Part shown: piece after piece, positions 1 through 49,945 of the stretch
How positions within the stretch are numbered: the stretch's first letter is position 1
How the letters are laid out: each line of letters starts with the position of its first letter
Source: Thermoplasmata archaeon
GTDB lineage: Archaea > Thermoplasmatota > E2 > DHVEG-1
DNA: 49,945 bases
NCBI GenBank assembly: GCA_020054475.1
Contig: JAHWGJ010000010.1
Span: forward strand, 1 to 49,945
Direction: 5' to 3'
Made by a program: the position numbers and the translations under genes
The notes under the pieces: model-generated
What the model was told of the DNA's origin: nothing
What the model saw: only the letters and a program-made list of their open reading frames with translations
Databases searched by the model: none

Positions 1-965
1 ATTCCTAAATTAGTCGACTGAATTTGAACAATAGTATCATACATTGTATCACTTTGGTATTGAAAACTACCGCCCTCATTAGTGAATGGCGTCATAATAA
101 GATTAAAACTAACATCCTTTGGAAATGAAAAAAATTTAAAATAAGTATCTTTAGTAATATCATTTTCAATTTCAATAATACGGCTAGTAAAATCTATATT
201 ATATTCACTAATACGCGAAAATTCATAATGCCATTCACCTTCATTTCTTGTTGATGATATGGTTATTTCGGATTCTGTTGATGGGTTAAAAGAAAAATGA
301 TACTCTCTTAAAATATTTTTTTCTAAGTCAAAATTTCTACCAAAAAGAAGTATTTCTTTATTCTCAATCGATGAATCATATATGGGGTTAATATTAAATT
401 TCAAACCCTTTTCTCCATTAATAGTATTGATGAATGCCAACAATGAAAAACTAATTTTTTCTGGGATTTCATTACCAATATTATCTGGAGAAGAATATCC
501 TATTGAAATAATCTCATCCCCAATTGAAGCAGATAAATTAAAGTTATTATTTTTAATTTCTTCACCTATCCTCTCAACATTAAACAAAAATTTTAGACCG
601 ATGGATAAGTCAGGATTCATATCGAACCACGGAATAATCAGATATTGAATGATTATATCATTTCCATTAACTCCAGTATTGTCGTCTCCATCAACATTTA
701 TCTCATTTGACATAGCAAATAATATCTCAGAAGTTAACTCATATCCGTTACAAATCGTGTGGATATTACTTTTAAATAAATCTATAATTTCTAGATTATA
801 TGCTTTTAAAATACTTATTTTATTTACTTTTTTTAAATTTGAGTTTTCAATATTCTCTAATTCTTTCTCTTGTATTTGATCTTCAATTAATTGTGAATCT
901 ACTATCATGCAAATTGAATTAAAAAACATTATTGATATCATAAATACAAAAAATGGTTTTTTCAT
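1..965 (-). CDS. Secreted protein of unknown function, C-terminus off the window
   Basis: An uninterrupted minus-strand frame runs from an ATG at 965 to base 1, giving at least 321 residues, so the stop lies outside the window. The N-terminus (MKKPFFVFMISIMFF) is a typical signal peptide. The rest is rich in Asn, Ile and Ser with alternating beta-type stretches, as in secreted beta-sandwich proteins. One acidic segment (NVDGDDNTG, about residue 105) could bind calcium. I recognise no catalytic motif or named domain. The AT-rich leader upstream (966-1160) is shared with the divergently transcribed small gene at 1161. An exported surface protein is inferred from the signal peptide only. Confidence 0.75.
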   Translation of the reverse strand, partial: MKKPFFVFMISIMFFNSICMIVDSQLIEDQIQEKELENIENSNLKKVNKISILKAYNLEIIDLFKSNIHTICNGYELTSEILFAMSNEINVDGDDNTGVNGNDIIIQYLIIPWFDMNPDLSIGLKFLFNVERIGEEIKNNNFNLSASIGDEIISIGYSSPDNIGNEIPEKISFSLLAFINTINGEKGLKFNINPIYDSSIENKEILLFGRNFDLEKNILREYHFSFNPSTESEITISSTRNEGEWHYEFSRISEYNIDFTSRIIEIENDITKDTYFKFFSFPKDVSFNLIMTPFTNEGGSFQYQSDTMYDTIVQIQSTNLG

Positions 966-1160
966 TTTTATAATTCCTCTCAATTAATAAATCAGTATTA
1001 AACATTTAAATGTTCTTATAGATATAAAAATCATTAATTGAATTGTAATATCTATGAGTACATTGCTTAAATACATTTATAAAATCTAAACCAAATCATT
1101 TTAATTATATTATTAATGTAAATTATAATAAATCTGTAAAAAAGTGAAAAGAGGTTTAAT

Positions 1161-1325
1161 ATGAGCATGATTGAAAATCTTAGAGTTATAAAAAATCAGG
1201 GAATGAATTTCTTTTTAAAAGAACAGGAAAAAAAATATAAATGTTCTGAATGTGATGGGATAATTTGTGTTCATAATAGTAAATGTTATTCATGTAATAC
1301 TCAAATTAAGGATATATTTTTTTAA
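1161..1325 (+). CDS. Small zinc-ribbon protein resembling the C-terminal tail of DUF3795
   Basis: A 54-residue ORF starts at an ATG with a good ribosome site (GAGGT 6 bases upstream). It contains two Cys pairs, CSEC and CYSC, separated by GIICVHNSK, which fits a small zinc ribbon. The pattern of a GMNFFLKEQ-like helix, then C-x2-C, IICVH and C-x2-C is what I know from the C-terminal end of DUF3795 proteins, whose N-terminal Cys-rich part is missing here. It may be a stand-alone mini-protein or what remains of a truncated DUF3795 gene that has kept a start and ribosome site. Function is unknown. The next gene starts about 20 bases downstream on the same strand. Confidence 0.6.
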   Translation: MSMIENLRVIKNQGMNFFLKEQEKKYKCSECDGIICVHNSKCYSCNTQIKDIFF

Positions 1326-1347
1326 CTAAAAAATGATGGTAATTAAT

Positions 1348-1695
1348 ATGGATAAGCAAGTTGATGAGTATATAGAAAAGCAAAATTCACCTCAAAAAGA
1401 GATTTTACAAAAATTAAGAACAATTTTTCATAAAACAATTCCAAGTTGTGAAGAAAAAAAAGCGTGGGGGGTTGCAGTATTTGCGGGAGGTAAATTTTAT
1501 ATAGCTGCTATAAAGAATCGTGTTCATATAGGCTTTTCAATCAATGGATTAAACAATGAAGAGATAGATATGTTTGAGGGAAGTGGAAAAACAATGAGGC
1601 ATATTAAAATTCATTCTTTAGATGATATCAATGAGGATAAGCTTGTAAAACTTATTAAGATGGTTGATAAAAAAAGTATATGTAGTCAATGTTGA
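1348..1695 (+). CDS. DUF1801 family protein
   Basis: The protein has about 115 residues and the DUF1801 (YdhG-like) layout. A helical N-terminus (VDEYIEKQNSPQKEILQKLRTI) is followed by a beta-rich core with AWGVAVF, FYIAAIKNRVHIGF and the late motif GSGKTMRHIKI. Family members are small cytosolic proteins of unknown biochemical role. ATG codons also exist at 1333 and 1336. I prefer 1348 because homologues usually begin with a short VDEYI-like helix and the extra MMVIN has no counterpart. The gene follows the zinc-ribbon gene by about 20 bases and may be cotranscribed with it. Confidence 0.75.
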   Translation: MDKQVDEYIEKQNSPQKEILQKLRTIFHKTIPSCEEKKAWGVAVFAGGKFYIAAIKNRVHIGFSINGLNNEEIDMFEGSGKTMRHIKIHSLDDINEDKLVKLIKMVDKKSICSQC

Positions 1696-1781
1696 TCATT
1701 ATTTTTTTCCTATAAAATTTTTTTTAAAAAAAAATTGTAAAAAATTATATATTATTTTTTATTACTTTTTTTGGTGTTAAT

Positions 1782-2489
1782 TTGACTCAAACTCTTTACA
1801 TGGATGATTCATATTTAAATAAATGGGATGCGGAAGTTAAATCTGTTAGTAATAATAAATTTATTGTTTTAGATAGAACAGCTTTTTTTCCTAAAGGGGG
1901 CGGTGTTGAGTGGGATACTGGTATAATTACAACAGAGGAGGGTAAGGTTTATAATGTTGTTTATACTGGGAAGTTCTCAGGAGAGATAAGTCATGAGGTT
2001 GATAATGAAGGATTAAAAGTCGGCGATATAGTAAAATGTAATCTAAATTGGAGTCGACGGTATCTTCTAATGAGATATCATACAGCTACTCATGTTTTAA
2101 GTGGGGTTTTTTTTAATGAATATAATTTTAAGGTTACTGGAAATCAATTAACAATGGATAAAGGACGTATTGATTTAAATATGGGTGAAATGGATGTTGA
2201 TTTAATTAAAACAGCTATTGGAAAGTCAAATCAAATTATACTGAAAGAATTACCTGTAGAAATATATTATTTATCAAGAGATCAAGCTGAAAAAGATACT
2301 TCTTTATTTAAATTAGCTGTAGGTTTCACTCATGATATTGATAATATCAGAATTGTTGATATAAAAGGTTTTGATAGACAAGCAGATGGTGGTTGTCATG
2401 TTAGAAATCTCAATGAAATAGGTGCGATTAAATTTATTGATGCTGTGAATAAAGGGAAGAATTTTAAGAGAGTATATTTTTCATTATAA
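1782..2489 (+). CDS. alaX: Alanyl-tRNA editing protein AlaX
   Basis: This is a free-standing trans-editing enzyme that hydrolyses Ser- or Gly-mischarged tRNA-Ala, homologous to the editing domain of AlaRS. At 235 residues it matches the medium AlaX class: a beta-barrel N-domain with the FFPKGGG segment (about residues 36-41) followed by the zinc catalytic domain. The first zinc half-site is HTATH (H100, H104). The second reads ADGGCHV (about 201-207), whereas the common form is CGGTH, so the Cys sits three residues later than usual with Asp in its place. The start is TTG with GGTG just upstream; ATG at 1800 is an alternative. The ending NEIG...K is typical of the family. Confidence 0.88.
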   Translation: MTQTLYMDDSYLNKWDAEVKSVSNNKFIVLDRTAFFPKGGGVEWDTGIITTEEGKVYNVVYTGKFSGEISHEVDNEGLKVGDIVKCNLNWSRRYLLMRYHTATHVLSGVFFNEYNFKVTGNQLTMDKGRIDLNMGEMDVDLIKTAIGKSNQIILKELPVEIYYLSRDQAEKDTSLFKLAVGFTHDIDNIRIVDIKGFDRQADGGCHVRNLNEIGAIKFIDAVNKGKNFKRVYFSL

Positions 2490-2689
2490 TGTTTTTATAT
2501 CTCCTCTTATTCATTATAATAAATCAAAAATAATTTTTTACCTATGAAAAAAATCATTTTAACAATGATGCATAATTATATATACTTAATTTTCTCTATA
2601 TGATGTAATTAATAATAGGAACTTGTATTCTTTATCGAATTTTTTGTTTTTGTTTTTAATTATATATACTTTAACATGGAGTTTAAAAA

Positions 2690-2866
2690 ATGAATCAGAG
2701 AAGAAATAAAAAATTTAATCAAGAAAAATCAAAAAGTAATGGTAAAATTATAAGATGTGGTTTACATACAAGACCTGTTTTTGATAATGACTCTTGTCAT
2801 GGATTTATAAAAAATATAAATAAAGATGCAGATAATAATTGTAAGAACTGCAAGTACTCGTTTTGA
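2690..2866 (+). CDS. Small Cys/His-rich protein, possibly zinc binding
   Basis: This 58-residue ORF was found by reading the sequence; GGAG lies 8 bases before its ATG. A basic, Asn/Lys-rich N-terminus precedes a compact Cys/His part: CGLH, then SCHGF, then NCKNCKY. Four Cys and two His are enough for one zinc site. I do not recognise a named family. The basic tail plus zinc site would suit nucleic-acid binding, but that is inference. A T-rich stretch follows the stop and precedes the broken cold-shock gene on the same strand, so all the small genes here may belong to one unit. Confidence 0.6.
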   Translation: MNQRRNKKFNQEKSKSNGKIIRCGLHTRPVFDNDSCHGFIKNINKDADNNCKNCKYSF

Positions 2867-2912
2867 AAAATTTTTTTTATTATATTTTATTTTTAGAGAG
2901 TGAAATTAAATT

Positions 2913-3145
2913 ATGAAAGGTAAAGTTAAATGGTATGATATCAATAAGGGATATGGGTTTATTCAAGGTGACGATGGTAATTTGTTTTTGCTCATCGGTC
3001 AGATTTATCCTATTTTGAAGTTTATCTTAAAAAGGGTGATTTAGCCGAATATAATGTTATAAAAACAAAATCTGGAGTTAAAGCGATAGATATTATAGTG
3101 AAAAATCGATTAAATAATGGAGAAATAAATAATCTTTTGATATAA
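2913..3145 (+). pseudogene. Cold-shock domain protein, frameshifted
   Basis: The first 25 codons read as a normal cold-shock protein (KGKVKWYDINKGYGFIQG, containing the RNP-1-like KGYGFI). After DGNLF the frame slips in the T run at about 2983-2987 and hits a stop. The next frame then continues the family without a break: AHRSDL, then a beta strand, KKGDLAEYNV and KAIDIIVK, ending at the TAA at 3143-3145. A one-base change in the homopolymer restores a full-length protein. This is either a real recent inactivation or a sequencing error. An intact paralogue lies at 22772. Confidence 0.75.
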
Positions 3146-3325
3146 TTCTATCTATAGATTGTATAAATAATTAATGATTTTTTAATTTTATTGTTTCTAC
3201 AATACTATATTGTTATTTTATTGAGATATATGGCTTTCACGTTAGAATTCTTAGCATGTTATTTTTACAAGAAATATTTATATAAACTATCAGTATAATT
3301 ATTAATTAGGAATAAATGTGATAAT

Positions 3326-3871
3326 ATGAAAAAAGCAATAATCCTATTAATTATTATGTTAACTGCTATATCCTCAATATTTAGTGGATGTATCCAGTCA
3401 GGTTCCGGAGTATTAGTATTACAAATAACTGATGCACCTTCAGATTTAAATATTTCAAAAGCACTTGTTAATATATCTACAGTTCAGATTCATAAGGCAG
3501 ATCTTGGTACAGATGATAATGATTCAGAAGATAATGAGTCGGATACAGGTTGGTTTACTATAGTTAATAAATTGCATACCTTTGATTTAATTCAACTTAT
3601 TGACGTAAAAGAAGTGTTTGATGAGGAAGAATTAAGTGCTGGATGGTATACTCAAATTCGATTGGTTGTAGAAAGTGCATTGGTTACTATTGATGGTGTT
3701 GAATATAATTTAAGTATCCCATCAAAGAATGTGAAATTAATTTCACCTTTTGAGATAGTTGCGAATGAAACCACAACTTTGACACTTGATTTTGATGTTC
3801 ATGAATCTATACATAAAACTGGAAATGATAAATATATTATGAATCCCGCGATAAAGGTTATTCACGAATAA
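3326..3871 (+). CDS. DUF4382 domain lipoprotein
   Basis: The protein has 181 residues. The N-terminus is a lipoprotein signal with lipobox FSGC (Cys22), so the mature protein should be membrane-anchored and face outward. The body fits DUF4382: a first strand VLVLQITDAPSD, then VNISTVQIHKAD, an acidic Asp/Glu/Ser loop (about residues 63-73), HTFDLIQL, GWYTQIRLVV and a final TLTLDFDVHES. The family is found in secreted bacterial and archaeal proteins, and its ligand is unknown. It stands alone, with T-rich ends on both sides. Confidence 0.8.
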   Translation: MKKAIILLIIMLTAISSIFSGCIQSGSGVLVLQITDAPSDLNISKALVNISTVQIHKADLGTDDNDSEDNESDTGWFTIVNKLHTFDLIQLIDVKEVFDEEELSAGWYTQIRLVVESALVTIDGVEYNLSIPSKNVKLISPFEIVANETTTLTLDFDVHESIHKTGNDKYIMNPAIKVIHE

Positions 3872-3948
3872 TAATCAAATTAACCTATAGATCTTCTTTC
3901 TGCTTTCTAATTTATTATTTAATACGTAATAATAAACAATTAATTAAG

Positions 3949-4374
3949 TTACAAAATTAACTCTGTTACTGCCATTATCATTGTAACAAATGCAACTAGA
4001 CCCCAAAGTGTTAGAAGTAATAATTTCAATTTTTTTGATCTTCCAATTTTAATATTATTACGTTGTAATGTTAGATTGGATGTAATTGTACGTCCTACAA
4101 AATATAGATACATTCCACTACCAATTAATCCAAAATAAGTCCATAAATTATTGTTTAAAATGAGTAATATACCTGTTATTGGTAATATCCAAAGAGTTAT
4201 AGAATCCCAAAACGCTACACCCCTCATATCTAAAAAGTATGTTTTATCTATATCAGATTCAGGATCGATAATATTAATTTTCTCAGCAATTTTTGGTGAA
4301 AATGCTATTATTATTTGACCAATCCAAACTTTTAATGTTACACTTAAAAGGATAATTCCCCAAATTATATTCAT
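3949..4374 (-). CDS. Four-helix membrane protein of unknown function
   Basis: The protein has 141 residues with four predicted membrane helices: residues 4-26, about 56-74, about 77-95 and 117-140. The loop after helix 1 is charged (PKIAEKINIIDPESDIDKTY). A basic loop, KIGRSKKLK, precedes the last helix and probably faces the cytoplasm. I do not recognise a family or any active-site motif. The gene is convergent with the DUF4382 gene, and its upstream region holds a decayed copy of the intergenic repeat. Confidence 0.65.
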   Translation of the reverse strand: MNIIWGIILLSVTLKVWIGQIIIAFSPKIAEKINIIDPESDIDKTYFLDMRGVAFWDSITLWILPITGILLILNNNLWTYFGLIGSGMYLYFVGRTITSNLTLQRNNIKIGRSKKLKLLLLTLWGLVAFVTMIMAVTELIL

Positions 4375-4784
4375 TATAACATCTCATTTTTCTTAAATAT
4401 TCTATTTGAAAGGTTTTAATATTTATATATTAAATCATACAAAAATATTATTATTAATATTTGCAAGTAATGATGTTACAAGCGAATAATAATGGTTTCA
4501 GCAGAAGATTATATATGGTTTCAACGAATTATTATGTATGAATAGAAAAACAATAAAATGTTAGTAAAATTATTAATAAAAGTTGGCAGAAATACCAGCG
4601 GAAGAAGAGGAATGATGGGATGCATCTAGTGCTGGTAAGTCCTCCTTATTATTCGTCGAGTTAAAAGTATATTGTTGTTTTTGGTTTATATATTTTAAAG
4701 GAAGGTTGGTGAAAGTATTGAATAAACACCTCATTATTGCTAATAACAGAAGATTTAATAAAATAATCCTGATTTGCAAAATCT
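4375..4784. other. 410-base stretch without a supported gene
   Basis: The left part is AT-rich promoter sequence for the minus-strand membrane protein and includes the decayed repeat at 4453-4482. Bases 4580-4650 are clearly richer in G and purines (GGAAGAAGAGGAATGATGGG) than the surroundings. A 68-codon minus-strand frame at 4573-4779 has low-complexity composition and no ribosome site, so I do not call it. A short RNA or a gene relic is possible but unproven. Confidence 0.4.
4453..4482 (+). repeat. Intergenic orientation-locked repeat, copy 1 (decayed)
   Basis: The segment TGCAAGTAATGATGTTACA matches the repeat core with two substitutions. It lies between two minus-strand starts and a plus-strand gene. 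Confidence 0.5.
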
Positions 4785-5813
4785 ATGATTCTACACAATG
4801 AATTTGGAAGTGACAATCATTCAGGCGTACATCCTGATATTATGAAAGCAATAGAATCTTCAAACAAAGATTATACGATTGCATATGGAGGTGATAAATA
4901 TACAAAACGAGCAATTAAAAAATTCAAAGAACATTTTGGGAATAATATCGAAGTTTTTTTTGTTTATAATGGAACTGCTGCAAACATATTAGGATTAAAA
5001 AATGTCACAGATTCTTATAATTCAATACTATGTGCTGAAACTGCCCATCTAAATGTTCATGAATGTTGCGGTCCAGAAAATTTTACAGGATGCAAACTTA
5101 CAACAATTCCAACCCTTGATGGAAAACTTACTATTGATTCAATAAAACCCTTTATTGTAGGTATTGGAGATGAACATATGGCTCAACCAAAAGTAGTATC
5201 TATTACACAACCCACTGAACTGGGAACTGTCTATACTTCAAAAGAGGTCAAAGATCTTGCTGATTTTGTCCACAAACATGAAATGCTACTACATGTTGAT
5301 GGAGCTAGAATAAGTAACGCAGCAGCTAGTTTGAAAAAAAAATTGATAGAAATTACAAGAGATGTAGGCGTTGATGTCCTTTCATTTGGTGGAACAAAAA
5401 ATGGAATGATGTTTGGAGAAGCTGTAGTCTTTTTTAATAAGAATCTTTCAAAAAATTTTGAATACATTAGAAAACAAGGTATGCAGCTTGCATCAAAAAT
5501 GCGTTTTATATCATGTCAATTTGAAGTATTTTTATCAAATGACCTATGGTTGAAAAATGCACAGCATGCAAATAATATGGCAAAACTATTATATGAAAAT
5601 ATTAAAGAAATTACAGATTTAAAAGTAACTCAAAAAGTTGATGCTAATGCAATTTTTGCAATCATACCAAAAAAATTCATATCCATTTTGCAAAAGAAAT
5701 ATTACTTTCATGGATATAATTCTGAAGTAAGATGGATGTGCTCGTTTAATACAGGAGAGGAAGATGTTTTATGTTTTGCAAATATAATAAAAAAGACTTT
5801 ATCAGGTAAATAA
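4785..5813 (+). CDS. ltaE: Low-specificity L-threonine aldolase (PLP enzyme)
   Basis: The predicted reaction cleaves threonine or allo-threonine to glycine and acetaldehyde in the cytosol. The 342-residue protein has the fold-type I features of the beta-eliminating lyase/threonine aldolase family. These are the N-terminal SDNHSGVHPDI, the cofactor-stacking region YNGTAAN (61-67), HVDGAR (170-175, with Asp172 to the pyridine nitrogen) and the Schiff-base lysine in SFGGTKNG (Lys205). Length is normal. The aldolase activity is inferred from family; related beta-eliminating lyases are possible. The SemiSWEET gene follows after 3 bases, so the two are probably one operon. Confidence 0.85.
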   Translation: MILHNEFGSDNHSGVHPDIMKAIESSNKDYTIAYGGDKYTKRAIKKFKEHFGNNIEVFFVYNGTAANILGLKNVTDSYNSILCAETAHLNVHECCGPENFTGCKLTTIPTLDGKLTIDSIKPFIVGIGDEHMAQPKVVSITQPTELGTVYTSKEVKDLADFVHKHEMLLHVDGARISNAAASLKKKLIEITRDVGVDVLSFGGTKNGMMFGEAVVFFNKNLSKNFEYIRKQGMQLASKMRFISCQFEVFLSNDLWLKNAQHANNMAKLLYENIKEITDLKVTQKVDANAIFAIIPKKFISILQKKYYFHGYNSEVRWMCSFNTGEEDVLCFANIIKKTLSGK

Positions 5814-5816
5814 AAA

Positions 5817-6071
5817 ATGTATCAAATAGAAATCATTGGCTATATTGCAGGCTTCCTTGTTGCAACATCATTAGCACCTCAAATTAATAAAACATGGAAA
5901 ACTAAATCTGCTACAGATATCTCAACTTTATGGGTTGTTGCATTAATGTCAGGCTTGTTTTTATGGATAATATATGCAATTATTCAAGAAATTATACCTT
6001 TGATTGTTTTTGGAATAATTGAATTTAGTATGGCTTTTTCACTTTTAATTTTTAAATTTATTTATAAATAA
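5817..6071 (+). CDS. SemiSWEET / PQ-loop transporter
   Basis: At 84 residues this is the usual size of a SemiSWEET half-transporter, with three membrane helices: residues 5-24, 38-58 and 62-82. The PQ-loop signature is present as SLAPQINKTWKTKSATDIS in helix 1 and the following loop. Family members work as dimers and carry small sugars across the membrane; the substrate here is unknown. It starts 3 bases after the threonine aldolase stop, which suggests coupled expression, though no metabolic link is obvious. Confidence 0.85.
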   Translation: MYQIEIIGYIAGFLVATSLAPQINKTWKTKSATDISTLWVVALMSGLFLWIIYAIIQEIIPLIVFGIIEFSMAFSLLIFKFIYK

Positions 6072-6404
6072 TTATTATTTTTTCCAAAACAGATTCCAAT
6101 ATGTTCAATGTACATGATATTAATATTAGTGGCTCGTCAAAAAATAACCTTACGTCTAGATGACGTAGTTATTAAAGTGTTAAAATCTTAGCAATAAATT
6201 TAAACTCCCATAAAATAAATTATTTTCTTACTCGTTCTTATTTGTATAATCAAAATCATGATATATCCTTATATATATTATTTGTAACAAGTGTTATCAT
6301 TAACTTAAAAAAGAAAAATAAATAAATGAGATAAAACTCTATTTATTTTATTTACATAAGAACATTTAAATGATACCTTGTGATTATTATTCTTGGGGAA
6401 TATT
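6072..6404. other. Intergenic stretch with inverted repeat
   Basis: No gene is supported. The stretch holds the inverted repeat at 6151-6167 and AT-rich promoter sequence for the secreted protein at 6405. A segment GTAACAAGTGTTATCATTAA near 6280 may be a strongly decayed copy of the intergenic repeat, but I could not establish this. Confidence 0.4.
6151..6167. promoter_or_regulatory. Inverted repeat TACGTC-TAGAT-GACGTA
   Basis: Perfect 6-base arms flank a 5-base centre in an otherwise AT-rich gap, and a further partial match AAC/GTT lies outside. It sits about 80 bases after the SemiSWEET stop and 240 before the next start, so it could be an operator or an RNA hairpin at the operon end. Confidence 0.35.
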
Positions 6405-7169
6405 ATGAATAAACAAATATTATCTATTTTATTAATAGCAATTTTTATAATTTCAATTTGTTCAGTTGCTAATTCAGAAAGAACCCGCAACTATTCAATA
6501 GATACTGAAATAATTAGGGAAACTAACCAACAAATTTACTTAGGTTATTCTAGCATTCTAGGAAATGGTAACAGTAGTATTTTGGTAGCAGAGCTTGAAA
6601 ATGATATTCTAATTAAAATTGATTCAACTAGCGATGTTGTTGATTTTTATATTGATTATGAGATGAATTGCTATGGTCTAACAGATGAGGGCTTTATTAC
6701 TTTGACAATATTTCTCAATGACGCGAATGTATCTTTCAACATTGTTCAAACTGGATTATTAACTAATAGTAAGAATGGTACTTTAATTATTGAAAATATC
6801 TCAGTTAAAAGGGGAGATGCTTTAACCTTTAGAATAGATGTTGGGTATGGTAGTGTTATTCCTTTTTATACTAATTCTACTAGTGCTACAGGTTTTGGAG
6901 TTATTAGTAGAAGTAAACTTATATCTAGCCAAATCTTTGTTTTTGGAGCTAGTGTTGATGTTAAACTTGTCCAATTAGAGCCTGGTGAAGATTATGTTGA
7001 TCTTGAGGTTTTAGATAAAATATTATATATTTTCCATAATGGCTTATTTCAAGAACCAATAAAAATATCATCTGGTGCTTTTATAAGATTATATTTTGCT
7101 AAAGGAATTTTTTCATCATCTTTATCTATCTGTCTGGGATTTTGTTCAGATTATGGAATTATAGGTTAA
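6405..7169 (+). CDS. Secreted protein of unknown function
   Basis: The protein has 254 residues. I chose ATG 6405 over the upstream TTG at 6393 because GGGGAA lies 5 bases before it and it gives a clean signal peptide (MNKQILSILLIAIFIISICSVANS). The mature part is beta-rich. It contains ILIKIDSTSDVVDFYIDYEM and ENISVKRGDALTFRIDVGYG, which look like one or two Ig-type sandwiches, and its C-terminal quarter is hydrophobic with the ending GICS/GFCSDYG-like Cys pairs. No catalytic motif was seen. A gene-sized gap and the repeat copy at 7271 follow. Confidence 0.65.
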   Translation: MNKQILSILLIAIFIISICSVANSERTRNYSIDTEIIRETNQQIYLGYSSILGNGNSSILVAELENDILIKIDSTSDVVDFYIDYEMNCYGLTDEGFITLTIFLNDANVSFNIVQTGLLTNSKNGTLIIENISVKRGDALTFRIDVGYGSVIPFYTNSTSATGFGVISRSKLISSQIFVFGASVDVKLVQLEPGEDYVDLEVLDKILYIFHNGLFQEPIKISSGAFIRLYFAKGIFSSSLSICLGFCSDYGIIG

Positions 7170-7270
7170 TAATAGATAAAATATGTTGGAGAATAAAGAG
7201 ATAGATATCATAAGAAAAATAATATTACCTCAATATTCAAAATCCAAAATCTTGCATGATTTTTTTATTC

Positions 7271-7307
7271 ACATCAAAATCATAATTAGCAAGTAATAAT
7301 GTTACAA
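7271..7307 (+). repeat. Intergenic orientation-locked repeat, copy 2
   Basis: Carries the exact core AAGTAATAATG, preceded by ATCATAATTAGC and followed by TTACAA. It lies between two plus-strand genes. Confidence 0.85.
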
Positions 7308-7404
7308 CTTTTTAAGATATAAAAAGAGAAATATTAAGTAATGTTTTCTAATTATACAGTATTGGCGGTTAAGGATAGTTCAATTTGATTTTTTACTTTG
7401 GCCA

Positions 7405-8079
7405 ATGTTAATTCCAATGATAATTCCTATAATATATGGGCTAAAATATAAAAAAGAATCTTTATTTGAAATCAGTGTAATTACTCTTATAATGGCTTTT
7501 ATTGTTATATTATATTGGCCATTTACTTTAGGTTTTAATTCATCAGCAAATATCATTACTAAATTATTATTATTTGTATTTGCCCCCATATTTTTTCTTT
7601 TCTTAACTTTTCAGATTAGGAATAAACAAAGAAAGAAAAAACTAGATTTTCGATTCAGTCAATTTGGAATCAATATTGAAGGATTTAGGGAGAGTCTGAA
7701 ACTCGGATTTCTTTTTCTTCCATTAATGATATTTGTTACATATTTGGTAAAATTTGTGATGGGTGGAATTTTTAATCCAAATTTTATATTAGGTGTTATA
7801 AGTTTTGTTGAGTCATTTACTGAGGAGTTTTTCTTCAGGGGAATTTTATTTTTATTTTTGATGAGTAAAACAAATTTAAAAATTGCATATATCACTTCTC
7901 TTGCTAGTTTTATCTTAATACATCCACAAAATTTTACAAATCTATTTATTATTATCACAGTGGTTCAAGGATTAATTACTATTGAGATATGTCGAAGATC
8001 GAAAAATTTAGCTGGTGCGTGGATAGTGCATGGTACTAATCGATTTTTTAGTATAGCGTTATTTCCTCTTTTTTTGTAG
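7405..8079 (+). CDS. CPBP-family intramembrane metalloprotease
   Basis: This 224-residue membrane protein belongs to the CAAX-protease/bacteriocin-processing (CPBP, ABI) family. The motif set is present: the paired glutamates of FTEEFFFRG (E140, E141, R145), His173 in LIHPQNF, and a last HGTN (His209, Asn212). About six helices are predicted. Family members are zinc-type intramembrane proteases that process prenylated or other membrane proteins, or are accessory immunity factors; the substrate here is unknown. Start support is weak: no ribosome site is visible, and the frame is open back to 7342 without a better start codon. Confidence 0.8.
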   Translation: MLIPMIIPIIYGLKYKKESLFEISVITLIMAFIVILYWPFTLGFNSSANIITKLLLFVFAPIFFLFLTFQIRNKQRKKKLDFRFSQFGINIEGFRESLKLGFLFLPLMIFVTYLVKFVMGGIFNPNFILGVISFVESFTEEFFFRGILFLFLMSKTNLKIAYITSLASFILIHPQNFTNLFIIITVVQGLITIEICRRSKNLAGAWIVHGTNRFFSIALFPLFL

Positions 8080-8090
8080 AAAATTTCTTA

Positions 8091-8177
8091 GTTCGTACTG
8101 ATAAAATTCATAGCAAAAGCGTTAAAGAATATATCTTACTTGGTGATCCAAGTCCAAAGATGGGGGGATATCCTTAA
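8091..8177 (+). pseudogene. Relic of a gingipain-like C25 peptidase C-terminus
   Basis: A short open frame with no start ends in VKEYILLGDPSPKMGGYP followed by TAA. This matches the C-termini of the intact C25 peptidases in the window (VEEFILLGDPSLKIGGYN at 18498 and QEWVLLGDPSLKIGGYP at 34350). The upstream catalytic part is gone and the CPBP gene lies directly in front. It overlaps the end of the AsnC gene on the other strand by 4 bases. It marks deletion or replacement of an older peptidase gene. Confidence 0.75.
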
Positions 8178-9148
8178 ATTTTTAAATTTGGCATATAGTT
8201 TGATTTATAAATTTCATGATAACAAAATGTCACTCTATTTTTAAAATCATTAGGAAACATCTCTAAAATATTACATATAATTTTATGGAGTTCATTATAA
8301 TTTCTCATATAATAATTGAAACTTATATCCCATTCACCAATTATTTCACTAATACTTATTAGATTAGGATTTGATTTCGCATAATCAATAATTTGTTTTA
8401 AATTTTCATATCTCTTTAATGAAAAACGTACATTAAATAATTGAAGACCTAGTTTTGAATAATCAATATTTACTCTATAACCATTTATAATTCCAATTTT
8501 TTCTAATTTTTTTATTCTTTTAGCAACAGTCATTGAAGAAATACTTAAATTTTTAGCCAACTCAGTAAGAAGTTTCCTTGAATTTAAAGAGATTTGTCGT
8601 AATATGTTATAATCAGTATTATCTATTGCAGTTTGAATTCCTCCATCAATTATTTCATTTTTCTTTCGATCAATCTCATTATATTTTTCCAAAAGATAAG
8701 ATGAAGGGAAATATCGAGTACGTGAAAAAAATAATATACTAGCATTTTGGAAATTATAACGATATTTCAACATTGTTTTATTCCAAAAGTTAAAAAATTG
8801 ATTCATGTTTTTAACAGAAAACAATACTAACAAATCATAATAACCCTGAACATTTGAGATAAACCATGAATAGTCACTAGAAGAAAAATATTCTATTATT
8901 TCTTTTTCAATTTTTGGAGTATAATATTGAAAATTAATATCAACTCCAATGTTAATATATCCAAGTTTATGGAAATTAATTGATGTATAAAAGTTTTTTA
9001 TTACTCCATTTTTTATTAATTTTTCAATTCGATATTGCACAACATTTTTTTTCAAATATACTTTACTTCCTATTGATTTAAGTGATTGTCTTGAATTTAT
9101 ATCCAATTGATATAATATTTCCATATCTTTTTTATCAATTTTAAGCAT
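8174..9148 (-). CDS. Tandem AsnC/Lrp-type transcriptional regulator
   Basis: The protein has 324 residues and two AsnC-type winged HTH units in one chain. The first covers residues 3-55 (DKKDMEILYQLDINSRQSLKSIG with IEKLIKNGVI), followed by a ligand-type alpha/beta domain. The second covers about residues 176-225 (YNILRQISLNSRKLLTELA, then VAKRIKKLEKIGIINGY), followed by a second sensor-like domain. Ordinary Lrp/AsnC proteins have about 150 residues and one such unit, so this is a full duplication, a layout known in some archaea. It is divergent from the C25 peptidase at 9274 and may control it; that link rests on position only. Confidence 0.8.
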   Translation of the reverse strand: MLKIDKKDMEILYQLDINSRQSLKSIGSKVYLKKNVVQYRIEKLIKNGVIKNFYTSINFHKLGYINIGVDINFQYYTPKIEKEIIEYFSSSDYSWFISNVQGYYDLLVLFSVKNMNQFFNFWNKTMLKYRYNFQNASILFFSRTRYFPSSYLLEKYNEIDRKKNEIIDGGIQTAIDNTDYNILRQISLNSRKLLTELAKNLSISSMTVAKRIKKLEKIGIINGYRVNIDYSKLGLQLFNVRFSLKRYENLKQIIDYAKSNPNLISISEIIGEWDISFNYYMRNYNELHKIICNILEMFPNDFKNRVTFCYHEIYKSNYMPNLKI

Positions 9149-9273
9149 ATATTGTACATAACAATATTTATTATATTAATAAGTTTTGTTTGTACAAAAA
9201 AATCATTGATATTTTTTTAATTATTATAATATTTCATATTATTGTAAAATTATATACTTAAGGAGGATTAATA

Positions 9274-11511
9274 ATGTTGAAACTAAAAATATTAATATTA
9301 TCAATTATAATCTTGATTAGTTCTATACCTCTATCATTGGCAAATGAGCAAAAGGTTTGTTTTCATAATTTTTTTTCTAATTATGATAATTCTAAAATAG
9401 AAACAATTGAAATTCCCATAAAGATTGGATCATATGAAATTCAGAAAACAGAATTTGGAGACATTATTAATTTAGATGGTTTTGGTCAAATATCTACTCC
9501 AGGTGAACCTAAAATGCCTGTAAAAATAATTTCTATTGCTATACCAAAAAATGCAGTACCTTTAAGATTATCATATAAAATATTAGAACAAAGAAATATA
9601 CCTGGAACCTATAAAATCAAAGCAGCATCATCGACAATTCTTGATAATGATGTTAATAACGTGGAAAAATCTCTTCGAAGATATGAAGAGAATTATTTAA
9701 GAGTATATTCTGTAAATGATGAATACCCTGATAAAATATTAAGTTTTGAAAGACAAAGTAGTTATCGAGAATATAATCTTATAGATATAAAAATTCAACC
9801 TTTTTCATATAATCCTATTTCAAGTAGTTTGTCATTCTATTCAGATATTTCAATTATTATTGATTATTCATATGGTGAAGATATTGATGAAAATAATTTT
9901 ACCTTAAGTAGTATGAGAAATAAAAATATTGCAGAGGAAATTATTTTAAATTTTAAACAAGCTGAATCTTGGTATGATATTAGTTATAATAACGGACTAT
10001 ATGATTTTGTAATTATAACTCTTGATAGTTTATTAGAAGCAGTTGAACCATTGGTAGAATGGGAGGAAGAGAAAGGTAAAAATGTTAATGTTATAACAAA
10101 ATCTTGGATAGAATCAGAGTATAACGGTATTGATCTTGCTGAAAAAATTAGAAATTTTCTTAGAGATAAATATCCAAGCTCTGAATGGGGTATTGAAGAT
10201 GTTTTAATTGTTGGACATTACGATGACATACCATTAAGAAAAGTATGGCAAGGTTTACCGAATTATGAAAAACCTGAGACTGATTTTTATTATGCTGAGC
10301 TTTCAAAACCTGATAATGAATCTTGGGATTCAAATCAAAATCAAAAATATGGTGATAATCTAGATGAGATGGACTATTATGCAGAAGTTAATGTAGGAAG
10401 AATACCATGGAGTGATTATGAAACTGTATTGCATATCAGTCAAAAATCAGTTAATTTTGAACAAAATTCAGATCCCTCATTTAAAAACAATATATTGTAT
10501 TTAGCTGCAAGGGTTGATCAACAAACAGATGGAGCTGTTTATACAGAATATATTGCAAATTCAACAATAAACCCCTGGATGAATCATTGGAGTAAAACAC
10601 GATTATATGAAAGAGATTCAATTTATCAGATGAATGATGTTTTAAATCATTTTAATGTAATATCAAAATGGTCAAATGGTAAATATTCATTTGTTGCATG
10701 GCATGGTCATGGTTCCCCCGAAGGTAGTTATGTTGGTAATCAAGCATTTATTCATATTAATGATTGCACAAGTTTAAATGATGAATACCCTGCAATAATA
10801 AGTGCAGCATCTTGTAGCAACTCTGATACAGATTATTTAAACATTGGACAAGCAATGCTAAAACAAGGGGCCGTGGGATTTCTTGGTGCAAATAAACCAG
10901 CATATTATTGTTCAGAATGGACAAATCCTAATGATGGCAGCGATCAATCATTTAAATATTACTTTACCTCAAAGATAACCTCTGGAGAATTAACTCAAGG
11001 TGAAGCCCTTCAATATGCTATTAGAGAAATGTACACTAAAGGACTTTGGACTCAATTGAAATATGAGACGTTTGTTCATAGCTCTTTATGGGGAAACCCT
11101 GATTTAGGAATTAAATCATATATTGAAAATAATCCGCCATTAAAACCAAATAAGCCCATTGGGTCAAATAATGGTAAAATTAACAAAGAATATACATATA
11201 CTTGTAATACATCCGATCCAGATAATGACCAAATATATTATTGTTGGTCATGGGGTGATAATCAAGTTGAATGGATTGGTCCCTTTAATTCTGGAGAAAT
11301 TGTATCAGCATTACATATATGGGAGTTAGAGGGAGACTTTGAAATTAAAGTTAAATCAAAGGATATTTATGGGTCTGAAAGCAATTGGTCAGATCCATTA
11401 GCTATTAGTATGCCAAAAAATAAAAAAATTAATATTGATTATAATTGGTTTTTTTATGAAAATATTTTTTTCAATTTATTTTTTAATTATTTTAAGGTGA
11501 AAAATGTATGA
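9274..11511 (+). CDS. Secreted gingipain-like C25 cysteine peptidase with PKD-like module
   Basis: The 745-residue protein is exported and predicted to cleave extracellular proteins. A signal peptide ends near residue 23. A propeptide-like region follows (to about 240), then the C25 catalytic domain. The catalytic pair is His479 in AWHGHGSPEG and Cys514 in SAASCSNSD, 35 residues apart, close to the spacing in gingipains. DFYYAEL...SWDSNQNQKYGD is an acidic, probably calcium-binding loop shared with the other C25 copies here. Residues about 620-720 form a PKD-like module (WSWGD, WIGPFNSGE, EGDFEIKVKSKD) ending SDPLAISMPKNK plus an aromatic tail. The start has AGGAGG 7 bases upstream. Its stop overlaps the next start (ATGA), so the two are translationally coupled. 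Confidence 0.9.
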   Translation: MLKLKILILSIIILISSIPLSLANEQKVCFHNFFSNYDNSKIETIEIPIKIGSYEIQKTEFGDIINLDGFGQISTPGEPKMPVKIISIAIPKNAVPLRLSYKILEQRNIPGTYKIKAASSTILDNDVNNVEKSLRRYEENYLRVYSVNDEYPDKILSFERQSSYREYNLIDIKIQPFSYNPISSSLSFYSDISIIIDYSYGEDIDENNFTLSSMRNKNIAEEIILNFKQAESWYDISYNNGLYDFVIITLDSLLEAVEPLVEWEEEKGKNVNVITKSWIESEYNGIDLAEKIRNFLRDKYPSSEWGIEDVLIVGHYDDIPLRKVWQGLPNYEKPETDFYYAELSKPDNESWDSNQNQKYGDNLDEMDYYAEVNVGRIPWSDYETVLHISQKSVNFEQNSDPSFKNNILYLAARVDQQTDGAVYTEYIANSTINPWMNHWSKTRLYERDSIYQMNDVLNHFNVISKWSNGKYSFVAWHGHGSPEGSYVGNQAFIHINDCTSLNDEYPAIISAASCSNSDTDYLNIGQAMLKQGAVGFLGANKPAYYCSEWTNPNDGSDQSFKYYFTSKITSGELTQGEALQYAIREMYTKGLWTQLKYETFVHSSLWGNPDLGIKSYIENNPPLKPNKPIGSNNGKINKEYTYTCNTSDPDNDQIYYCWSWGDNQVEWIGPFNSGEIVSALHIWELEGDFEIKVKSKDIYGSESNWSDPLAISMPKNKKINIDYNWFFYENIFFNLFFNYFKVKNV

Positions 11512-12683
11512 AAGTTAAACTAATTTTCATGTTCATATTAATTTCTATTAATTTAACGGTCTCAGCTTGTACTGGGTTTACATCATCAAATAGGGATATA
11601 GTTTTGGTGGGAAATAACGAAGATTATACTCTTGAATGTGAACCAATGGTCAAAATTTATCCTCCTGATGAGAATTGCTATGGTCGAATTCTTTTTTGCA
11701 ATAAGCCATATCCATATAATAATATGCCATATATTGAATTTGGAGGTATGAATGAGCATGGTTTATTCTTTGATAGTTATTATCATCCATATTTGCATCC
11801 AACTAATCCTGAATCAAAACCAGTCTATAATGGTTGGTACATTCCTAATTGTTTAAAGAATTGTAGATCAGTTGAAGAGGCTTTAGAGGAATTCTGTCAA
11901 TGGTATCATCCCATGTTAGATTATAATCAGATTTTAATTGTTGATCGCACTGGTGATTCAGCAATTATTGAGGGTGATATAGTTATCCGTAAAGATGGTG
12001 ATTTTCAGGTATGTACGAATTTTCTTCAAAGCAATCCTAATTTAGGCGGTTATCCATGTTGGAGATACAATACTGCAGTAAGTATGCTTGACAATATGGA
12101 TCAAATTTCTGCTGAATATTTTACAGATATCTGTAATGCTACTCATTCTGAAGGTTTGTATAGTTATACAATTTATTCAAATGTTTATGATCTGGTTAAT
12201 GGTGTTGTTTATCTCTATTATATGCATGATTTTTCAACAGTTAAAATTTTTAATTTATCTGAAGAAATGTCATTAGGCGCTAATTTGTATTTTATGTCTG
12301 ATTTGTTTGATAATGAAAATATCTGTCCAAATATACCTACAACACCTATTGGACCTTCAACTGGTAAACTAAATGAAGAACATATCTATCTAACTTCGAC
12401 AATAGACTCTGATAAAGATAAATTATTTTATTTATTTGATTGGGGTGATGGGTCAAATAGTGGATGGATTGGCCCATATAACTCTGGAGAAGAATGTAGC
12501 TCGTCTCATACTTGGATTGAACAGGGCTATTATGAAGTTAGGGTTAAAGTAAAAGATATCTATGATGAGGAAAGTGAATGGTCTGATCCATTATCTATAA
12601 GCATGCCCAAATCAGTAAATGAATATAATATTTGGATATTTAGATTAATCCAACGATTTCCAATTCTTGAATTTCTATATTAA
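11508..12683 (+). CDS. Secreted Ntn-hydrolase (choloylglycine/acylase-like) with PKD-like module
   Basis: In this Ntn family a Cys at the mature N-terminus is the nucleophile for linear amide hydrolysis (penicillin V or bile-salt acylases, C45/C59-like). Here the signal peptide runs directly into SAC21TGFTSSNRD, so cleavage after Ala20 would expose the Cys without a propeptide. Downstream features fit the family: VGNNEDY, GGMNEHGLFFD, ILIVDRTGDSAIIEGD and WRYNTAV. Residues about 275-365 are a PKD-like module (LFDWGDGSNSGWIGPYNSGE) ending in SDPLSISMPK and the tail WIFRLIQRFPILEF. Cys21 could instead be lipidated (lipobox VSAC). It is coupled to the upstream C25 peptidase by ATGA overlap. Confidence 0.8.
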   Translation: MKVKLIFMFILISINLTVSACTGFTSSNRDIVLVGNNEDYTLECEPMVKIYPPDENCYGRILFCNKPYPYNNMPYIEFGGMNEHGLFFDSYYHPYLHPTNPESKPVYNGWYIPNCLKNCRSVEEALEEFCQWYHPMLDYNQILIVDRTGDSAIIEGDIVIRKDGDFQVCTNFLQSNPNLGGYPCWRYNTAVSMLDNMDQISAEYFTDICNATHSEGLYSYTIYSNVYDLVNGVVYLYYMHDFSTVKIFNLSEEMSLGANLYFMSDLFDNENICPNIPTTPIGPSTGKLNEEHIYLTSTIDSDKDKLFYLFDWGDGSNSGWIGPYNSGEECSSSHTWIEQGYYEVRVKVKDIYDEESEWSDPLSISMPKSVNEYNIWIFRLIQRFPILEFLY

Positions 12684-12699
12684 TCTATATTAACTATAT

Positions 12700-12729
12700 C
12701 TATAATAATTTACAAGTAATAATTTTAAA
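12700..12729 (+). repeat. Intergenic orientation-locked repeat, copy 3 (decayed)
   Basis: TACAAGTAATAATTTTAAA keeps AAGTAATAAT but loses the GCTACAAA end. It lies between the Ntn-hydrolase and the PadR gene. Confidence 0.45.
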
Positions 12730-12765
12730 TTTTTTTATTGAAATATTTCCATATATCGAGATAAT

Positions 12766-12800
12766 ACCGTTCGAAACCGAAATATTTTTAAATAAGTTTT
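12766..12800 (+). promoter_or_regulatory. Candidate promoter/operator of the PadR operon
   Basis: ACCGTTCGAAACCG (direct ACCG repeats around the palindrome TTCGAA) lies just upstream of an A/T box, ATATTTTTAAATAA, about 25-30 bases before the PadR start. The element is GC-rich against its background. Autoregulation by PadR is inferred from family habit and position. Confidence 0.4.
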
Positions 12801-12814
12801 AAGTACGGGTTGCA

Positions 12815-13294
12815 ATGTCAAACATATTCAACATTGAAACAAAAAACGGAAAACAATATGGAATTTTATTCATATATATTCTCCATTCGATAAATAAACT
12901 ACCAAAAACAGGTTATGATTTAATAACTGAAATAAAAGAAAAAACAGAAGGTACGTGGGTGCCAAGTAAAGGAACAATATATCCATTGTTAAAACATCTA
13001 CAAGAGGAAAATTTCATTATAATAAAACAAATTGGTGAGAGATCAAAACAAATTTTTATGATAACAGATGAAGGAAAAAAAACATTATCAAATGCAAAGA
13101 AATATGGATGTCAGATGGAAGAAAATTTCTTAAAATTCAGAAGATTAGTCTCTGAAATTGTTGAATTTAAAAATGAAGAAATTATTGAACTTATGTATAA
13201 TATTAGAATGCTCTCTGTTTCAAAATCAAAAATAAAGGATGATGAAGTAAGATATATTTTAGATAATTGTGTTAATGATCTTAAGAAGATTTAA
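12815..13294 (+). CDS. PadR-family transcriptional regulator
   Basis: The 159-residue protein has the PadR winged HTH. The key stretches are YGILFIYILHSINKLPKTGYDLI, WVPSKGTIYPLLKHLQEENFI, and a wing with GERSKQIFMITDEGKK, followed by a C-terminal dimerisation helix bundle. PadR proteins repress nearby genes, commonly exporters of toxic or antimicrobial compounds. It heads a compact unit with the adaptor-like protein, ABC ATPase and MacB-like permease, which it probably controls. The promoter element is close to the start, so the transcript may be nearly leaderless. Confidence 0.88.
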   Translation: MSNIFNIETKNGKQYGILFIYILHSINKLPKTGYDLITEIKEKTEGTWVPSKGTIYPLLKHLQEENFIIIKQIGERSKQIFMITDEGKKTLSNAKKYGCQMEENFLKFRRLVSEIVEFKNEEIIELMYNIRMLSVSKSKIKDDEVRYILDNCVNDLKKI

Positions 13295-13307
13295 AGGAGT
13301 AAATGAT

Positions 13308-14612
13308 ATGAAAAATAGGAATTTGATAGGATTAATGGCAGCTTCTGTTTTAATGACGATAACTGTTTTTAATCCAACGATAGTAGCTGAACCATCAATA
13401 ATTGTTACAAGTTATGAAATTTTTCCCCCTGAATTTATGCCCGGTAATAGAGGAATATTAACTCTTACGATTCAAAATGCTGAAACTCAAGCTACATCTA
13501 CTAAACATTACGGTGATGCCACTAATAGTTTTACAATAGTTGAAAACAATGGAGTAGTTATTAACAAAATTTGGGTTAATCCAGATTATGATGATAATGG
13601 AAAAAAAATAAAATCAACTGTGGGTACTACCGGTTACAAAGACTTTGGAAATATTGCCCCCGGTGCTAGTTTTCAAGTATCCTTTGAATTAATTGCAGAA
13701 GAAAATATTGCTGAAGGTTACTATTTCCCTGATCTAAGAATCGATTTGGAGGGGGATAAATATGAAGATATTACCTTTCCAATAGAAGTTAGAGTAAGTA
13801 ATGAAACAGTAGATTTAATATCAACAAACGTACCTTCAAAAATATCTGCTGGAGGTTCAACAGATATTTCACTCAGTATTGTAAATAAAAGAAAAAACAA
13901 TATTGATAGTATAACCATTTCTTCAGATGAAAATAATGATTTAGATTTTAATCCGGAGAGTATTTTTATTGGATCCTTGGAATCGGGAACATCCGATGAT
14001 TTACTTTTTTCAATAAATCCAAGTGAAATGGGAAAAAAGACCTTATCATTAAATCTCAGTTATAAGAATGGGGATAATCAGCATTATCAAAAATACGATA
14101 TACCAATCGAAATAATAGAAGTTTTAGATGTTGCACCAATTTTTACTGATTTACCTTCAACAATTAAAAAAGATAAATCTGCAAGAATAGGTCTTGAGGT
14201 TTATAATGCAAAAACTGAATCAATAACAGGGGTAATTATCACACCAATTATTGAAACAACAGTTATTCCATCGCAATATTTTATTGGTACAATGGATCCA
14301 GATGATGTATTCTCTGCTAGTTTTGATATTTATTCAGATATGCTTGATTATGGGAACCATACGATTAAATTTAAGGTTTCATTTAAACAAGGATCTGAAT
14401 ACTATGAAACACCATCTATTAGTCATTCATTCAAAGTTATCTCTGGTGAAGGGACTAATTATCAATCCTCGTCAAATGATAACTCTGAATCCTCAGGGGT
14501 ATTTGGAGGCGATATTTTCAGTATGTGTATTATCGTTATTCCTATAATAGTTGTAATAATCATTGTCTTTGTCATTTGGAGATGGAAAAAAGGCAGGAGA
14601 AAGAATGAGTAG
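13308..14612 (+). CDS. Exporter-associated secreted membrane protein (COG1361-like)
   Basis: The protein has 434 residues. The start is ATG 13308 with GGAG 8 bases before it; the frame is open further upstream, but that part overlaps the PadR end. It has a signal peptide (to about residue 30) and then repeated Ig-like NEW3/CARDB-type domains, each with a strand such as GNRGILTLTIQNAE, GGSTDISLSIVNKR or DKSARIGLEVYNAK. A Ser/Asn linker leads to one C-terminal membrane helix with a basic cytoplasmic end (WRWKKGRRK). Archaeal operons of a PadR regulator, a COG1361-type protein, an ABC ATPase and a MacB permease are common, and this subunit is thought to act outside the cell like MacA. That role is inference. 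Confidence 0.8.
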   Translation: MKNRNLIGLMAASVLMTITVFNPTIVAEPSIIVTSYEIFPPEFMPGNRGILTLTIQNAETQATSTKHYGDATNSFTIVENNGVVINKIWVNPDYDDNGKKIKSTVGTTGYKDFGNIAPGASFQVSFELIAEENIAEGYYFPDLRIDLEGDKYEDITFPIEVRVSNETVDLISTNVPSKISAGGSTDISLSIVNKRKNNIDSITISSDENNDLDFNPESIFIGSLESGTSDDLLFSINPSEMGKKTLSLNLSYKNGDNQHYQKYDIPIEIIEVLDVAPIFTDLPSTIKKDKSARIGLEVYNAKTESITGVIITPIIETTVIPSQYFIGTMDPDDVFSASFDIYSDMLDYGNHTIKFKVSFKQGSEYYETPSISHSFKVISGEGTNYQSSSNDNSESSGVFGGDIFSMCIIVIPIIVVIIIVFVIWRWKKGRRKNE

Positions 14613-15288
14613 GGGGGTAATAGTAACCAAAGATCTTAGTAAAACTTATGGTAAAGGAGAATTGAAGGTATATGCATTACGAAAAACAAATATTTCTATC
14701 AAGCAAGGAGATTACATAGCGATTAAAGGTCCATCTGGTTCAGGTAAATCAACATTGATGAATTTAATTGGATGTCTGGATAAACCAACAACTGGTAAAT
14801 TGTATATTGATGATACTGATGTTTCTACTTTAAGTGAAAATAATTTAGCAAAAATAAGGAGAGAAAAAATTGGTTTTATCTTTCAAAAATATAATCTGAT
14901 ACCTACATTAACAGCATTGGAGAACGTCACTTTATCAATGGGTTTTGCAGGTGTAGATAGTAAGACTCGTATTAGAAGAGCAAAGAATTTACTTGATATG
15001 GTTGAATTATCTCATAGAATTAGTCATAAACCTTCAGAACTCAGTGGTGGTGAGCAACAACGTGTTGCAATTTCTCGTGCTCTTGGTAACAATCCTACCA
15101 TAGTTCTTGGTGATGAACCAACTGGTAATGTTGATACTAAATCTGGAAATAAAATAATGGATATCTTAGAAAATATAAATAATCAAGGTGAAACTGTTAT
15201 TGTTGTTACTCATGATCCTAATATTGCAAAAAGAGCTAGACGAATTTTAAGTATTGAAGATGGGGTAGTAATGGAGGAAAATGTTTAG
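14605..15288 (+). CDS. ABC transporter ATP-binding protein, MacB/LolD type
   Basis: The 227-residue protein is a cytosolic ATPase of the FtsE/LolD/MacB class that drives a mechanotransmitting permease. Visible motifs are Walker [10 protein letters not shown] (42-50), the Q-loop FIFQKYNL (Gln94), signature LSGGEQQRV (146-154), Walker [10 protein letters not shown] (about 166-174) and the H-loop THD. The ATG at 14605 has GGAG upstream and overlaps the previous gene by 8 bases. It overlaps the permease start by 8 bases at the other end. The tight overlaps show a single translated unit. Confidence 0.93.
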
Positions 15289-16504
15289 AGATAATTTTAA
15301 TCTTGCGTATAAAAACATAAAAGAGCGAATGTCTCGTTCTATTCTAACTCTTCTTGGTATTACTATTGGTATAATGGCTATTATATCGTTGATGGGTATT
15401 GGTGAAGGTATGAATGTAGCTGTAGAGGGGGAGCTTTCATCATTATCTGATACTATTATTGTCAACGTTGGTGAGGGATTCTCGATTTTTTCCGTTGATC
15501 AGTTAGATAATACTGGAGAATATCTGACTGAACGGGATATAACTGATCTTGAGCGCATTCCTGGTGTAAAAGAGGTGAATACTCAGTTAACAGGTATGGC
15601 TAGTCTTAGTTTTAATGGAGATGGTAATAGTGTCTTTGTAACAGTTACTGGTATGGATATTGAATCGATGAATCTTCTGTATGGATTAGCTGATCTTTCA
15701 GAAGGCACTCTATTGGAAGTTGGCGATCAAAGTAAGGTTATTATTGGTTACGATGTTGCTCATGATTATTTTGATAATGATGTATCTATTGGTAGTAGAG
15801 TTAAAATTAATGGTAAGAAATTTTTTGTAAATGGTATATTTAATCAGCAAGGATTTGGTGGCGTTTCAACAAACGATGATATTGTACTTTTAACATCAAG
15901 GGATTTCCAAAAAGCAACTGGTGAAAGTAATATTTTTGTTGCCACTGTTTCAGTTTTGAATGTAAATGAGGTTGAATCTATTGCCTTAGAAATTGAACGA
16001 GTTATTAACGAGAATCATGGTGATGAGGATTTTGCAAGTGCAACGTCTATGTCTTCGATTTTAGATAGTATTCAAAGTATTATGGGCATTTTACAGACTG
16101 TTTTAATAGCAATTGCATCTATTGCTCTTGTCGTTGCATCAATTGGTATTATGAATACTATGCTTACTTCTGTTATGGAACGTACTAGGGAGATTGGTAT
16201 AATGAAGGCTATTGGTGCAACGAATAAAGATATTATGAGTATTTTTATTATCGAGGGTTTGTTGTTAAGTCTCGTTGGAGGATTATCTGGAATTATTGTT
16301 GGGATTTTAGGTTCTCAGGCTGTTGCTGGATTTTTATCAAATATGGGCCCTGGTGGAGGAGGTCCTCCTTTGGAACCTGTAGTAACATTTATGGCAATTG
16401 GTCTTGGTTTGAGTGTATCTATGATTGTAGGAATTATATCTAGTCTTTATCCTGCATGGAAAGCTGCCAGAATGAGTCCAATCGAAGCTGTTCGATACGA
16501 GTAA
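15281..16504 (+). CDS. MacB-like ABC transporter permease
   Basis: The 407-residue protein has the MacB topology. The first membrane helix (about 20-42, SILTLLGITIGIMAIISLMG) precedes a large extracellular periplasmic-core domain (about 50-270). Three further helices form the FtsX domain (about 275-300, 325-350 and 368-392), with the typical MERTREIGIMKAIGAT loop and the ending YPAWKAARMSPIEAVRYE. It pairs with the ATPase encoded just upstream. MacB-like systems export peptides, antibiotics or lipids rather than importing. The Gly/Pro-rich GPGGGGPP loop near 355 is unusual. Confidence 0.92.
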   Translation: MFRDNFNLAYKNIKERMSRSILTLLGITIGIMAIISLMGIGEGMNVAVEGELSSLSDTIIVNVGEGFSIFSVDQLDNTGEYLTERDITDLERIPGVKEVNTQLTGMASLSFNGDGNSVFVTVTGMDIESMNLLYGLADLSEGTLLEVGDQSKVIIGYDVAHDYFDNDVSIGSRVKINGKKFFVNGIFNQQGFGGVSTNDDIVLLTSRDFQKATGESNIFVATVSVLNVNEVESIALEIERVINENHGDEDFASATSMSSILDSIQSIMGILQTVLIAIASIALVVASIGIMNTMLTSVMERTREIGIMKAIGATNKDIMSIFIIEGLLLSLVGGLSGIIVGILGSQAVAGFLSNMGPGGGGPPLEPVVTFMAIGLGLSVSMIVGIISSLYPAWKAARMSPIEAVRYE

Positions 16505-16571
16505 ATCAAGCTAACTATCCTTCTTCATAATCAAATAGGAATAATTGTAATTAGTCTAAAATTATCTAAGT

Positions 16572-18308
16572 TTATAAGAAAATATTTTGGATATAATTGG
16601 AAATCTTTAATATAGATTTTTGAAAAATCTCAAGATAATCTAAAGTTATAGTTGGTTTATTTTTTGGCATACTAACAGGTAAGAAATCTGACCATTCACT
16701 CCATGCTCCATTTTCATCTTGAGCTTTAACTCGTATGTTAAATGTTCCTTGTTTATTCCACGTGTAGGATACTCTAACTATTTCTCCTGATGGATAATAT
16801 TCTGTAATTGTTGTGTTTCCATCTCCCCAGTCAAATAAGTATCTAGTTTGATCGTTATTAGGGTCAATACAGGAGGTTGTATAAGTATGTTTAATGTTAA
16901 TTTTACCAGAATTAGGGCCATCTGGTGTATTTGGTTTTGAAGGTGGATTTGAAATAGGGTACAAGCTTAGAGCCGGATCACCATATAATGTAGTGCCCAT
17001 AATTGTGCTATAGCATCGATAGATCCACTCTGGATTGTATTCATTAAACATGAAATGGTTGGAAAAATAAAGTTTTGAATTGCTTAATGCATCCCCGCAT
17101 GTTTGATCTTGGGAGATAAGATAATAAAAGAAATAATAGTCAATTGAAGCGAATCCTCCATCAGATTCATCATTCCAAACTCGTGTGATGTTGTAAAAAC
17201 CCAGATCAGTTGTACCAATATATGCAACAGCAGCATTATTTTCAATAAAGCTACGCCCCATGTTATATGAACCGTGTAATTGACTGCATCCACCTGAAAA
17301 TACGATTGGAGGTTTTTCCATTGATAAAACTTGGCTATCACTTCTTGTTAAAATATCTTTGTAAACTAGTTCACCTTCGCCTAATTCTGGAATATTGTCT
17401 CCGTCATCATGATCCCAAATCCATCGCGCAGCTAGATTTTCATTTGAATGTCCTATCATGTTTACAATACTATAATTATTTGTCCATTCAGATAAAACAT
17501 TTGAGTATTCTAATGGGTATTCATAAGTATAGGTTGATGGTCGTAGGCCCTCTGCTTCATACATTCTTACATAATTAAAATCTTCAGGGTCAAAAATATC
17601 AATTCGACATTCTTCCATGATTGTTGCGCAATCTGATCGGTCATAAATCCATCCATATGATTCTAAGCCTTGATAGTAACTTATTGCTCCAATTAAAAGA
17701 ACGTTTTTCTTCCATGTGCCTATGTCGGATCCGTATTGCATGATATTTTCACATATTTGGACTACAGTATCTTTGTTGTCACTTGGAATCCTGCCAATAG
17801 AAATTTCTGGAATAAAATCGACATCGTCATCTCCATATTCAGCATATTTTCCGTCTTCATCAAGATCCCAGTTTCCAGTAATATCGGAGTAATAAAAATC
17901 AGAATAAAGATATTCTCCATGATCCCAGATTATAGGATCGCATCTTCTCATAGGAATGTTATTTCGTGTCCCTACAATCAATACATAATGAATTTTCCAT
18001 TCTACATATTTGTCAATTAAAAAGTTTCTGATTTGCTCTTGTAAATCCTTTCCGTTATAGTTATCCGAAATCCATGAGATATTTATTATTTCAACAGTAA
18101 AACCAGGATATTCTTTCCATGTTTTAAATTCTTTAACTGCATCTTCAAGATCTGAAGTTGTTATTATTATGTAATTTACGTTTTGTAATGAACGTATATT
18201 TGCTTGAGTATTATTTTGGCTAACTGAATAAATATTCTGATAAAAAGCACCTGCAAAACTAATCTGAGATAAAAATAATATAACTACTAGTAATACAATT
18301 TTCTTCAT
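16572..18308 (-). CDS. Secreted gingipain-like C25 cysteine peptidase with PKD-like module
   Basis: The protein has 578 residues with a signal peptide (MKKIVLLVVILFLSQISFAGA). The propeptide is very short, and the catalytic alpha/beta domain begins at YIIITTSDLEDAV. Catalytic residues are His287 in MIGHSNEN and Cys341 in VFSGGCSQL. The 54-residue spacing is longer than in the other copies because of an acidic insert (WDHDDGDNIPELGEGE). DFYYSDI...DLDEDGKYAEYGDDDVD is the likely calcium loop. The C-terminus has the PKD-like module (FDWGDGNTTITEYYPSGE, RVKAQDENGAWSEWSDF) ending in VSMPKNK plus an Ile-rich tail. GGAG lies about 10 bases before the start. It is convergent with the MacB operon. Confidence 0.88.
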   Translation of the reverse strand: MKKIVLLVVILFLSQISFAGAFYQNIYSVSQNNTQANIRSLQNVNYIIITTSDLEDAVKEFKTWKEYPGFTVEIINISWISDNYNGKDLQEQIRNFLIDKYVEWKIHYVLIVGTRNNIPMRRCDPIIWDHGEYLYSDFYYSDITGNWDLDEDGKYAEYGDDDVDFIPEISIGRIPSDNKDTVVQICENIMQYGSDIGTWKKNVLLIGAISYYQGLESYGWIYDRSDCATIMEECRIDIFDPEDFNYVRMYEAEGLRPSTYTYEYPLEYSNVLSEWTNNYSIVNMIGHSNENLAARWIWDHDDGDNIPELGEGELVYKDILTRSDSQVLSMEKPPIVFSGGCSQLHGSYNMGRSFIENNAAVAYIGTTDLGFYNITRVWNDESDGGFASIDYYFFYYLISQDQTCGDALSNSKLYFSNHFMFNEYNPEWIYRCYSTIMGTTLYGDPALSLYPISNPPSKPNTPDGPNSGKINIKHTYTTSCIDPNNDQTRYLFDWGDGNTTITEYYPSGEIVRVSYTWNKQGTFNIRVKAQDENGAWSEWSDFLPVSMPKNKPTITLDYLEIFQKSILKISNYIQNIFL

Positions 18309-18464
18309 ATTTTTATGTCTCCTATAGGTTTAAATATATGGTATAAAATAATATTGTAAGTTATAAATATATCCATAACAAATATTATACTTATTGATGT
18401 AACTTTGTTATTAGTAATTGATTTAATAGATATATTTTAAATTAAAATATTTTATTCTATATCT

Positions 18465-18497
18465 TATCATCATAATAAACAAGTAATTATGTTTTAA
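18465..18497 (+). repeat. Intergenic orientation-locked repeat, copy 4 (partly decayed)
   Basis: ATCATCATAATAAAC followed by AAGTAATTATG keeps both halves with few changes. It touches the stop codon of the minus-strand C25 gene at 18498. Confidence 0.65.
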
Positions 18498-20294
18498 TTA
18501 ATTATAACCACCAATTTTAAGGCTAGGATCTCCAAGAAGAATAAACTCTTCAACAGTAAATTCATCATCGGGAACATCGGTAATATACGCATTCTGAGTT
18601 TTGGTCATCATTTGACCCAGCGTCTCACTATTTTTGTAATTATTGAAAAACTCAATAGACATTTTTCCTGCACCAGAGTCAACGCCACCAAACGCTGTTC
18701 TAGTAGCCCCAATTGATGCAATTGACCCTCCACCTTCATGTTTAATGAAATACCAAGCATAACAAGGAACTCTTAACGATGTATCGTAATCAAGGATTCT
18801 TGCAAGAATATCAATAATACGATAAAACTTATAATCAAGTAAATCCTGAAGTACAAAATCAAGTTTTGCAGTTAAACACGCATCAAAAAAGATTATAGGT
18901 AGCTTATATCCATTTATAAGATCCTCAATATAGGGAGTAAAATATGATCTTAAAAAAAGACCTTTTGAAGAATATGTGCCCATTCCATGTTCAAATCCAT
19001 GGCCAGAATAATCCAAAAAACCTGCACCCTCGTTAATTGCCCCAGAAATTGTTTTTCTATTAAAATTATTTTCTGAGGCCCATATGATATAAGATGGATT
19101 AAAATCAGACATAATATCCATAATCATTTCATTGAGTTCTTCTCCTTCATTCCCCGGATTCCATCGAAACGTATTACCTCCAATAAATATCATATTATCA
19201 AACCAATCTTGATAAAAGGTCTCAGTTTCATAATGAATGATTTTATCAACAACTATTTCCACTTCTTTTATTTCATCACACGCAAGACGTCCAATATGAA
19301 CATCAGGAAAAAGATCCAGTTGATCCTCACCAGTTTCTCCAAAAATATTGTTATTATTAGAATCCCAACTGCTAAAATCTCCATTTGCATCAAGCAAATC
19401 TGAGTAATATAAATCTGTGAGAGTATCCTCTTGCCATCTGTCCCATAGTTTAACGGAACTGGTTCGAATAGGTAATTTATATATACTTCCTATGAGTAAA
19501 ATATAAGATGCTCCAAAATTTTCGACAGTCTCTTTAATAAAATATTTAATTTTTTCAGGTTCATCCCGGCCAGTATATTCCAAATAAATATCTTCAGTTG
19601 ACTTAAATAGCGTTTTAATATTATAGTTTTCTTTATGAGATATCAAGGGTTGTATTGCATTTGAATATTCTTTTGGTGCAATGATTATTAAATCATATTC
19701 ATCTGGAAATAATACTGATATTTTTGGTACATGGTAAAAAACATTAATTTCAACTTTTTCACTATGGTAAATAAGATTATTTTTAGGGGAATATCTAACA
19801 GGATAACAATCAACAATGAGATATGATACATGTTCATTATTATCCAAACCAGCAGTCATAATATAACTATGTCCAATTGTAGGATACAACTCTTCACTTT
19901 CATATACGCTAATATCTTTTACATATTCTTTTTTACTGATTGCATCCCTAGATACAAGTTCAGGTTCTATAAAAGGTACAATTTTTTTTGATAATTCAAT
20001 CACTTTTTCATTCGAAAAAATCACTTCAACTTGATTGATTTTTGTTCCAACTGGAAAAGAAAAAAGTTTTGTCACTACAGGTAAAACAGGTTTTCCAACA
20101 TCAAAAAATGTGGAGGTAGCTTGCTCCAAAGAAATAGATACATACTGATCAATATTTTCAATTATTAATTCTGAGATTATAAATATTTCATCTTGTTTTT
20201 TCACATAATATTCTGAATCTATGTTTAATGCAACTGCCCCAAGTCCACTTAAGATTAAAAAACCAATTATTAAAACTGAAAATATTTTTTTCAT
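18498..20294 (-). CDS. Secreted gingipain-like C25 cysteine peptidase with propeptide
   Basis: The protein has 598 residues. A signal peptide (about 1-23, ending GLGAVA) is followed by a propeptide of about 190 residues (VGKPVLPVVTKLFSFPVG...) and the catalytic domain from DEYDLIIIAPKEYS. Catalytic residues are His432 in YSGHGFEHG and Cys473 in FFDACLTAK. The shared acidic loop DLYYSDLLDANGDFSSWDS with NNNNIFGETGED is present. Unlike the copies at 9274 and 16572 it has no PKD-like module and ends with the subfamily tail EEFILLGDPSLKIGGYN. The closest relatives in the window are 33056 and 36792. GGAG-like AAGGAGAAAA lies upstream of the start. Confidence 0.9.
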   Translation of the reverse strand: MKKIFSVLIIGFLILSGLGAVALNIDSEYYVKKQDEIFIISELIIENIDQYVSISLEQATSTFFDVGKPVLPVVTKLFSFPVGTKINQVEVIFSNEKVIELSKKIVPFIEPELVSRDAISKKEYVKDISVYESEELYPTIGHSYIMTAGLDNNEHVSYLIVDCYPVRYSPKNNLIYHSEKVEINVFYHVPKISVLFPDEYDLIIIAPKEYSNAIQPLISHKENYNIKTLFKSTEDIYLEYTGRDEPEKIKYFIKETVENFGASYILLIGSIYKLPIRTSSVKLWDRWQEDTLTDLYYSDLLDANGDFSSWDSNNNNIFGETGEDQLDLFPDVHIGRLACDEIKEVEIVVDKIIHYETETFYQDWFDNMIFIGGNTFRWNPGNEGEELNEMIMDIMSDFNPSYIIWASENNFNRKTISGAINEGAGFLDYSGHGFEHGMGTYSSKGLFLRSYFTPYIEDLINGYKLPIIFFDACLTAKLDFVLQDLLDYKFYRIIDILARILDYDTSLRVPCYAWYFIKHEGGGSIASIGATRTAFGGVDSGAGKMSIEFFNNYKNSETLGQMMTKTQNAYITDVPDDEFTVEEFILLGDPSLKIGGYN

Positions 20295-20490
20295 ATTATT
20301 TTTCTCCTTATTAAGAAATTATTCCCCAAAATTAATTTTCATTATAATATATCAAATATAATTTAAATCATTTTTGCTTAATTTAGACTCAATTTGCAAA
20401 TGTTAACATGGGGGAATACCACAAATATTTACTAATGATTGGCATCAAAATCAAATAACATTCTTTTTTATCCTCAAATGGAATTAAAAA

Positions 20491-20520
20491 TATCATAATT
20501 AACAAGAAATAATGCTACTA
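20491..20520 (+). repeat. Intergenic orientation-locked repeat, copy 5 (partly decayed)
   Basis: TATCATAATTAACAAGAAAT then AATGCTACTA: one mismatch in the core, with the GCTAC end kept. It lies between two minus-strand genes. Confidence 0.65.
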
Positions 20521-20539
20521 TCTCATATGCAAACAAACA

Positions 20540-21547
20540 TCATTTTTTTAATAAGAATAATTTGGATATTTTTTTAATGTTTTTAGAAATACTTTTAATA
20601 TATATTATAAAATGGATAATGGTTAAAATTACTGATATTAAACCTGACCAATCATGAATTAAGGATATTTCATTTAAAGGTGTCAACAGTATATTAATTC
20701 CAATATATTGTAGAAATCCGGGGAATTTGATAATACCTGTAGTTATAACTAAACAAAATGAAAATAAAAGGGAGATATTAATGAGATATGCAATGGTTTT
20801 TCTTGAAAATGTTTTATTAATGGACTTTTTAAATATTATTTTTGAATATCTTACGATCTGTTTCCAATATAGATCGACATGTATGCTTACTAAAATCATT
20901 AGAATAATCCCAAACCAATGATGAAACCTATAAACAATTATTCTAGGAATAAAATCATAGTTTATTTTTAATATATTATAAACATCCAAAAATAATAATA
21001 CTCCTGTTAATCCAATAATTAAAAATATTATTGTGAGAAAAATATTGGAAAAATAATAAATGGTTTTTTTATTTTTTTTTATTAATATTAAAATCTTATT
21101 TTCATTAATGTTATCTTTTTTATTTTGATAAAATATTTGTTTATTCCATGATAAAATTAATAGTGATATTTGAATAATAAAAATAATTATTAATATATAA
21201 AAAATTTCATATCTTATTGGACGACTTAGTAATATTGCAACTAGTGCAATTGTACAGCTGGTCATTCCTAAAATTTTTGTAAATATTTTTTCTTTTTCTA
21301 ATGATATAATAGTATAAATTGATAATAGACCCCATGTAATATAAAAAATGCCCATAAAATATGCTGGTACTCTTTGCATAAAATATGTTCCAATTGTTAA
21401 TGATCCAAAAATTAATTCATATAATGTTTTTCCAAACCCAACTAAATTATAGGAATCAAAGGTACTAAAAAAAATGAGAATAACTCCAATTAAAATTCCC
21501 GCTATTCCAGATATTCTAAATATTAATTTTAAATATTTTTTTAACAT
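20540..21547 (-). CDS. Multi-pass membrane protein with cytochrome-b-like (DUF4405-type) C-terminal half
   Basis: The protein has 335 residues and about nine membrane helices. The N-terminal half (1-140) has four to five helices without polar motifs. The C-terminal half has histidines placed as in four-helix b-type cytochromes of the DUF4405 kind: RFHHWFG (His209/210), SIHVDLYW (His223), SLIHDWSG (His298) and IIHFIIY (His312). That pattern would allow one or two b hemes in the membrane. An electron-transfer role is inferred; the partner is not encoded nearby. The gene is flanked by AT-rich gaps and stands alone. Confidence 0.7.
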   Translation of the reverse strand: MLKKYLKLIFRISGIAGILIGVILIFFSTFDSYNLVGFGKTLYELIFGSLTIGTYFMQRVPAYFMGIFYITWGLLSIYTIISLEKEKIFTKILGMTSCTIALVAILLSRPIRYEIFYILIIIFIIQISLLILSWNKQIFYQNKKDNINENKILILIKKNKKTIYYFSNIFLTIIFLIIGLTGVLLFLDVYNILKINYDFIPRIIVYRFHHWFGIILMILVSIHVDLYWKQIVRYSKIIFKKSINKTFSRKTIAYLINISLLFSFCLVITTGIIKFPGFLQYIGINILLTPLNEISLIHDWSGLISVILTIIHFIIYIKSISKNIKKISKLFLLKK

Positions 21548-21830
21548 GCGTTCATAATTTTTTTTTTTAATTATTGAATTGATAATGATTTAATACGTTT
21601 TTCTGAATCTTTAATATTTAATAATAATTGTATTAATTTCATTATCATAACTAGATTTCTTTGCTATGTAATCTTCTAATAACAATTTCCATTATAATTA
21701 GTTCGATTATTTTATTTATATTATAATACTAATTCACACTTGTTAAGTGAATATTTAATAAACACCAATAATTTACTAATTTTTGGAAATTGTTCACATA
21801 TTTAATTTGAATATAGATATAGTTGAAATC

Positions 21831-22418
21831 ATGTCATTTATACCAACATTTGAAATAGGTTTATGGAATGCCTGGATTTTTATGGTTTGGTTAATAGTAA
21901 CACCTTTTTTATCAAGTTTCGTAATAAAAGAAAAAGGAGTAAATAAAATACTTAGAACATCTGTTCCTATGAAATATGAGAAAACACTAAATATAATTTC
22001 AATGGCTGCGGTATATATTGGATTTTTATATTCAATTTTTCTTCCATTAACAATTAATACAATATGGTTTTACTTGGGTTTTTTAATTTTTTTATTTGGT
22101 TTTATTTTTGATTTGTCTGTTTTTATTACTATTAGAGGTGCTAAACTTGATAAACCATTTACAAATGGACCTTACAAGTTCTCAAGACATCCTCTATATT
22201 TTGCTTTATTTGTAATAATTATTAGTATTTCAATGATGAGTTTATCTTGGGTATTTCTTCTAATTGCAATAACATGTGGAATTCATCTATTTATTGTTGC
22301 ACCAATTGAAGAAAAATATTGCCTAAAAAAATATGGTAAGCTTTACCAGGAATATATTGATAGAACACCAAGGTGGATTGGATTTCCAAAATCTGGAAAA
22401 ACTACTAAATTAGGATAG
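21831..22418 (+). CDS. Isoprenylcysteine carboxyl methyltransferase (ICMT)-family membrane protein
   Basis: The protein has 195 residues from ATG 21831; a TTG at 21783 would add 16 residues, and neither start has a clear ribosome site. Four to five helices are followed by the ICMT/PEMT SAM-binding signature: GPYKFSRHPLY, then after a helix pair PIEEKYCLKKYGKLYQEYIDRTPRWIG. The Arg-His-Pro and the Glu-Glu...Tyr-Arg/Pro-Arg-Trp elements bind SAM in this family. Such proteins methylate isoprenylated cysteines, phospholipids or other hydrophobic substrates; the archaeal substrate is not known. It is convergent with the small gene at 22420. Confidence 0.82.
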   Translation: MSFIPTFEIGLWNAWIFMVWLIVTPFLSSFVIKEKGVNKILRTSVPMKYEKTLNIISMAAVYIGFLYSIFLPLTINTIWFYLGFLIFLFGFIFDLSVFITIRGAKLDKPFTNGPYKFSRHPLYFALFVIIISISMMSLSWVFLLIAITCGIHLFIVAPIEEKYCLKKYGKLYQEYIDRTPRWIGFPKSGKTTKLG

Positions 22419-22419
22419 A

Positions 22420-22593
22420 TTATTTATTACTGAAGTCTTTAAATCCCTGCTCTTCAAACTCTTTAATTTTCTTGTTAAAATTCTTTGTAGGACATTGGAG
22501 CAGACCAAAATATTTTATTTTATCTGCCTTTCCTCCACAATCATCTATGGTCACTAAAATACTACCATCATGGTTAATCATTACTTTTTTCAT
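22420..22593 (-). CDS. Small protein of unknown function
   Basis: The protein has 57 residues from the ATG at 22593, preceded by GTGGA 5 bases upstream; a GTG at 22602 is the alternative start. Sequence features are a beta hairpin start (MKKVMINHDGSILVTIDDCGGKAD), a second Cys in LLQCPTKN, and a charged C-terminal helix (KIKEFEEQGFKDF). I recognise no family. It ends 1 base from the stop of the convergent methyltransferase gene. Codon use looks normal for the window, so I regard it as real with moderate confidence. Confidence 0.55.
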   Translation of the reverse strand: MKKVMINHDGSILVTIDDCGGKADKIKYFGLLQCPTKNFNKKIKEFEEQGFKDFSNK

Positions 22594-22700
22594 ATTTTCC
22601 ACTCATATTTAAATATTTTTTTAAAAATATCGGGCCATGTTTCTCCTTATGGTTATGTGTTTATATTAATTATTTTAAAACAAATAATACTTGTCTGCTA

Positions 22701-22720
22701 ATATCATTATCAGCAAGCAC
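22701..22720 (+). repeat. Intergenic orientation-locked repeat, copy 6 (left half only)
   Basis: ATATCATTATCAGCAAG matches the left half of the repeat; the AATAATGC half is replaced. It lies upstream of the cold-shock gene. Confidence 0.35.
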
Positions 22721-22771
22721 TGGATTTATTAACTATGAATAAATACGAAGTCTAATTTGAGGAAGAAGAAT

Positions 22772-22963
22772 ATGAAAGGAAAAATAAAATGGTATAACTC
22801 AAGAAAGGGATATGGATTCATAGAGGGTGAAGATAAAAAAGATATATTCGTACATCGAAACTCTATACCAGATGGAACATATCTAAATGAAGGGGATCAA
22901 GTTGAATATGAAATAGAAGATTCAGATAAGGGTCCCCAAGCAACTAATGTAAAGAAGCTATAG
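22772..22963 (+). CDS. Cold-shock domain protein (CspA-like)
   Basis: The 63-residue single-domain protein binds single-stranded nucleic acid and acts as an RNA chaperone in this family. Both RNP motifs are present, RKGYGFIEG and DIFVHRNSI, together with KIKWYN at the start and GPQATNVKKL at the end. ATG 22772 has GAGG 10 bases upstream; the TTG at 22757 is less likely because homologues start at MKGKIKWYN. A strong inverted repeat follows the stop. This is the intact counterpart of the frameshifted gene at 2913. Confidence 0.93.
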   Translation: MKGKIKWYNSRKGYGFIEGEDKKDIFVHRNSIPDGTYLNEGDQVEYEIEDSDKGPQATNVKKL

Positions 22964-22993
22964 AATGTTTGAAGGCATTATCATCAAACATTC
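22963..22993 (+). terminator. Stem-loop directly after the cold-shock gene
   Basis: Perfect 10-base arms (GAATGTTTGA and TCAAACATTC) enclose an 11-base loop; the first arm base is the last base of the stop codon. It is a strong hairpin for such AT-rich DNA. It may protect the mRNA 3' end, help termination, or regulate the cold-shock message. Confidence 0.55.
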
Positions 22994-23069
22994 ATAAGAT
23001 AAAGGGAAATCTAGTCTATTATAATAGAGAACTACTCTATATTGTCAAATAACTATGAGGTAAAAAAAA

Positions 23070-23396
23070 ATGGCAGAAAAAACAATAAAAAAAGAAACAG
23101 TTAATGAAAAAAGAAATGAAAATACAATATTTGTTGGAAACAAACCTCCAATGAGCTACGTTCTTGCAGTAGTAACTCAGTTCAATACTAATAATTCTGA
23201 TGAAGTTGTAATAAAAGCTAGAGGTAGAGCGATTAGTAGGGCTGTAGATACTGCAGAAATTGTAAGGAATAAATTTGTTACAGATTCAGTTGTTAAAAAC
23301 ATAAATATCAATACTGAAAGCATGACAAATGAAGAAGGTAGAACTTCTAACGTATCTTCGATTGAGATATATTTATCTAAAAAGAAGGTTAAATAA
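23070..23396 (+). CDS. alba: Alba chromatin protein
   Basis: The 108-residue archaeal DNA/RNA-binding protein coats the chromosome as dimers. An N-terminal basic, disordered stretch of about 15 residues precedes the Alba fold, with [47 protein letters not shown] and the late strand [15 protein letters not shown] lies before the ATG. The palindrome TCTATTATAATAGA at 23015-23028 is probably its promoter box. It is a clear archaeal marker for the window. Confidence 0.94.
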
Positions 23397-23430
23397 AGTT
23401 ATTTTGTTGTTGTAACTATTAAGTCATCAA

Positions 23431-23453
23431 CTTTTTCTTTTTCTATTCTATTT
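23431..23453 (+). terminator. T-rich terminator downstream of alba
   Basis: CTTTTTCTTTTTCTATTCTA begins 35 bases after the alba stop. Runs of T on the coding strand are the usual archaeal termination signal. Confidence 0.5.
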
Positions 23454-23479
23454 AATTTATTAACATAAATTATATGTTA

Positions 23480-23581
23480 TTAATATTTCAGCCTTTTCTT
23501 TCGATCTAATTTGTGTTTAATCATTCTATTGTGAAGCTCTTTTATCCTTTTTTCCACATGTTTTGTAAAATCATCTGACAT
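23480..23581 (-). CDS. Possible 33-residue basic mini-protein
   Basis: A minus-strand frame from an ATG at 23581 reads as one charged amphipathic helix (DDFTKHVEKRIKELHNRM, then KHKLDRKKRLKY). The composition is protein-like, but length and a weak ribosome site (AAGAAGT) leave it doubtful. Confidence 0.3.
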   Translation of the reverse strand: MSDDFTKHVEKRIKELHNRMIKHKLDRKKRLKY

Positions 23582-23862
23582 AATATTACTTCTTTAGATA
23601 GTATAATTATTAAAATTACTTAGAGGAAGGTTTTTCGATGAATACTAAATATTCACCGATATTCTTCATTTAGAATTTCTGGAAAATATTTCTATTTTTC
23701 TTCCATTCTCTCTAAGCATATTAATATTTGTATCTTATAATATATAAATATATCTATAAATATTTGAAAAAATCGCGTTTTTTCTATAAATCATTCATTT
23801 TCTCCTTCTACTTTTTCTATCTCAAGAGACTTCAATTTCTATTAATAACGTGTTAAACACTT

Positions 23863-23896
23863 ACGTCATAATCATCAAGTAATAATATATTTACAA
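23863..23896 (+). repeat. Intergenic orientation-locked repeat, copy 7 (partly decayed)
   Basis: ACGTCATAATCATC followed by AAGTAATAATATATTTACAA. The core and TACAA end are kept, with a small insertion. It lies upstream of the caspase-like gene. Confidence 0.65.
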
Positions 23897-24024
23897 CATA
23901 GATACTTTGATTGAAAATAAATATAACAAAAATTAAAAAACCGAATGATTTTTTTTATATGTACAATTTTCATAAAATAAAATTTATATTAATTTTTAAA
24001 AATTATGATTATAAGTGAATAATT

Positions 24025-24879
24025 ATGTATAGAATCATTTGTTTTATTATTGTGGGGTTGTTAATAACTAGTGGTATTAGTATAGCCGATAAGTCAATTG
24101 ATGAAACAGAATATTGGGGTGTTGTTGTAGTTGCATTAGATCAATCAATGGAACCTTATACCTATAATTCTCTTTTACAAAAAGAAAATTGGAAAAACAA
24201 CCATATTAAACTACTTTGGAAAAATAATGCAACCACTGAAAAAATATTCGATTCCATCGACTGGTTAATTGAAAATTCAGATGAGAATGATTTTGTATTA
24301 TTTTCAGTTGATGCCCACGGAACTCATTCAAATGGTGATTTTGGAATATGGCCTTTTGATGGAAGTGAAAATGGGATGATAACCGTTGGGGAACTTGATA
24401 ATAAATTTGATGAGGTCAATGCTAAAGGATTATGTTTGATTTTTGATTGTTGTTTAGCTGGTAACTTTGTAGATAATAATAATTTCTTTTTATCAATTAG
24501 TAATAAAAATATTTTTAGGAAAACAGTAATTGAAGGAATTGAGGATAATAATCGAGTTATTATTATGGGCACTATGCCAAATGGATTAGGATGTCATTGG
24601 GTTGATTATGATATTAATGGAAATATAATTGATGAAGTTTCCCCTACTACAGTGATAGCGGATGTTATTTTAAATGGTAATGATAAAAATAATGATGGAT
24701 TTACTTCCGCTGAGGAAATATATGTCTATCTAAAAGAAAATTATAGAAAATATGCATTAAAGGGTTTTTTATTAATTATTGTACAAATTACTATGTATTT
24801 ATATTATGGGTTTTTTGTTATTCCATTTCCAACAATATATGATAGTTATTCAGGTGAACTACCGATATTCTATAATTAA
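24025..24879 (+). CDS. Secreted caspase-like (C14-type) cysteine peptidase
   Basis: The protein has 284 residues with a signal peptide (to about residue 22). The clan CD dyad is visible: His98 in FSVDAHGTHSN after a hydrophobic strand, and Cys143 in LIFDCCLAGNF. Next comes a canonical 12-residue EF-hand-like loop, DKNNDGFTSAEE (24681-24716), suggesting calcium control. The C-terminal about 40 residues are hydrophobic (FLLIIVQITMYLYYGFFVIPF) and may anchor the protein. Caspase-like archaeal enzymes cleave after Arg/Lys or Asp; specificity cannot be read here. The gene stands alone between gaps. Confidence 0.82.
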   Translation: MYRIICFIIVGLLITSGISIADKSIDETEYWGVVVVALDQSMEPYTYNSLLQKENWKNNHIKLLWKNNATTEKIFDSIDWLIENSDENDFVLFSVDAHGTHSNGDFGIWPFDGSENGMITVGELDNKFDEVNAKGLCLIFDCCLAGNFVDNNNFFLSISNKNIFRKTVIEGIEDNNRVIIMGTMPNGLGCHWVDYDINGNIIDEVSPTTVIADVILNGNDKNNDGFTSAEEIYVYLKENYRKYALKGFLLIIVQITMYLYYGFFVIPFPTIYDSYSGELPIFYN

Positions 24880-25129
24880 TAAAATGAAAAGAAATGAGAT
24901 TATTTTTTATCTATAGTAAAATGGATTTCCTATGAATTATAATAAACATCTAAATCAATATGATTATAACATTTTACTTTATTTTATAATATTTAACCTA
25001 AATATTTTTTTAACCTGGTAAATATAAATAACGTTCAAATTATTTATATTCAAATAGTTAGATATATTTATATATTAGATACTACCTATAATTATGTAAT
25101 AATAATTTTAAATAATTGGAGGTAAGGGT

Positions 25130-26173
25130 ATGTATAAAAAACATATTACAACAATATGTTGTTTTTTTATTATAAGTACTTTGATTACTACATCAATAGT
25201 TATTGCAAAAGATAATGGAAATGGAAAGCCTGATCTATGTGATAAATTCGAAGAAAAGAAAGACAAGTGGTTCGATAAATGGGAAAATAAAGAGGAAGAA
25301 GAAAAGGATTGGGGTAACAAATGGGAAGAAAAGAGAGAGAAAAAAATAGATAAATTAGATGATAAAAAAGAAAAATTCTGTGATGAATGTGATGATGACA
25401 ATGATGAAGATAACAATGATGACAATAACGGAAATGACGGCGATGATGGAAATGGTGATGGTTCTGATAAGTATATAGAGAAAACATATTCCGAAGGAAC
25501 AGGTAATATTCCTCCTGTTGCTGATGTTTCTGCAGGTGAACCTTATATTGGTTTTAAAGATGAAAATATTGAGTTTAATGGTTCATTTAGTTATGATATT
25601 GATGGATATATTGTTGATTTTATATGGAGATTTAGCGATGGCACTATTAAAAATGGTGAGGTAGTCTTTCTTTCATTTAAAATTAATGATGATTATGAAG
25701 TTGAATTAACTGTTATAGATAATGATGGTGCAATCAACTCTACAATAACCTATATCTCTGTTGTTCAACCTAATAATCCTCCAACAGCACCAGTAGTTAT
25801 TGGACCTTCATTTGGAATTACAGATAGTTTATATGATTTTTCAGTTGTTTCTTTTGATTCTGATAATGATAACTTAATCTATTATGTTGAATGGGGGGAT
25901 GGTTGGAAATCTGAATCACTATCTGTTTCGAATGGTACTGGGGTGATATTTAAATATGATTGGGATTCAACTGGTGATTATATTATATCGGTAAAATCCT
26001 TTGATGGTTTCACATTTTCAGAGACTACAGAATATGAAATCACAATCGGTGTTTATACAGCTTCAACAGTATCGGATATCATACTTTTTATAATACTCAT
26101 AGTTATTTTAATTAGTGTATATCTAATTTTAAACAACCGTAAGAAAGAGAAACCTAAAAAGGCTGGTAACTAA
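25130..26173 (+). CDS. Surface-anchored PKD-domain protein
   Basis: The protein has 347 residues. A signal peptide (to about 25) is followed by a highly charged Lys/Glu/Trp helix region (about 30-85). An Asp/Asn-rich linker (CDECDDDNDEDNNDDNNG...) follows, then two PKD-type beta-sandwiches: VSAGEPYIGFKDENIEFNGS with SYDIDGYIVDFIWRFSDG, and DSDNDNLIYYVEWGDGW. One C-terminal membrane helix (about 318-338) ends in a basic tail NNRKKEKPKK. The topology is extracellular with a C-terminal anchor. The acidic linker probably binds calcium. GGAGGTAAGG sits in front of the start. No enzymatic motif was seen. Confidence 0.82.
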   Translation: MYKKHITTICCFFIISTLITTSIVIAKDNGNGKPDLCDKFEEKKDKWFDKWENKEEEEKDWGNKWEEKREKKIDKLDDKKEKFCDECDDDNDEDNNDDNNGNDGDDGNGDGSDKYIEKTYSEGTGNIPPVADVSAGEPYIGFKDENIEFNGSFSYDIDGYIVDFIWRFSDGTIKNGEVVFLSFKINDDYEVELTVIDNDGAINSTITYISVVQPNNPPTAPVVIGPSFGITDSLYDFSVVSFDSDNDNLIYYVEWGDGWKSESLSVSNGTGVIFKYDWDSTGDYIISVKSFDGFTFSETTEYEITIGVYTASTVSDIILFIILIVILISVYLILNNRKKEKPKKAGN

Positions 26174-26217
26174 AAATTTAAATTATCTATTGTCAAAAAC
26201 CATAAGTTCCAAAATTC

Positions 26218-26292
26218 GGGTAACATCTGTCAAATAAATTATTATTAAGAAAAATTGGAGAGTATAACGCGGTTATTTTTGTTAATACTCTT
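26218..26292 (+). repeat. Second intergenic element with hairpin, copy A
   Basis: GGGTAACATCTGTCAAATAA followed by a stem (AGAGTATAAC at 26259-26268 with GTTAATACTCT at 26281-26291). The same layout recurs at 38293-38367. Confidence 0.6.
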
Positions 26293-26304
26293 ATTTTAAA
26301 ATTT

Positions 26305-26338
26305 CAACATCATAATCAGTAAGAAAAAATGTTAAGAA
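26305..26338 (+). repeat. Intergenic orientation-locked repeat, copy 8 (right half decayed)
   Basis: CAACATCATAATCAG is a perfect left half; the core reads TAAGAAAAAATG. It lies 50 bases before the propeller gene. Confidence 0.6.
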
Positions 26339-26387
26339 ACCCTTTTAAATACAAAATTCATTATAATAATCATAAGGGGGAATTTCA

Positions 26388-27956
26388 ATGATAAAAATAT
26401 TATCTATTTTGATTATTGGATTTTTATTTTTTAGCGGATTTGGTGTAATAGCTTTTCCTGAATATGTAGAAGAAAATAATAATGGTTCATATATTAAGAA
26501 AACCAATTATAATTCAATAAACATTTCTTGGAATAAACATGTTATAGATGATTCTTTTGATTATGCTTTTGGTGTACATGCATTTGATTTAGATAATGAT
26601 GGAGATTGTGACGTTTTAGGCGCTGCACAGGATGGTGATTTTATTGCTTGGTGGAGAAACGAGGGGGGATATCCAATAAATTGGACAAAATTTATTATTG
26701 ACGATGATTTTGATGGGGCAACAAGTGTATTTGCTATTGATATTGATGGTGATTTAGATGTAGATGTTGTTGGATCTGCATCGTATGACAATGAGATTGC
26801 TTTATGGCGTAATGAAGGAGGAAATCCTCCTATATGGATGAAATACACGATAAAATCTGGTTTTGAATTTGCTCATGAAGTATATTGTTATGATTTAGAC
26901 ATGGATGGGGCTATAGATATTTTAGGGACATCGTCAGATAATCATCAGATTGCCTGGTGGCGAAATGATGGAGGTAGTCCAATAAGCTGGATTGAACAGA
27001 TTATTTGCAATGATTTTTTTGGAGCTAAATCTGTCAGAGTCGCCGACATTGACAATGATGGTTTATTGGATATAATTGGAGCAGCGATATATGATGATAA
27101 AATTATTTGGTGGAGGAATCTTGGCGGTGATCCAATTATATGGGATGAACAGGTTATAGTTGATGATTTTGATGGGGCACATAGAGCTGAAGTTTGTGAT
27201 TTAGATTATGATGGAGATCTTGATATTGTTGGTGCTGCATATTTTGATCAAGAGATTTCATGGTGGAGGAATGATGGAGGAAATCCAATAATTTGGACAA
27301 AGCAAGTTATAACAACTAATTTTAAAGGGGCATGTATTGGACTTCCAGTTGATATCGATGATGATGGAGATATTGATGTTGTTGGAACTGCACAGCAAGG
27401 TAATGATGTAGCACTTTTTAGAAATGATGGTGGTAATCCCTTTGTATGGACTAAAATAATTATCGATCCATTTTTTCAGGGTGCTTGGCCCGGTTTTGTT
27501 TATGATATTGATGATGATGGGGATATAGATATATTAGCAGGTGCTAGCTTTTCGGATAAGCTTGCCTGGTGGGAAAGTGACCTTAATCAAAAACCATATA
27601 CTCCTGAGAGACCATCAGGTCCAATATCAGGTAAACCAAATATAGAATATAATTATTCAAGCAGTACGATAGATCCACAGGATGATAATTTATTTTATTT
27701 ATTCAACTGGGGCGATGGTAATGATTCTGGATGGCTTGGACCATTTAACTCAGGAGAAACATGTGAAGCAACATATTATTGGAATAGTCAGGGAAACTAT
27801 GAAATAAAGGTTAAAGCAAGAGATATTTATGAATCTGAAAGTGATTGGTCAGATTCACTTGTTGTTAGTATGCCAAAAAACAAATCACTTAACGTATTGA
27901 ATCCATGGATTTTTAGATTAATACAACAATTTCCAATTCTTGAATCTCTTTTATAA
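26388..27956 (+). CDS. Secreted FG-GAP/VCBS beta-propeller protein with PKD-like module
   Basis: The protein has 522 residues with a signal peptide (to about 24). Residues about 45-395 consist of seven repeats of about 50 residues, each with a DxDxDGDxD calcium loop followed by IVGAAxxDxxIxWWRNxGG and WTKxxI. That makes a seven-bladed integrin-type propeller. Residues about 400-490 are the PKD-like module (YLFNWGDGNDSGWLGPFNSGE, KVKARDIYESESDWSD), ending in VVSMPKNK and the tail WIFRLIQQFPILESLL. It is a likely adhesion or polymer-binding surface protein. The C-terminal module is nearly the same as in the Ntn-hydrolase at 11508. Confidence 0.88.
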   Translation: MIKILSILIIGFLFFSGFGVIAFPEYVEENNNGSYIKKTNYNSINISWNKHVIDDSFDYAFGVHAFDLDNDGDCDVLGAAQDGDFIAWWRNEGGYPINWTKFIIDDDFDGATSVFAIDIDGDLDVDVVGSASYDNEIALWRNEGGNPPIWMKYTIKSGFEFAHEVYCYDLDMDGAIDILGTSSDNHQIAWWRNDGGSPISWIEQIICNDFFGAKSVRVADIDNDGLLDIIGAAIYDDKIIWWRNLGGDPIIWDEQVIVDDFDGAHRAEVCDLDYDGDLDIVGAAYFDQEISWWRNDGGNPIIWTKQVITTNFKGACIGLPVDIDDDGDIDVVGTAQQGNDVALFRNDGGNPFVWTKIIIDPFFQGAWPGFVYDIDDDGDIDILAGASFSDKLAWWESDLNQKPYTPERPSGPISGKPNIEYNYSSSTIDPQDDNLFYLFNWGDGNDSGWLGPFNSGETCEATYYWNSQGNYEIKVKARDIYESESDWSDSLVVSMPKNKSLNVLNPWIFRLIQQFPILESLL

Positions 27957-28010
27957 GAATTTAGTTTATTTATTCTTAATGGAGGAAAAATATCTACGTA
28001 TCCCCAAATT

Positions 28011-28036
28011 ATTCTCTTCTTCCTTCTTCTTTTTAT
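28011..28036 (+). terminator. Pyrimidine-rich terminator after the propeller gene
   Basis: ATTCTCTTCTTCCTTCTTCT plus TTTTAT, 55 bases after the stop and just before repeat copy 9. T-rich coding-strand tracts end archaeal transcripts. Confidence 0.45.
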
Positions 28037-28042
28037 TATTAG

Positions 28043-28074
28043 AGTCATAACCATTAAGTAATAATACTAAAAAG
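28043..28074 (+). repeat. Intergenic orientation-locked repeat, copy 9 (partly decayed)
   Basis: AGTCATAACCATT followed by AAGTAATAATACTAAAA. It lies between a plus-strand end and the convergent GIY-YIG gene. Confidence 0.65.
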
Positions 28075-28108
28075 CAAAAAAAATTAGTATGGTAACTATT
28101 CCACATTA

Positions 28109-28435
28109 TCAATTCGACCATACACCATGTCCCTTCCTTCTCAGTTTATCAGTCAATTGCTGTTCAATGTACTCCGCTTTTCTACGAGTTTCAATAGGAT
28201 TGAATTTCTTGAATTTCCGCCATATCAATTTCTGTCCATATCTTTTCACAAAATTGTTAGATTTATAACCTGCCTTATGTTGATTGAATCTGGTTTCTGG
28301 GTCATGAGATGTTTGACCAACATAATAACAAGCACGTCTTGGATTTATATATGGATTACGTTCTCTGAATTTTTTGGATTTCATTACTTCTTTATCTATT
28401 TTAATTACATAGACATTATATGAAATTTTCAACAA
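28109..28435 (-). CDS. GIY-YIG domain protein
   Basis: The protein has 108 residues. The GIY-YIG core is recognisable as YNVYVIKI, then CYYVGQTSHDPETRFNQHKAG, with Arg and His in the usual positions, and a late IEQQLTDKLRRKGHGV helix. An insert, KEVMKSKKFRERNPYINPRRA, separates the two strands. The single-domain form resembles UPF0213-type or small nuclease proteins rather than UvrC or homing endonucleases. Nuclease activity is possible, but the general acid/base set was not verified. The gene is the sole content of the unit between repeat copies 9 and 10. Confidence 0.75.
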   Translation of the reverse strand: MLKISYNVYVIKIDKEVMKSKKFRERNPYINPRRACYYVGQTSHDPETRFNQHKAGYKSNNFVKRYGQKLIWRKFKKFNPIETRRKAEYIEQQLTDKLRRKGHGVWSN

Positions 28436-28490
28436 TATTCTATCAAATCACAATATATCTTTATATAAATGTTTATTTGTCTATCTCCTA

Positions 28491-28522
28491 CCGATCTTTA
28501 TCAGCAAGTTATAATGATAAAA
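28491..28522 (+). repeat. Intergenic orientation-locked repeat, copy 10 (partly decayed)
   Basis: TATCAGC followed by AAGTTATAATGATAAAA. It lies between two minus-strand genes and is still in plus orientation. Confidence 0.65.
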
Positions 28523-28578
28523 GAGAATTAAATAAGGAGATTTGATTTAAACGACATTTTAATAGTAAAAAATTAAAT

Positions 28579-29187
28579 CTACTCTTTATATAGATTAACT
28601 TCTGGTGACTGATTTACTGTAACCCCTATCATCTCTAATTCATTAATTACTAACTTAAATAAATCAAATAAGTTCTTTAATTTATCTTTATCCTTTATTA
28701 CTCCAGTAACAATAAAATATAGTTCACTTTCACTTTCATTGAATTTTGGACCAAACCTTCCCTCATTATCTTTTATTTCTAATACTATTCTTGATTGTTT
28801 CTCAATTAGATCTCTAATTTTATGATTTTGAAATAATCTTCTTAACAATATTTCATTATTACCTTTTATAATAAAATCATTATCAAAGTAATCATAACCA
28901 ATTTCAATATCTTGCATACCTAATACTTTTCCAATATTTGAAGCGATTCCTCTCCTATAAATTTTGAAATTGAATTTTTTTGTATTAATAAATGGTGCTC
29001 TCATTCTTGTATAGGTTATAGTACTTTTACCTGTTGAAACTGTATAGGTATCTAAATATATGGTCCAATATTTGTGTTTATACTCTATTCTTGGACCTTT
29101 GAAGAAATTACCCTCAATATAATTACTACTAATTTCTTGAGATAGTTGTTTCCAAACTTCTTTTCTAGATGTTCCAAATAATCCCAT
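28579..29187 (-). CDS. Conserved hypothetical cytosolic protein
   Basis: The protein has 202 residues without signal peptide or membrane helices. Characteristic stretches are MGLFGTSRKEVWKQLSQEI at the start, TIYLDTYTVSTGKSTITYTR and LGMQDIEIGYDYFDNDFIIKGNN. A long C-terminal amphipathic helix (KLKNLFDLFKLVINELEMIG) closes it. I recall similar proteins in many bacteria and archaea, annotated as hypothetical or DUF3137-like, with no known function. It is the only gene in its repeat-bounded unit. Confidence 0.7.
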   Translation of the reverse strand: MGLFGTSRKEVWKQLSQEISSNYIEGNFFKGPRIEYKHKYWTIYLDTYTVSTGKSTITYTRMRAPFINTKKFNFKIYRRGIASNIGKVLGMQDIEIGYDYFDNDFIIKGNNEILLRRLFQNHKIRDLIEKQSRIVLEIKDNEGRFGPKFNESESELYFIVTGVIKDKDKLKNLFDLFKLVINELEMIGVTVNQSPEVNLYKE

Positions 29188-29255
29188 ACTTTGTCGTTCT
29201 ACATATATTGTTATTTAATTAAACCTATCTTCAATAAGTTGGTTCTCTTATCCAT

Positions 29256-29290
29256 CAACATCATAATCAGCAAGTAATAATGCTATAAAA
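29256..29290 (+). repeat. Intergenic orientation-locked repeat, copy 11
   Basis: CAACATCATAATCAGC then AAGTAATAATGCTATAAA: close to consensus. Outer bases TCAAC and GTTGA are complementary. Confidence 0.9.
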
Positions 29291-29371
29291 GTTGAATTAA
29301 AAAAAATAATATTAACATCTGTTAAGGATAAATTTATATTGTTGGAGTATCATTATAGATTAGGGGACTAT

Positions 29372-30598
29372 ATGAAGAAATTAATTTCAAGTATTTTTAT
29401 TATCTTTATTTTATTAATTGGTGGTGTAGGAATAACAAATGCATTTAGCTCATCCAATAATATTGGTGCAAAAGTATCAACTCAAGATTCGAGCAATGAA
29501 TATGGTATCCAGTGGATGATGGAGTATGGGGATAGTCCTTGGACAGATGCACGATATCAAGGACCACAACCTATTGATGATTGTGATAATGACGGGGAAA
29601 ATGAGTTGCTTATCAGCGGAAGAGATTGTGCCATTAGAGTTATGGAATGGGGTGATAATGAGCAGACTTATTTTCAGACTCATGTTTTACGTCCACCTTT
29701 TTATCCATTAGTAAATTGTGATGCAGGTGGAATTGCAATCGGTGATATAACTAATGACGGGGATAATGAAATCGCTGCAACTTGGTATACAACAGTCTAC
29801 AAATATATTTTTTCTAAATATATGATTATTGGGTTAAACCCATATATTTTTTTCAATAACGGCGGCAGTGCCGATTGTCTTATTGGGGATTATGATAACG
29901 ATGGGAAAAATGAGCTAATTTTAAGCGGTGGTAGAAGCAGACAAGGATCAAGTCCAGTTGGCGAGATTACAGTTTTTAAATGGAATGGATTGTATTTAAA
30001 ACGAGTTGCTGAATGGAATGATCCAGATTCGGATGGGTATGTGTATATGGCGGGATTGGGTGACGTAGATGATGATGGTGAAAATGAGATTGTCTGTGCC
30101 TATGGAAATAAGGTTATGGTTTTGAATTGGGATGTTCAAAATAAGGTTTTTATACCCACAAGAATTCAAAGACCAAATCCTTTAATGGATACTCCATTTG
30201 GTGTAGTTTGCAAAGATTGTGATAATGATGGAAAGGCGGAAATACTACTGAGTTATTATAACCCTAGGATTACGATCTTTAAATGGGATGGAATTGGATT
30301 CGAAACACAATTTGATATTACATGGCCTGAAGGAGAACCAGTTATAGAAGGAATCGATGTTGGTGATACTGATGGTGATGGGCTCAACGAGGTTGTTGTG
30401 GGTGCTGGTGAAACTCATATCTTTCAGTGGAATGGAACTACATATATCGAGGAAGCAACTCTACCTACCTTTGGGTGGATGGCTGTTGTATGCATCGGAG
30501 ATTGTGATAACGATGGGAAAAATGAAATCAATGCAGGAAATGTTGTAGTAGAATCAGGAAAACAGTTCACTGAATGGGTTTTTAAATACGGTTGGTAA
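29372..30598 (+). CDS. Secreted FG-GAP/VCBS repeat protein
   Basis: The protein has 408 residues from ATG 29372 (GGGGA 6 bases upstream; the frame is open from a TTG at 29339). A signal peptide ends near residue 24. The mature part has about seven propeller repeats with acidic loops of the type DDCDNDGENELLISG, GDYDNDGKNELILSG, GDVDDDGENEIVCAY, CKDCDNDGKAEILLS and GDTDGDGLNEVVVGA, each followed by a VFxWNGxxF strand. The calcium loops differ from those in 26388 and there is no PKD-like tail, so it is a different propeller subfamily. It probably binds at the surface. Confidence 0.85.
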   Translation: MKKLISSIFIIFILLIGGVGITNAFSSSNNIGAKVSTQDSSNEYGIQWMMEYGDSPWTDARYQGPQPIDDCDNDGENELLISGRDCAIRVMEWGDNEQTYFQTHVLRPPFYPLVNCDAGGIAIGDITNDGDNEIAATWYTTVYKYIFSKYMIIGLNPYIFFNNGGSADCLIGDYDNDGKNELILSGGRSRQGSSPVGEITVFKWNGLYLKRVAEWNDPDSDGYVYMAGLGDVDDDGENEIVCAYGNKVMVLNWDVQNKVFIPTRIQRPNPLMDTPFGVVCKDCDNDGKAEILLSYYNPRITIFKWDGIGFETQFDITWPEGEPVIEGIDVGDTDGDGLNEVVVGAGETHIFQWNGTTYIEEATLPTFGWMAVVCIGDCDNDGKNEINAGNVVVESGKQFTEWVFKYGW

Positions 30599-30691
30599 TT
30601 AGATTTAGTAACTAATTTTATTAATCTCAATATTATATGATTTAATACTAAGTTGGAGAATTCTAGATATTTCAAAGTATGATTTTTACCT

Positions 30692-30724
30692 CTATTATAC
30701 TCAGCAAGTAATAAGGCCACAAAC
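30692..30724 (+). repeat. Intergenic orientation-locked repeat, copy 12
   Basis: TATTATACTCAGC followed by AAGTAATAAGGCCACAAA; two substitutions in the core. Confidence 0.8.
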
Positions 30725-30760
30725 TATTTTATATTAGAACATTTAATATTATATTGGGGG
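30725..30760 (+). promoter_or_regulatory. Promoter/leader block duplicated in front of three genes
   Basis: TTTTATATTAGAACATTTAA and ATATTATATTGGGG stand between repeat copy 12 and the start. Near-identical blocks occur at 31290-31330 and 38930-38972. TTTATATT is a plausible TATA box and the G run is the ribosome site. Confidence 0.55.
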
Positions 30761-30766
30761 GTATAA

Positions 30767-31207
30767 TTGAAAAACAAATCCATCATTCTAGGTTTTATTC
30801 TATTATTCATAGCGTCACAATTTATACCTGTAATATCTGGAGATACATTTAATTCACACAATAAAAACAATATAGAAAATAATGGTCCTATTCTCCAATT
30901 TTACTTTGATTGGCAAAATAATACACTTTTTTTAAAAAATATTGGAGATGAAACAGCTTATAATATTTCTATATCGATTCAACTTAATGGTTTCATTATC
31001 CTTGGTTTTGGAAATAGTGGATTTCTATTAGGAATAGATGCTTTAGAGCCAGGCAAGGAGAAAAATATAATAAAAATATTTCCACTCGTTATAGGTTTAG
31101 GTCCTATTAATATAATTTATACGGCTATTGCATTAAATGCTGATTCAACTTCAATTACTTTAAAGGCATTTTTAATTGGATTCTTTATATTTAATTTGAG
31201 ATTATAA
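30767..31207 (+). CDS. Small secreted protein with CARDB-like fold
   Basis: The protein has 146 residues and starts at TTG with GGGGGG 6 bases upstream. Its signal peptide (MKNKSIILGFILLF, to about residue 25) is nearly the same as those of 31333 and 38976. The mature part is one beta-sandwich with NNTLFLKNIGDETAYNISIS and LEPGKEKNIIKIFPLVIGLG, the pattern of CARDB-type adhesion domains, ending in a hydrophobic tail. No enzyme motif was seen. It is the only gene in its repeat-bounded unit. Confidence 0.7.
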   Translation: MKNKSIILGFILLFIASQFIPVISGDTFNSHNKNNIENNGPILQFYFDWQNNTLFLKNIGDETAYNISISIQLNGFIILGFGNSGFLLGIDALEPGKEKNIIKIFPLVIGLGPINIIYTAIALNADSTSITLKAFLIGFFIFNLRL

Positions 31208-31257
31208 AATTAGAGCAATTATTAACTATAGATATTTGTAAACATGCTAACCATTTC

Positions 31258-31288
31258 CCTCATATCAACCAAGTAATAATGCTACAAA
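31258..31288 (+). repeat. Intergenic orientation-locked repeat, copy 13
   Basis: CCTCATATCAACC then the full core AAGTAATAATGCTACAAA. Confidence 0.9.
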
Positions 31289-31332
31289 CTGTTTTATATT
31301 AGAACAACTAATCTATTATATGGAGGGATTAA

Positions 31333-33054
31333 ATGAAAAACAGCTCCATCATCTGGATTTTAATTCTAATATTATTATTTCCAAGTATAATTCCAATTAT
31401 TTCAAGTTATGAGCTTCCTTCAAATAATATCATCTATGTTGATGACGACGGAGGTGCGGATTATACAAGAATTCAGGATGCGATAGATAATGCAAGTATT
31501 GGTAATACTATATATGTTTATAATGGAACATATTATGAAAATATATACGTCAACATTACTATTAATCTCAAGGGTGAAGATAAAAACAATACAATAATTG
31601 ATGCCAATAATAAACATGATGTTATATACATTGGATTTCCTGCAAATAATGTAAATATCACAGGATTTACAATTCAAAATAGTGGAAATTATACAAAAGG
31701 GGGTGCATTATTTGATGCTGGATTTGAAATCCACTCAGACTACAATAATATTCAAAATAATATAATTACCAATCATCCTTTATATGGTATTGATCTATGG
31801 GCTTCAAAAGGAAATAATATATCATATAATCTGATCAACAGATGTAATCGTTCTGGGATTGAATTTCTTGCAGGTCCAAATAATATAATTTCAAATAATG
31901 TAATTTGTAATAATTATGTTGGAATATCAGCTTTAGGTAGTACAAACTGCAAGGGTAATATTCTATCATATAACACATTTATAAGTAATAATAAAGGGCT
32001 TGCTATGTATGACTCGGATAATCTTATTTTTTGTAATAACTTTATTGAGAATATTGATTGGAATGCTATGTCTCATTTTAATTTCTGGCAGATGAAACCC
32101 TCAAAAAATATTTGGTATAACAATTATTGGGATGATTGGAGAGGAGTAGGACCTAAATGGATTCCAGGTTTATTTGGATTAAATTTCGACTGGGATCCTG
32201 TAGAAAATCCATATATATATGATATCAATAATAGTGTCAATCAAAATATTTTTAGTGACTCTGACGGAATACAAACAAAATGGGCAGTATTGATTGCATG
32301 TAGTGGTGGAGTTACCTATGAACGTCATGAGCGACGTGATAGAAATGATATGAGAAAATTAATGAGTATATTAAACAGAAATGGGTGGGATGTAGATCAT
32401 ATCTATACGTTATTTGAAGAGGAAGCAACAACTGAGGCTATTCTTGATGATTCTTTTAACTGGCTAAGAAATAATGGTGAGGATGAGGATGATCTAATTT
32501 TTTTCTTTTTTTCAGGACATGGATATTATCATACTATAGATCAACCTCCACTGGATGAACCTGATGGGGTGGATGAAATTATTCATCCTTGGGATCCTGA
32601 TATGGCAGGATGGAATCCTGATTTATTTATTATTGATGATGTTCTTGCTGAGAAATTTAATTCTTTAAAATCAAGGAATATTGTAATCATCATGCATACT
32701 TGTCATGCTGGAGGTTGGATAGATGGTAAAAATGATTTATGCGGATCTGGCCGAGTTGTGTTGGTATCATGTGGCGTTGATGAATCATCAGGTATGATGA
32801 AATATCAGTTACATTGGTTATTCCCATATTATCTTATTCAGGGTTTAAAAGGTCGTTCTGATAACAATAATGATAAATGGGTTTCCGCAGAAGAATTATT
32901 GGATTATACTATTAAACCTGTTCAATTTCGATCTAAAATTTATAATTGGATGCTTACGGGTATTGCAAATATTCAAAATCCTGAGATTTTTGATGGATGG
33001 CCTAGTATTGAAGATAATTTAGATGAACTAAAACTTATAAATTTGGTGGAATAA
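31333..33054 (+). CDS. NosD-type beta-helix fused to a secreted caspase-like peptidase
   Basis: The protein has 573 residues. A signal peptide is followed by the NosD/pectate-lyase-like start (IIYVDDDGGADYTRIQDAID, ENIYVNITINLKGED) and PbH1 coils rich in NNIISNN to about residue 290, closing with NNYWDDWRG. Residues about 315-560 form a clan CD peptidase with strand KWAVLIACSGG, His396 in FFFSGHGYY, Cys457 in IMHTCHAGGW, and an EF-hand-like loop DNNNDKWVSAEE (32860-32895). The helix part may bind polysaccharide and target the protease. The ribosome site is GGAGGG. The C25 gene starts 1 base after the stop, so two different clan CD peptidases share one transcript. Confidence 0.85.
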   Translation: MKNSSIIWILILILLFPSIIPIISSYELPSNNIIYVDDDGGADYTRIQDAIDNASIGNTIYVYNGTYYENIYVNITINLKGEDKNNTIIDANNKHDVIYIGFPANNVNITGFTIQNSGNYTKGGALFDAGFEIHSDYNNIQNNIITNHPLYGIDLWASKGNNISYNLINRCNRSGIEFLAGPNNIISNNVICNNYVGISALGSTNCKGNILSYNTFISNNKGLAMYDSDNLIFCNNFIENIDWNAMSHFNFWQMKPSKNIWYNNYWDDWRGVGPKWIPGLFGLNFDWDPVENPYIYDINNSVNQNIFSDSDGIQTKWAVLIACSGGVTYERHERRDRNDMRKLMSILNRNGWDVDHIYTLFEEEATTEAILDDSFNWLRNNGEDEDDLIFFFFSGHGYYHTIDQPPLDEPDGVDEIIHPWDPDMAGWNPDLFIIDDVLAEKFNSLKSRNIVIIMHTCHAGGWIDGKNDLCGSGRVVLVSCGVDESSGMMKYQLHWLFPYYLIQGLKGRSDNNNDKWVSAEELLDYTIKPVQFRSKIYNWMLTGIANIQNPEIFDGWPSIEDNLDELKLINLVE

Positions 33055-33055
33055 A

Positions 33056-34372
33056 ATGAAAAAGACACTAATCTCAATTTCCATAATTGTATTATTACTC
33101 GGTGTTGTGATTCCTGTATCATCCGATATTTCATTAGAAAAAAACAGTTTTCAGATTAAAATTAATCAAGATGATGATTTTGATCTGATTATAATTACAA
33201 ATGCTTATTTAATCTCCGAACTTGAACCTCTATTTCAACATAAGAATAAATACGGTATTCACACAATGATAAAGACAACTGAAGAAATTTACCAAGAATA
33301 TCAAGGACGAGATGATGCTGAGAAGATAAAATATTTTATTAAGGATGCTAAGGAGAAATGGAATATTTCCTATGTAATGTTAATAGGGGATCAGCGTTTT
33401 ATACCATTTAGGAAATCCAATGTCATGCCATTTGATGATATTCCTTATGATTTTTTAAGTGAACTTTATTATGCTGATATATATGATTCCAATGGAAATT
33501 TTTCTAGTTGGGATTCCGATCGTGATGAAATATATTGCGAATGGTATAACGGCTCAAAAGCAGAGGATAACCAACAAGATCTTACTCCAGATGTTGCTGT
33601 TGGACGTATAATATGTTTTACTATACCTGATGTACAATCTATTGTAAATAAGATTATCGATTATGAATCGGATAAATCTGATCCATCATGGTTTAATAAT
33701 TTAGTTGTTGCAGGTGGTGAAACTTATGTTGAATATGAAGGTTTTGAGGGTGAAATTATGACTCAAAATGCAATTGATGTAATGAAAGATTTCAATCCTA
33801 TAAAACTATGGGTATCAAATGGCGAACTTGATCGTTTAGGTATTAATATAATCAGATCGATTAACCAAGGTTGTGGCTTTTTATATTTAGCAGGTCATGG
33901 AAATACACATTCATGGGTAACACTGTCACAGGAGGGAGAAACTGCTTCAATATTTACTATATTTCATTTACCATTTCTATTTAATAAAGGCGAATATCCT
34001 GTTTGTATTATAAGTGGTTGCCATGTCTGTAAATTTTCAAAATCCTCATGTATTGGTTGGAATATAATAAAAAAACAATATGGCGGATCAATTGCAACTA
34101 TCGGGCCAACTTCAAGTGGTTATCTTGGTTTTCAGTGGGGCGGAGGTGGACTTGATTGGCTAGAGCTACAGTTTTTTAAAGAATATGCTAAGGGATCACA
34201 TATTATTGGAGATATTTGGAAAGATTCAATTACAAAATATTTAGATTCTTATCCTATAGATTGGGATTTACTTGCATATCTAAACTGTGCAATTGATGCA
34301 AAGATGGTTCAGGAATGGGTTTTATTAGGTGATCCTAGCCTAAAAATTGGAGGATATCCTTCAACATCTTAA
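33056..34372 (+). CDS. Secreted gingipain-like C25 cysteine peptidase, short form
   Basis: The protein has 438 residues. After a signal peptide (to about 24) the catalytic domain begins almost at once (DFDLIIITNAYLISELEPLF), so the long propeptide seen at 18498 is absent. Catalytic residues are His281 in LAGHGNTHSW and Cys322 in IISGCHVCK. The acidic loop ELYYADIYDSNGNFSSWDSD is present. The protein ends QEWVLLGDPSLKIGGYP plus STS; those last residues and the TAA are contributed by the intergenic repeat. It lies 1 base after the caspase-like gene. Confidence 0.9.
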   Translation: MKKTLISISIIVLLLGVVIPVSSDISLEKNSFQIKINQDDDFDLIIITNAYLISELEPLFQHKNKYGIHTMIKTTEEIYQEYQGRDDAEKIKYFIKDAKEKWNISYVMLIGDQRFIPFRKSNVMPFDDIPYDFLSELYYADIYDSNGNFSSWDSDRDEIYCEWYNGSKAEDNQQDLTPDVAVGRIICFTIPDVQSIVNKIIDYESDKSDPSWFNNLVVAGGETYVEYEGFEGEIMTQNAIDVMKDFNPIKLWVSNGELDRLGINIIRSINQGCGFLYLAGHGNTHSWVTLSQEGETASIFTIFHLPFLFNKGEYPVCIISGCHVCKFSKSSCIGWNIIKKQYGGSIATIGPTSSGYLGFQWGGGGLDWLELQFFKEYAKGSHIIGDIWKDSITKYLDSYPIDWDLLAYLNCAIDAKMVQEWVLLGDPSLKIGGYPSTS

Positions 34373-34396
34373 TCACCAAGTAATAATGCTACAAAT
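34362..34396 (+). repeat. Intergenic orientation-locked repeat, copy 14
   Basis: CAACATCTTAATCACC then AAGTAATAATGCTACAAA. The stop codon of the C25 gene (34370-34372) lies inside it. Outer CAACAT and ATGTTG are complementary. Confidence 0.92.
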
Positions 34397-34473
34397 GTTG
34401 CAATGGGTAATCTTTTAAATCGAGATTGCATTATAACAATCTGGAGGAATAACCTTTTTGGGAGGTCTTTCGA

Positions 34474-36153
34474 ATGAAGAAAATTATTGGAATAATAATT
34501 TTGATATTATTAATATCTCCACAAATAAATGCATCTCATTTGGATTATTCAGATATTGGAGATAGTAGATTTAATTGTTCAATTAAAATATCTGGAGAAG
34601 TACAGTTTACTAGTCAAACAATAAATTTTAAAGTTGCTGATAAATCAATTATTCCATATTGTACATTGAAATTTGATTATAGTTCAGATATAATTGTAGA
34701 AATAGATGGTGACAAAATTGATTTTGCATCTGGAGGAAATATTATACTTTTAGGTTTTTTTGGAACATATAATGTAAATGATATAGATGAGATAAAAACA
34801 AACATAAATCTCGATGGAAAAACATTATTTGTAAAAATTAATGCAATACAGGAAATAGATGTAGATGATTCATTTATATCTATTGTTCAATCATTAGATA
34901 ATATTACTCATCCTTTAGATAAATCCCCTTTAGAATTAATTGATGAAGATTTCAAATGTCTAGAGTATTTATCTGACTGTAAAATTGTAGGCTTAGGAGA
35001 AGCAACTCATGGGACAAAGGAATTCTTTCAATTAAAACATAGGATTTTTAGATATTTAGTTGAAAATTATGGATATAAGATATTTGCGTTTGAATGTGAT
35101 ATGGGGGAATCATATTATATTGATAATTATGTTATTACAGGAGAGGGGGATATTGATGATATAATGATAAATAAAATGATTTTCTGGACATGGTGTACAG
35201 ATGAGGTAAAGAATCTATTAATTTGGATGAAGGAATATAATGAAGATAAAGCTGATGAGGATAAAATTCATTTTATTGGTGTCGATTGTCAATACTTGAG
35301 CTATCAATCTGATGTTATAATAGATTATTTTAATAGGTCAAATGTCTCAATATCTAGTGATTGTTTGAATTTTTTAAATGAAATAAAACAAGTAGATTGG
35401 AATATATTAGATTATTTTTCAAATATAAACTTATCAAAGAAGGAAGAAATCGATCAAAATGTTGATAAGTTAATAACATCAATGGAAAAATTAAAGGATG
35501 AATTTATCTCTACTTCATCAGAATTTGAATATCAATTTATAAAAAGAATGGCTCTTAATATCAAACAAGTGAATGATCATTATTATTCAATGATCAATGA
35601 AAATATTATGAAAAGAGATTTTTATATGGCGCAAAACACACTTTGGTTAAACAATCTATTGAACAATAATAACAAGATAGCCCTATGGGCCCATAATGGT
35701 CATGTGAGAAATAGTGGGCCTTACTCAGGATTTGGATCATTGGGGTTTCATTTGAAGGATGAATTAAATGAAAGTTATCAGATTATTAATTTTGCATTTT
35801 CCTTTGGTAGTTTCACTGCTTATGAGTTGAAATTTAATCAGTATATCCTCGGGATTTGTCATATATCAAAACATCCTATATTTGGTTCGATGAATTATGT
35901 TTTTCATTATGCGGAGGATGATAATTTTATTTTACGAAAGATGGACTTTATTGATAATTCAAGCTTTGACCAATGGATTTCAAATCCACAAAAATTCCTT
36001 GATATTGGTGCATTATTTATTGGGGACTCCCATTTTCATTATTTTGATATTGAATTTAAAGAACAATTTGATATTCTAATATATTGGGATGAAACATTAG
36101 CATCAGAATTATTAAATCCTCAAATCAATTTTCATATCCATGCTAACCATTAA
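34474..36153 (+). CDS. Secreted erythromycin-esterase-family protein with extra N-terminal domain
   Basis: The protein has 559 residues with a signal peptide (to about 20). Residues about 30-125 are a beta domain (FNCSIKISGEV, IILLGFFGTY, NLDGKTLFVKI) that recurs twice in the protein at 45691. Residues about 150-545 match the erythromycin esterase/EreA-like superfamily: GLGEATHGTKEFF (Glu176, His179), LKHRIFRYLVE, FAFECDMGE (Glu207), and HNGHVRN further on. Characterised members hydrolyse macrolide lactones, but many relatives are of unknown function, and export argues for another ester substrate. GGAGGT lies 9 bases before the start. It stands alone in its repeat-bounded unit. Confidence 0.85.
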   Translation: MKKIIGIIILILLISPQINASHLDYSDIGDSRFNCSIKISGEVQFTSQTINFKVADKSIIPYCTLKFDYSSDIIVEIDGDKIDFASGGNIILLGFFGTYNVNDIDEIKTNINLDGKTLFVKINAIQEIDVDDSFISIVQSLDNITHPLDKSPLELIDEDFKCLEYLSDCKIVGLGEATHGTKEFFQLKHRIFRYLVENYGYKIFAFECDMGESYYIDNYVITGEGDIDDIMINKMIFWTWCTDEVKNLLIWMKEYNEDKADEDKIHFIGVDCQYLSYQSDVIIDYFNRSNVSISSDCLNFLNEIKQVDWNILDYFSNINLSKKEEIDQNVDKLITSMEKLKDEFISTSSEFEYQFIKRMALNIKQVNDHYYSMINENIMKRDFYMAQNTLWLNNLLNNNNKIALWAHNGHVRNSGPYSGFGSLGFHLKDELNESYQIINFAFSFGSFTAYELKFNQYILGICHISKHPIFGSMNYVFHYAEDDNFILRKMDFIDNSSFDQWISNPQKFLDIGALFIGDSHFHYFDIEFKEQFDILIYWDETLASELLNPQINFHIHANH

Positions 36154-36185
36154 CATTATATTCACCAAGTAATAATGCTACAAAT
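36152..36185 (+). repeat. Intergenic orientation-locked repeat, copy 15
   Basis: AACATTATATTCACC then AAGTAATAATGCTACAAA. It begins at the stop codon of the esterase gene and fills the whole gap to a convergent gene. Confidence 0.92.
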
Positions 36186-36196
36186 TTTTTAACACA

Positions 36197-36562
36197 CTAT
36201 TTTTTCTGGTACAATAAATTGTCAATTCTTCTTTTTAAATCATTTGTTAAAAATGGTTTTTCTATAAAATCATCACCATAGAATTCACCTGCTTTTTTAA
36301 CAATATCATCAGTTCTAGCTGTAATAATAATTATAGGAATATCCTTCCATCTTTGGCTATCTTTTAATCTCTTGATTACTTCCCATCCATTCATATCTGG
36401 CATCATAATATCAAGTATTATTAGATCTGGTATCTCTGATTCTAGATGTCTGAAACATTTTTTTCCACTCTCAGCAGTTTTAATTTCATATTCTGTAAAA
36501 AAACCTTGCTTGATTGCATAGAGTATTTCAGGGTTATCATCTACAACCAATATCTTCTTCAT
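36197..36562 (-). CDS. Stand-alone response regulator receiver (CheY-like)
   Basis: The 121-residue protein is a single REC domain without an output domain. The phospho-acceptor is Asp51 in LIILDIMMP; the acid pair is Asp8-Asp9 in ILVVDDNPE, and the switch residues are in IIIITART and IEKPF. Such proteins relay phosphate from a histidine kinase, which is not encoded in the window. It is the only cytosolic signalling protein among secreted-protein genes. It is alone between repeat copies 15 and 16 and opposite in direction to both neighbours, like a cargo gene. Confidence 0.93.
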   Translation of the reverse strand: MKKILVVDDNPEILYAIKQGFFTEYEIKTAESGKKCFRHLESEIPDLIILDIMMPDMNGWEVIKRLKDSQRWKDIPIIIITARTDDIVKKAGEFYGDDFIEKPFLTNDLKRRIDNLLYQKK

Positions 36563-36642
36563 ATATGCTCCAAAATAATATATAATTTCAACAATTCTTT
36601 ATTATTTATTATTTATGTTTTTAAAAGGAAATAGTGAGATTT

Positions 36643-36676
36643 TAACATCAAATTAAGCAAGTAATAATGCTATAAA
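36643..36676 (+). repeat. Intergenic orientation-locked repeat, copy 16
   Basis: TAACATCAAATTAAGC then AAGTAATAATGCTATAAA, lying between two divergent starts. Outer TAAC and GTTA are complementary. Confidence 0.9.
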
Positions 36677-36791
36677 GGTTATTTGAAATAGCCCATTGTT
36701 AATCTTATTAATTTTTAAATAATGTACAAAATATGAACCCCAATTATTAAATATCTGTAGAATAGTACATTTATCTGGAGGGAATTAATAT

Positions 36792-38165
36792 ATGAAAAAA
36801 ATACTCCCAATTATGTTAATCATAATTTTAGTCTTTAGTGGACTTGGTGTTGGTGCCATATCAATTAGAATGCCATCTTCACAGCAATCTTCGAGTTTGG
36901 ATGAATATGATATGGCTATTATCGCACCTGATGAGTTTTCCAATACTATTCAACCTCTTATTGATCATAAAAATTCAGTAGGAATACGGACGTTTTTAAA
37001 GACAACAGAGGAGATTTATGAAGAATGTGAGGGTAGGGATAAAGCTGAGAAGATCAAATATTGTATATATGAATCAGTTGAAAATTTCGGTATTGAATAT
37101 GTATTACTCATTGGAGATATTCATACAACACCGATTAGAAAAACAGAAGTAAAACAAATCTGGTCAGAAATTGGTTGGATTCAAATTTATGATATAATTA
37201 CTGATCTTTATTATGCAGATATCTATGATACCAATGGCGATTTCAGCAGTTGGGATTCTAATGATGACAATGTTTTTTCAGAATATTATTTATATAACCT
37301 TGGTAGAAATCCTGGTGAACGTGTCATTATTGATGAAGTTGATCTCTATCCAGATATAGGAGTTGGAAGAATACCTTGTGAAAACAAGAATGAATTACGA
37401 AACGTAGTTGATAAAATCATAACCTATGAAACACAAGATAATACTGATTTTTTTCACAATATTATACTTGCTGGATCAGATGGCTTTTCAGCACCTGGGT
37501 ATCAAGGAGAAATGATAACTGAGCAAATTGCAGAAGTTATGACAGGTTTTACTCCAATAAAACTCTATGAATCAATAGGAAATCTTAATCCTTCAATGAT
37601 TAATAAAGAAATAAATAACGGTGCAGGTTTCTTTATATGTTCAGCACATGGTTCACCCTGGAACGTTCATAATTATACAATATTATCTATCAATAATCTG
37701 GATAACAAGAATAAACTTCCAATTGCTTTTTTGACTGGATGTGGTTGTGGTGCAATCGATTATTCTAAACTCTATCATGTTATTTTGAAAATTTCAGAAA
37801 TTTACCTAGAAATTGCACCAAATGGACAGATAATATACAATTTTTTATTAAAAATTTTTAATAATGTAAAAAACATTAATTTAGAACCGTGTATTGCATG
37901 GGAATTATTGAACTATGAATACGGTGGTTCAATTGCTACAATTGCTATAACAAGAAGTGGAAGTATTCTTAATAATCCTACAGATGGTTTTAATGGGTTA
38001 TTCTGCTTTAAATTCTTTGAATCATATGAACCAGGTATTTCACTTTCCAATATGTACAACAAAGCAATTACCTTATTTATTGATGAAACTTGGAAGGATT
38101 ATGTAACACTTCAAATGCATATTCTTCTTGGCGATCCTAGTTTGAAAATTGGTGGATATTCTTAG
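36792..38165 (+). CDS. Secreted gingipain-like C25 cysteine peptidase, short form
   Basis: The protein has 457 residues with a signal peptide (to about 24, ending GLGVGA). The catalytic domain begins at YDMAIIAPDEFSNTIQPL without a long propeptide. Catalytic residues are His286 in FICSAHGSPW and Cys317 in FLTGCGCGAID. The acidic loop DLYYADIYDTNGDFSSWDSN is present. A 50-residue insert (about 335-385) rich in hydrophobic helix follows the Cys. It ends MHILLGDPSLKIGGYS. It is most like the copies at 18498 and 33056. The ribosome site is GGAGGG. It is alone between repeat copies 16 and 17. Confidence 0.9.
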   Translation: MKKILPIMLIIILVFSGLGVGAISIRMPSSQQSSSLDEYDMAIIAPDEFSNTIQPLIDHKNSVGIRTFLKTTEEIYEECEGRDKAEKIKYCIYESVENFGIEYVLLIGDIHTTPIRKTEVKQIWSEIGWIQIYDIITDLYYADIYDTNGDFSSWDSNDDNVFSEYYLYNLGRNPGERVIIDEVDLYPDIGVGRIPCENKNELRNVVDKIITYETQDNTDFFHNIILAGSDGFSAPGYQGEMITEQIAEVMTGFTPIKLYESIGNLNPSMINKEINNGAGFFICSAHGSPWNVHNYTILSINNLDNKNKLPIAFLTGCGCGAIDYSKLYHVILKISEIYLEIAPNGQIIYNFLLKIFNNVKNINLEPCIAWELLNYEYGGSIATIAITRSGSILNNPTDGFNGLFCFKFFESYEPGISLSNMYNKAITLFIDETWKDYVTLQMHILLGDPSLKIGGYS

Positions 38166-38261
38166 TCTATTCAATAAAGAAAGAATAACACATATGCATA
38201 GAATTTCTAAAACAATCCCCTCAACTTGTTTGGATTGGTATTGATCATATTTAGATTTTAT

Positions 38262-38292
38262 CTCTTAATCACCAAGTAATAATGCTACAAAT
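38262..38292 (+). repeat. Intergenic orientation-locked repeat, copy 17
   Basis: CTCTTAATCACC then AAGTAATAATGCTACAAA; followed at once by the second element at 38293. Confidence 0.92.
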
Positions 38293-38367
38293 GGGTAACA
38301 AATGTCAAATAAGTTGTTTTAAAAGATAATCAGAGAGTATAACATTGATTATTTTGGGCTACTCTCT
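38293..38367 (+). repeat. Second intergenic element with hairpin, copy B
   Basis: GGGTAACAAATGTCAAATAA, then a stem AGAGAGTA (38332-38339) with TACTCTCT (38360-38367). It is the counterpart of 26218-26292. Its right arm reaches into the 3' end of the SRPBCC gene. Confidence 0.6.
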
Positions 38368-38828
38368 AATATCTTTTTTAGATTTTCTCCTTCTTCCTTT
38401 ACATGTTTTTTATTTATTCTTATTGCAGAATCCATCTGTTTTTTGGATATTTTCCTATAAAAATCTTCAAATTTAATAATACTTATTGCAGTAAAAACAG
38501 AGTTTGATCCTTTTGGTTCAATATGCCATTCAAAGCCAGGGGATATCAATGTTACTGGAAATGAGCATTTGAATACAATTCTTCTATTTGGAATAACATC
38601 TCCAATTATTCCTTTGATTTTTTTTGCATGTCCTTCAAATGTTTCTTCTGCATACCAGTTAGAACCAGTTTCCATAGGTTTGCCCTTTGTCCACTTGAAT
38701 TCAACATGGGCTTCTGGATGCCATTTTTTATAATTATTATCAAGATTGATAAAAAACTCCCATATCTTTTCTGGTGTTGTTTTTATCTCTATTGAATCCT
38801 TTAATACTAATGGTTTAAACAAACTCAT
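38349..38828 (-). CDS. SRPBCC (START/polyketide-cyclase-like) superfamily protein
   Basis: The 159-residue cytosolic protein has the helix-grip fold sequence pattern: SIEIKTTPEKIWEFFINLDNNYKKWHPE, then a basic strand pair, VIPNRRIVFKCSFP, and GFEWHIEPKGSNSVFTAISI. A final long helix closes the hydrophobic pocket. Members bind or transform small hydrophobic ligands; no ligand can be named. It is alone between repeat copies 17 and 18, opposite to its neighbours. Its 3' end carries the right arm of the second repeated element, so the last residues (LESSPK) are partly encoded by it. Confidence 0.82.
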   Translation of the reverse strand: MSLFKPLVLKDSIEIKTTPEKIWEFFINLDNNYKKWHPEAHVEFKWTKGKPMETGSNWYAEETFEGHAKKIKGIIGDVIPNRRIVFKCSFPVTLISPGFEWHIEPKGSNSVFTAISIIKFEDFYRKISKKQMDSAIRINKKHVKEEGENLKKILESSPK

Positions 38829-38900
38829 ATCGTCTCATCCATCCTATATTAATAACAGAAAAGTATGGCAGCATATAAATTCATTCATCCTCTCCACCTC

Positions 38901-38933
38901 TATCATTATCACCAAGTAATAATGCTACAAATG
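38901..38933 (+). repeat. Intergenic orientation-locked repeat, copy 18
   Basis: TATCATTATCACC then AAGTAATAATGCTACAAA. Inner ATCATT and AATGAT are complementary. Confidence 0.92.
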
Positions 38934-38975
38934 ATTTTATATCAGAACATCTAATATTATATTGGGGAGGTAATA

Positions 38976-40232
38976 ATGAAAAACAGGTCCACCATCTTTG
39001 GGATTATTCTATTATTATTATTTTCAAGTAGTATTCCATTTGTCTCTATTTATGAGGGCTCTTCAAATGATTTCATCTATGTTGATGGCGATGGAACAGC
39101 AGACTATGTAAGGATTCAAGATGCGATAGATAATGCAAGTGAAGGAGATACAATATTTGTCTATAATGGTACATATTATGAGAATATTATTATCGATAAA
39201 CCAATAAATTTAATCGGAGAAGATACAAATAATACAATAATTCGAGGTGACGGAATTAATAATATTGTAACTATCAACTCTGATTGGATAGATATAAGTG
39301 GTTTCAATATTTGTAACACCTTATTAGAAAATTCAAAGGAACCTATAGTATGCGTTAGTTTGAATTCGAGTTTTAGTATGATACATAATAATATTTTGTA
39401 TAATTGCTCTTATGGCATTTATCTAAATAGTTCGTCAAATAATAAAATATACAAAAATATCATTTATAAACGTGGAGGCATTTGTGGAATTTTCCTTTTT
39501 CATAGGTGTAGTAATAATTCAATATTTGAAAACATGATATATGATTTTGACTATTGGGGTATCTATCTATGGAATAATTCAAATAATAATATGATATATG
39601 ATAATAATTTTATTAGCAGCCATCAGACAATAACAATTGATAACTCAAATAATAATATCATACATAACAATACAATAGATAAAAGCGGTCATGGTGTTGG
39701 AATGTGGCTAATCGCAGGTAAAAATAACGAAATTTCTGGTAATTTTATTGAGAACATAACTTATGGAATAGTCCTTGATAAAGCTTCTAATTATAATATC
39801 ATAAAAAATAATATTATTCAAAATAATATGGATGGTATAAATATCTGGCAAAAATCAGATAACAATATTGTCATGAATAATATCGTTTCTAATAATCGGA
39901 ATGATGGGATATACATTGCTGAGAGTAAAGAGAATTCTGTTCAATTAAATAATATAACAAATAATGGTCAAGGGGTAAATATTATTAGAAAGTCAATTAG
40001 AAATACAATTATAGCAAATAATTTTGAAAACAATAAAGTCAACGCTTTATTCCATTCCTCGTATTTAACAACATGGGACATGAATTACTGGGGTCAACCA
40101 AGAGATACTCCTTATATGATATGGGGGAGAATTGGAATATTCAATAGTATATCAATCATCCCTTGGGTTCAATTTGATAGAAATCCTGCACAAGAACCAT
40201 ATGATATGCCATTTCCAGAGGTGAGTATATAG
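38976..40232 (+). CDS. Secreted NosD-type parallel beta-helix protein
   Basis: The protein has 418 residues. Signal peptide and first 60 mature residues closely match those of 31333 (FIYVDGDGTADYVRIQDAID, IFVYNGTYYENIIID). PbH1 coils follow over about residues 95-380, with Asn ladders such as NNNIIHNNTIDKS and YNIIKNNIIQNN, ending NYWGQPRDTPYMIWG. Unlike 31333 it has no protease domain. NosD-type helices bind or act on carbohydrate polymers, or assist metal-centre assembly; a sugar-binding surface role is more likely here. The next gene starts 1 base after the stop. Confidence 0.85.
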   Translation: MKNRSTIFGIILLLLFSSSIPFVSIYEGSSNDFIYVDGDGTADYVRIQDAIDNASEGDTIFVYNGTYYENIIIDKPINLIGEDTNNTIIRGDGINNIVTINSDWIDISGFNICNTLLENSKEPIVCVSLNSSFSMIHNNILYNCSYGIYLNSSSNNKIYKNIIYKRGGICGIFLFHRCSNNSIFENMIYDFDYWGIYLWNNSNNNMIYDNNFISSHQTITIDNSNNNIIHNNTIDKSGHGVGMWLIAGKNNEISGNFIENITYGIVLDKASNYNIIKNNIIQNNMDGINIWQKSDNNIVMNNIVSNNRNDGIYIAESKENSVQLNNITNNGQGVNIIRKSIRNTIIANNFENNKVNALFHSSYLTTWDMNYWGQPRDTPYMIWGRIGIFNSISIIPWVQFDRNPAQEPYDMPFPEVSI

Positions 40233-40233
40233 A

Positions 40234-41013
40234 ATGAAAAGAGTATTTCTCTTATTGACATTATTTAGTGTTTTTCTAATCTTATCATTTCCTGTTATTC
40301 CTTCTGCACAGAAATCTAATGTAATAATTAATTCTACTCTAGATGAACCACCAACTGTTGAAATATTAGAACCTGAAAATAATACGGTTGTTTATAGCCC
40401 ATATTTTGAAATATCTGTAAAATTCACTGATGATATTGAATTAAAGGAAGTTGAGGTTAAATATGGCGGTTATTATGATGGTATTACATATAGATCTGGG
40501 CCGCATACTTCAGGTTTATTATATGATTTATTTTTTATTAACTTATCAGTTAGAAGAATTTTACCAGGTATGACTTATATTGAAGCAAAAGCTGAGGACA
40601 TGAACAATAATACTGCAACTGAGAAAATATTTATTTTTTATAATTCATCAAATGATTTATTTCCACCTGACATTGAAATTTCAAAACCTCAAAAAGGTTG
40701 GATTTTTATTTTAGATGATATTGTAAGAATAACAAATTTGAATTTTGCAATTATTATTGGGGATTTTAAATTTTCGGCAGACATTTGGGATAGTGAGATT
40801 AATCTTCATGAAATGAATCTATATCTAGATGATGAATTAGTTATGGCAGAAAACTATGATGATGGATATAATCAATTACATGATTTTATCCATTGGAAAT
40901 GGGAAAGACCTTTATTTGGATTCCATGAAATAAAATTAGAAGCAATTGATGTCTATGATAATGTTGCTATTGAAACAATTAAGTTTTTTGTGATTGATTT
41001 TAATTTTAAGTAA
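40234..41013 (+). CDS. Secreted Ig-like domain protein
   Basis: The protein has 259 residues with a signal peptide (MKRVFLLLTLFSVFLILSFPVIPSAQ). Two Ig-like domains are visible: one starts PTVEILEPENNTVVYSPYFEISVKF and includes VEVKYGG, the other starts PPDIEISKPQKGWIFIL and ends GFHEIKLEAIDVYDNVA. Such domains are common spacers in archaeal surface proteins. There is no catalytic motif or anchor. It begins 1 base after the NosD gene and is surely cotranscribed. A 188-base gap with a new TATA-like box separates it from 41202. Confidence 0.75.
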   Translation: MKRVFLLLTLFSVFLILSFPVIPSAQKSNVIINSTLDEPPTVEILEPENNTVVYSPYFEISVKFTDDIELKEVEVKYGGYYDGITYRSGPHTSGLLYDLFFINLSVRRILPGMTYIEAKAEDMNNNTATEKIFIFYNSSNDLFPPDIEISKPQKGWIFILDDIVRITNLNFAIIIGDFKFSADIWDSEINLHEMNLYLDDELVMAENYDDGYNQLHDFIHWKWERPLFGFHEIKLEAIDVYDNVAIETIKFFVIDFNFK

Positions 41014-41201
41014 TATGAAAAATAGATGTTAGTAAGCAAGATATGAAGAAGGATTTAGAAGGATAGATTTATTAGGTGTGTTTATATTTAAAATCTGGTT
41101 AAAATATTTATACTAAATAGTTCAATTTTATCATATAATCGTTTATAGTAAGATTTAAGTTTCATTAATTATATATTATATTTAATATAAGGGAGACGAT
41201 A

Positions 41202-43220
41202 ATGTTAAAAATTTTGCGTAAAAGTATATTGATTTTCACAGTTATGCTATTATTTATATCTATAGTTTCAACCCCTGTTATAAATAGTCAAAATTTAATT
41301 TTTAATAATTATAGCATCACAAAAACAATTTCTGGTGTAACATTACATGTTGGTGGTAATGGGGCAGGAAATTATAGCACAATTCAAAGTGCAATTAATA
41401 ATGCAAATAATGGTGATACTGTATATGTCCATAAAGGATTATATTATGAAAACATTGTCATAAATAAAACTATAAATCTAACTGGCGAAGATAAGAATAT
41501 TACATACATAGATGGCAGTGGAATAGATGTTGTTGTAAAGATTTTAAAAGATTTTGTTAATATCTCAAATTTCAAGATAATGCATTCTGGACCATATTCA
41601 GGTCTAGGTGATGACTCGGGAATTCTAATATTGTCAAATTCAACTATAGTTAATGATTGTATTTTTCAAGAAAATGAATGTGCAATAATGATGGGATATA
41701 CTGTAAGCGATAATAAAATAATTGATTGCAGCCTATACAATAATTATCTTGGAATATGGGTACATGGTTCAAATAATACTATCAGTAATAATGTAATAGT
41801 CAAAACAGGCAATATGGGTATTATGCTTGACTATGCTGATAATTGTACAATTATTAACAATAACATCATAAATAATCCAATTGGAACAAGATTCTATGAG
41901 TCCCATAATAATATTATTTTTAATAACAATTATTTAAATAACTGGTATACTGCAATACAAATTCATCATTCTTTTACTTATCAGAATAATATTATTAATA
42001 ATCTTTTTGAAGAAAACGAAATAGCTATCGATATTTTCTCAAATGCTTATAATAACGCTATTTATCATAATTTTTTTGTTAACAATACTTTATCTGCTAG
42101 AGATGATAATCATAATTTCTGGTATAGCACTTCAATTCAAGAAGGTAATTACTGGGATGATTATACTGGAACTGATTCTGATGGTAACGGCATTGGTGAT
42201 ATACCATATTATATTTCAGGTGGTAGTAATCAGGATTTATATCCCTTAGGTTTTTTCCATCCAATTGCTGATGCAGATGGACCATATTATGGAAATACAG
42301 ATAATCCTATAAACTTTGATGGCTCTGGTAGTTTTGAACCTGATGGAACAATAATTTCTTTTGAGTGGGATTTTGGAGATGGAAATATAGGAATGGGTAT
42401 GAGTCCAACTTATAAATATAATATATTTGGAAATTATACTATAACTCTTACTGTTACTGATGATGATGGGCTTACTGACACAGCTACATCCTATGCAGTT
42501 ATTGATAATGGAACTCCCCCTATTTTTCCAATAATTTTGTTAAATTATCCTGAAGGTGGAGAAATCCTAAAAGATACGATAACAGTTGAATGGTTTGCTT
42601 ATGATAATGTTGATGGAGATAATCTGCCGATATATCTCTTCTATTCAGATAAAGAAGGAGATTCATGGTATCAAATAAATGATGTTTTAGAAAATGATGG
42701 AGAATACAATTGGGATACAATAACTCTTCCAGATGGACATTATAAATTATTAATCGAAACTCAGGATAGTGATGGAAATATTGGTTTTGACAAGAGTGAT
42801 TTGTTTGAAATTGATAATCATGAAGATCCGATAGAGAATCTTCCACCAAACAAACCCGCGAAACCAACTGGAGAAATATCTGGTAAAACTGATGAAATAT
42901 ACAAATATAATTCAACTACTAATGATCCTGATGACGACCAGATATGGTTCTACTGGGATTTCGGCGATAATGAACTATCAGGTTGGCTTGGCCCATACAA
43001 CACTGGAAATATCTGTGGGATAGTCCATAGCTGGAATGAAGATGGCGAGTATACAATAAAAGTGAAAGCAAAGGACGTATATGGTGAAGAATCTGAATGG
43101 TCTGATCCTCTCACTGTTACCATGCCAAAATCGAAAATATTCAATCAGATTCCAAGAATACTATTATGGTTGTTTGAACGATTCCCTTTCCTACAACCAT
43201 ATTTCTCTCATTTTATTTGA
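41202..43220 (+). CDS. Secreted NosD beta-helix protein with PKD and C-terminal PKD-like module
   Basis: The protein has 672 residues with a signal peptide (to about 30). The NosD-type helix (about 45-355) has LHVGGNGAGNYSTIQSAINN, PbH1 coils, and the closing GNYWDDYTGTDSDGNGIGDIPYYI. A canonical PKD domain follows (about 355-430: ADADGPYYG, FDGSGSFEPDGTIISFEWDFGDG). An Ig-like domain (about 438-540) comes next, then the shared PKD-like module (about 555-650: FYWDFGDNELSGWLGPYNTG, KVKAKDVYGEESEWSD). The end is VTMPKSK and the tail LLWLFERFPFLQPYF. It is a large surface protein, probably polysaccharide binding. Confidence 0.88.
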   Translation: MLKILRKSILIFTVMLLFISIVSTPVINSQNLIFNNYSITKTISGVTLHVGGNGAGNYSTIQSAINNANNGDTVYVHKGLYYENIVINKTINLTGEDKNITYIDGSGIDVVVKILKDFVNISNFKIMHSGPYSGLGDDSGILILSNSTIVNDCIFQENECAIMMGYTVSDNKIIDCSLYNNYLGIWVHGSNNTISNNVIVKTGNMGIMLDYADNCTIINNNIINNPIGTRFYESHNNIIFNNNYLNNWYTAIQIHHSFTYQNNIINNLFEENEIAIDIFSNAYNNAIYHNFFVNNTLSARDDNHNFWYSTSIQEGNYWDDYTGTDSDGNGIGDIPYYISGGSNQDLYPLGFFHPIADADGPYYGNTDNPINFDGSGSFEPDGTIISFEWDFGDGNIGMGMSPTYKYNIFGNYTITLTVTDDDGLTDTATSYAVIDNGTPPIFPIILLNYPEGGEILKDTITVEWFAYDNVDGDNLPIYLFYSDKEGDSWYQINDVLENDGEYNWDTITLPDGHYKLLIETQDSDGNIGFDKSDLFEIDNHEDPIENLPPNKPAKPTGEISGKTDEIYKYNSTTNDPDDDQIWFYWDFGDNELSGWLGPYNTGNICGIVHSWNEDGEYTIKVKAKDVYGEESEWSDPLTVTMPKSKIFNQIPRILLWLFERFPFLQPYFSHFI

Positions 43221-43267
43221 TTTATTCTTTTGTCTCTCAGGAGTCTTCAATAATATGATGTATTCCT

Positions 43268-43302
43268 ACATCATAATCACCAAGTAATAATGCTAAAAAT
43301 GT
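43268..43302 (+). repeat. Intergenic orientation-locked repeat, copy 19
   Basis: TACATCATAATCACC then AAGTAATAATGCTAAAAA. Outer ACAT and ATGT are complementary. Confidence 0.92.
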
Positions 43303-43379
43303 TGCAACCTGATTATAACACTGTTTTTATTAATGATTAGACAATTCTCAACAATACTAAATTTGAGGAATATAAATGG

Positions 43380-43913
43380 ATGATGAAATTAATGAATAAA
43401 AACCAAAATATTCAACCATTATCTAGTAGAATCATTCGTTATATATTGATTGAGAACTTGATTTATTGGCTTACAGGTTCTATTGTTTGGATTCCTTGGT
43501 ATTTTGTTGAATGGGCTGGTATTCTTGCGATGATTACTTTTGTTCCTTTTACAATTATTATTGCCACATTGTATTGTCTTCATAAGGTTCCTATGAATAT
43601 CTGGAAGAGAGAAATTTGGTTGATTATCGGTACTTTTGTAATAACATGTGGAATAATTGATTTATTTTTCTGGATACTTTGGAGAGGTCATAAAATACTT
43701 GAGTGGTATCTACCAATTACGAGGGTTGGTATTGGGAATTTCATTGGTTATATGGAAATTATCATTATTGCATTAATCACTTTAATATTTGCTTTAAAAT
43801 TATCTAGATTGCAAAAAGATGGTATTGGAGCTAAGTTAAATGAGATTCATTTATTGATTCTAGGCGTAATCCTCTTTATTATCAATGTATATTGCGCCAT
43901 AGTTTATTGGTAA
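43380..43913 (+). CDS. Five-helix membrane protein of unknown function
   Basis: The protein has 177 residues and starts at ATG 43380 or the adjacent ATG 43383, with GAGG about 10 bases upstream. Five membrane helices are predicted: about 20-38, 43-64, 78-99, 115-138 and 152-174. Trp and Tyr are frequent at the helix ends (YWLTGSIVWIPWYFVEW, FFWILWRGHKILEWY). I recognise no family signature. It is alone between repeat copies 19 and 20. Confidence 0.65.
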   Translation: MMKLMNKNQNIQPLSSRIIRYILIENLIYWLTGSIVWIPWYFVEWAGILAMITFVPFTIIIATLYCLHKVPMNIWKREIWLIIGTFVITCGIIDLFFWILWRGHKILEWYLPITRVGIGNFIGYMEIIIIALITLIFALKLSRLQKDGIGAKLNEIHLLILGVILFIINVYCAIVYW

Positions 43914-43931
43914 TAATATCATCCTCTCCAT

Positions 43932-43962
43932 CAACATCATAATCGCCAAGTAATAATGTAAA
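43932..43962 (+). repeat. Intergenic orientation-locked repeat, copy 20
   Basis: CAACATCATAATCGCC then AAGTAATAATGTAAA. It lacks the CTAC step; lies between convergent genes. Confidence 0.9.
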
Positions 43963-43992
43963 TTTTTTATTGAAGACATAGTGATTACCTAC

Positions 43993-44006
43993 TTTTACGA
44001 GTAAAA
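43993..44006. terminator. Inverted repeat between convergent genes
   Basis: TTTTAC-GA-GTAAAA is a perfect 14-base palindrome, placed after repeat copy 20 and before the end of the methyltransferase gene. It could mark bidirectional transcript ends. Confidence 0.3.
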
Positions 44007-44059
44007 ATTACAGAACCATGATTTAAGTTCAATGTTGCGTCATGAGGCTATGATAATGT

Positions 44060-44941
44060 TTATTTTAATTTATAGTGAACTATCCACTGTGTTTTTTTAA
44101 TTTTTTCAAAACGTCCCATCAAATTTATCCATCCAAGCTTTTTTTCTTTATCATCAAAATAGGTCCAATCATCTAAAAAAATTATTCCCTTATTCCATCT
44201 TTCAAATTCATTGCTATCTTTTATCCCAAAGTTAAAAGTTGCATCCCCTCCAAGGTGGAAATCCCTCTGGAATTTTCTCCTCAAAATCTTTCTTTTTAAA
44301 AATTTTATTACAAATGAATTTGCAACTTCACAGGCAAGCTCACATCCTGGAAACATTCTCTGAAGTTTTAACAATAAAGATTTTACTTCATCTTCATGTA
44401 AATACATAAATAAACCCTCAGCGATGAATAAAAACTTCTTGTTCTGATTTTTAAGTTGTTCCATCCATTTCCATTTTAGCACTGAAGATGGGATAAAATG
44501 GTATCTATTTGATTCTTTGAAAAACTTTTCTCTGATTCCAATTACTTCTGGAAAATCTAGGTCATACCATTGTAGTTTTCCATTATCTATCCTTGTGAAT
44601 CGTGTACTCAAACCACATCCAAGTTCAACGATTATACCATCTGGATTTTCACTTAAAAAATCAAGGCAGTATTTATCGAACTTTTTTGTTCTAAGTGTTA
44701 AAGTGGCATTAAGTTTTTTCCCCATATTTCTTCTTGCTTTTCCTTTTGCTAAGTTTTGATGTAAGATCGAATCAGATTTTTCAAAGATTTTGTTTAGCTC
44801 TTGAGTTATTTCCACAGCTTTTTTATCTATTATGATTGGGTTCTCTGATTTTGTTTCCATAGCTCTTGCATAAAGAGGTATCAGTAGGGTTTCTGATATA
44901 TCAGTTATTTTATCAATTGAATTTTCTCGCATATTGGACAT
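44060..44941 (-). CDS. LCM/TcmP-type SAM-dependent O-methyltransferase
   Basis: The protein has 293 residues and the leucine carboxyl methyltransferase (PPM1/TcmP, PF04072-type) sequence plan. N-terminal ETLLIPLYARAMETK is followed by LRTKKFDKY, SAM motif I VELGCGLSTRF, WYDLDFPEVIGIR, and FIAEGLFMYLHEDEV. Family members methylate carboxyl or hydroxyl groups of small molecules or proteins, and the archaeal substrate is unknown. It is cytosolic, with no neighbour in its unit. Upstream lies the 749-base gap with the duplicated non-coding element. Confidence 0.85.
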   Translation of the reverse strand: MSNMRENSIDKITDISETLLIPLYARAMETKSENPIIIDKKAVEITQELNKIFEKSDSILHQNLAKGKARRNMGKKLNATLTLRTKKFDKYCLDFLSENPDGIIVELGCGLSTRFTRIDNGKLQWYDLDFPEVIGIREKFFKESNRYHFIPSSVLKWKWMEQLKNQNKKFLFIAEGLFMYLHEDEVKSLLLKLQRMFPGCELACEVANSFVIKFLKRKILRRKFQRDFHLGGDATFNFGIKDSNEFERWNKGIIFLDDWTYFDDKEKKLGWINLMGRFEKIKKTQWIVHYKLK

Positions 44942-45050
44942 TATTTCATATTCAATTAATTCATTTAAATTTGTTCAAAAATTTAATCATTAATTTTATC
45001 TCTCAGGAGGCTTCAAAACAAAGTTTTTTGTGTTGAATGTAAATAAAAAG

Positions 45051-45505
45051 AGGTGTTAAACCTAACTTTTAGCCTGACTCCCGGCTGGGGCGTATATTTA
45101 ACTTTTAGCTAAATTCCTTTCCCTGAATTTATTTTACACAAAATATCTAGTTCAATAGATTGATATTATTCTATACTTTTCTATCAATTCCCAACAGTGG
45201 CTTAATATTATTGACTATTCTACTAGTAAACTGCAGTTCCATTCCCGACAGGAGCATTATACTAATTTACTTTCTAATAAGAGTTAAACCTGGAATTAGA
45301 GTCTCCTCCCCTGCATACCTAAGATTTCAACAGGAGAAAAACCATGAATTTTTCTGGTTGACATTGTTGTGGTTAAAAAAGTGATTTAAACCCTAAAACT
45401 TTGTTAGCAATTCCGATAGATGTCTTGTGATATAAAAGGAATTTTGTCAAGGTATTTTTAATCAACGAGACTATCAATCAGCAGGTTGAAAAACAACATA
45501 AATAA
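45051..45505 (+). repeat. Duplicated non-coding element, long copy
   Basis: The left end (TTAAACCTAACTTTTAG, GACTCCC, GTATATTTAACTTTTAG) and the right end (GTATTTTTAATCAACGAGAC, GAAAAACAACAT) match a shorter copy at 48672-48831. About 290 extra bases in the middle include degenerate units of about 54-55 bases starting near 45080, 45190 and 45244 (CCCGGCTGGGGC, CCCAACAGTGGC, CCCGACAGGAGC). It is GC-richer than its surroundings. Repeat copy 21 follows directly. Confidence 0.7.
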
Positions 45506-45538
45506 AATCATAATCAGCAAGTAATAATGCTACAAATG
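45506..45538 (+). repeat. Intergenic orientation-locked repeat, copy 21
   Basis: AAAATCATAATCAGC then AAGTAATAATGCTACAAA. Confidence 0.92.
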
Positions 45539-45690
45539 TCACATTTTGCATTTTTATTATTTGTTAATATAGGTTGAATTATTTTGAGAAAATATTCATA
45601 AAAAATGATAATTTTTATATTTTGAACAAAATTGTTACAAAAAACTTTATTAATACAATCATAAATATTATTTGTGGGAGTGAATAACAT

Positions 45691-46518
45691 ATGCGTAAAG
45701 ATATTATTGTCTCAACTATAATTTTAATGCTGTTCATATCTATATTCCCTATTGCAGTTTCGAATAACTTAGATATTAAAAATATAAATTCAGATAGAGA
45801 TGTGTTTAATAGATGTTATATTGAAATTGAGGGGGATATTTATGATCAATGGAAGATTTGTTTTCTTAAACCATTTGGAGATTATAGATCAACTGTTGTA
45901 TATTGGCATTTAGAGTTTAATCCTGATTCTGAAATTAAAATTTATGATGAAAAAGATGGGGAATTATTATCTGAATATACTGGATCAAGACAGATTAATA
46001 TAATTGCTTTTGGAGGTATATATATACCAAGTAGGTTAAATGTTAACAGTCCCTTGCATGTTAGTATAAATGGCAATGTTTTAAAAATTATTTCAAAAAA
46101 ACTATTGGATACATCTGATTCAACTATAGAATCAAAGTCAAATTGTAAAATATTAAATGATAAAATAAACTTTAATAATTGTTATATTGAACTTTCTGGT
46201 GAAATTCATAATGATTGGCCAGCATTAGTAAAATTTCCAAATTTATTTAGATTATTTTGGGTTGGATCAGATATAAATAATGTATTATTTGGAACGTATT
46301 GTTATATACTTTACGAAAATGATGCTTTAGTTAAAATTTATAATGAAAAAGATGGGGATCTTATTTGGGAACATGATGGCGTTAATGACCCATTAGTTAC
46401 AATCATTGGATTCAAAGGCGATTATGAATACATTGATGAACCATATAATCTTGATAATGTTGTCTTTTCTGGAAATACATTATTTACAAGTATAAGATTA
46501 GGTGAATGGGGTTATTAA
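45691..46518 (+). CDS. Secreted protein with two copies of a domain shared with the esterase gene
   Basis: The protein has 275 residues with a signal peptide (to about 24). Two copies of a beta domain of about 100 residues follow. The first has FNRCYIEIEGDIYDQW, EIKIYDEKDGELL, INIIAFGGIY and SINGNVLKIISK. The second has FNNCYIELSGEIHNDW, LVKIYNEKDGDLI, VTIIGFKGDY and FSGNTLFTSIR. The same pattern occurs once at the N-terminus of the erythromycin-esterase-like protein at 34474. I cannot name the family. An exported binding or structural role is likely. GGGAGTGA precedes the start. It is alone between repeat copies 21 and 22. Confidence 0.75.
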   Translation: MRKDIIVSTIILMLFISIFPIAVSNNLDIKNINSDRDVFNRCYIEIEGDIYDQWKICFLKPFGDYRSTVVYWHLEFNPDSEIKIYDEKDGELLSEYTGSRQINIIAFGGIYIPSRLNVNSPLHVSINGNVLKIISKKLLDTSDSTIESKSNCKILNDKINFNNCYIELSGEIHNDWPALVKFPNLFRLFWVGSDINNVLFGTYCYILYENDALVKIYNEKDGDLIWEHDGVNDPLVTIIGFKGDYEYIDEPYNLDNVVFSGNTLFTSIRLGEWGY

Positions 46519-46567
46519 AAAATCCAGAAAATAAAATAATAATAAAAAATATAATAACTAAAAATTA

Positions 46568-46589
46568 TTTTTTCCTCCTTTTACTTTTT
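46568..46589 (+). terminator. Pyrimidine-rich terminator
   Basis: TTTTTTCCTCCTTTTACTTT, 50 bases after the stop of the 45691 gene and directly before repeat copy 22. Confidence 0.5.
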
Positions 46590-46596
46590 ATTATCA

Positions 46597-46629
46597 ATCT
46601 CATAATCAGCAAGTAATAATGCTACAAAT
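46597..46629 (+). repeat. Intergenic orientation-locked repeat, copy 22
   Basis: AATCTCATAATCAGC then AAGTAATAATGCTACAAA, between convergent genes. AATCTCA on the left pairs with TGAGATT at about 46637-46643. Confidence 0.92.
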
Positions 46630-46648
46630 ATTCTTTGAGATTAGATTT

Positions 46649-47254
46649 TTAGTTATTGAGAAATATCATCAATGGTAAGACAAAGTAAAATAGCTGAAAG
46701 GGTGTTACTCCAAGTCTTTCTAGTAAACCTCTATAGTTACTCTCGATAAATATTCCCGAAATAATCAACAGAATTAGGGCAACTATCGCAGAAACTAATG
46801 AATAGTTTGCAAATGTACTCCAACCAGTAACATCTTTTAATCTAAACCAAAGTAAAATCATACCAACTATAGTAAGTATTCCCATTATAATTACTAATAT
46901 CAAATGCATTTTTCCTCTCCAAGTAGTCATTTCTCCACCTTCATCGAGAGGGAAGAAGAAAGCAATGAAGACTCCTAGTATTGATGCAAGAATAAATAGA
47001 TATGGTCCAATAATTGAACCTCCATCTTTTAATCCTTCATGCAATCCTAGATAAAATAGAAAAAGTAAGACACTTGATATAATAATGAAAGTTTGCATTA
47101 ATCGCTTGTTTGGAGCTCCAACTGCAAATAATGAACTTATATCATGTCTGATATGACTATAATCTGATTGTAATTTTCCACCAATAATCCACATTAATGT
47201 GTAAAATATTGGACTTAGCATTCCGCATATTGCTAAAATTTGAATGAAATTCAT
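46649..47254 (-). CDS. DUF998 membrane protein
   Basis: The protein has 201 residues from the ATG at 47254, which lies 1 base after the stop of the upstream gene; an ATG at 47275 would add seven residues and overlap it. Six helices are predicted, with the DUF998 pattern: an early GxxSPIFYTLMWIIGG, then YSHIRHDISSLFAVGAPN, a helix pair, and FFPLDEGG before helix 4. DUF998 is an uncharacterised membrane family, often beside stress or regulator genes. It is the third gene of an operon with DUF6326 and an MDR dehydrogenase. Confidence 0.82.
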   Translation of the reverse strand: MNFIQILAICGMLSPIFYTLMWIIGGKLQSDYSHIRHDISSLFAVGAPNKRLMQTFIIISSVLLFLFYLGLHEGLKDGGSIIGPYLFILASILGVFIAFFFPLDEGGEMTTWRGKMHLILVIIMGILTIVGMILLWFRLKDVTGWSTFANYSLVSAIVALILLIISGIFIESNYRGLLERLGVTPFQLFYFVLPLMIFLNN

Positions 47255-47255
47255 T

Positions 47256-47621
47256 TTAAACCCATGTCCATGCATACCAAACAGTTAAAGCATTAAACAT
47301 TAGACCTATAACTATCAAAAATCTATCATAAATTCCAGGATAAGAACGAAATCCCGCAAGATTAAAGACAAATAAAAATCCAGCTGCTATTATGTGTAAC
47401 CATTGAATCGCAGGATAAAATAATGTTAAAGATAAAACAACCATAATAATTGGAATTAGCATAAGTAAAGCCATTAACATAAGCATACCTTGTGTCATTT
47501 TTTTACCTTCAATTTTCCCTGGCGTAAAATCACCAGCAAATATTCTCATAACATCACCTAAAAGATAAGTCAGCATTAGAGCAATCCATAATCCCACAAG
47601 AATTATTCTAATATCCTCCAT
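47256..47621 (-). CDS. DUF6326-like membrane protein
   Basis: The protein has 121 residues with four membrane helices. The sequence pattern IRIILVGLWIALMLTYLLGDVMRIF, then KMTQGMLMLMALLMLIPIIMV, and a last helix ending ALTVWYAWTW agrees with what I know as the DUF6326 family. Function is unknown. Its start overlaps the stop of the dehydrogenase gene by 1 base (TAATG) and its stop abuts the DUF998 start, so translation is coupled through the operon. GAATAATGGAGG around the start holds the next ribosome site. Confidence 0.75.
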   Translation of the reverse strand: MEDIRIILVGLWIALMLTYLLGDVMRIFAGDFTPGKIEGKKMTQGMLMLMALLMLIPIIMVVLSLTLFYPAIQWLHIIAAGFLFVFNLAGFRSYPGIYDRFLIVIGLMFNALTVWYAWTWV

Positions 47622-48583
47622 TATTCAATCACCTTTATTACTATTTTTCCTTTGGTATGTTTTTCTTCATAATAATTTATAGCTTCTGCAATCTGATTTA
47701 GTGAATAACATCTATCAATTATTGGTTTTATTTTACCTGATTCAATAAGCTGTCTTATGTAAGATAAATCCTTTTTATTTAGTTTAGCCATATATGATTT
47801 CACCCTTTTACTTCCAAACAATGATATTATTGGTCCTAGAAATATAGAGGTAGGATTGAAATCACATGCAATATATGTACCATGTGGAGTTAATGCACGT
47901 TTATATTCAGAAATTGAGTGGCTTACATGAAGATCAAAAATTAAATCATAATGCTGCCCACTTTTTGTAAAATCTTCTTTAGCATAATCAATTACATTAT
48001 CTGCTCCTATAGAATGTATCATGTCTATCTTCTTCGTACTACACACACCAGTTACTTCAGCACCAAAGTATTTGGCAATCTGAACAGCAAATATGCCTAT
48101 TCCTGAACTAGCACCATTAATCAATACCTTTTGTCCTTTTTTTATCTGTCCATGATTTCTAAGACCTTGTAAGGCTACAACCGATGCTTGAGGAATAGAT
48201 GCTGCTTCCTTAAATGTCAAATTAGTAGGTTTGAGTACTATTGTTTTTTCAGGGATTGTAATATATTCAGCAAACCCACCGAAACCAACATCTCCTATAT
48301 CACCAAATACCTCATCTCCTGGTTTAAACTCCTTAATATTTCTTCCAACAGCTTCAACTTGTCCTGCTATGTCAGAACCAAGAGTTTTATTTTTTGGTTT
48401 TAGAAAACCCTGCCAAAGACGTCCTAAGAAAGGTTTACCTCTTGTTAATGTCGAATCAGATGAATTTATTGCTGAAGCATGAATTTTTACAAGAATTTCA
48501 TTTTCATTAGGGATAGGTTTTGATATTTCCTTGATTTGATGAACTTCTGGAGGTCCATATTTTTCATAAACAACCGCTTTCAT
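47621..48583 (-). CDS. Zinc-free MDR family NAD(P)H-dependent oxidoreductase (quinone oxidoreductase-like)
   Basis: The 320-residue protein is a medium-chain dehydrogenase/reductase. The N-terminal GroES-like part has MKAVVYEKYGPPEV, HASAINSSDSTLTRG, LGSDIAGQVEAVG and FKPGDEVFGD. The Rossmann part has VLINGASSGIGIFAVQIAKYFGAEVTGVCS. The family's structural zinc Cys cluster is absent, as in quinone oxidoreductases and related reductases. It ends with the usual AINYYEEKHTKGKIVIKV. The predicted role is cytosolic reduction of quinones or enones with NADPH. It leads the three-gene operon with DUF6326 and DUF998, a combination often seen in bacteria, which suggests gene transfer (inference). Confidence 0.88.
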   Translation of the reverse strand: MKAVVYEKYGPPEVHQIKEISKPIPNENEILVKIHASAINSSDSTLTRGKPFLGRLWQGFLKPKNKTLGSDIAGQVEAVGRNIKEFKPGDEVFGDIGDVGFGGFAEYITIPEKTIVLKPTNLTFKEAASIPQASVVALQGLRNHGQIKKGQKVLINGASSGIGIFAVQIAKYFGAEVTGVCSTKKIDMIHSIGADNVIDYAKEDFTKSGQHYDLIFDLHVSHSISEYKRALTPHGTYIACDFNPTSIFLGPIISLFGSKRVKSYMAKLNKKDLSYIRQLIESGKIKPIIDRCYSLNQIAEAINYYEEKHTKGKIVIKVIE

Positions 48584-48647
48584 ATTTAAAATCCAAATTA
48601 ATGAATTAAGATCTTATAAAAAAATATATCCTTTTACTCTAAATAGT

Positions 48648-48674
48648 TGTAACCAAGTAATAATGTAATAAATG
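48648..48674 (+). repeat. Intergenic orientation-locked repeat, copy 23 (left half decayed)
   Basis: GTAACC then AAGTAATAATGTAATAAATG. Confidence 0.8.
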
Positions 48675-48831
48675 AAAAGTTGTATTAAACTTAACTTTTA
48701 GATAGACTCCCTTCCCCAGCATATATTTAACTATTAGTTAAATTCCGGCAGACAGCTTGTAATTTAAATTGAATTTGGTCAGGGTATTTTTAATCAACGA
48801 GACTGTCAGTTAAGGGGTTGGAAAACAACAT
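48672..48831 (+). repeat. Duplicated non-coding element, short copy
   Basis: TTAAACTTAACTTTTAG, GACTCCC, CATATATTTAACTATTAG, and then GTATTTTTAATCAACGAGAC and GAAAACAACAT match both ends of the element at 45051-45505. It is the only content between repeat copies 23 and 24. Confidence 0.7.
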
Positions 48832-48856
48832 TTCACAAAGTAATAATGCTACAAAT
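48827..48856 (+). repeat. Intergenic orientation-locked repeat, copy 24
   Basis: AACATTTCACA then AAGTAATAATGCTACAAA; follows the short non-coding element directly, as copy 21 follows the long one. Confidence 0.9.
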
Positions 48857-49017
48857 ATTGATATTTTGTTAGAATTCAATTTATTATTTTGTTAAAATGT
48901 TTATTTTATTATTTTAGTTAGTATGTTATTGATTTGGAACAAAATAATAATTCTTAATTAAAAATATTTATAAATAACATATTTATAGTTTTTGATTGTT
49001 AATAGAAATGAGATAAT

Positions 49018-49945
49018 ATGAAAAAATATATTGTAATATTATTACTTTTTTTATTAATTTTTAAATTTACAGGGTGTATTGAAAATTCTTCAAAAGATGA
49101 TAAATTAAAAAGCATCTCAATAGCCATAACTCAAGATATTATAGGATTCTACCCGCGTGTAAAAAGTTATGAAATATTTACCCTTCTTATAAATAGAAAT
49201 CTATATAATAGTCTAGTAGAATTTGATGAAATTTATAAAATAACACCTGGTCTTGCAAGATCATGGACAAACCCCGATAACCTTACATGGAGATTTTTTC
49301 TTAGAGAAAATGTTTTATTTCATAATGGATATAGATTTAATTCAAGTGATGTTAAATATTCGATTGATTTAATAAAACAAAATGAAAGTAAAGACAATCA
49401 ATTAAAAGAATTATTAAAATTAGTAGAAGAAGTGAATATAATTGATAATTTCACAATTGACATAAAAACCATTAAGCCCTGTCCTATTTTGTTAAACCTT
49501 TTAACTGATATTTTTATCGTATCAAAAAAATACCAGTCAGAAACAAATCATGAATGGCCTATTGGAACAGGAGCGTATAAATTAGTTGAACATGTTCCAA
49601 ATCAATATATTAAGTTTGTAAGTAATGATAATTATTGGAAAAAACCTTCACCGGATATCAAAAATGCAACATTTAAGATAATAAATACATATAAAAATGG
49701 CACTAAAGCATTAATCAATCAAGAAGTTGATATCGCAATAATTAATCAAAAATATTTAGAGAATAATTCAAATCATTATTATGTTAAAACAATAGAGAAT
49801 CCGACTGTTGCCTATATCAGTTTTGATTTTAGAGAAAATACTAGTATTAATGGATATAATAAAAAAAATCCATTGTCAGATGTTCGTGTGAGAAAAGCAA
49901 TATATCAAGCTATAAATATTGAAGAATTGATAGGCAATTATTCTA
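49018..49945 (+). CDS. ABC transporter substrate-binding lipoprotein, peptide/nickel type (SBP_bac_5), partial
   Basis: An open frame from ATG 49018 runs to the window end, giving at least 309 residues of a normally about 550-residue protein. A lipoprotein signal has its lipobox at FTGC (about Cys20). The body matches family 5 extracellular solute-binding proteins: NRNLYNSLVEFDEIYKITPGLARSW, WRFFLRENVLFHNGYRFNSSDVKYSID, PIGTGAYKLVEH, NDNYWKK, and VRKAIYQAINIEELI. Members capture oligopeptides, or less often nickel or sugars, for a Dpp/Opp-type importer whose other subunits would lie to the right. Given the many proteases here, peptide uptake is a reasonable inference. Confidence 0.9.
   Translation, partial: MKKYIVILLLFLLIFKFTGCIENSSKDDKLKSISIAITQDIIGFYPRVKSYEIFTLLINRNLYNSLVEFDEIYKITPGLARSWTNPDNLTWRFFLRENVLFHNGYRFNSSDVKYSIDLIKQNESKDNQLKELLKLVEEVNIIDNFTIDIKTIKPCPILLNLLTDIFIVSKKYQSETNHEWPIGTGAYKLVEHVPNQYIKFVSNDNYWKKPSPDIKNATFKIINTYKNGTKALINQEVDIAIINQKYLENNSNHYYVKTIENPTVAYISFDFRENTSINGYNKKNPLSDVRVRKAIYQAINIEELIGNYS

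Follow-up and report, generated by a model that had tools for sequence, protein, structure and literature searches.

To our knowledge, no widely known platform other than the integron keeps many single-gene cassettes together in an array. True integrons are also present in Archaea (PMC9668308). The locus described here lies in a stretch of 49,945 nt (the window) from a sediment archaeon, represented by a 1.68-Mb Thermoplasmatota metagenome-assembled genome (G000) that is 72% complete. Like integron arrays, CALINs and archaeal integrons (PMC9668308), it consists of tandem, mostly one-gene units with diverse, unrelated genes, separated by sites of one polarity; as in integrons and CALINs, units are common to several genera, and arrays occur without an intact adjacent integrase. 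Unlike integrons, it has a 34-nt, centrally conserved site that lacks RYYYAAC/GTTRRRY boxes and a hairpin, its genes point in either direction, it is found in a single Thermoplasmatota family, and there is no integron integrase among the recombinases tested. The pdif/dif modules of Acinetobacter, which are moved by XerCD (PMC6449649, PMC13141974), are similar in that short two-armed sites with a short centre bound gene modules that are shuffled, whereas here the sites have one orientation, tens of modules lie on the chromosome, and the site is not a known dif. With archaeal XerA/dif (PMC2958812), the system shares a similar site size and a candidate recombinase whose solved relatives are XerA and XerD, but dif is one dimer-resolution site per chromosome, in contrast to about 100 gene-bounding sites. 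Finally, as in elements that integrate at tRNA 3′ ends by tyrosine integrases, tRNA-Leu(CAA) anchors an array in two congeneric genomes and 3′-end remnants are present, although the boundary that recurs here is formed by the 34-nt site rather than by the tRNA 3′ end, and the units are 1-2 kb long and mostly single genes.

Within the window, the site reads ACATCATAATCA[G/C]C|AAGTAATAATGCTACAAATG, with the centre rather than outer boxes being the conserved part. A 34-column weight matrix (score ceiling of 53) detects 24 copies in the window, all on the plus strand, with none on the minus strand and none in a reversed-motif control, in agreement with a first-pass annotation that had reported about 24 copies and no minus-strand ones. 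Its count of 14 exact copies of the 11-mer AAGTAATAATG was likewise reproduced (14 on the plus strand and 0 on the minus strand, where base composition predicts 0.12 per strand). With one mismatch allowed, the 11-mer has 33 matches in the window versus 4.9 expected and a maximum of 11 over 100 shuffles, while the site at 26321 is detected by the matrix without containing the 11-mer. The features are listed below, with matrix scores in parentheses; sites were placed by the matrix, supplemented by ORF context between convergent genes and by comparison where this is described.

4451..4484, plus strand: half-site, right half conserved (21.2)
7277..7310, plus strand: recombination site (37.3); its right flank matches that of a G021 site (82% identity over 757 bp), left flanks differ
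12700..12733, plus strand: doubtful, strongly decayed site (11.6)
18467..18500, plus strand: decayed site (19.3)
20490..20523, plus strand: recombination site (29.7)
23863..23896, plus strand: doubtful, strongly decayed site (10.4)
26307..26340, plus strand: recombination site without the exact 11-mer (26.4)
28042..28075, plus strand: decayed site (13.9)
28492..28525, plus strand: recombination site (28.3)
29258..29291, plus strand: recombination site, near-consensus (48.1)
30692..30725, plus strand: recombination site (32.6)
31257..31290, plus strand: recombination site (38.5); right flank common to C30 and C10 sites, left flank not
34364..34397, plus strand: recombination site (49.0)
34474..36153, plus strand: cassette gene, erythromycin-esterase family protein
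36153..36186, plus strand: recombination site between convergent genes (45.2)
36197..36562, minus strand: cassette gene, response-regulator receiver domain; direction opposite to the sites
36645..36678, plus strand: recombination site (38.7); right flank common to C34:2498 only
38260..38293, plus strand: recombination site (44.2)
38349..38828, minus strand: cassette gene, START/AHSA1-like protein; 85% identical DNA in G013
38900..38933, plus strand: recombination site (47.5)
43268..43301, plus strand: recombination site (48.3), left end of the 'TCTCTCAGGAG..ATGATG' family
43934..43967, plus strand: recombination site between convergent genes (26.8)
44060..44941, minus strand: cassette gene, leucine carboxyl methyltransferase family
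45292..45404, plus strand: tRNA-Leu(CAA) 3′-end remnant and downstream anchor sequence, 90% identical to the real tRNA-Leu locus in C35
45505..45538, plus strand: recombination site (49.8), preceded by the tRNA-Leu anchor sequence (also by comparison)
46597..46630, plus strand: recombination site between convergent genes (46.1)
46649..48583, minus strand: three-gene cassette of DUF998, DUF6326 and zinc alcohol dehydrogenase; 46647-48584 is 80% identical to G018:C230
48641..48674, plus strand: half-site (20.0), right half conserved, left half foreign
48824..48857, plus strand: half-site (19.8), right half conserved, left half foreign

Between 28 and 49 kb of the window, the sites are mostly strong and divide almost every unit of one to three genes, whereas the stretch between 4 and 28 kb has sparse, decayed ones (scores of 10-37 out of a possible 53). 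This qualifies the initial description of a repeat separating nearly every unit. At least three sites in the window (3938, 12714 and 23877) are weak and doubtful.

Genome-wide, G000 carries about 100 copies in several arrays, and our counts refer to the 86 sites with a matrix score of at least 18 in the 517 kb read. Against a coding fraction of 77%, 85 of these 86 sites are intergenic (P about 3e-53), and 54 of 56 neighbouring pairs (at most 5 kb apart) share the same strand. Neither random orientation nor equal occurrence inside genes, the two observations named in advance as speaking against an array, was therefore seen. The median spacing is 1.2 kb, and 39 of 54 units contain one gene.

The statement that the repeat is always on the plus strand is true of the window's contig but not of the genome: the arrays on contigs C34 and C2 are uniformly on the minus strand, C6 has plus-strand sites at 68.6-75.2 kb followed by minus-strand sites at 79.7-83.6 kb, and both strands are also seen on C3 and C26. 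A replication-polar or chromosome-organising motif (KOPS-like), which the first-pass annotation had offered as an alternative, could account for the uniform strand within most contigs, but we reject it because of the switch in C6, which takes place within 4.4 kb and would fit such a motif only if C6 carried an origin or terminus. The mixed strands of C3 and C26, the clustering of sites into arrays rather than over the genome, their absence from most of the family, and the homology breaks described below leave this explanation a negligible likelihood. A transcription signal, whether promoter, terminator or 3′-UTR element, is also very improbable. Gene stops do often lie within 100 nt of a site, and starts typically follow 40-130 nt after one, but gene direction is almost independent of that of the site (39 genes along it and 27 of 66 against it), and convergent ORFs flank the sites at 36167, 43948 and 46611, three placements that had been noted earlier and all hold. 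In addition, no Rfam RNA was matched in the window at the gathering threshold, and a transcription signal would leave the homology breaks unexplained. The earlier claim that the repeat is not simply a promoter or terminator is upheld by these gene directions and placements.

The evidence that weighs most is comparative: between G000 and other species and genera of its family, the site is where homology sets in or breaks off. G018:C215 is one case. Of the two units joined there, one is 93.6% identical over 1.4 kb to G000:C38, and the other matches G000:C28 at 100% over the 133 bp up to the contig end; in G000 these units sit apart. On its left side, the C38/G018 block ends without a clear site, and what is seen there may be a decayed right half. 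Similarly, the unit C26:1753-2688 is 86% identical to G018:C77:6385-7320 with different neighbours on both sides, and C4:1792 and G021:C24:463 are 98.5% identical rightwards from inside the site and unrelated leftwards. In G014/G017, homology extends about 80 bp beyond the site. The methyltransferase cassette (43992-44989) is 92% identical to G017:C117, where no recognisable site was found; this contig also carries an integrase, and a search of it for another repeat in the same role found none. Because homology switches at the site and units turn up again beside other neighbours, we take the repeat to mark where gene cassettes that are exchanged between genomes begin and end. The original reading of a cassette array without attC sites is supported by these comparisons and by the differing cassettes at the tRNA-Leu locus (below).

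Overall, 31 site pairs, which are not mutually independent, have one flank in common, and with the cut-off applied none has both. The statistic for the flanks is modest (0/15 versus 9/40 at ordinary intergenic points; Fisher P = 0.05). Homology also breaks at ordinary intergenic points in 31 of 40 between-genome pairs in this family. Such common breaks, together with the shortness and intergenic placement of the copies and a genome rich in recombinases and remnants, are what one would expect if a MITE- or REP-like dispersed repeat had inserted between genes and homologous or microhomology recombination between copies had then scrambled the neighbourhoods. MITE- and REP-like repeats insert in either orientation, however, while 54 of 56 neighbours here are on the same strand. 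It also counts against this explanation, which we consider unlikely, that no site pair keeps both flanks, that half-sites break at a single point (C|AAG), and that whole units move from site to site.

We therefore favour the view, which we regard as likely, that the repeat serves as the recombination site in a gene-cassette system of this family that resembles, but is not, an integron. A canonical integron or CALIN with diverged attC sites would share the array logic, in that tandem sites of the same polarity separate exchangeable units, and archaeal integrons do exist, but several observations make it highly improbable. Among 63 sites, RYYYAAC occurs upstream of 3 and GTTRRRY downstream of 1, with both at none (0/63), and the boxes are no commoner than in control windows (5 and 2). 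The mean folding z-score for a single-strand hairpin is -0.63 (sd of 1.43; 62 sites, 90-nt segments), which is near random. The box counts agree with the absence of an attC box pair noted at first pass. Five of the PF00589 recombinases in the 72% complete G000, including the ones at the C21 and C2 arrays, reach no more than 89 bits, where the integron-integrase cut-off is 265 (NCBIfam TIGR02249). Moreover, the centre rather than the outer boxes is conserved, and genes are not co-oriented (39 to 27).

In the proposed cassette system, a cassette would comprise one to a few genes plus two site halves, starting with AAGTAATAATGCTACAAATG and finishing with ACATCATAATCA[G/C]C. Cassettes would be joined head to tail by conservative site-specific recombination within the central CA[G/C]CAA(G), so that the sites of an array would all point one way whatever the direction of the genes. 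The uniform orientation, the asymmetric central CASCAA and the half-sites (9 right-only and 4 left-only, both with the break point at C|AAG) point to such a reaction, most likely by a tyrosine recombinase. Sequence variation is linked within each flank of the site and unlinked across the core. We infer that the recombinase acts on ordinary double-stranded DNA, and cassettes may move as excised circles.

As in tyrosine-recombinase sites, a short centre lies between two arms, CATNATNA..TNATNATG, that are in part inverted copies of each other (agreement at 6/8 positions, as read from the consensus); a Xer/dif site has two 11-nt arms and a centre of about 6 nt. Combined with the solved XerA and XerD relatives of the C21 enzyme, this might suggest that the site is a dif relative whose modules are moved by the host's Xer recombinase, in line with the proposal for Acinetobacter pdif. 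Acinetobacter pdif modules alternate in site orientation, whereas the sites here are uniform. Furthermore, none of 45 family genomes exceeds the curated XerA cut-off (NF040815; one comes close, with a best score of 212 of 220 bits in G002), and the sites are family-confined and many rather than one per chromosome. As far as tested, the site system is not an Xer/dif module, and we consider this alternative quite improbable.

The best enzyme candidates for the cassette system are zinc-ribbon tyrosine recombinases: one that lies inside the C2 array is intact, whereas relatives at the C21 and C2 left ends are damaged. Intact zinc-ribbon recombinases are encoded at L045:5409-6611 and C6:59917-60918. 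The C21 recombinase, which lacks the zinc-ribbon tail, has all catalytic residues by eye and lies 330 bp from a site at the array's left end, while an 84-aa N-terminal remnant of its family lies 134 bp from the leftmost C2 site. A search by co-occurrence found no recombinase that tracks the sites: close C21 relatives are missing in the site-bearing G021, G014 and G043, and the sole recombinase listed for G021 (C133) has no match to the candidates and no site nearby. The damage to both array-end copies likewise counts against the proposed system. A weak site (12.8) found 45 bp from the C40 integrase frame scores at chance level and was left out of the evidence.

Over 5.2 kb, the tRNA-Leu locus of G000:C35 is 92.9% identical to that of G021:C24, from a congeneric species, and both carry a site. 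The cassettes differ between the two genomes, and G021's cassette is found elsewhere in G000 at 98% identity. Remnants of the tRNA-Leu 3′ end are present in and near arrays, and a conserved 110-nt left element, found at C21, C26, C3 (twice) and C34, resembles the G021 sequence downstream of tRNA-Leu. Conserved left-end elements beside tRNA-Leu may serve as array-start sites. We considered the 110-nt element as a unique attI by an integrase and dropped this idea; the element fits better as one among several left ends at which arrays start.

It is possible, and we propose it with some reserve, that this is a new, independently evolved archaeal gene-capture system, with a compact double-stranded site instead of attC hairpins, its own zinc-ribbon tyrosine recombinase family, and arrays on the chromosome that are anchored at tRNA-Leu and hold tens of cassettes, mostly of one gene each, which spread between genera and perhaps phyla. 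We found no published description of this cassette system, no match to the site in viral contigs and phages, and no match to a 7-kb array stretch in plasmids. Integron finders that search for attC and IntI would miss such arrays. If true, a second cassette platform built on a different site would mean that cassette arrays evolved more than once, and the requirements of an array, such as a folded or plain site and which recombinase, would become directly testable. It would also offer sediment archaea, a group without cultured genetics, a path by which genes flow among them.

Within the window, the + strand carries 14 copies of the 11-mer AAGTAATAATG and the - strand carries none, with 0.12 copies expected per strand. 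A 34-column weight matrix, built from copies found in this genome, recovers 24 copies on the + strand and none on the - strand, while a reversed-motif control of equal composition recovers none, in agreement with the first-pass annotation, which had placed the repeat exclusively on the + strand. The site consensus is ACATCATAATCA[G/C]C|AAGTAATAATGCTACAAATG, and the aligned copies display weaker conservation upstream, roughly AATCATGCTAACCATCA.

The window is a complete contig of a 1.68-Mb MAG (G000; 46 contigs, 72% complete), in which a sequence-only model of the site, run with a covariance tool, yields 99 matches. In 30 further members of the family, the same model gives 1-20 matches per genome, many of them weak. 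At an E-value of 1e-5, the site is matched in 10/52 genomes of the order, all 10 within the family of G000, and among 390 genomes searched across the phylum, matches are found only in members of this family. In the named genome collection, most of the matching records are Candidatus Thermoplasmatota MAGs, and the viral contigs and phages searched gave no match.

Array statistics were obtained from 517 kb of G000, counting sites scoring at least 18 (n = 86). Although 77% of this sequence is coding, 85 of the 86 sites are intergenic. The median spacing is 1.2 kb, site pairs less than 5 kb apart share the same strand in 54 of 56 cases, and 39 of 54 units hold exactly one gene. Genes run along the site in 39 cases and opposed to it in 27, and their functions are unrelated, including peptidases (C25, C1 and M28), erythromycin esterase, catalase-peroxidase, a response regulator, methyltransferases, alcohol dehydrogenase, pyruvate:ferredoxin oxidoreductase, an RNase J-like protein and geranylgeranyl reductase; this mixture of directions and functions is incompatible with the site being simply a promoter or terminator. 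A replication-polar motif, which had been offered as an alternative to a cassette array, is likewise ruled out, as a single contig (C6) carries + sites from 68.6 to 75.2 kb and - sites from 79.7 to 83.6 kb. Some cassettes, at window positions 30706-31400 and 38914-39016 and in four other loci (L050, L051, L059 and L114), encode secreted proteins that have an upstream region and leader in common (ATTTTATATCAGAACATCTAATATTATATTGGG) and then differ, one having beta-helix and caspase-like domains.

When site pairs are aligned flank by flank, the cassette-array idea of the first-pass annotation is supported: homology stops base-exactly at sites, and units recur with other neighbors in other genera. 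The comparison draws on MAGs and assemblies rather than reads, and several contigs end inside arrays; open reading frames were assigned by a length criterion, and whole genomes were sampled as stretches. At one site in G018, a member of another genus, the 1.4 kb on the left matches the left flank of G000:C38:7116 at 93.6% identity, while the 133 bp on the right, up to where the G000 contig ends, matches the right flank of G000:C28:6005 at 100%, such that units joined in G018 lie on separate contigs in G000. A methyltransferase unit (C26:1753 to C26:2688) has an 86% identical counterpart flanked by two G018:C77 sites, and both of its neighbors differ. From inside the site, G000:C4:1792 and G021:C24:463 are 98.5% identical rightwards and unrelated leftwards, and a homologous unit (435-438 aa, 66%) runs site-to-site in both G026:C8 and G043:C22. 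With a cut-off of 150 bp, 31 site pairs have one flank in common and none has both, G014/G017 being a partial exception in that homology covers the left flank and continues 80 bp into the right one. At ordinary intergenic points, both flanks are common in 9/40 between-genome pairs (Fisher P = 0.05 versus sites), and the pair count alone is therefore modest evidence; as judged from these alignments, the main weight of the argument for cassette exchange is on the base-exact breaks. Strong sites also occur at the ends of contigs binned outside the phylum, in L137 (JAQYVG010000149.1, 67-100; Desulfobacterales bacterium) and L132 (DAOUZW010000114.1, 171-204; Bathyarchaeota archaeon), the latter with the 3' end of a methyltransferase cassette (77-88% identity). 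L137 shifts from 30% to 55% GC within 600 bp of the site and, given this change, may be chimeric; the two sites represent either cross-phylum transfer or assembly error.

A tRNA-Leu gene anchors an array in both G000 and G021. G000:C35:18924-24080 and G021:C24:540-5707 are 92.9% identical, tRNA-Leu(CAA) included, and in both a site lies 0.1-0.2 kb downstream of the tRNA, with different cassettes to the right of that site. The G021 cassette beside the tRNA is present in G000 at C4 (98%). At the other tRNA-Leu loci examined in the family, the tRNA is not followed by a site. The window contains a related feature:

45292-45404, remnant of a tRNA-Leu 3' end that carries the anchor sequence of these loci, just ahead of the site at 45519

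Many such partial 3' ends with about 80 nt of downstream sequence are scattered across the family (G031 C1 at 872-909 kb, G013, G019, G041 and G042, besides the window), and multiple copies of this kind are what repeated integration at tRNA-Leu typically leaves behind. Two further elements recur. An intergenic module, TCTCTCAGGAGGCTTCAAAATATGATG (window 43225-43266 and 44998-45045; L045, L050, L054, L057 and L060), is frequently just left of a site and is also found without one; the stretch between two copies in the window is absent from G021:C150. An element of 110 nt with abundant inverted repeats (TATCAGAAGCCTTCAGA..TTATCAGAAGG; L056:1012-1117, L047:5391-5519, L048:9586-9726, L052:194-334 and L051:7606-7717) ends at the right half of a site in 4/5 places and is similar to the G021 sequence downstream of tRNA-Leu.

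Uniform orientation fits excision and integration between direct sites, and not random repeat insertion. We infer that conservative site-specific recombination acts at the sites. The catalyst would most likely be a tyrosine recombinase working on plain double-stranded DNA, and cassettes would enter and leave as circles. Partly inverted arms flank CA[G/C]CAA in the core, and half-sites break at C|AAG (9 right-only, 4 left-only). Column-to-column linkage is strong inside each flank and drops to nothing across the core, which is supporting evidence only, as core columns vary little.

The MAG has 13 PF00589 matches. One candidate, on C21, is a 342-aa protein with all catalytic residues (by eye), 330 bp from a site at the left end of that array; compared with a G032 protein of 56% identity, it has lost its C-terminal zinc ribbon. 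The C2 array has, 134 bp from its leftmost site, an N-terminal remnant (84 aa) from this protein family and, in its interior, an intact relative. None of five G000 recombinases scanned against NCBIfam reaches the integron-integrase or XerA cut-off, no XerA is found at cut-off in the genomes of the family searched, and no recombinase tracks the sites from genome to genome. Tyrosine recombinase matches at an E-value of 1e-20 or better number 17 in G016 and 11 in G017, two MAGs of one genus. Two related recombinases (L126:7359-8252 and L127:2450-3427, 68% identical) carry a PPEFESGSLAPKA/GFELKSIAPEA stretch in the N-terminal reading frame, as is typical where an integrase gene overlaps a tRNA gene.

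The site array resembles an integron cassette array in how it works, whereas its site fails attC tests and no IntI is present among the five recombinases scanned. Compared with the dif modules of Acinetobacter, in which site orientation alternates, the site is alike in size but does not alternate. Archaeal integrons (PMC9668308) and archaeal XerA/dif (PMC2958812) are on record, and true integron arrays, too, commonly lack an intact integrase (PMC9668308). Searches of open-access papers turned up no account of the 34-nt site. The array is a variant of mobile cassette arrays, and we place it with these known systems because its enzyme is represented by candidates only; if the enzyme does constitute its own recombinase family, the system would be categorically new.

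Follow-up and report, generated by a model that had tools for sequence, protein, structure and literature searches.

The window analysed here, 49,945 nucleotides of contig JAHWGJ010000010.1 (assembly GCA_020054475.1), belongs to the 72% complete draft genome of an AT-rich Thermoplasmata archaeon. This host genome is labelled G000 and its contigs carry C-numbers, while G001 designates the sister species and G004 the genus g4. No intact tRNA gene is present in the window. Between positions 44,996 and 48,860, a gene-free unit occurs in a long and a short copy, with protein-coding genes in between:

44996..45039, + strand: H module, putative right end of an upstream element, TTTTGTCTCTCAGGAGGCTTCAAAACAAAGTTTTTTGTGTTGAATG family, ~18 genome copies
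45056..45077, + strand: alpha segment TTAAACCTAACTTTTAGCCTGA, immediately 5' of a tRNA-like core; recurs before other cores
45078..45093, + strand: tRNA-Asp(gtc)-type core, 15/16 to the 3' end of the gene at C24:21980-22054 (fragment scan)
45188..45203, + strand: tRNA-Thr(ggt)-like core, 13/16 to the 3' end of that tRNA; weak by itself, with support from G004:C127
45242..45257, + strand: core resembling a tRNA-Glu 3' end, 14/16, after beta TACTAGTAAACTGCAGTTCCA; matches C2:5268-5355 and C42:57890
45301..45316, + strand: tRNA-Leu(caa)-type core, 15/16 to the 3' end of the gene at C35:23940-24026
45317..45400, + strand: putative left-end segment ACCTAAGATTTCAACAGGAGAAAAACCATGAATTTTT..., as behind intact tRNA-Leu genes, 89% identity to C35
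45408..45426, + strand: degenerate core-like stretch AATTCCGATAGATGTCTTG, tentatively of tRNA origin, aligned with 48741-48759
45452..45497, + strand: E module, putative left end, GTATTTTTAATCAACGAGAC...GGTTGAAAAACAAC, 11 genome copies
45507..45540, + strand: orientation-locked repeat R, putative first cassette boundary of the downstream element
45691..46518, + strand: gene for a 275-aa protein without family match, first cargo cassette
46600..46629, + strand: R repeat separating cargo cassettes
46649..48583, - strand: three-gene cargo cassette (DUF998, DUF6326, zinc alcohol dehydrogenase; Pfam)
48651..48665, + strand: partial R repeat (left half), joined to the short copy
48685..48706, + strand: alpha segment of the short copy
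48707..48722, + strand: core resembling a tRNA-Leu 3' end, CTCCCTTCCCCAGCAT, 14/16 to C22:68391 and C25:20588 by eye
48741..48759, + strand: degenerate core-like stretch AATTCCGGCAGACAGCTTG, conserved before E in C6 and C30
48784..48829, + strand: E module of the short copy
48831..48860, + strand: R repeat after the short copy

The recurrence of both ends of 45051-45505 in the short copy, reported in an earlier note on this DNA, is real. Indeed, 78% identity was found between 45040-45117 and 48669-48746 and 80% between 45409-45499 and 48741-48831, and GTATTTTTAATCAACGAGAC occurs exactly twice in the window, against 0.01 occurrences expected from shuffles. The left limit proposed in that note proved to be misplaced: the long copy extends some 50 bases further to the left, where it opens with a 40-base module present in ~18 genome copies, and the H module was thereby lost. 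The putative long-copy junction spans 44996-45540, and its short, degenerate version 48651-48860. R directly follows each copy, with repeat cores at 45519-45537 and 48838-48856. The short copy is the sole content between the repeats at 48655 and 48838, but the former is degenerate and only its left half is intact. Conservation without a reading frame was also corroborated: stops interrupt all frames of both copies, and no open stretch of the short copy exceeds 23 codons.

A genome-wide search for the two ends located the right module E at about 11 places and the left module H at about 18, and pieces of the unit were also detected singly elsewhere. Most copies of H follow a gene in the sense direction, at a distance of 13-100 nt, and the module stands before tRNA 3' fragments in C35, C33, C10, C6, C30 and the sister species. 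Alpha likewise precedes cores at C10:23077, C27:878, C30:87280 and G001:C81, in addition to window position 48685. R comes immediately after E in only four of the 11 cases; E itself lies right next to the end of tRNA-Arg(gcg) in C40, downstream of tRNA-Leu(caa) in C35, and at an insertion edge in C25. R itself has approximately 90 candidate copies, which keep a single orientation along most contigs, with 53 cargo genes in sense and 34 in antisense relative to it. A function of R as a gene-expression signal was considered and set aside, cargo genes lying on both of its strands. The degenerate stretch AATTCCGGCAGACAGCTTG recurs in another genus (G024:C120), where an H-like module precedes it. 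A scan of genome contigs with the exact E pattern returned 4 matches, in unrelated bacteria, which is about the chance estimate for a degenerate 20-mer, and the exact R, H and E patterns had no match in viral contigs.

The middle of the long copy consists of a row of tRNA-gene 3' ends, namely Asp(gtc), probably Thr(ggt), a Glu-like end and Leu(caa), and the sequence that follows the Leu core is the one found behind the intact tRNA-Leu(caa) gene in C35. Three cores with no more than 2 mismatches were detected in the 541-base unit, compared with none in 400 shuffles. Genome-wide, non-tRNA matches to tRNA 3' ends numbered 20 at up to 2 mismatches and 7 at up to 1 mismatch, versus 4 and 0, respectively, with reversed patterns. 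Matches to Lys(ttt) were excluded from the fragment counts as noise. Fragments on the same strand as their own gene and downstream of it were found for Thr(ggt) (three), Thr(tgt), Leu(caa), Tyr and Arg(gcg), two of Lys(ctt) being possible further cases, and none was found upstream of its own gene in the host genome, Lys(ttt) left aside. A reading of these fragments as split or permuted tRNAs was dropped, as they duplicate the ends of intact tRNA genes.

The assignment of 45242..45257 to Glu, based on the acceptor sequence, is putative, and the same core is present in G001:C81 and G004:C127. The Thr-like core is a chance-level match when taken alone, and is supported by the occurrence of ATTCCCCCCAGCGGCT at the equivalent place in G004:C127, before Glu and Leu cores. 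Several cores are degenerate, including two AATTCCG stretches; the one at 45408..45426 resembles the 3' end of tRNA-Arg(ccg), a likeness not significant alone. The order Glu-Leu(caa) was found in G001:C81, at the true right edge of the tRNA-Leu site, Thr-Glu-Leu(gag) in G004, and Glu-Leu in the closed genome G026. Since other genera show this order again (Thr-Glu-Leu or Glu-Leu), the row is inherited rather than a product of chance. In C25 the row reads Arg-Leu-Glu and has the opposite direction to E, and in C6 an inverted element follows tRNA-Thr(tgt), so orientation is not fixed.

At several loci, the same modules bound segments that lie between an intact tRNA gene and its duplicated 3' end. 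Directly oriented duplicates marking the far border were observed for Leu(caa), Tyr, Thr(tgt), Arg(gcg) and Thr(ggt). A clean element is found in C35, where tRNA-Leu(caa) is followed by the left-end segment, E, R, the only gene (encoding a 752-aa PAS-domain protein), H, beta and a tRNA-Leu 3' end. One site that is empty in one species and occupied in the other was also identified: host flank directly follows tRNA-Arg(ccg) in G000, whereas in G001 H plus an Arg 3' end stand before an 86%-identical flank. At another tRNA gene, Thr(ggt), G000 shows a 16 kb gain: synteny resumes after 1.1 kb in G001, against 16 kb in G000, where C10 carries three Thr 3' ends in a row. The left-end segment is also present behind tRNA-Leu genes in G001, G002, G012 and G032, and part of it could therefore be old native tRNA flank, as it follows tRNA-Leu in many genera. 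With regard to cargo, homology ends at or near R. The cassette 46649-48583 recurs over ~1.94 kb at 80% identity in another genus (G020:C230), with homology stopping at the cassette edges, and for one cassette two species share 98.3% identity, the homology beginning at R.

Altogether, the gene-free unit is quite probably the place where two integrative elements join, both from a family that uses tRNA-gene 3' ends as insertion sites. Among the options offered in the earlier note (an RNA, a recombination site or a MITE-like element) the second was the right one, whereas the resemblance to an ORF-less cassette holds for the geometry of the short copy only, the unit as a whole being read as two element ends that meet. 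According to this model, the left part (H plus alpha) would be the right end of the upstream element and the tRNA-like cores would be attachment-site cores, the Leu(caa) core being the most complete. Upstream of this core, those of the Asp, Thr-like and Glu-like types may represent relics of earlier targets, carried along with the element, so that the row would record target switching. The downstream element would have the right part (the segment after the Leu core, E and R) as its left end, and a series of R-bounded gene cassettes as its cargo. A right end, a core and a left end are also what a closed circle (attP) would be expected to contain, and a junction in a tandem series would look attP-like. 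The two window copies thus probably flank a tandem element at ~45.45-48.70 kb, although the series cannot be anchored to its target because the window lacks an intact tRNA gene. The degenerate state of several cores, the variable orientation in C25 and C6 and the possibly native flank behind tRNA-Leu also weigh against this reading, and neither a circle nor an excision product is visible in assembled contigs of the draft genome.

Recombination would be carried out by a tyrosine recombinase. The genome encodes 13 of these enzymes, one located directly behind tRNA-Tyr (C6:59881-61089) and another behind a Glu core (C2:5409-6611), with 41% identity between them. No integrase gene was seen in the 45.5-48.7 kb window element or in the C35 element, suggesting that the recombinase may be supplied in trans.

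It is conceivable, though less likely than not, that the row is either a working multi-target array or a chronological record of target hopping, with the oldest core innermost and the current one outermost, and that the family also shuffles R-bounded cassettes; if true, two nested levels of site-specific gene capture would operate here. The first of these options taken by itself, a functional array kept for insertion at several tRNA genes, each of which is restored, seems rather unlikely. It would explain the order conserved in three genera (Thr-Glu-Leu or Glu-Leu) and the single mismatch in each of the Asp and Leu cores; nevertheless, the 2-3 mismatches in the Thr-like and Glu-like cores would damage the acceptor stem, and the same type of element occurs with a single core (C35) or with other rows (C25).

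Slightly less probable still is an integron-like cassette platform, in which E would be attI-like, R attC-like and the short copy an ORF-less cassette. The fixed orientation of R despite genes on both strands, the 98.3%-identical cassette starting from R and the cassette common to another genus all fit such a platform. However, the best of six integrases tested in this 72%-complete genome reached 88.7 bits, against a cut-off of 265 for integron integrases; no Rfam match at the gathering threshold was obtained in the window or in five sampled loci, save for rRNA and tRNA; E plus R fold at chance level, and a hairpin was found only in the H-linked form of R (z -2.19). Moreover, such a platform accounts for R but not for the tRNA ends.

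Conservation without a frame and the presence of E behind tRNA genes in two loci could also point to a duplicated small structured RNA gene or regulatory RNA element, but this is highly improbable: folding of E plus R was no better than that of shuffles (z -0.68 and -0.01), two candidate helices showed covariation not above shuffles, no Rfam family was matched in the window, and presence at the same locus varies between related species. Equally improbable is an origin from a transposon with terminal inverted repeats, as a MITE or another derivative. The dispersed copies sharing two recurrent ends and the short palindrome within H would fit such an origin, but the ends differ in sequence, copy lengths are irregular, no terminal inverted repeats were found, none of the inverted repeats listed is a long one that spans the unit, and the duplicated target is a tRNA 3' end rather than a short random duplication. 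Of the signs that the earlier note named for an independent transposon derivative, the occurrence without the repeat was observed for E, but with tRNA 3' ends as flanks.

These results turn an odd non-coding repeat into a handle on gene gain in an uncultured archaeal family. If this interpretation of the row holds, the targets that a mobile lineage entered one after another are listed in a single short sequence, and the succession of target switches, at which trees usually allow only a guess, can be tested directly. They also call for caution, as gene-free units of this type in archaeal genomes can be att junctions rather than RNA genes.

Accretion of CIMEs and IMEs at tRNA genes involves integrase-less elements bounded by attL and attR, arranged in tandem at one tRNA, and normally proceeds through one att core. 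The three tandem Thr 3' ends in C10 resemble this situation, from which the cores of several tRNAs depart. Archaeal integrative elements with tyrosine recombinases are known to insert at tRNA 3' ends, and target switching and tandem integration have been described (PMC8371274). The elements reported here share this insertion site, but several of them measure 1-6 kb, lack an integrase gene and share short end modules, and they display cores of several tRNA genes lined up in a conserved order. In the additive flexible genomic islands of Methylophilaceae, copies of the last 20 bases of a tRNA recur with cargo between them (PMC10872708); a tRNA gene with recurring 3' ends is thus common to both systems, although those repeats derive from one tRNA (Lys), whereas here different tRNA ends adjoin without cargo between. 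Tycheposons of Prochlorococcus are outlined in the same source as tRNA-bordered cargo elements of 4-200 kb associated with a tyrosine recombinase (PMC10872708). On the basis of that outline, cargo, tRNA borders and the type of recombinase are alike, and the bacterial host and size differ. To our knowledge, neither an orientation-locked cassette repeat nor a row of several tRNA ends has been described in tycheposons. Finally, integrons, including archaeal ones, contain cassette arrays with an orientation-locked site in between and cassettes common to several genomes (PMC9668308), as do the R-separated arrays; in contrast, no integron integrase was found among the six integrases tested and no attC fold in the Rfam and folding analyses, and cargo genes lie in both orientations. 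Thus, whereas tRNA-targeting islands and their accretion are already known, the coupling of an ordered multi-tRNA row to an orientation-locked cassette repeat is new.

The duplicated ends of the two gene-free units are real: 45040-45117 and 48669-48746 are 78% identical, and 45409-45499 and 48741-48831 are 80% identical. The 20-base motif of the right end, which the earlier note had called well conserved, has two exact occurrences against 0.01 expected, and conservation without a frame was likewise confirmed, no reading frame being common to the long and short copy. Both copies are followed by the orientation-locked cassette repeat R, as had been described, but at 48655 only half of the repeat is preserved. 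The long copy runs from a right end through a series of tRNA-like cores to a left end, and no tRNA gene lies within the window. Its modules (H, right end; E, left end) and cores, with those of the short copy, are:

44996-45039, H, just beyond the stretch first described
45078, Asp(gtc) core, 1 mismatch in 16 against the tRNA 3' end
45188, Thr(ggt)-like core, 3 mismatches, weak alone
45242, Glu-like core, 2 mismatches
45301, Leu(caa) core, 1 mismatch
45452-45497, E
48784-48829, E of the short copy

Several cores are degenerate, and the Glu identity of one is suggested by its acceptor sequence. Three cores with at most 2 mismatches occur in 541 bases, against zero in 400 shuffles, and genome-wide, outside tRNA genes, 20 such matches were found versus 4 with reversed patterns. 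The stretch 45317-45400, behind the Leu core, is 89% identical to the sequence that C35 has after its intact tRNA-Leu(caa) gene. The window genome (G000) is a draft of 46 contigs, 1.68 Mb, 28% GC and 72% completeness, in which no intact tRNA-Glu gene was found; its archaeal rRNA genes lie on a contig other than C44, the one that makes up the window. A weak tRNA match (C42:57890-57954, 24.9 bits) ends in a Glu-like core and directly abuts an opposite-strand H copy; an insertion has possibly disrupted a tRNA gene here.

Elsewhere in the genome, tRNA 3'-end fragments lie downstream of their own intact gene on the same strand, at these distances:

Leu(caa), 2.8 kb
Arg(gcg), 1.2 kb
Tyr, 17.1 kb
Thr(tgt), 5.7 kb, exact
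Thr(ggt), 7.6, 13.5 and 15.8 kb
Lys(ctt), possible, 8.5 and 9.4 kb, 2-3 mismatches

The clearest anatomy is that of C35, where tRNA-Leu is followed by a left segment, E, R, one gene for a 752-aa PAS-domain protein, H, a TTACCAGTAAA stretch and the tRNA-Leu 3' end. At the Tyr locus the tRNA is immediately followed by an integrase gene, and the element contains E, R and H. Both arrangements identify E and its preceding segment as left-end marks and H as a right-end mark. Element orientation is not constant. E has 11 copies, and H about 18, which usually follow a gene in the sense direction at a distance of 13-100 bases. Behind tRNA-Thr(ggt) (C10:9534-25659), three different right-end sequences stand in tandem, each joined to a Thr(ggt) 3' end, which indicates that one target was used by several element families.

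The comparison set comprised one relative from the genus (G001) and 34 from the family, and it supplied separate evidence that the elements move. At tRNA-Arg(ccg), the G000 gene is followed by host flank; in G001, H and an Arg 3' end come before that flank. The two flanks are 86% identical over ~2.5 kb, with homology beginning inside the tRNA 3' end. The tRNA-Thr(ggt) locus is syntenic on both sides, and the interval between measures 1.1 kb in G001 against 16 kb in G000. In C25 synteny with G001 ends ~50 bases before an E copy. In C17, a ~2.7-kb segment with a 644-aa gene (905-3575), absent from G001, begins ~90 bases behind an H copy common to both genomes.

The row of cores itself is inherited. 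In G001 (C81), H and alpha, the segment directly before a core, lead into a Glu core, a Leu(caa) core and finally the host flank known from C35, so that the true right border at tRNA-Leu lies here. Another genus (G004) has Thr, Glu and Leu(gag) in that order, and Glu precedes Leu by 85 bases in one closed genome (G026); in another (G002), tRNA-Leu(gag) is followed by two more Leu cores on the same strand. The Thr-like core of the window gains support because its place fits this conserved order.

R, with ~90 candidate copies, points the same way throughout most contigs, and cargo genes occupy both strands. The left half of H, CTCTCAGGAGGCTTCAAAA, is also found in another junction form where R comes directly after, so that the same gene 3' tail joins either R and a further cassette or an element end. 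In a direct case, the gene end at 43144-43250 recurs in G001 (89%), followed there by H, not R. A cassette behind tRNA-Leu in G001 (C24, L201:1-476) is 98.3% identical to G000:C4:1330-1805 in a different context, above the ~85-93% of most flanking chromosome, and homology begins at R; this pair represents a recent transfer of an R-bounded cassette. The three-gene cassette at 46649-48583 shares 80% DNA identity with a stretch in another genus (G020:C230, L222; G020:C111, L223) bordered by a different repeat, CATACCTAGCAGGTTTT, which is mostly in one orientation, as are 8 of the 9 copies within 15 kb of L223, and is possibly a genus-specific counterpart of R. A nearly identical promoter-like stretch (TGATTTTATATCAGAACATC...) lies after R and before genes at 38914-38975, where a beta-helix surface protein gene follows, and at C6:83637, C10:10997, C21:37613 and C30:91915; R and promoter apparently move as one.

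Candidate enzymes for these elements are three tyrosine recombinases with a C-terminal cysteine motif resembling a zinc ribbon (C6:59881-61089 and C2:5409-6611, 41% identical, and C21:40877-41908). They adjoin a tRNA gene, a tRNA core or an R array. In two integrase frames (C4:43364-44254 and C14:2447-3427), the first codons apparently overlap a tRNA gene or tRNA-like end in antisense.

The most economical explanation is a family of small integrative elements that target tRNA genes, frequently carry no integrase of their own, build up in tandem and move from one target to another. Old cores would stay near the right end while new ones join outside; recombination itself we infer. A limited open-access literature search found neither an ordered row of different tRNA ends nor the coupling of such a row to an R-bounded cassette array without detectable integron integrase. 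Target switching and tandem integration are already known for archaeal tyrosine recombinases (PMC8371274), tRNA 3' fragments are pervasive at element borders (PMC9897764), and islands carrying recurring ends of one tRNA have been described (PMC10872708).
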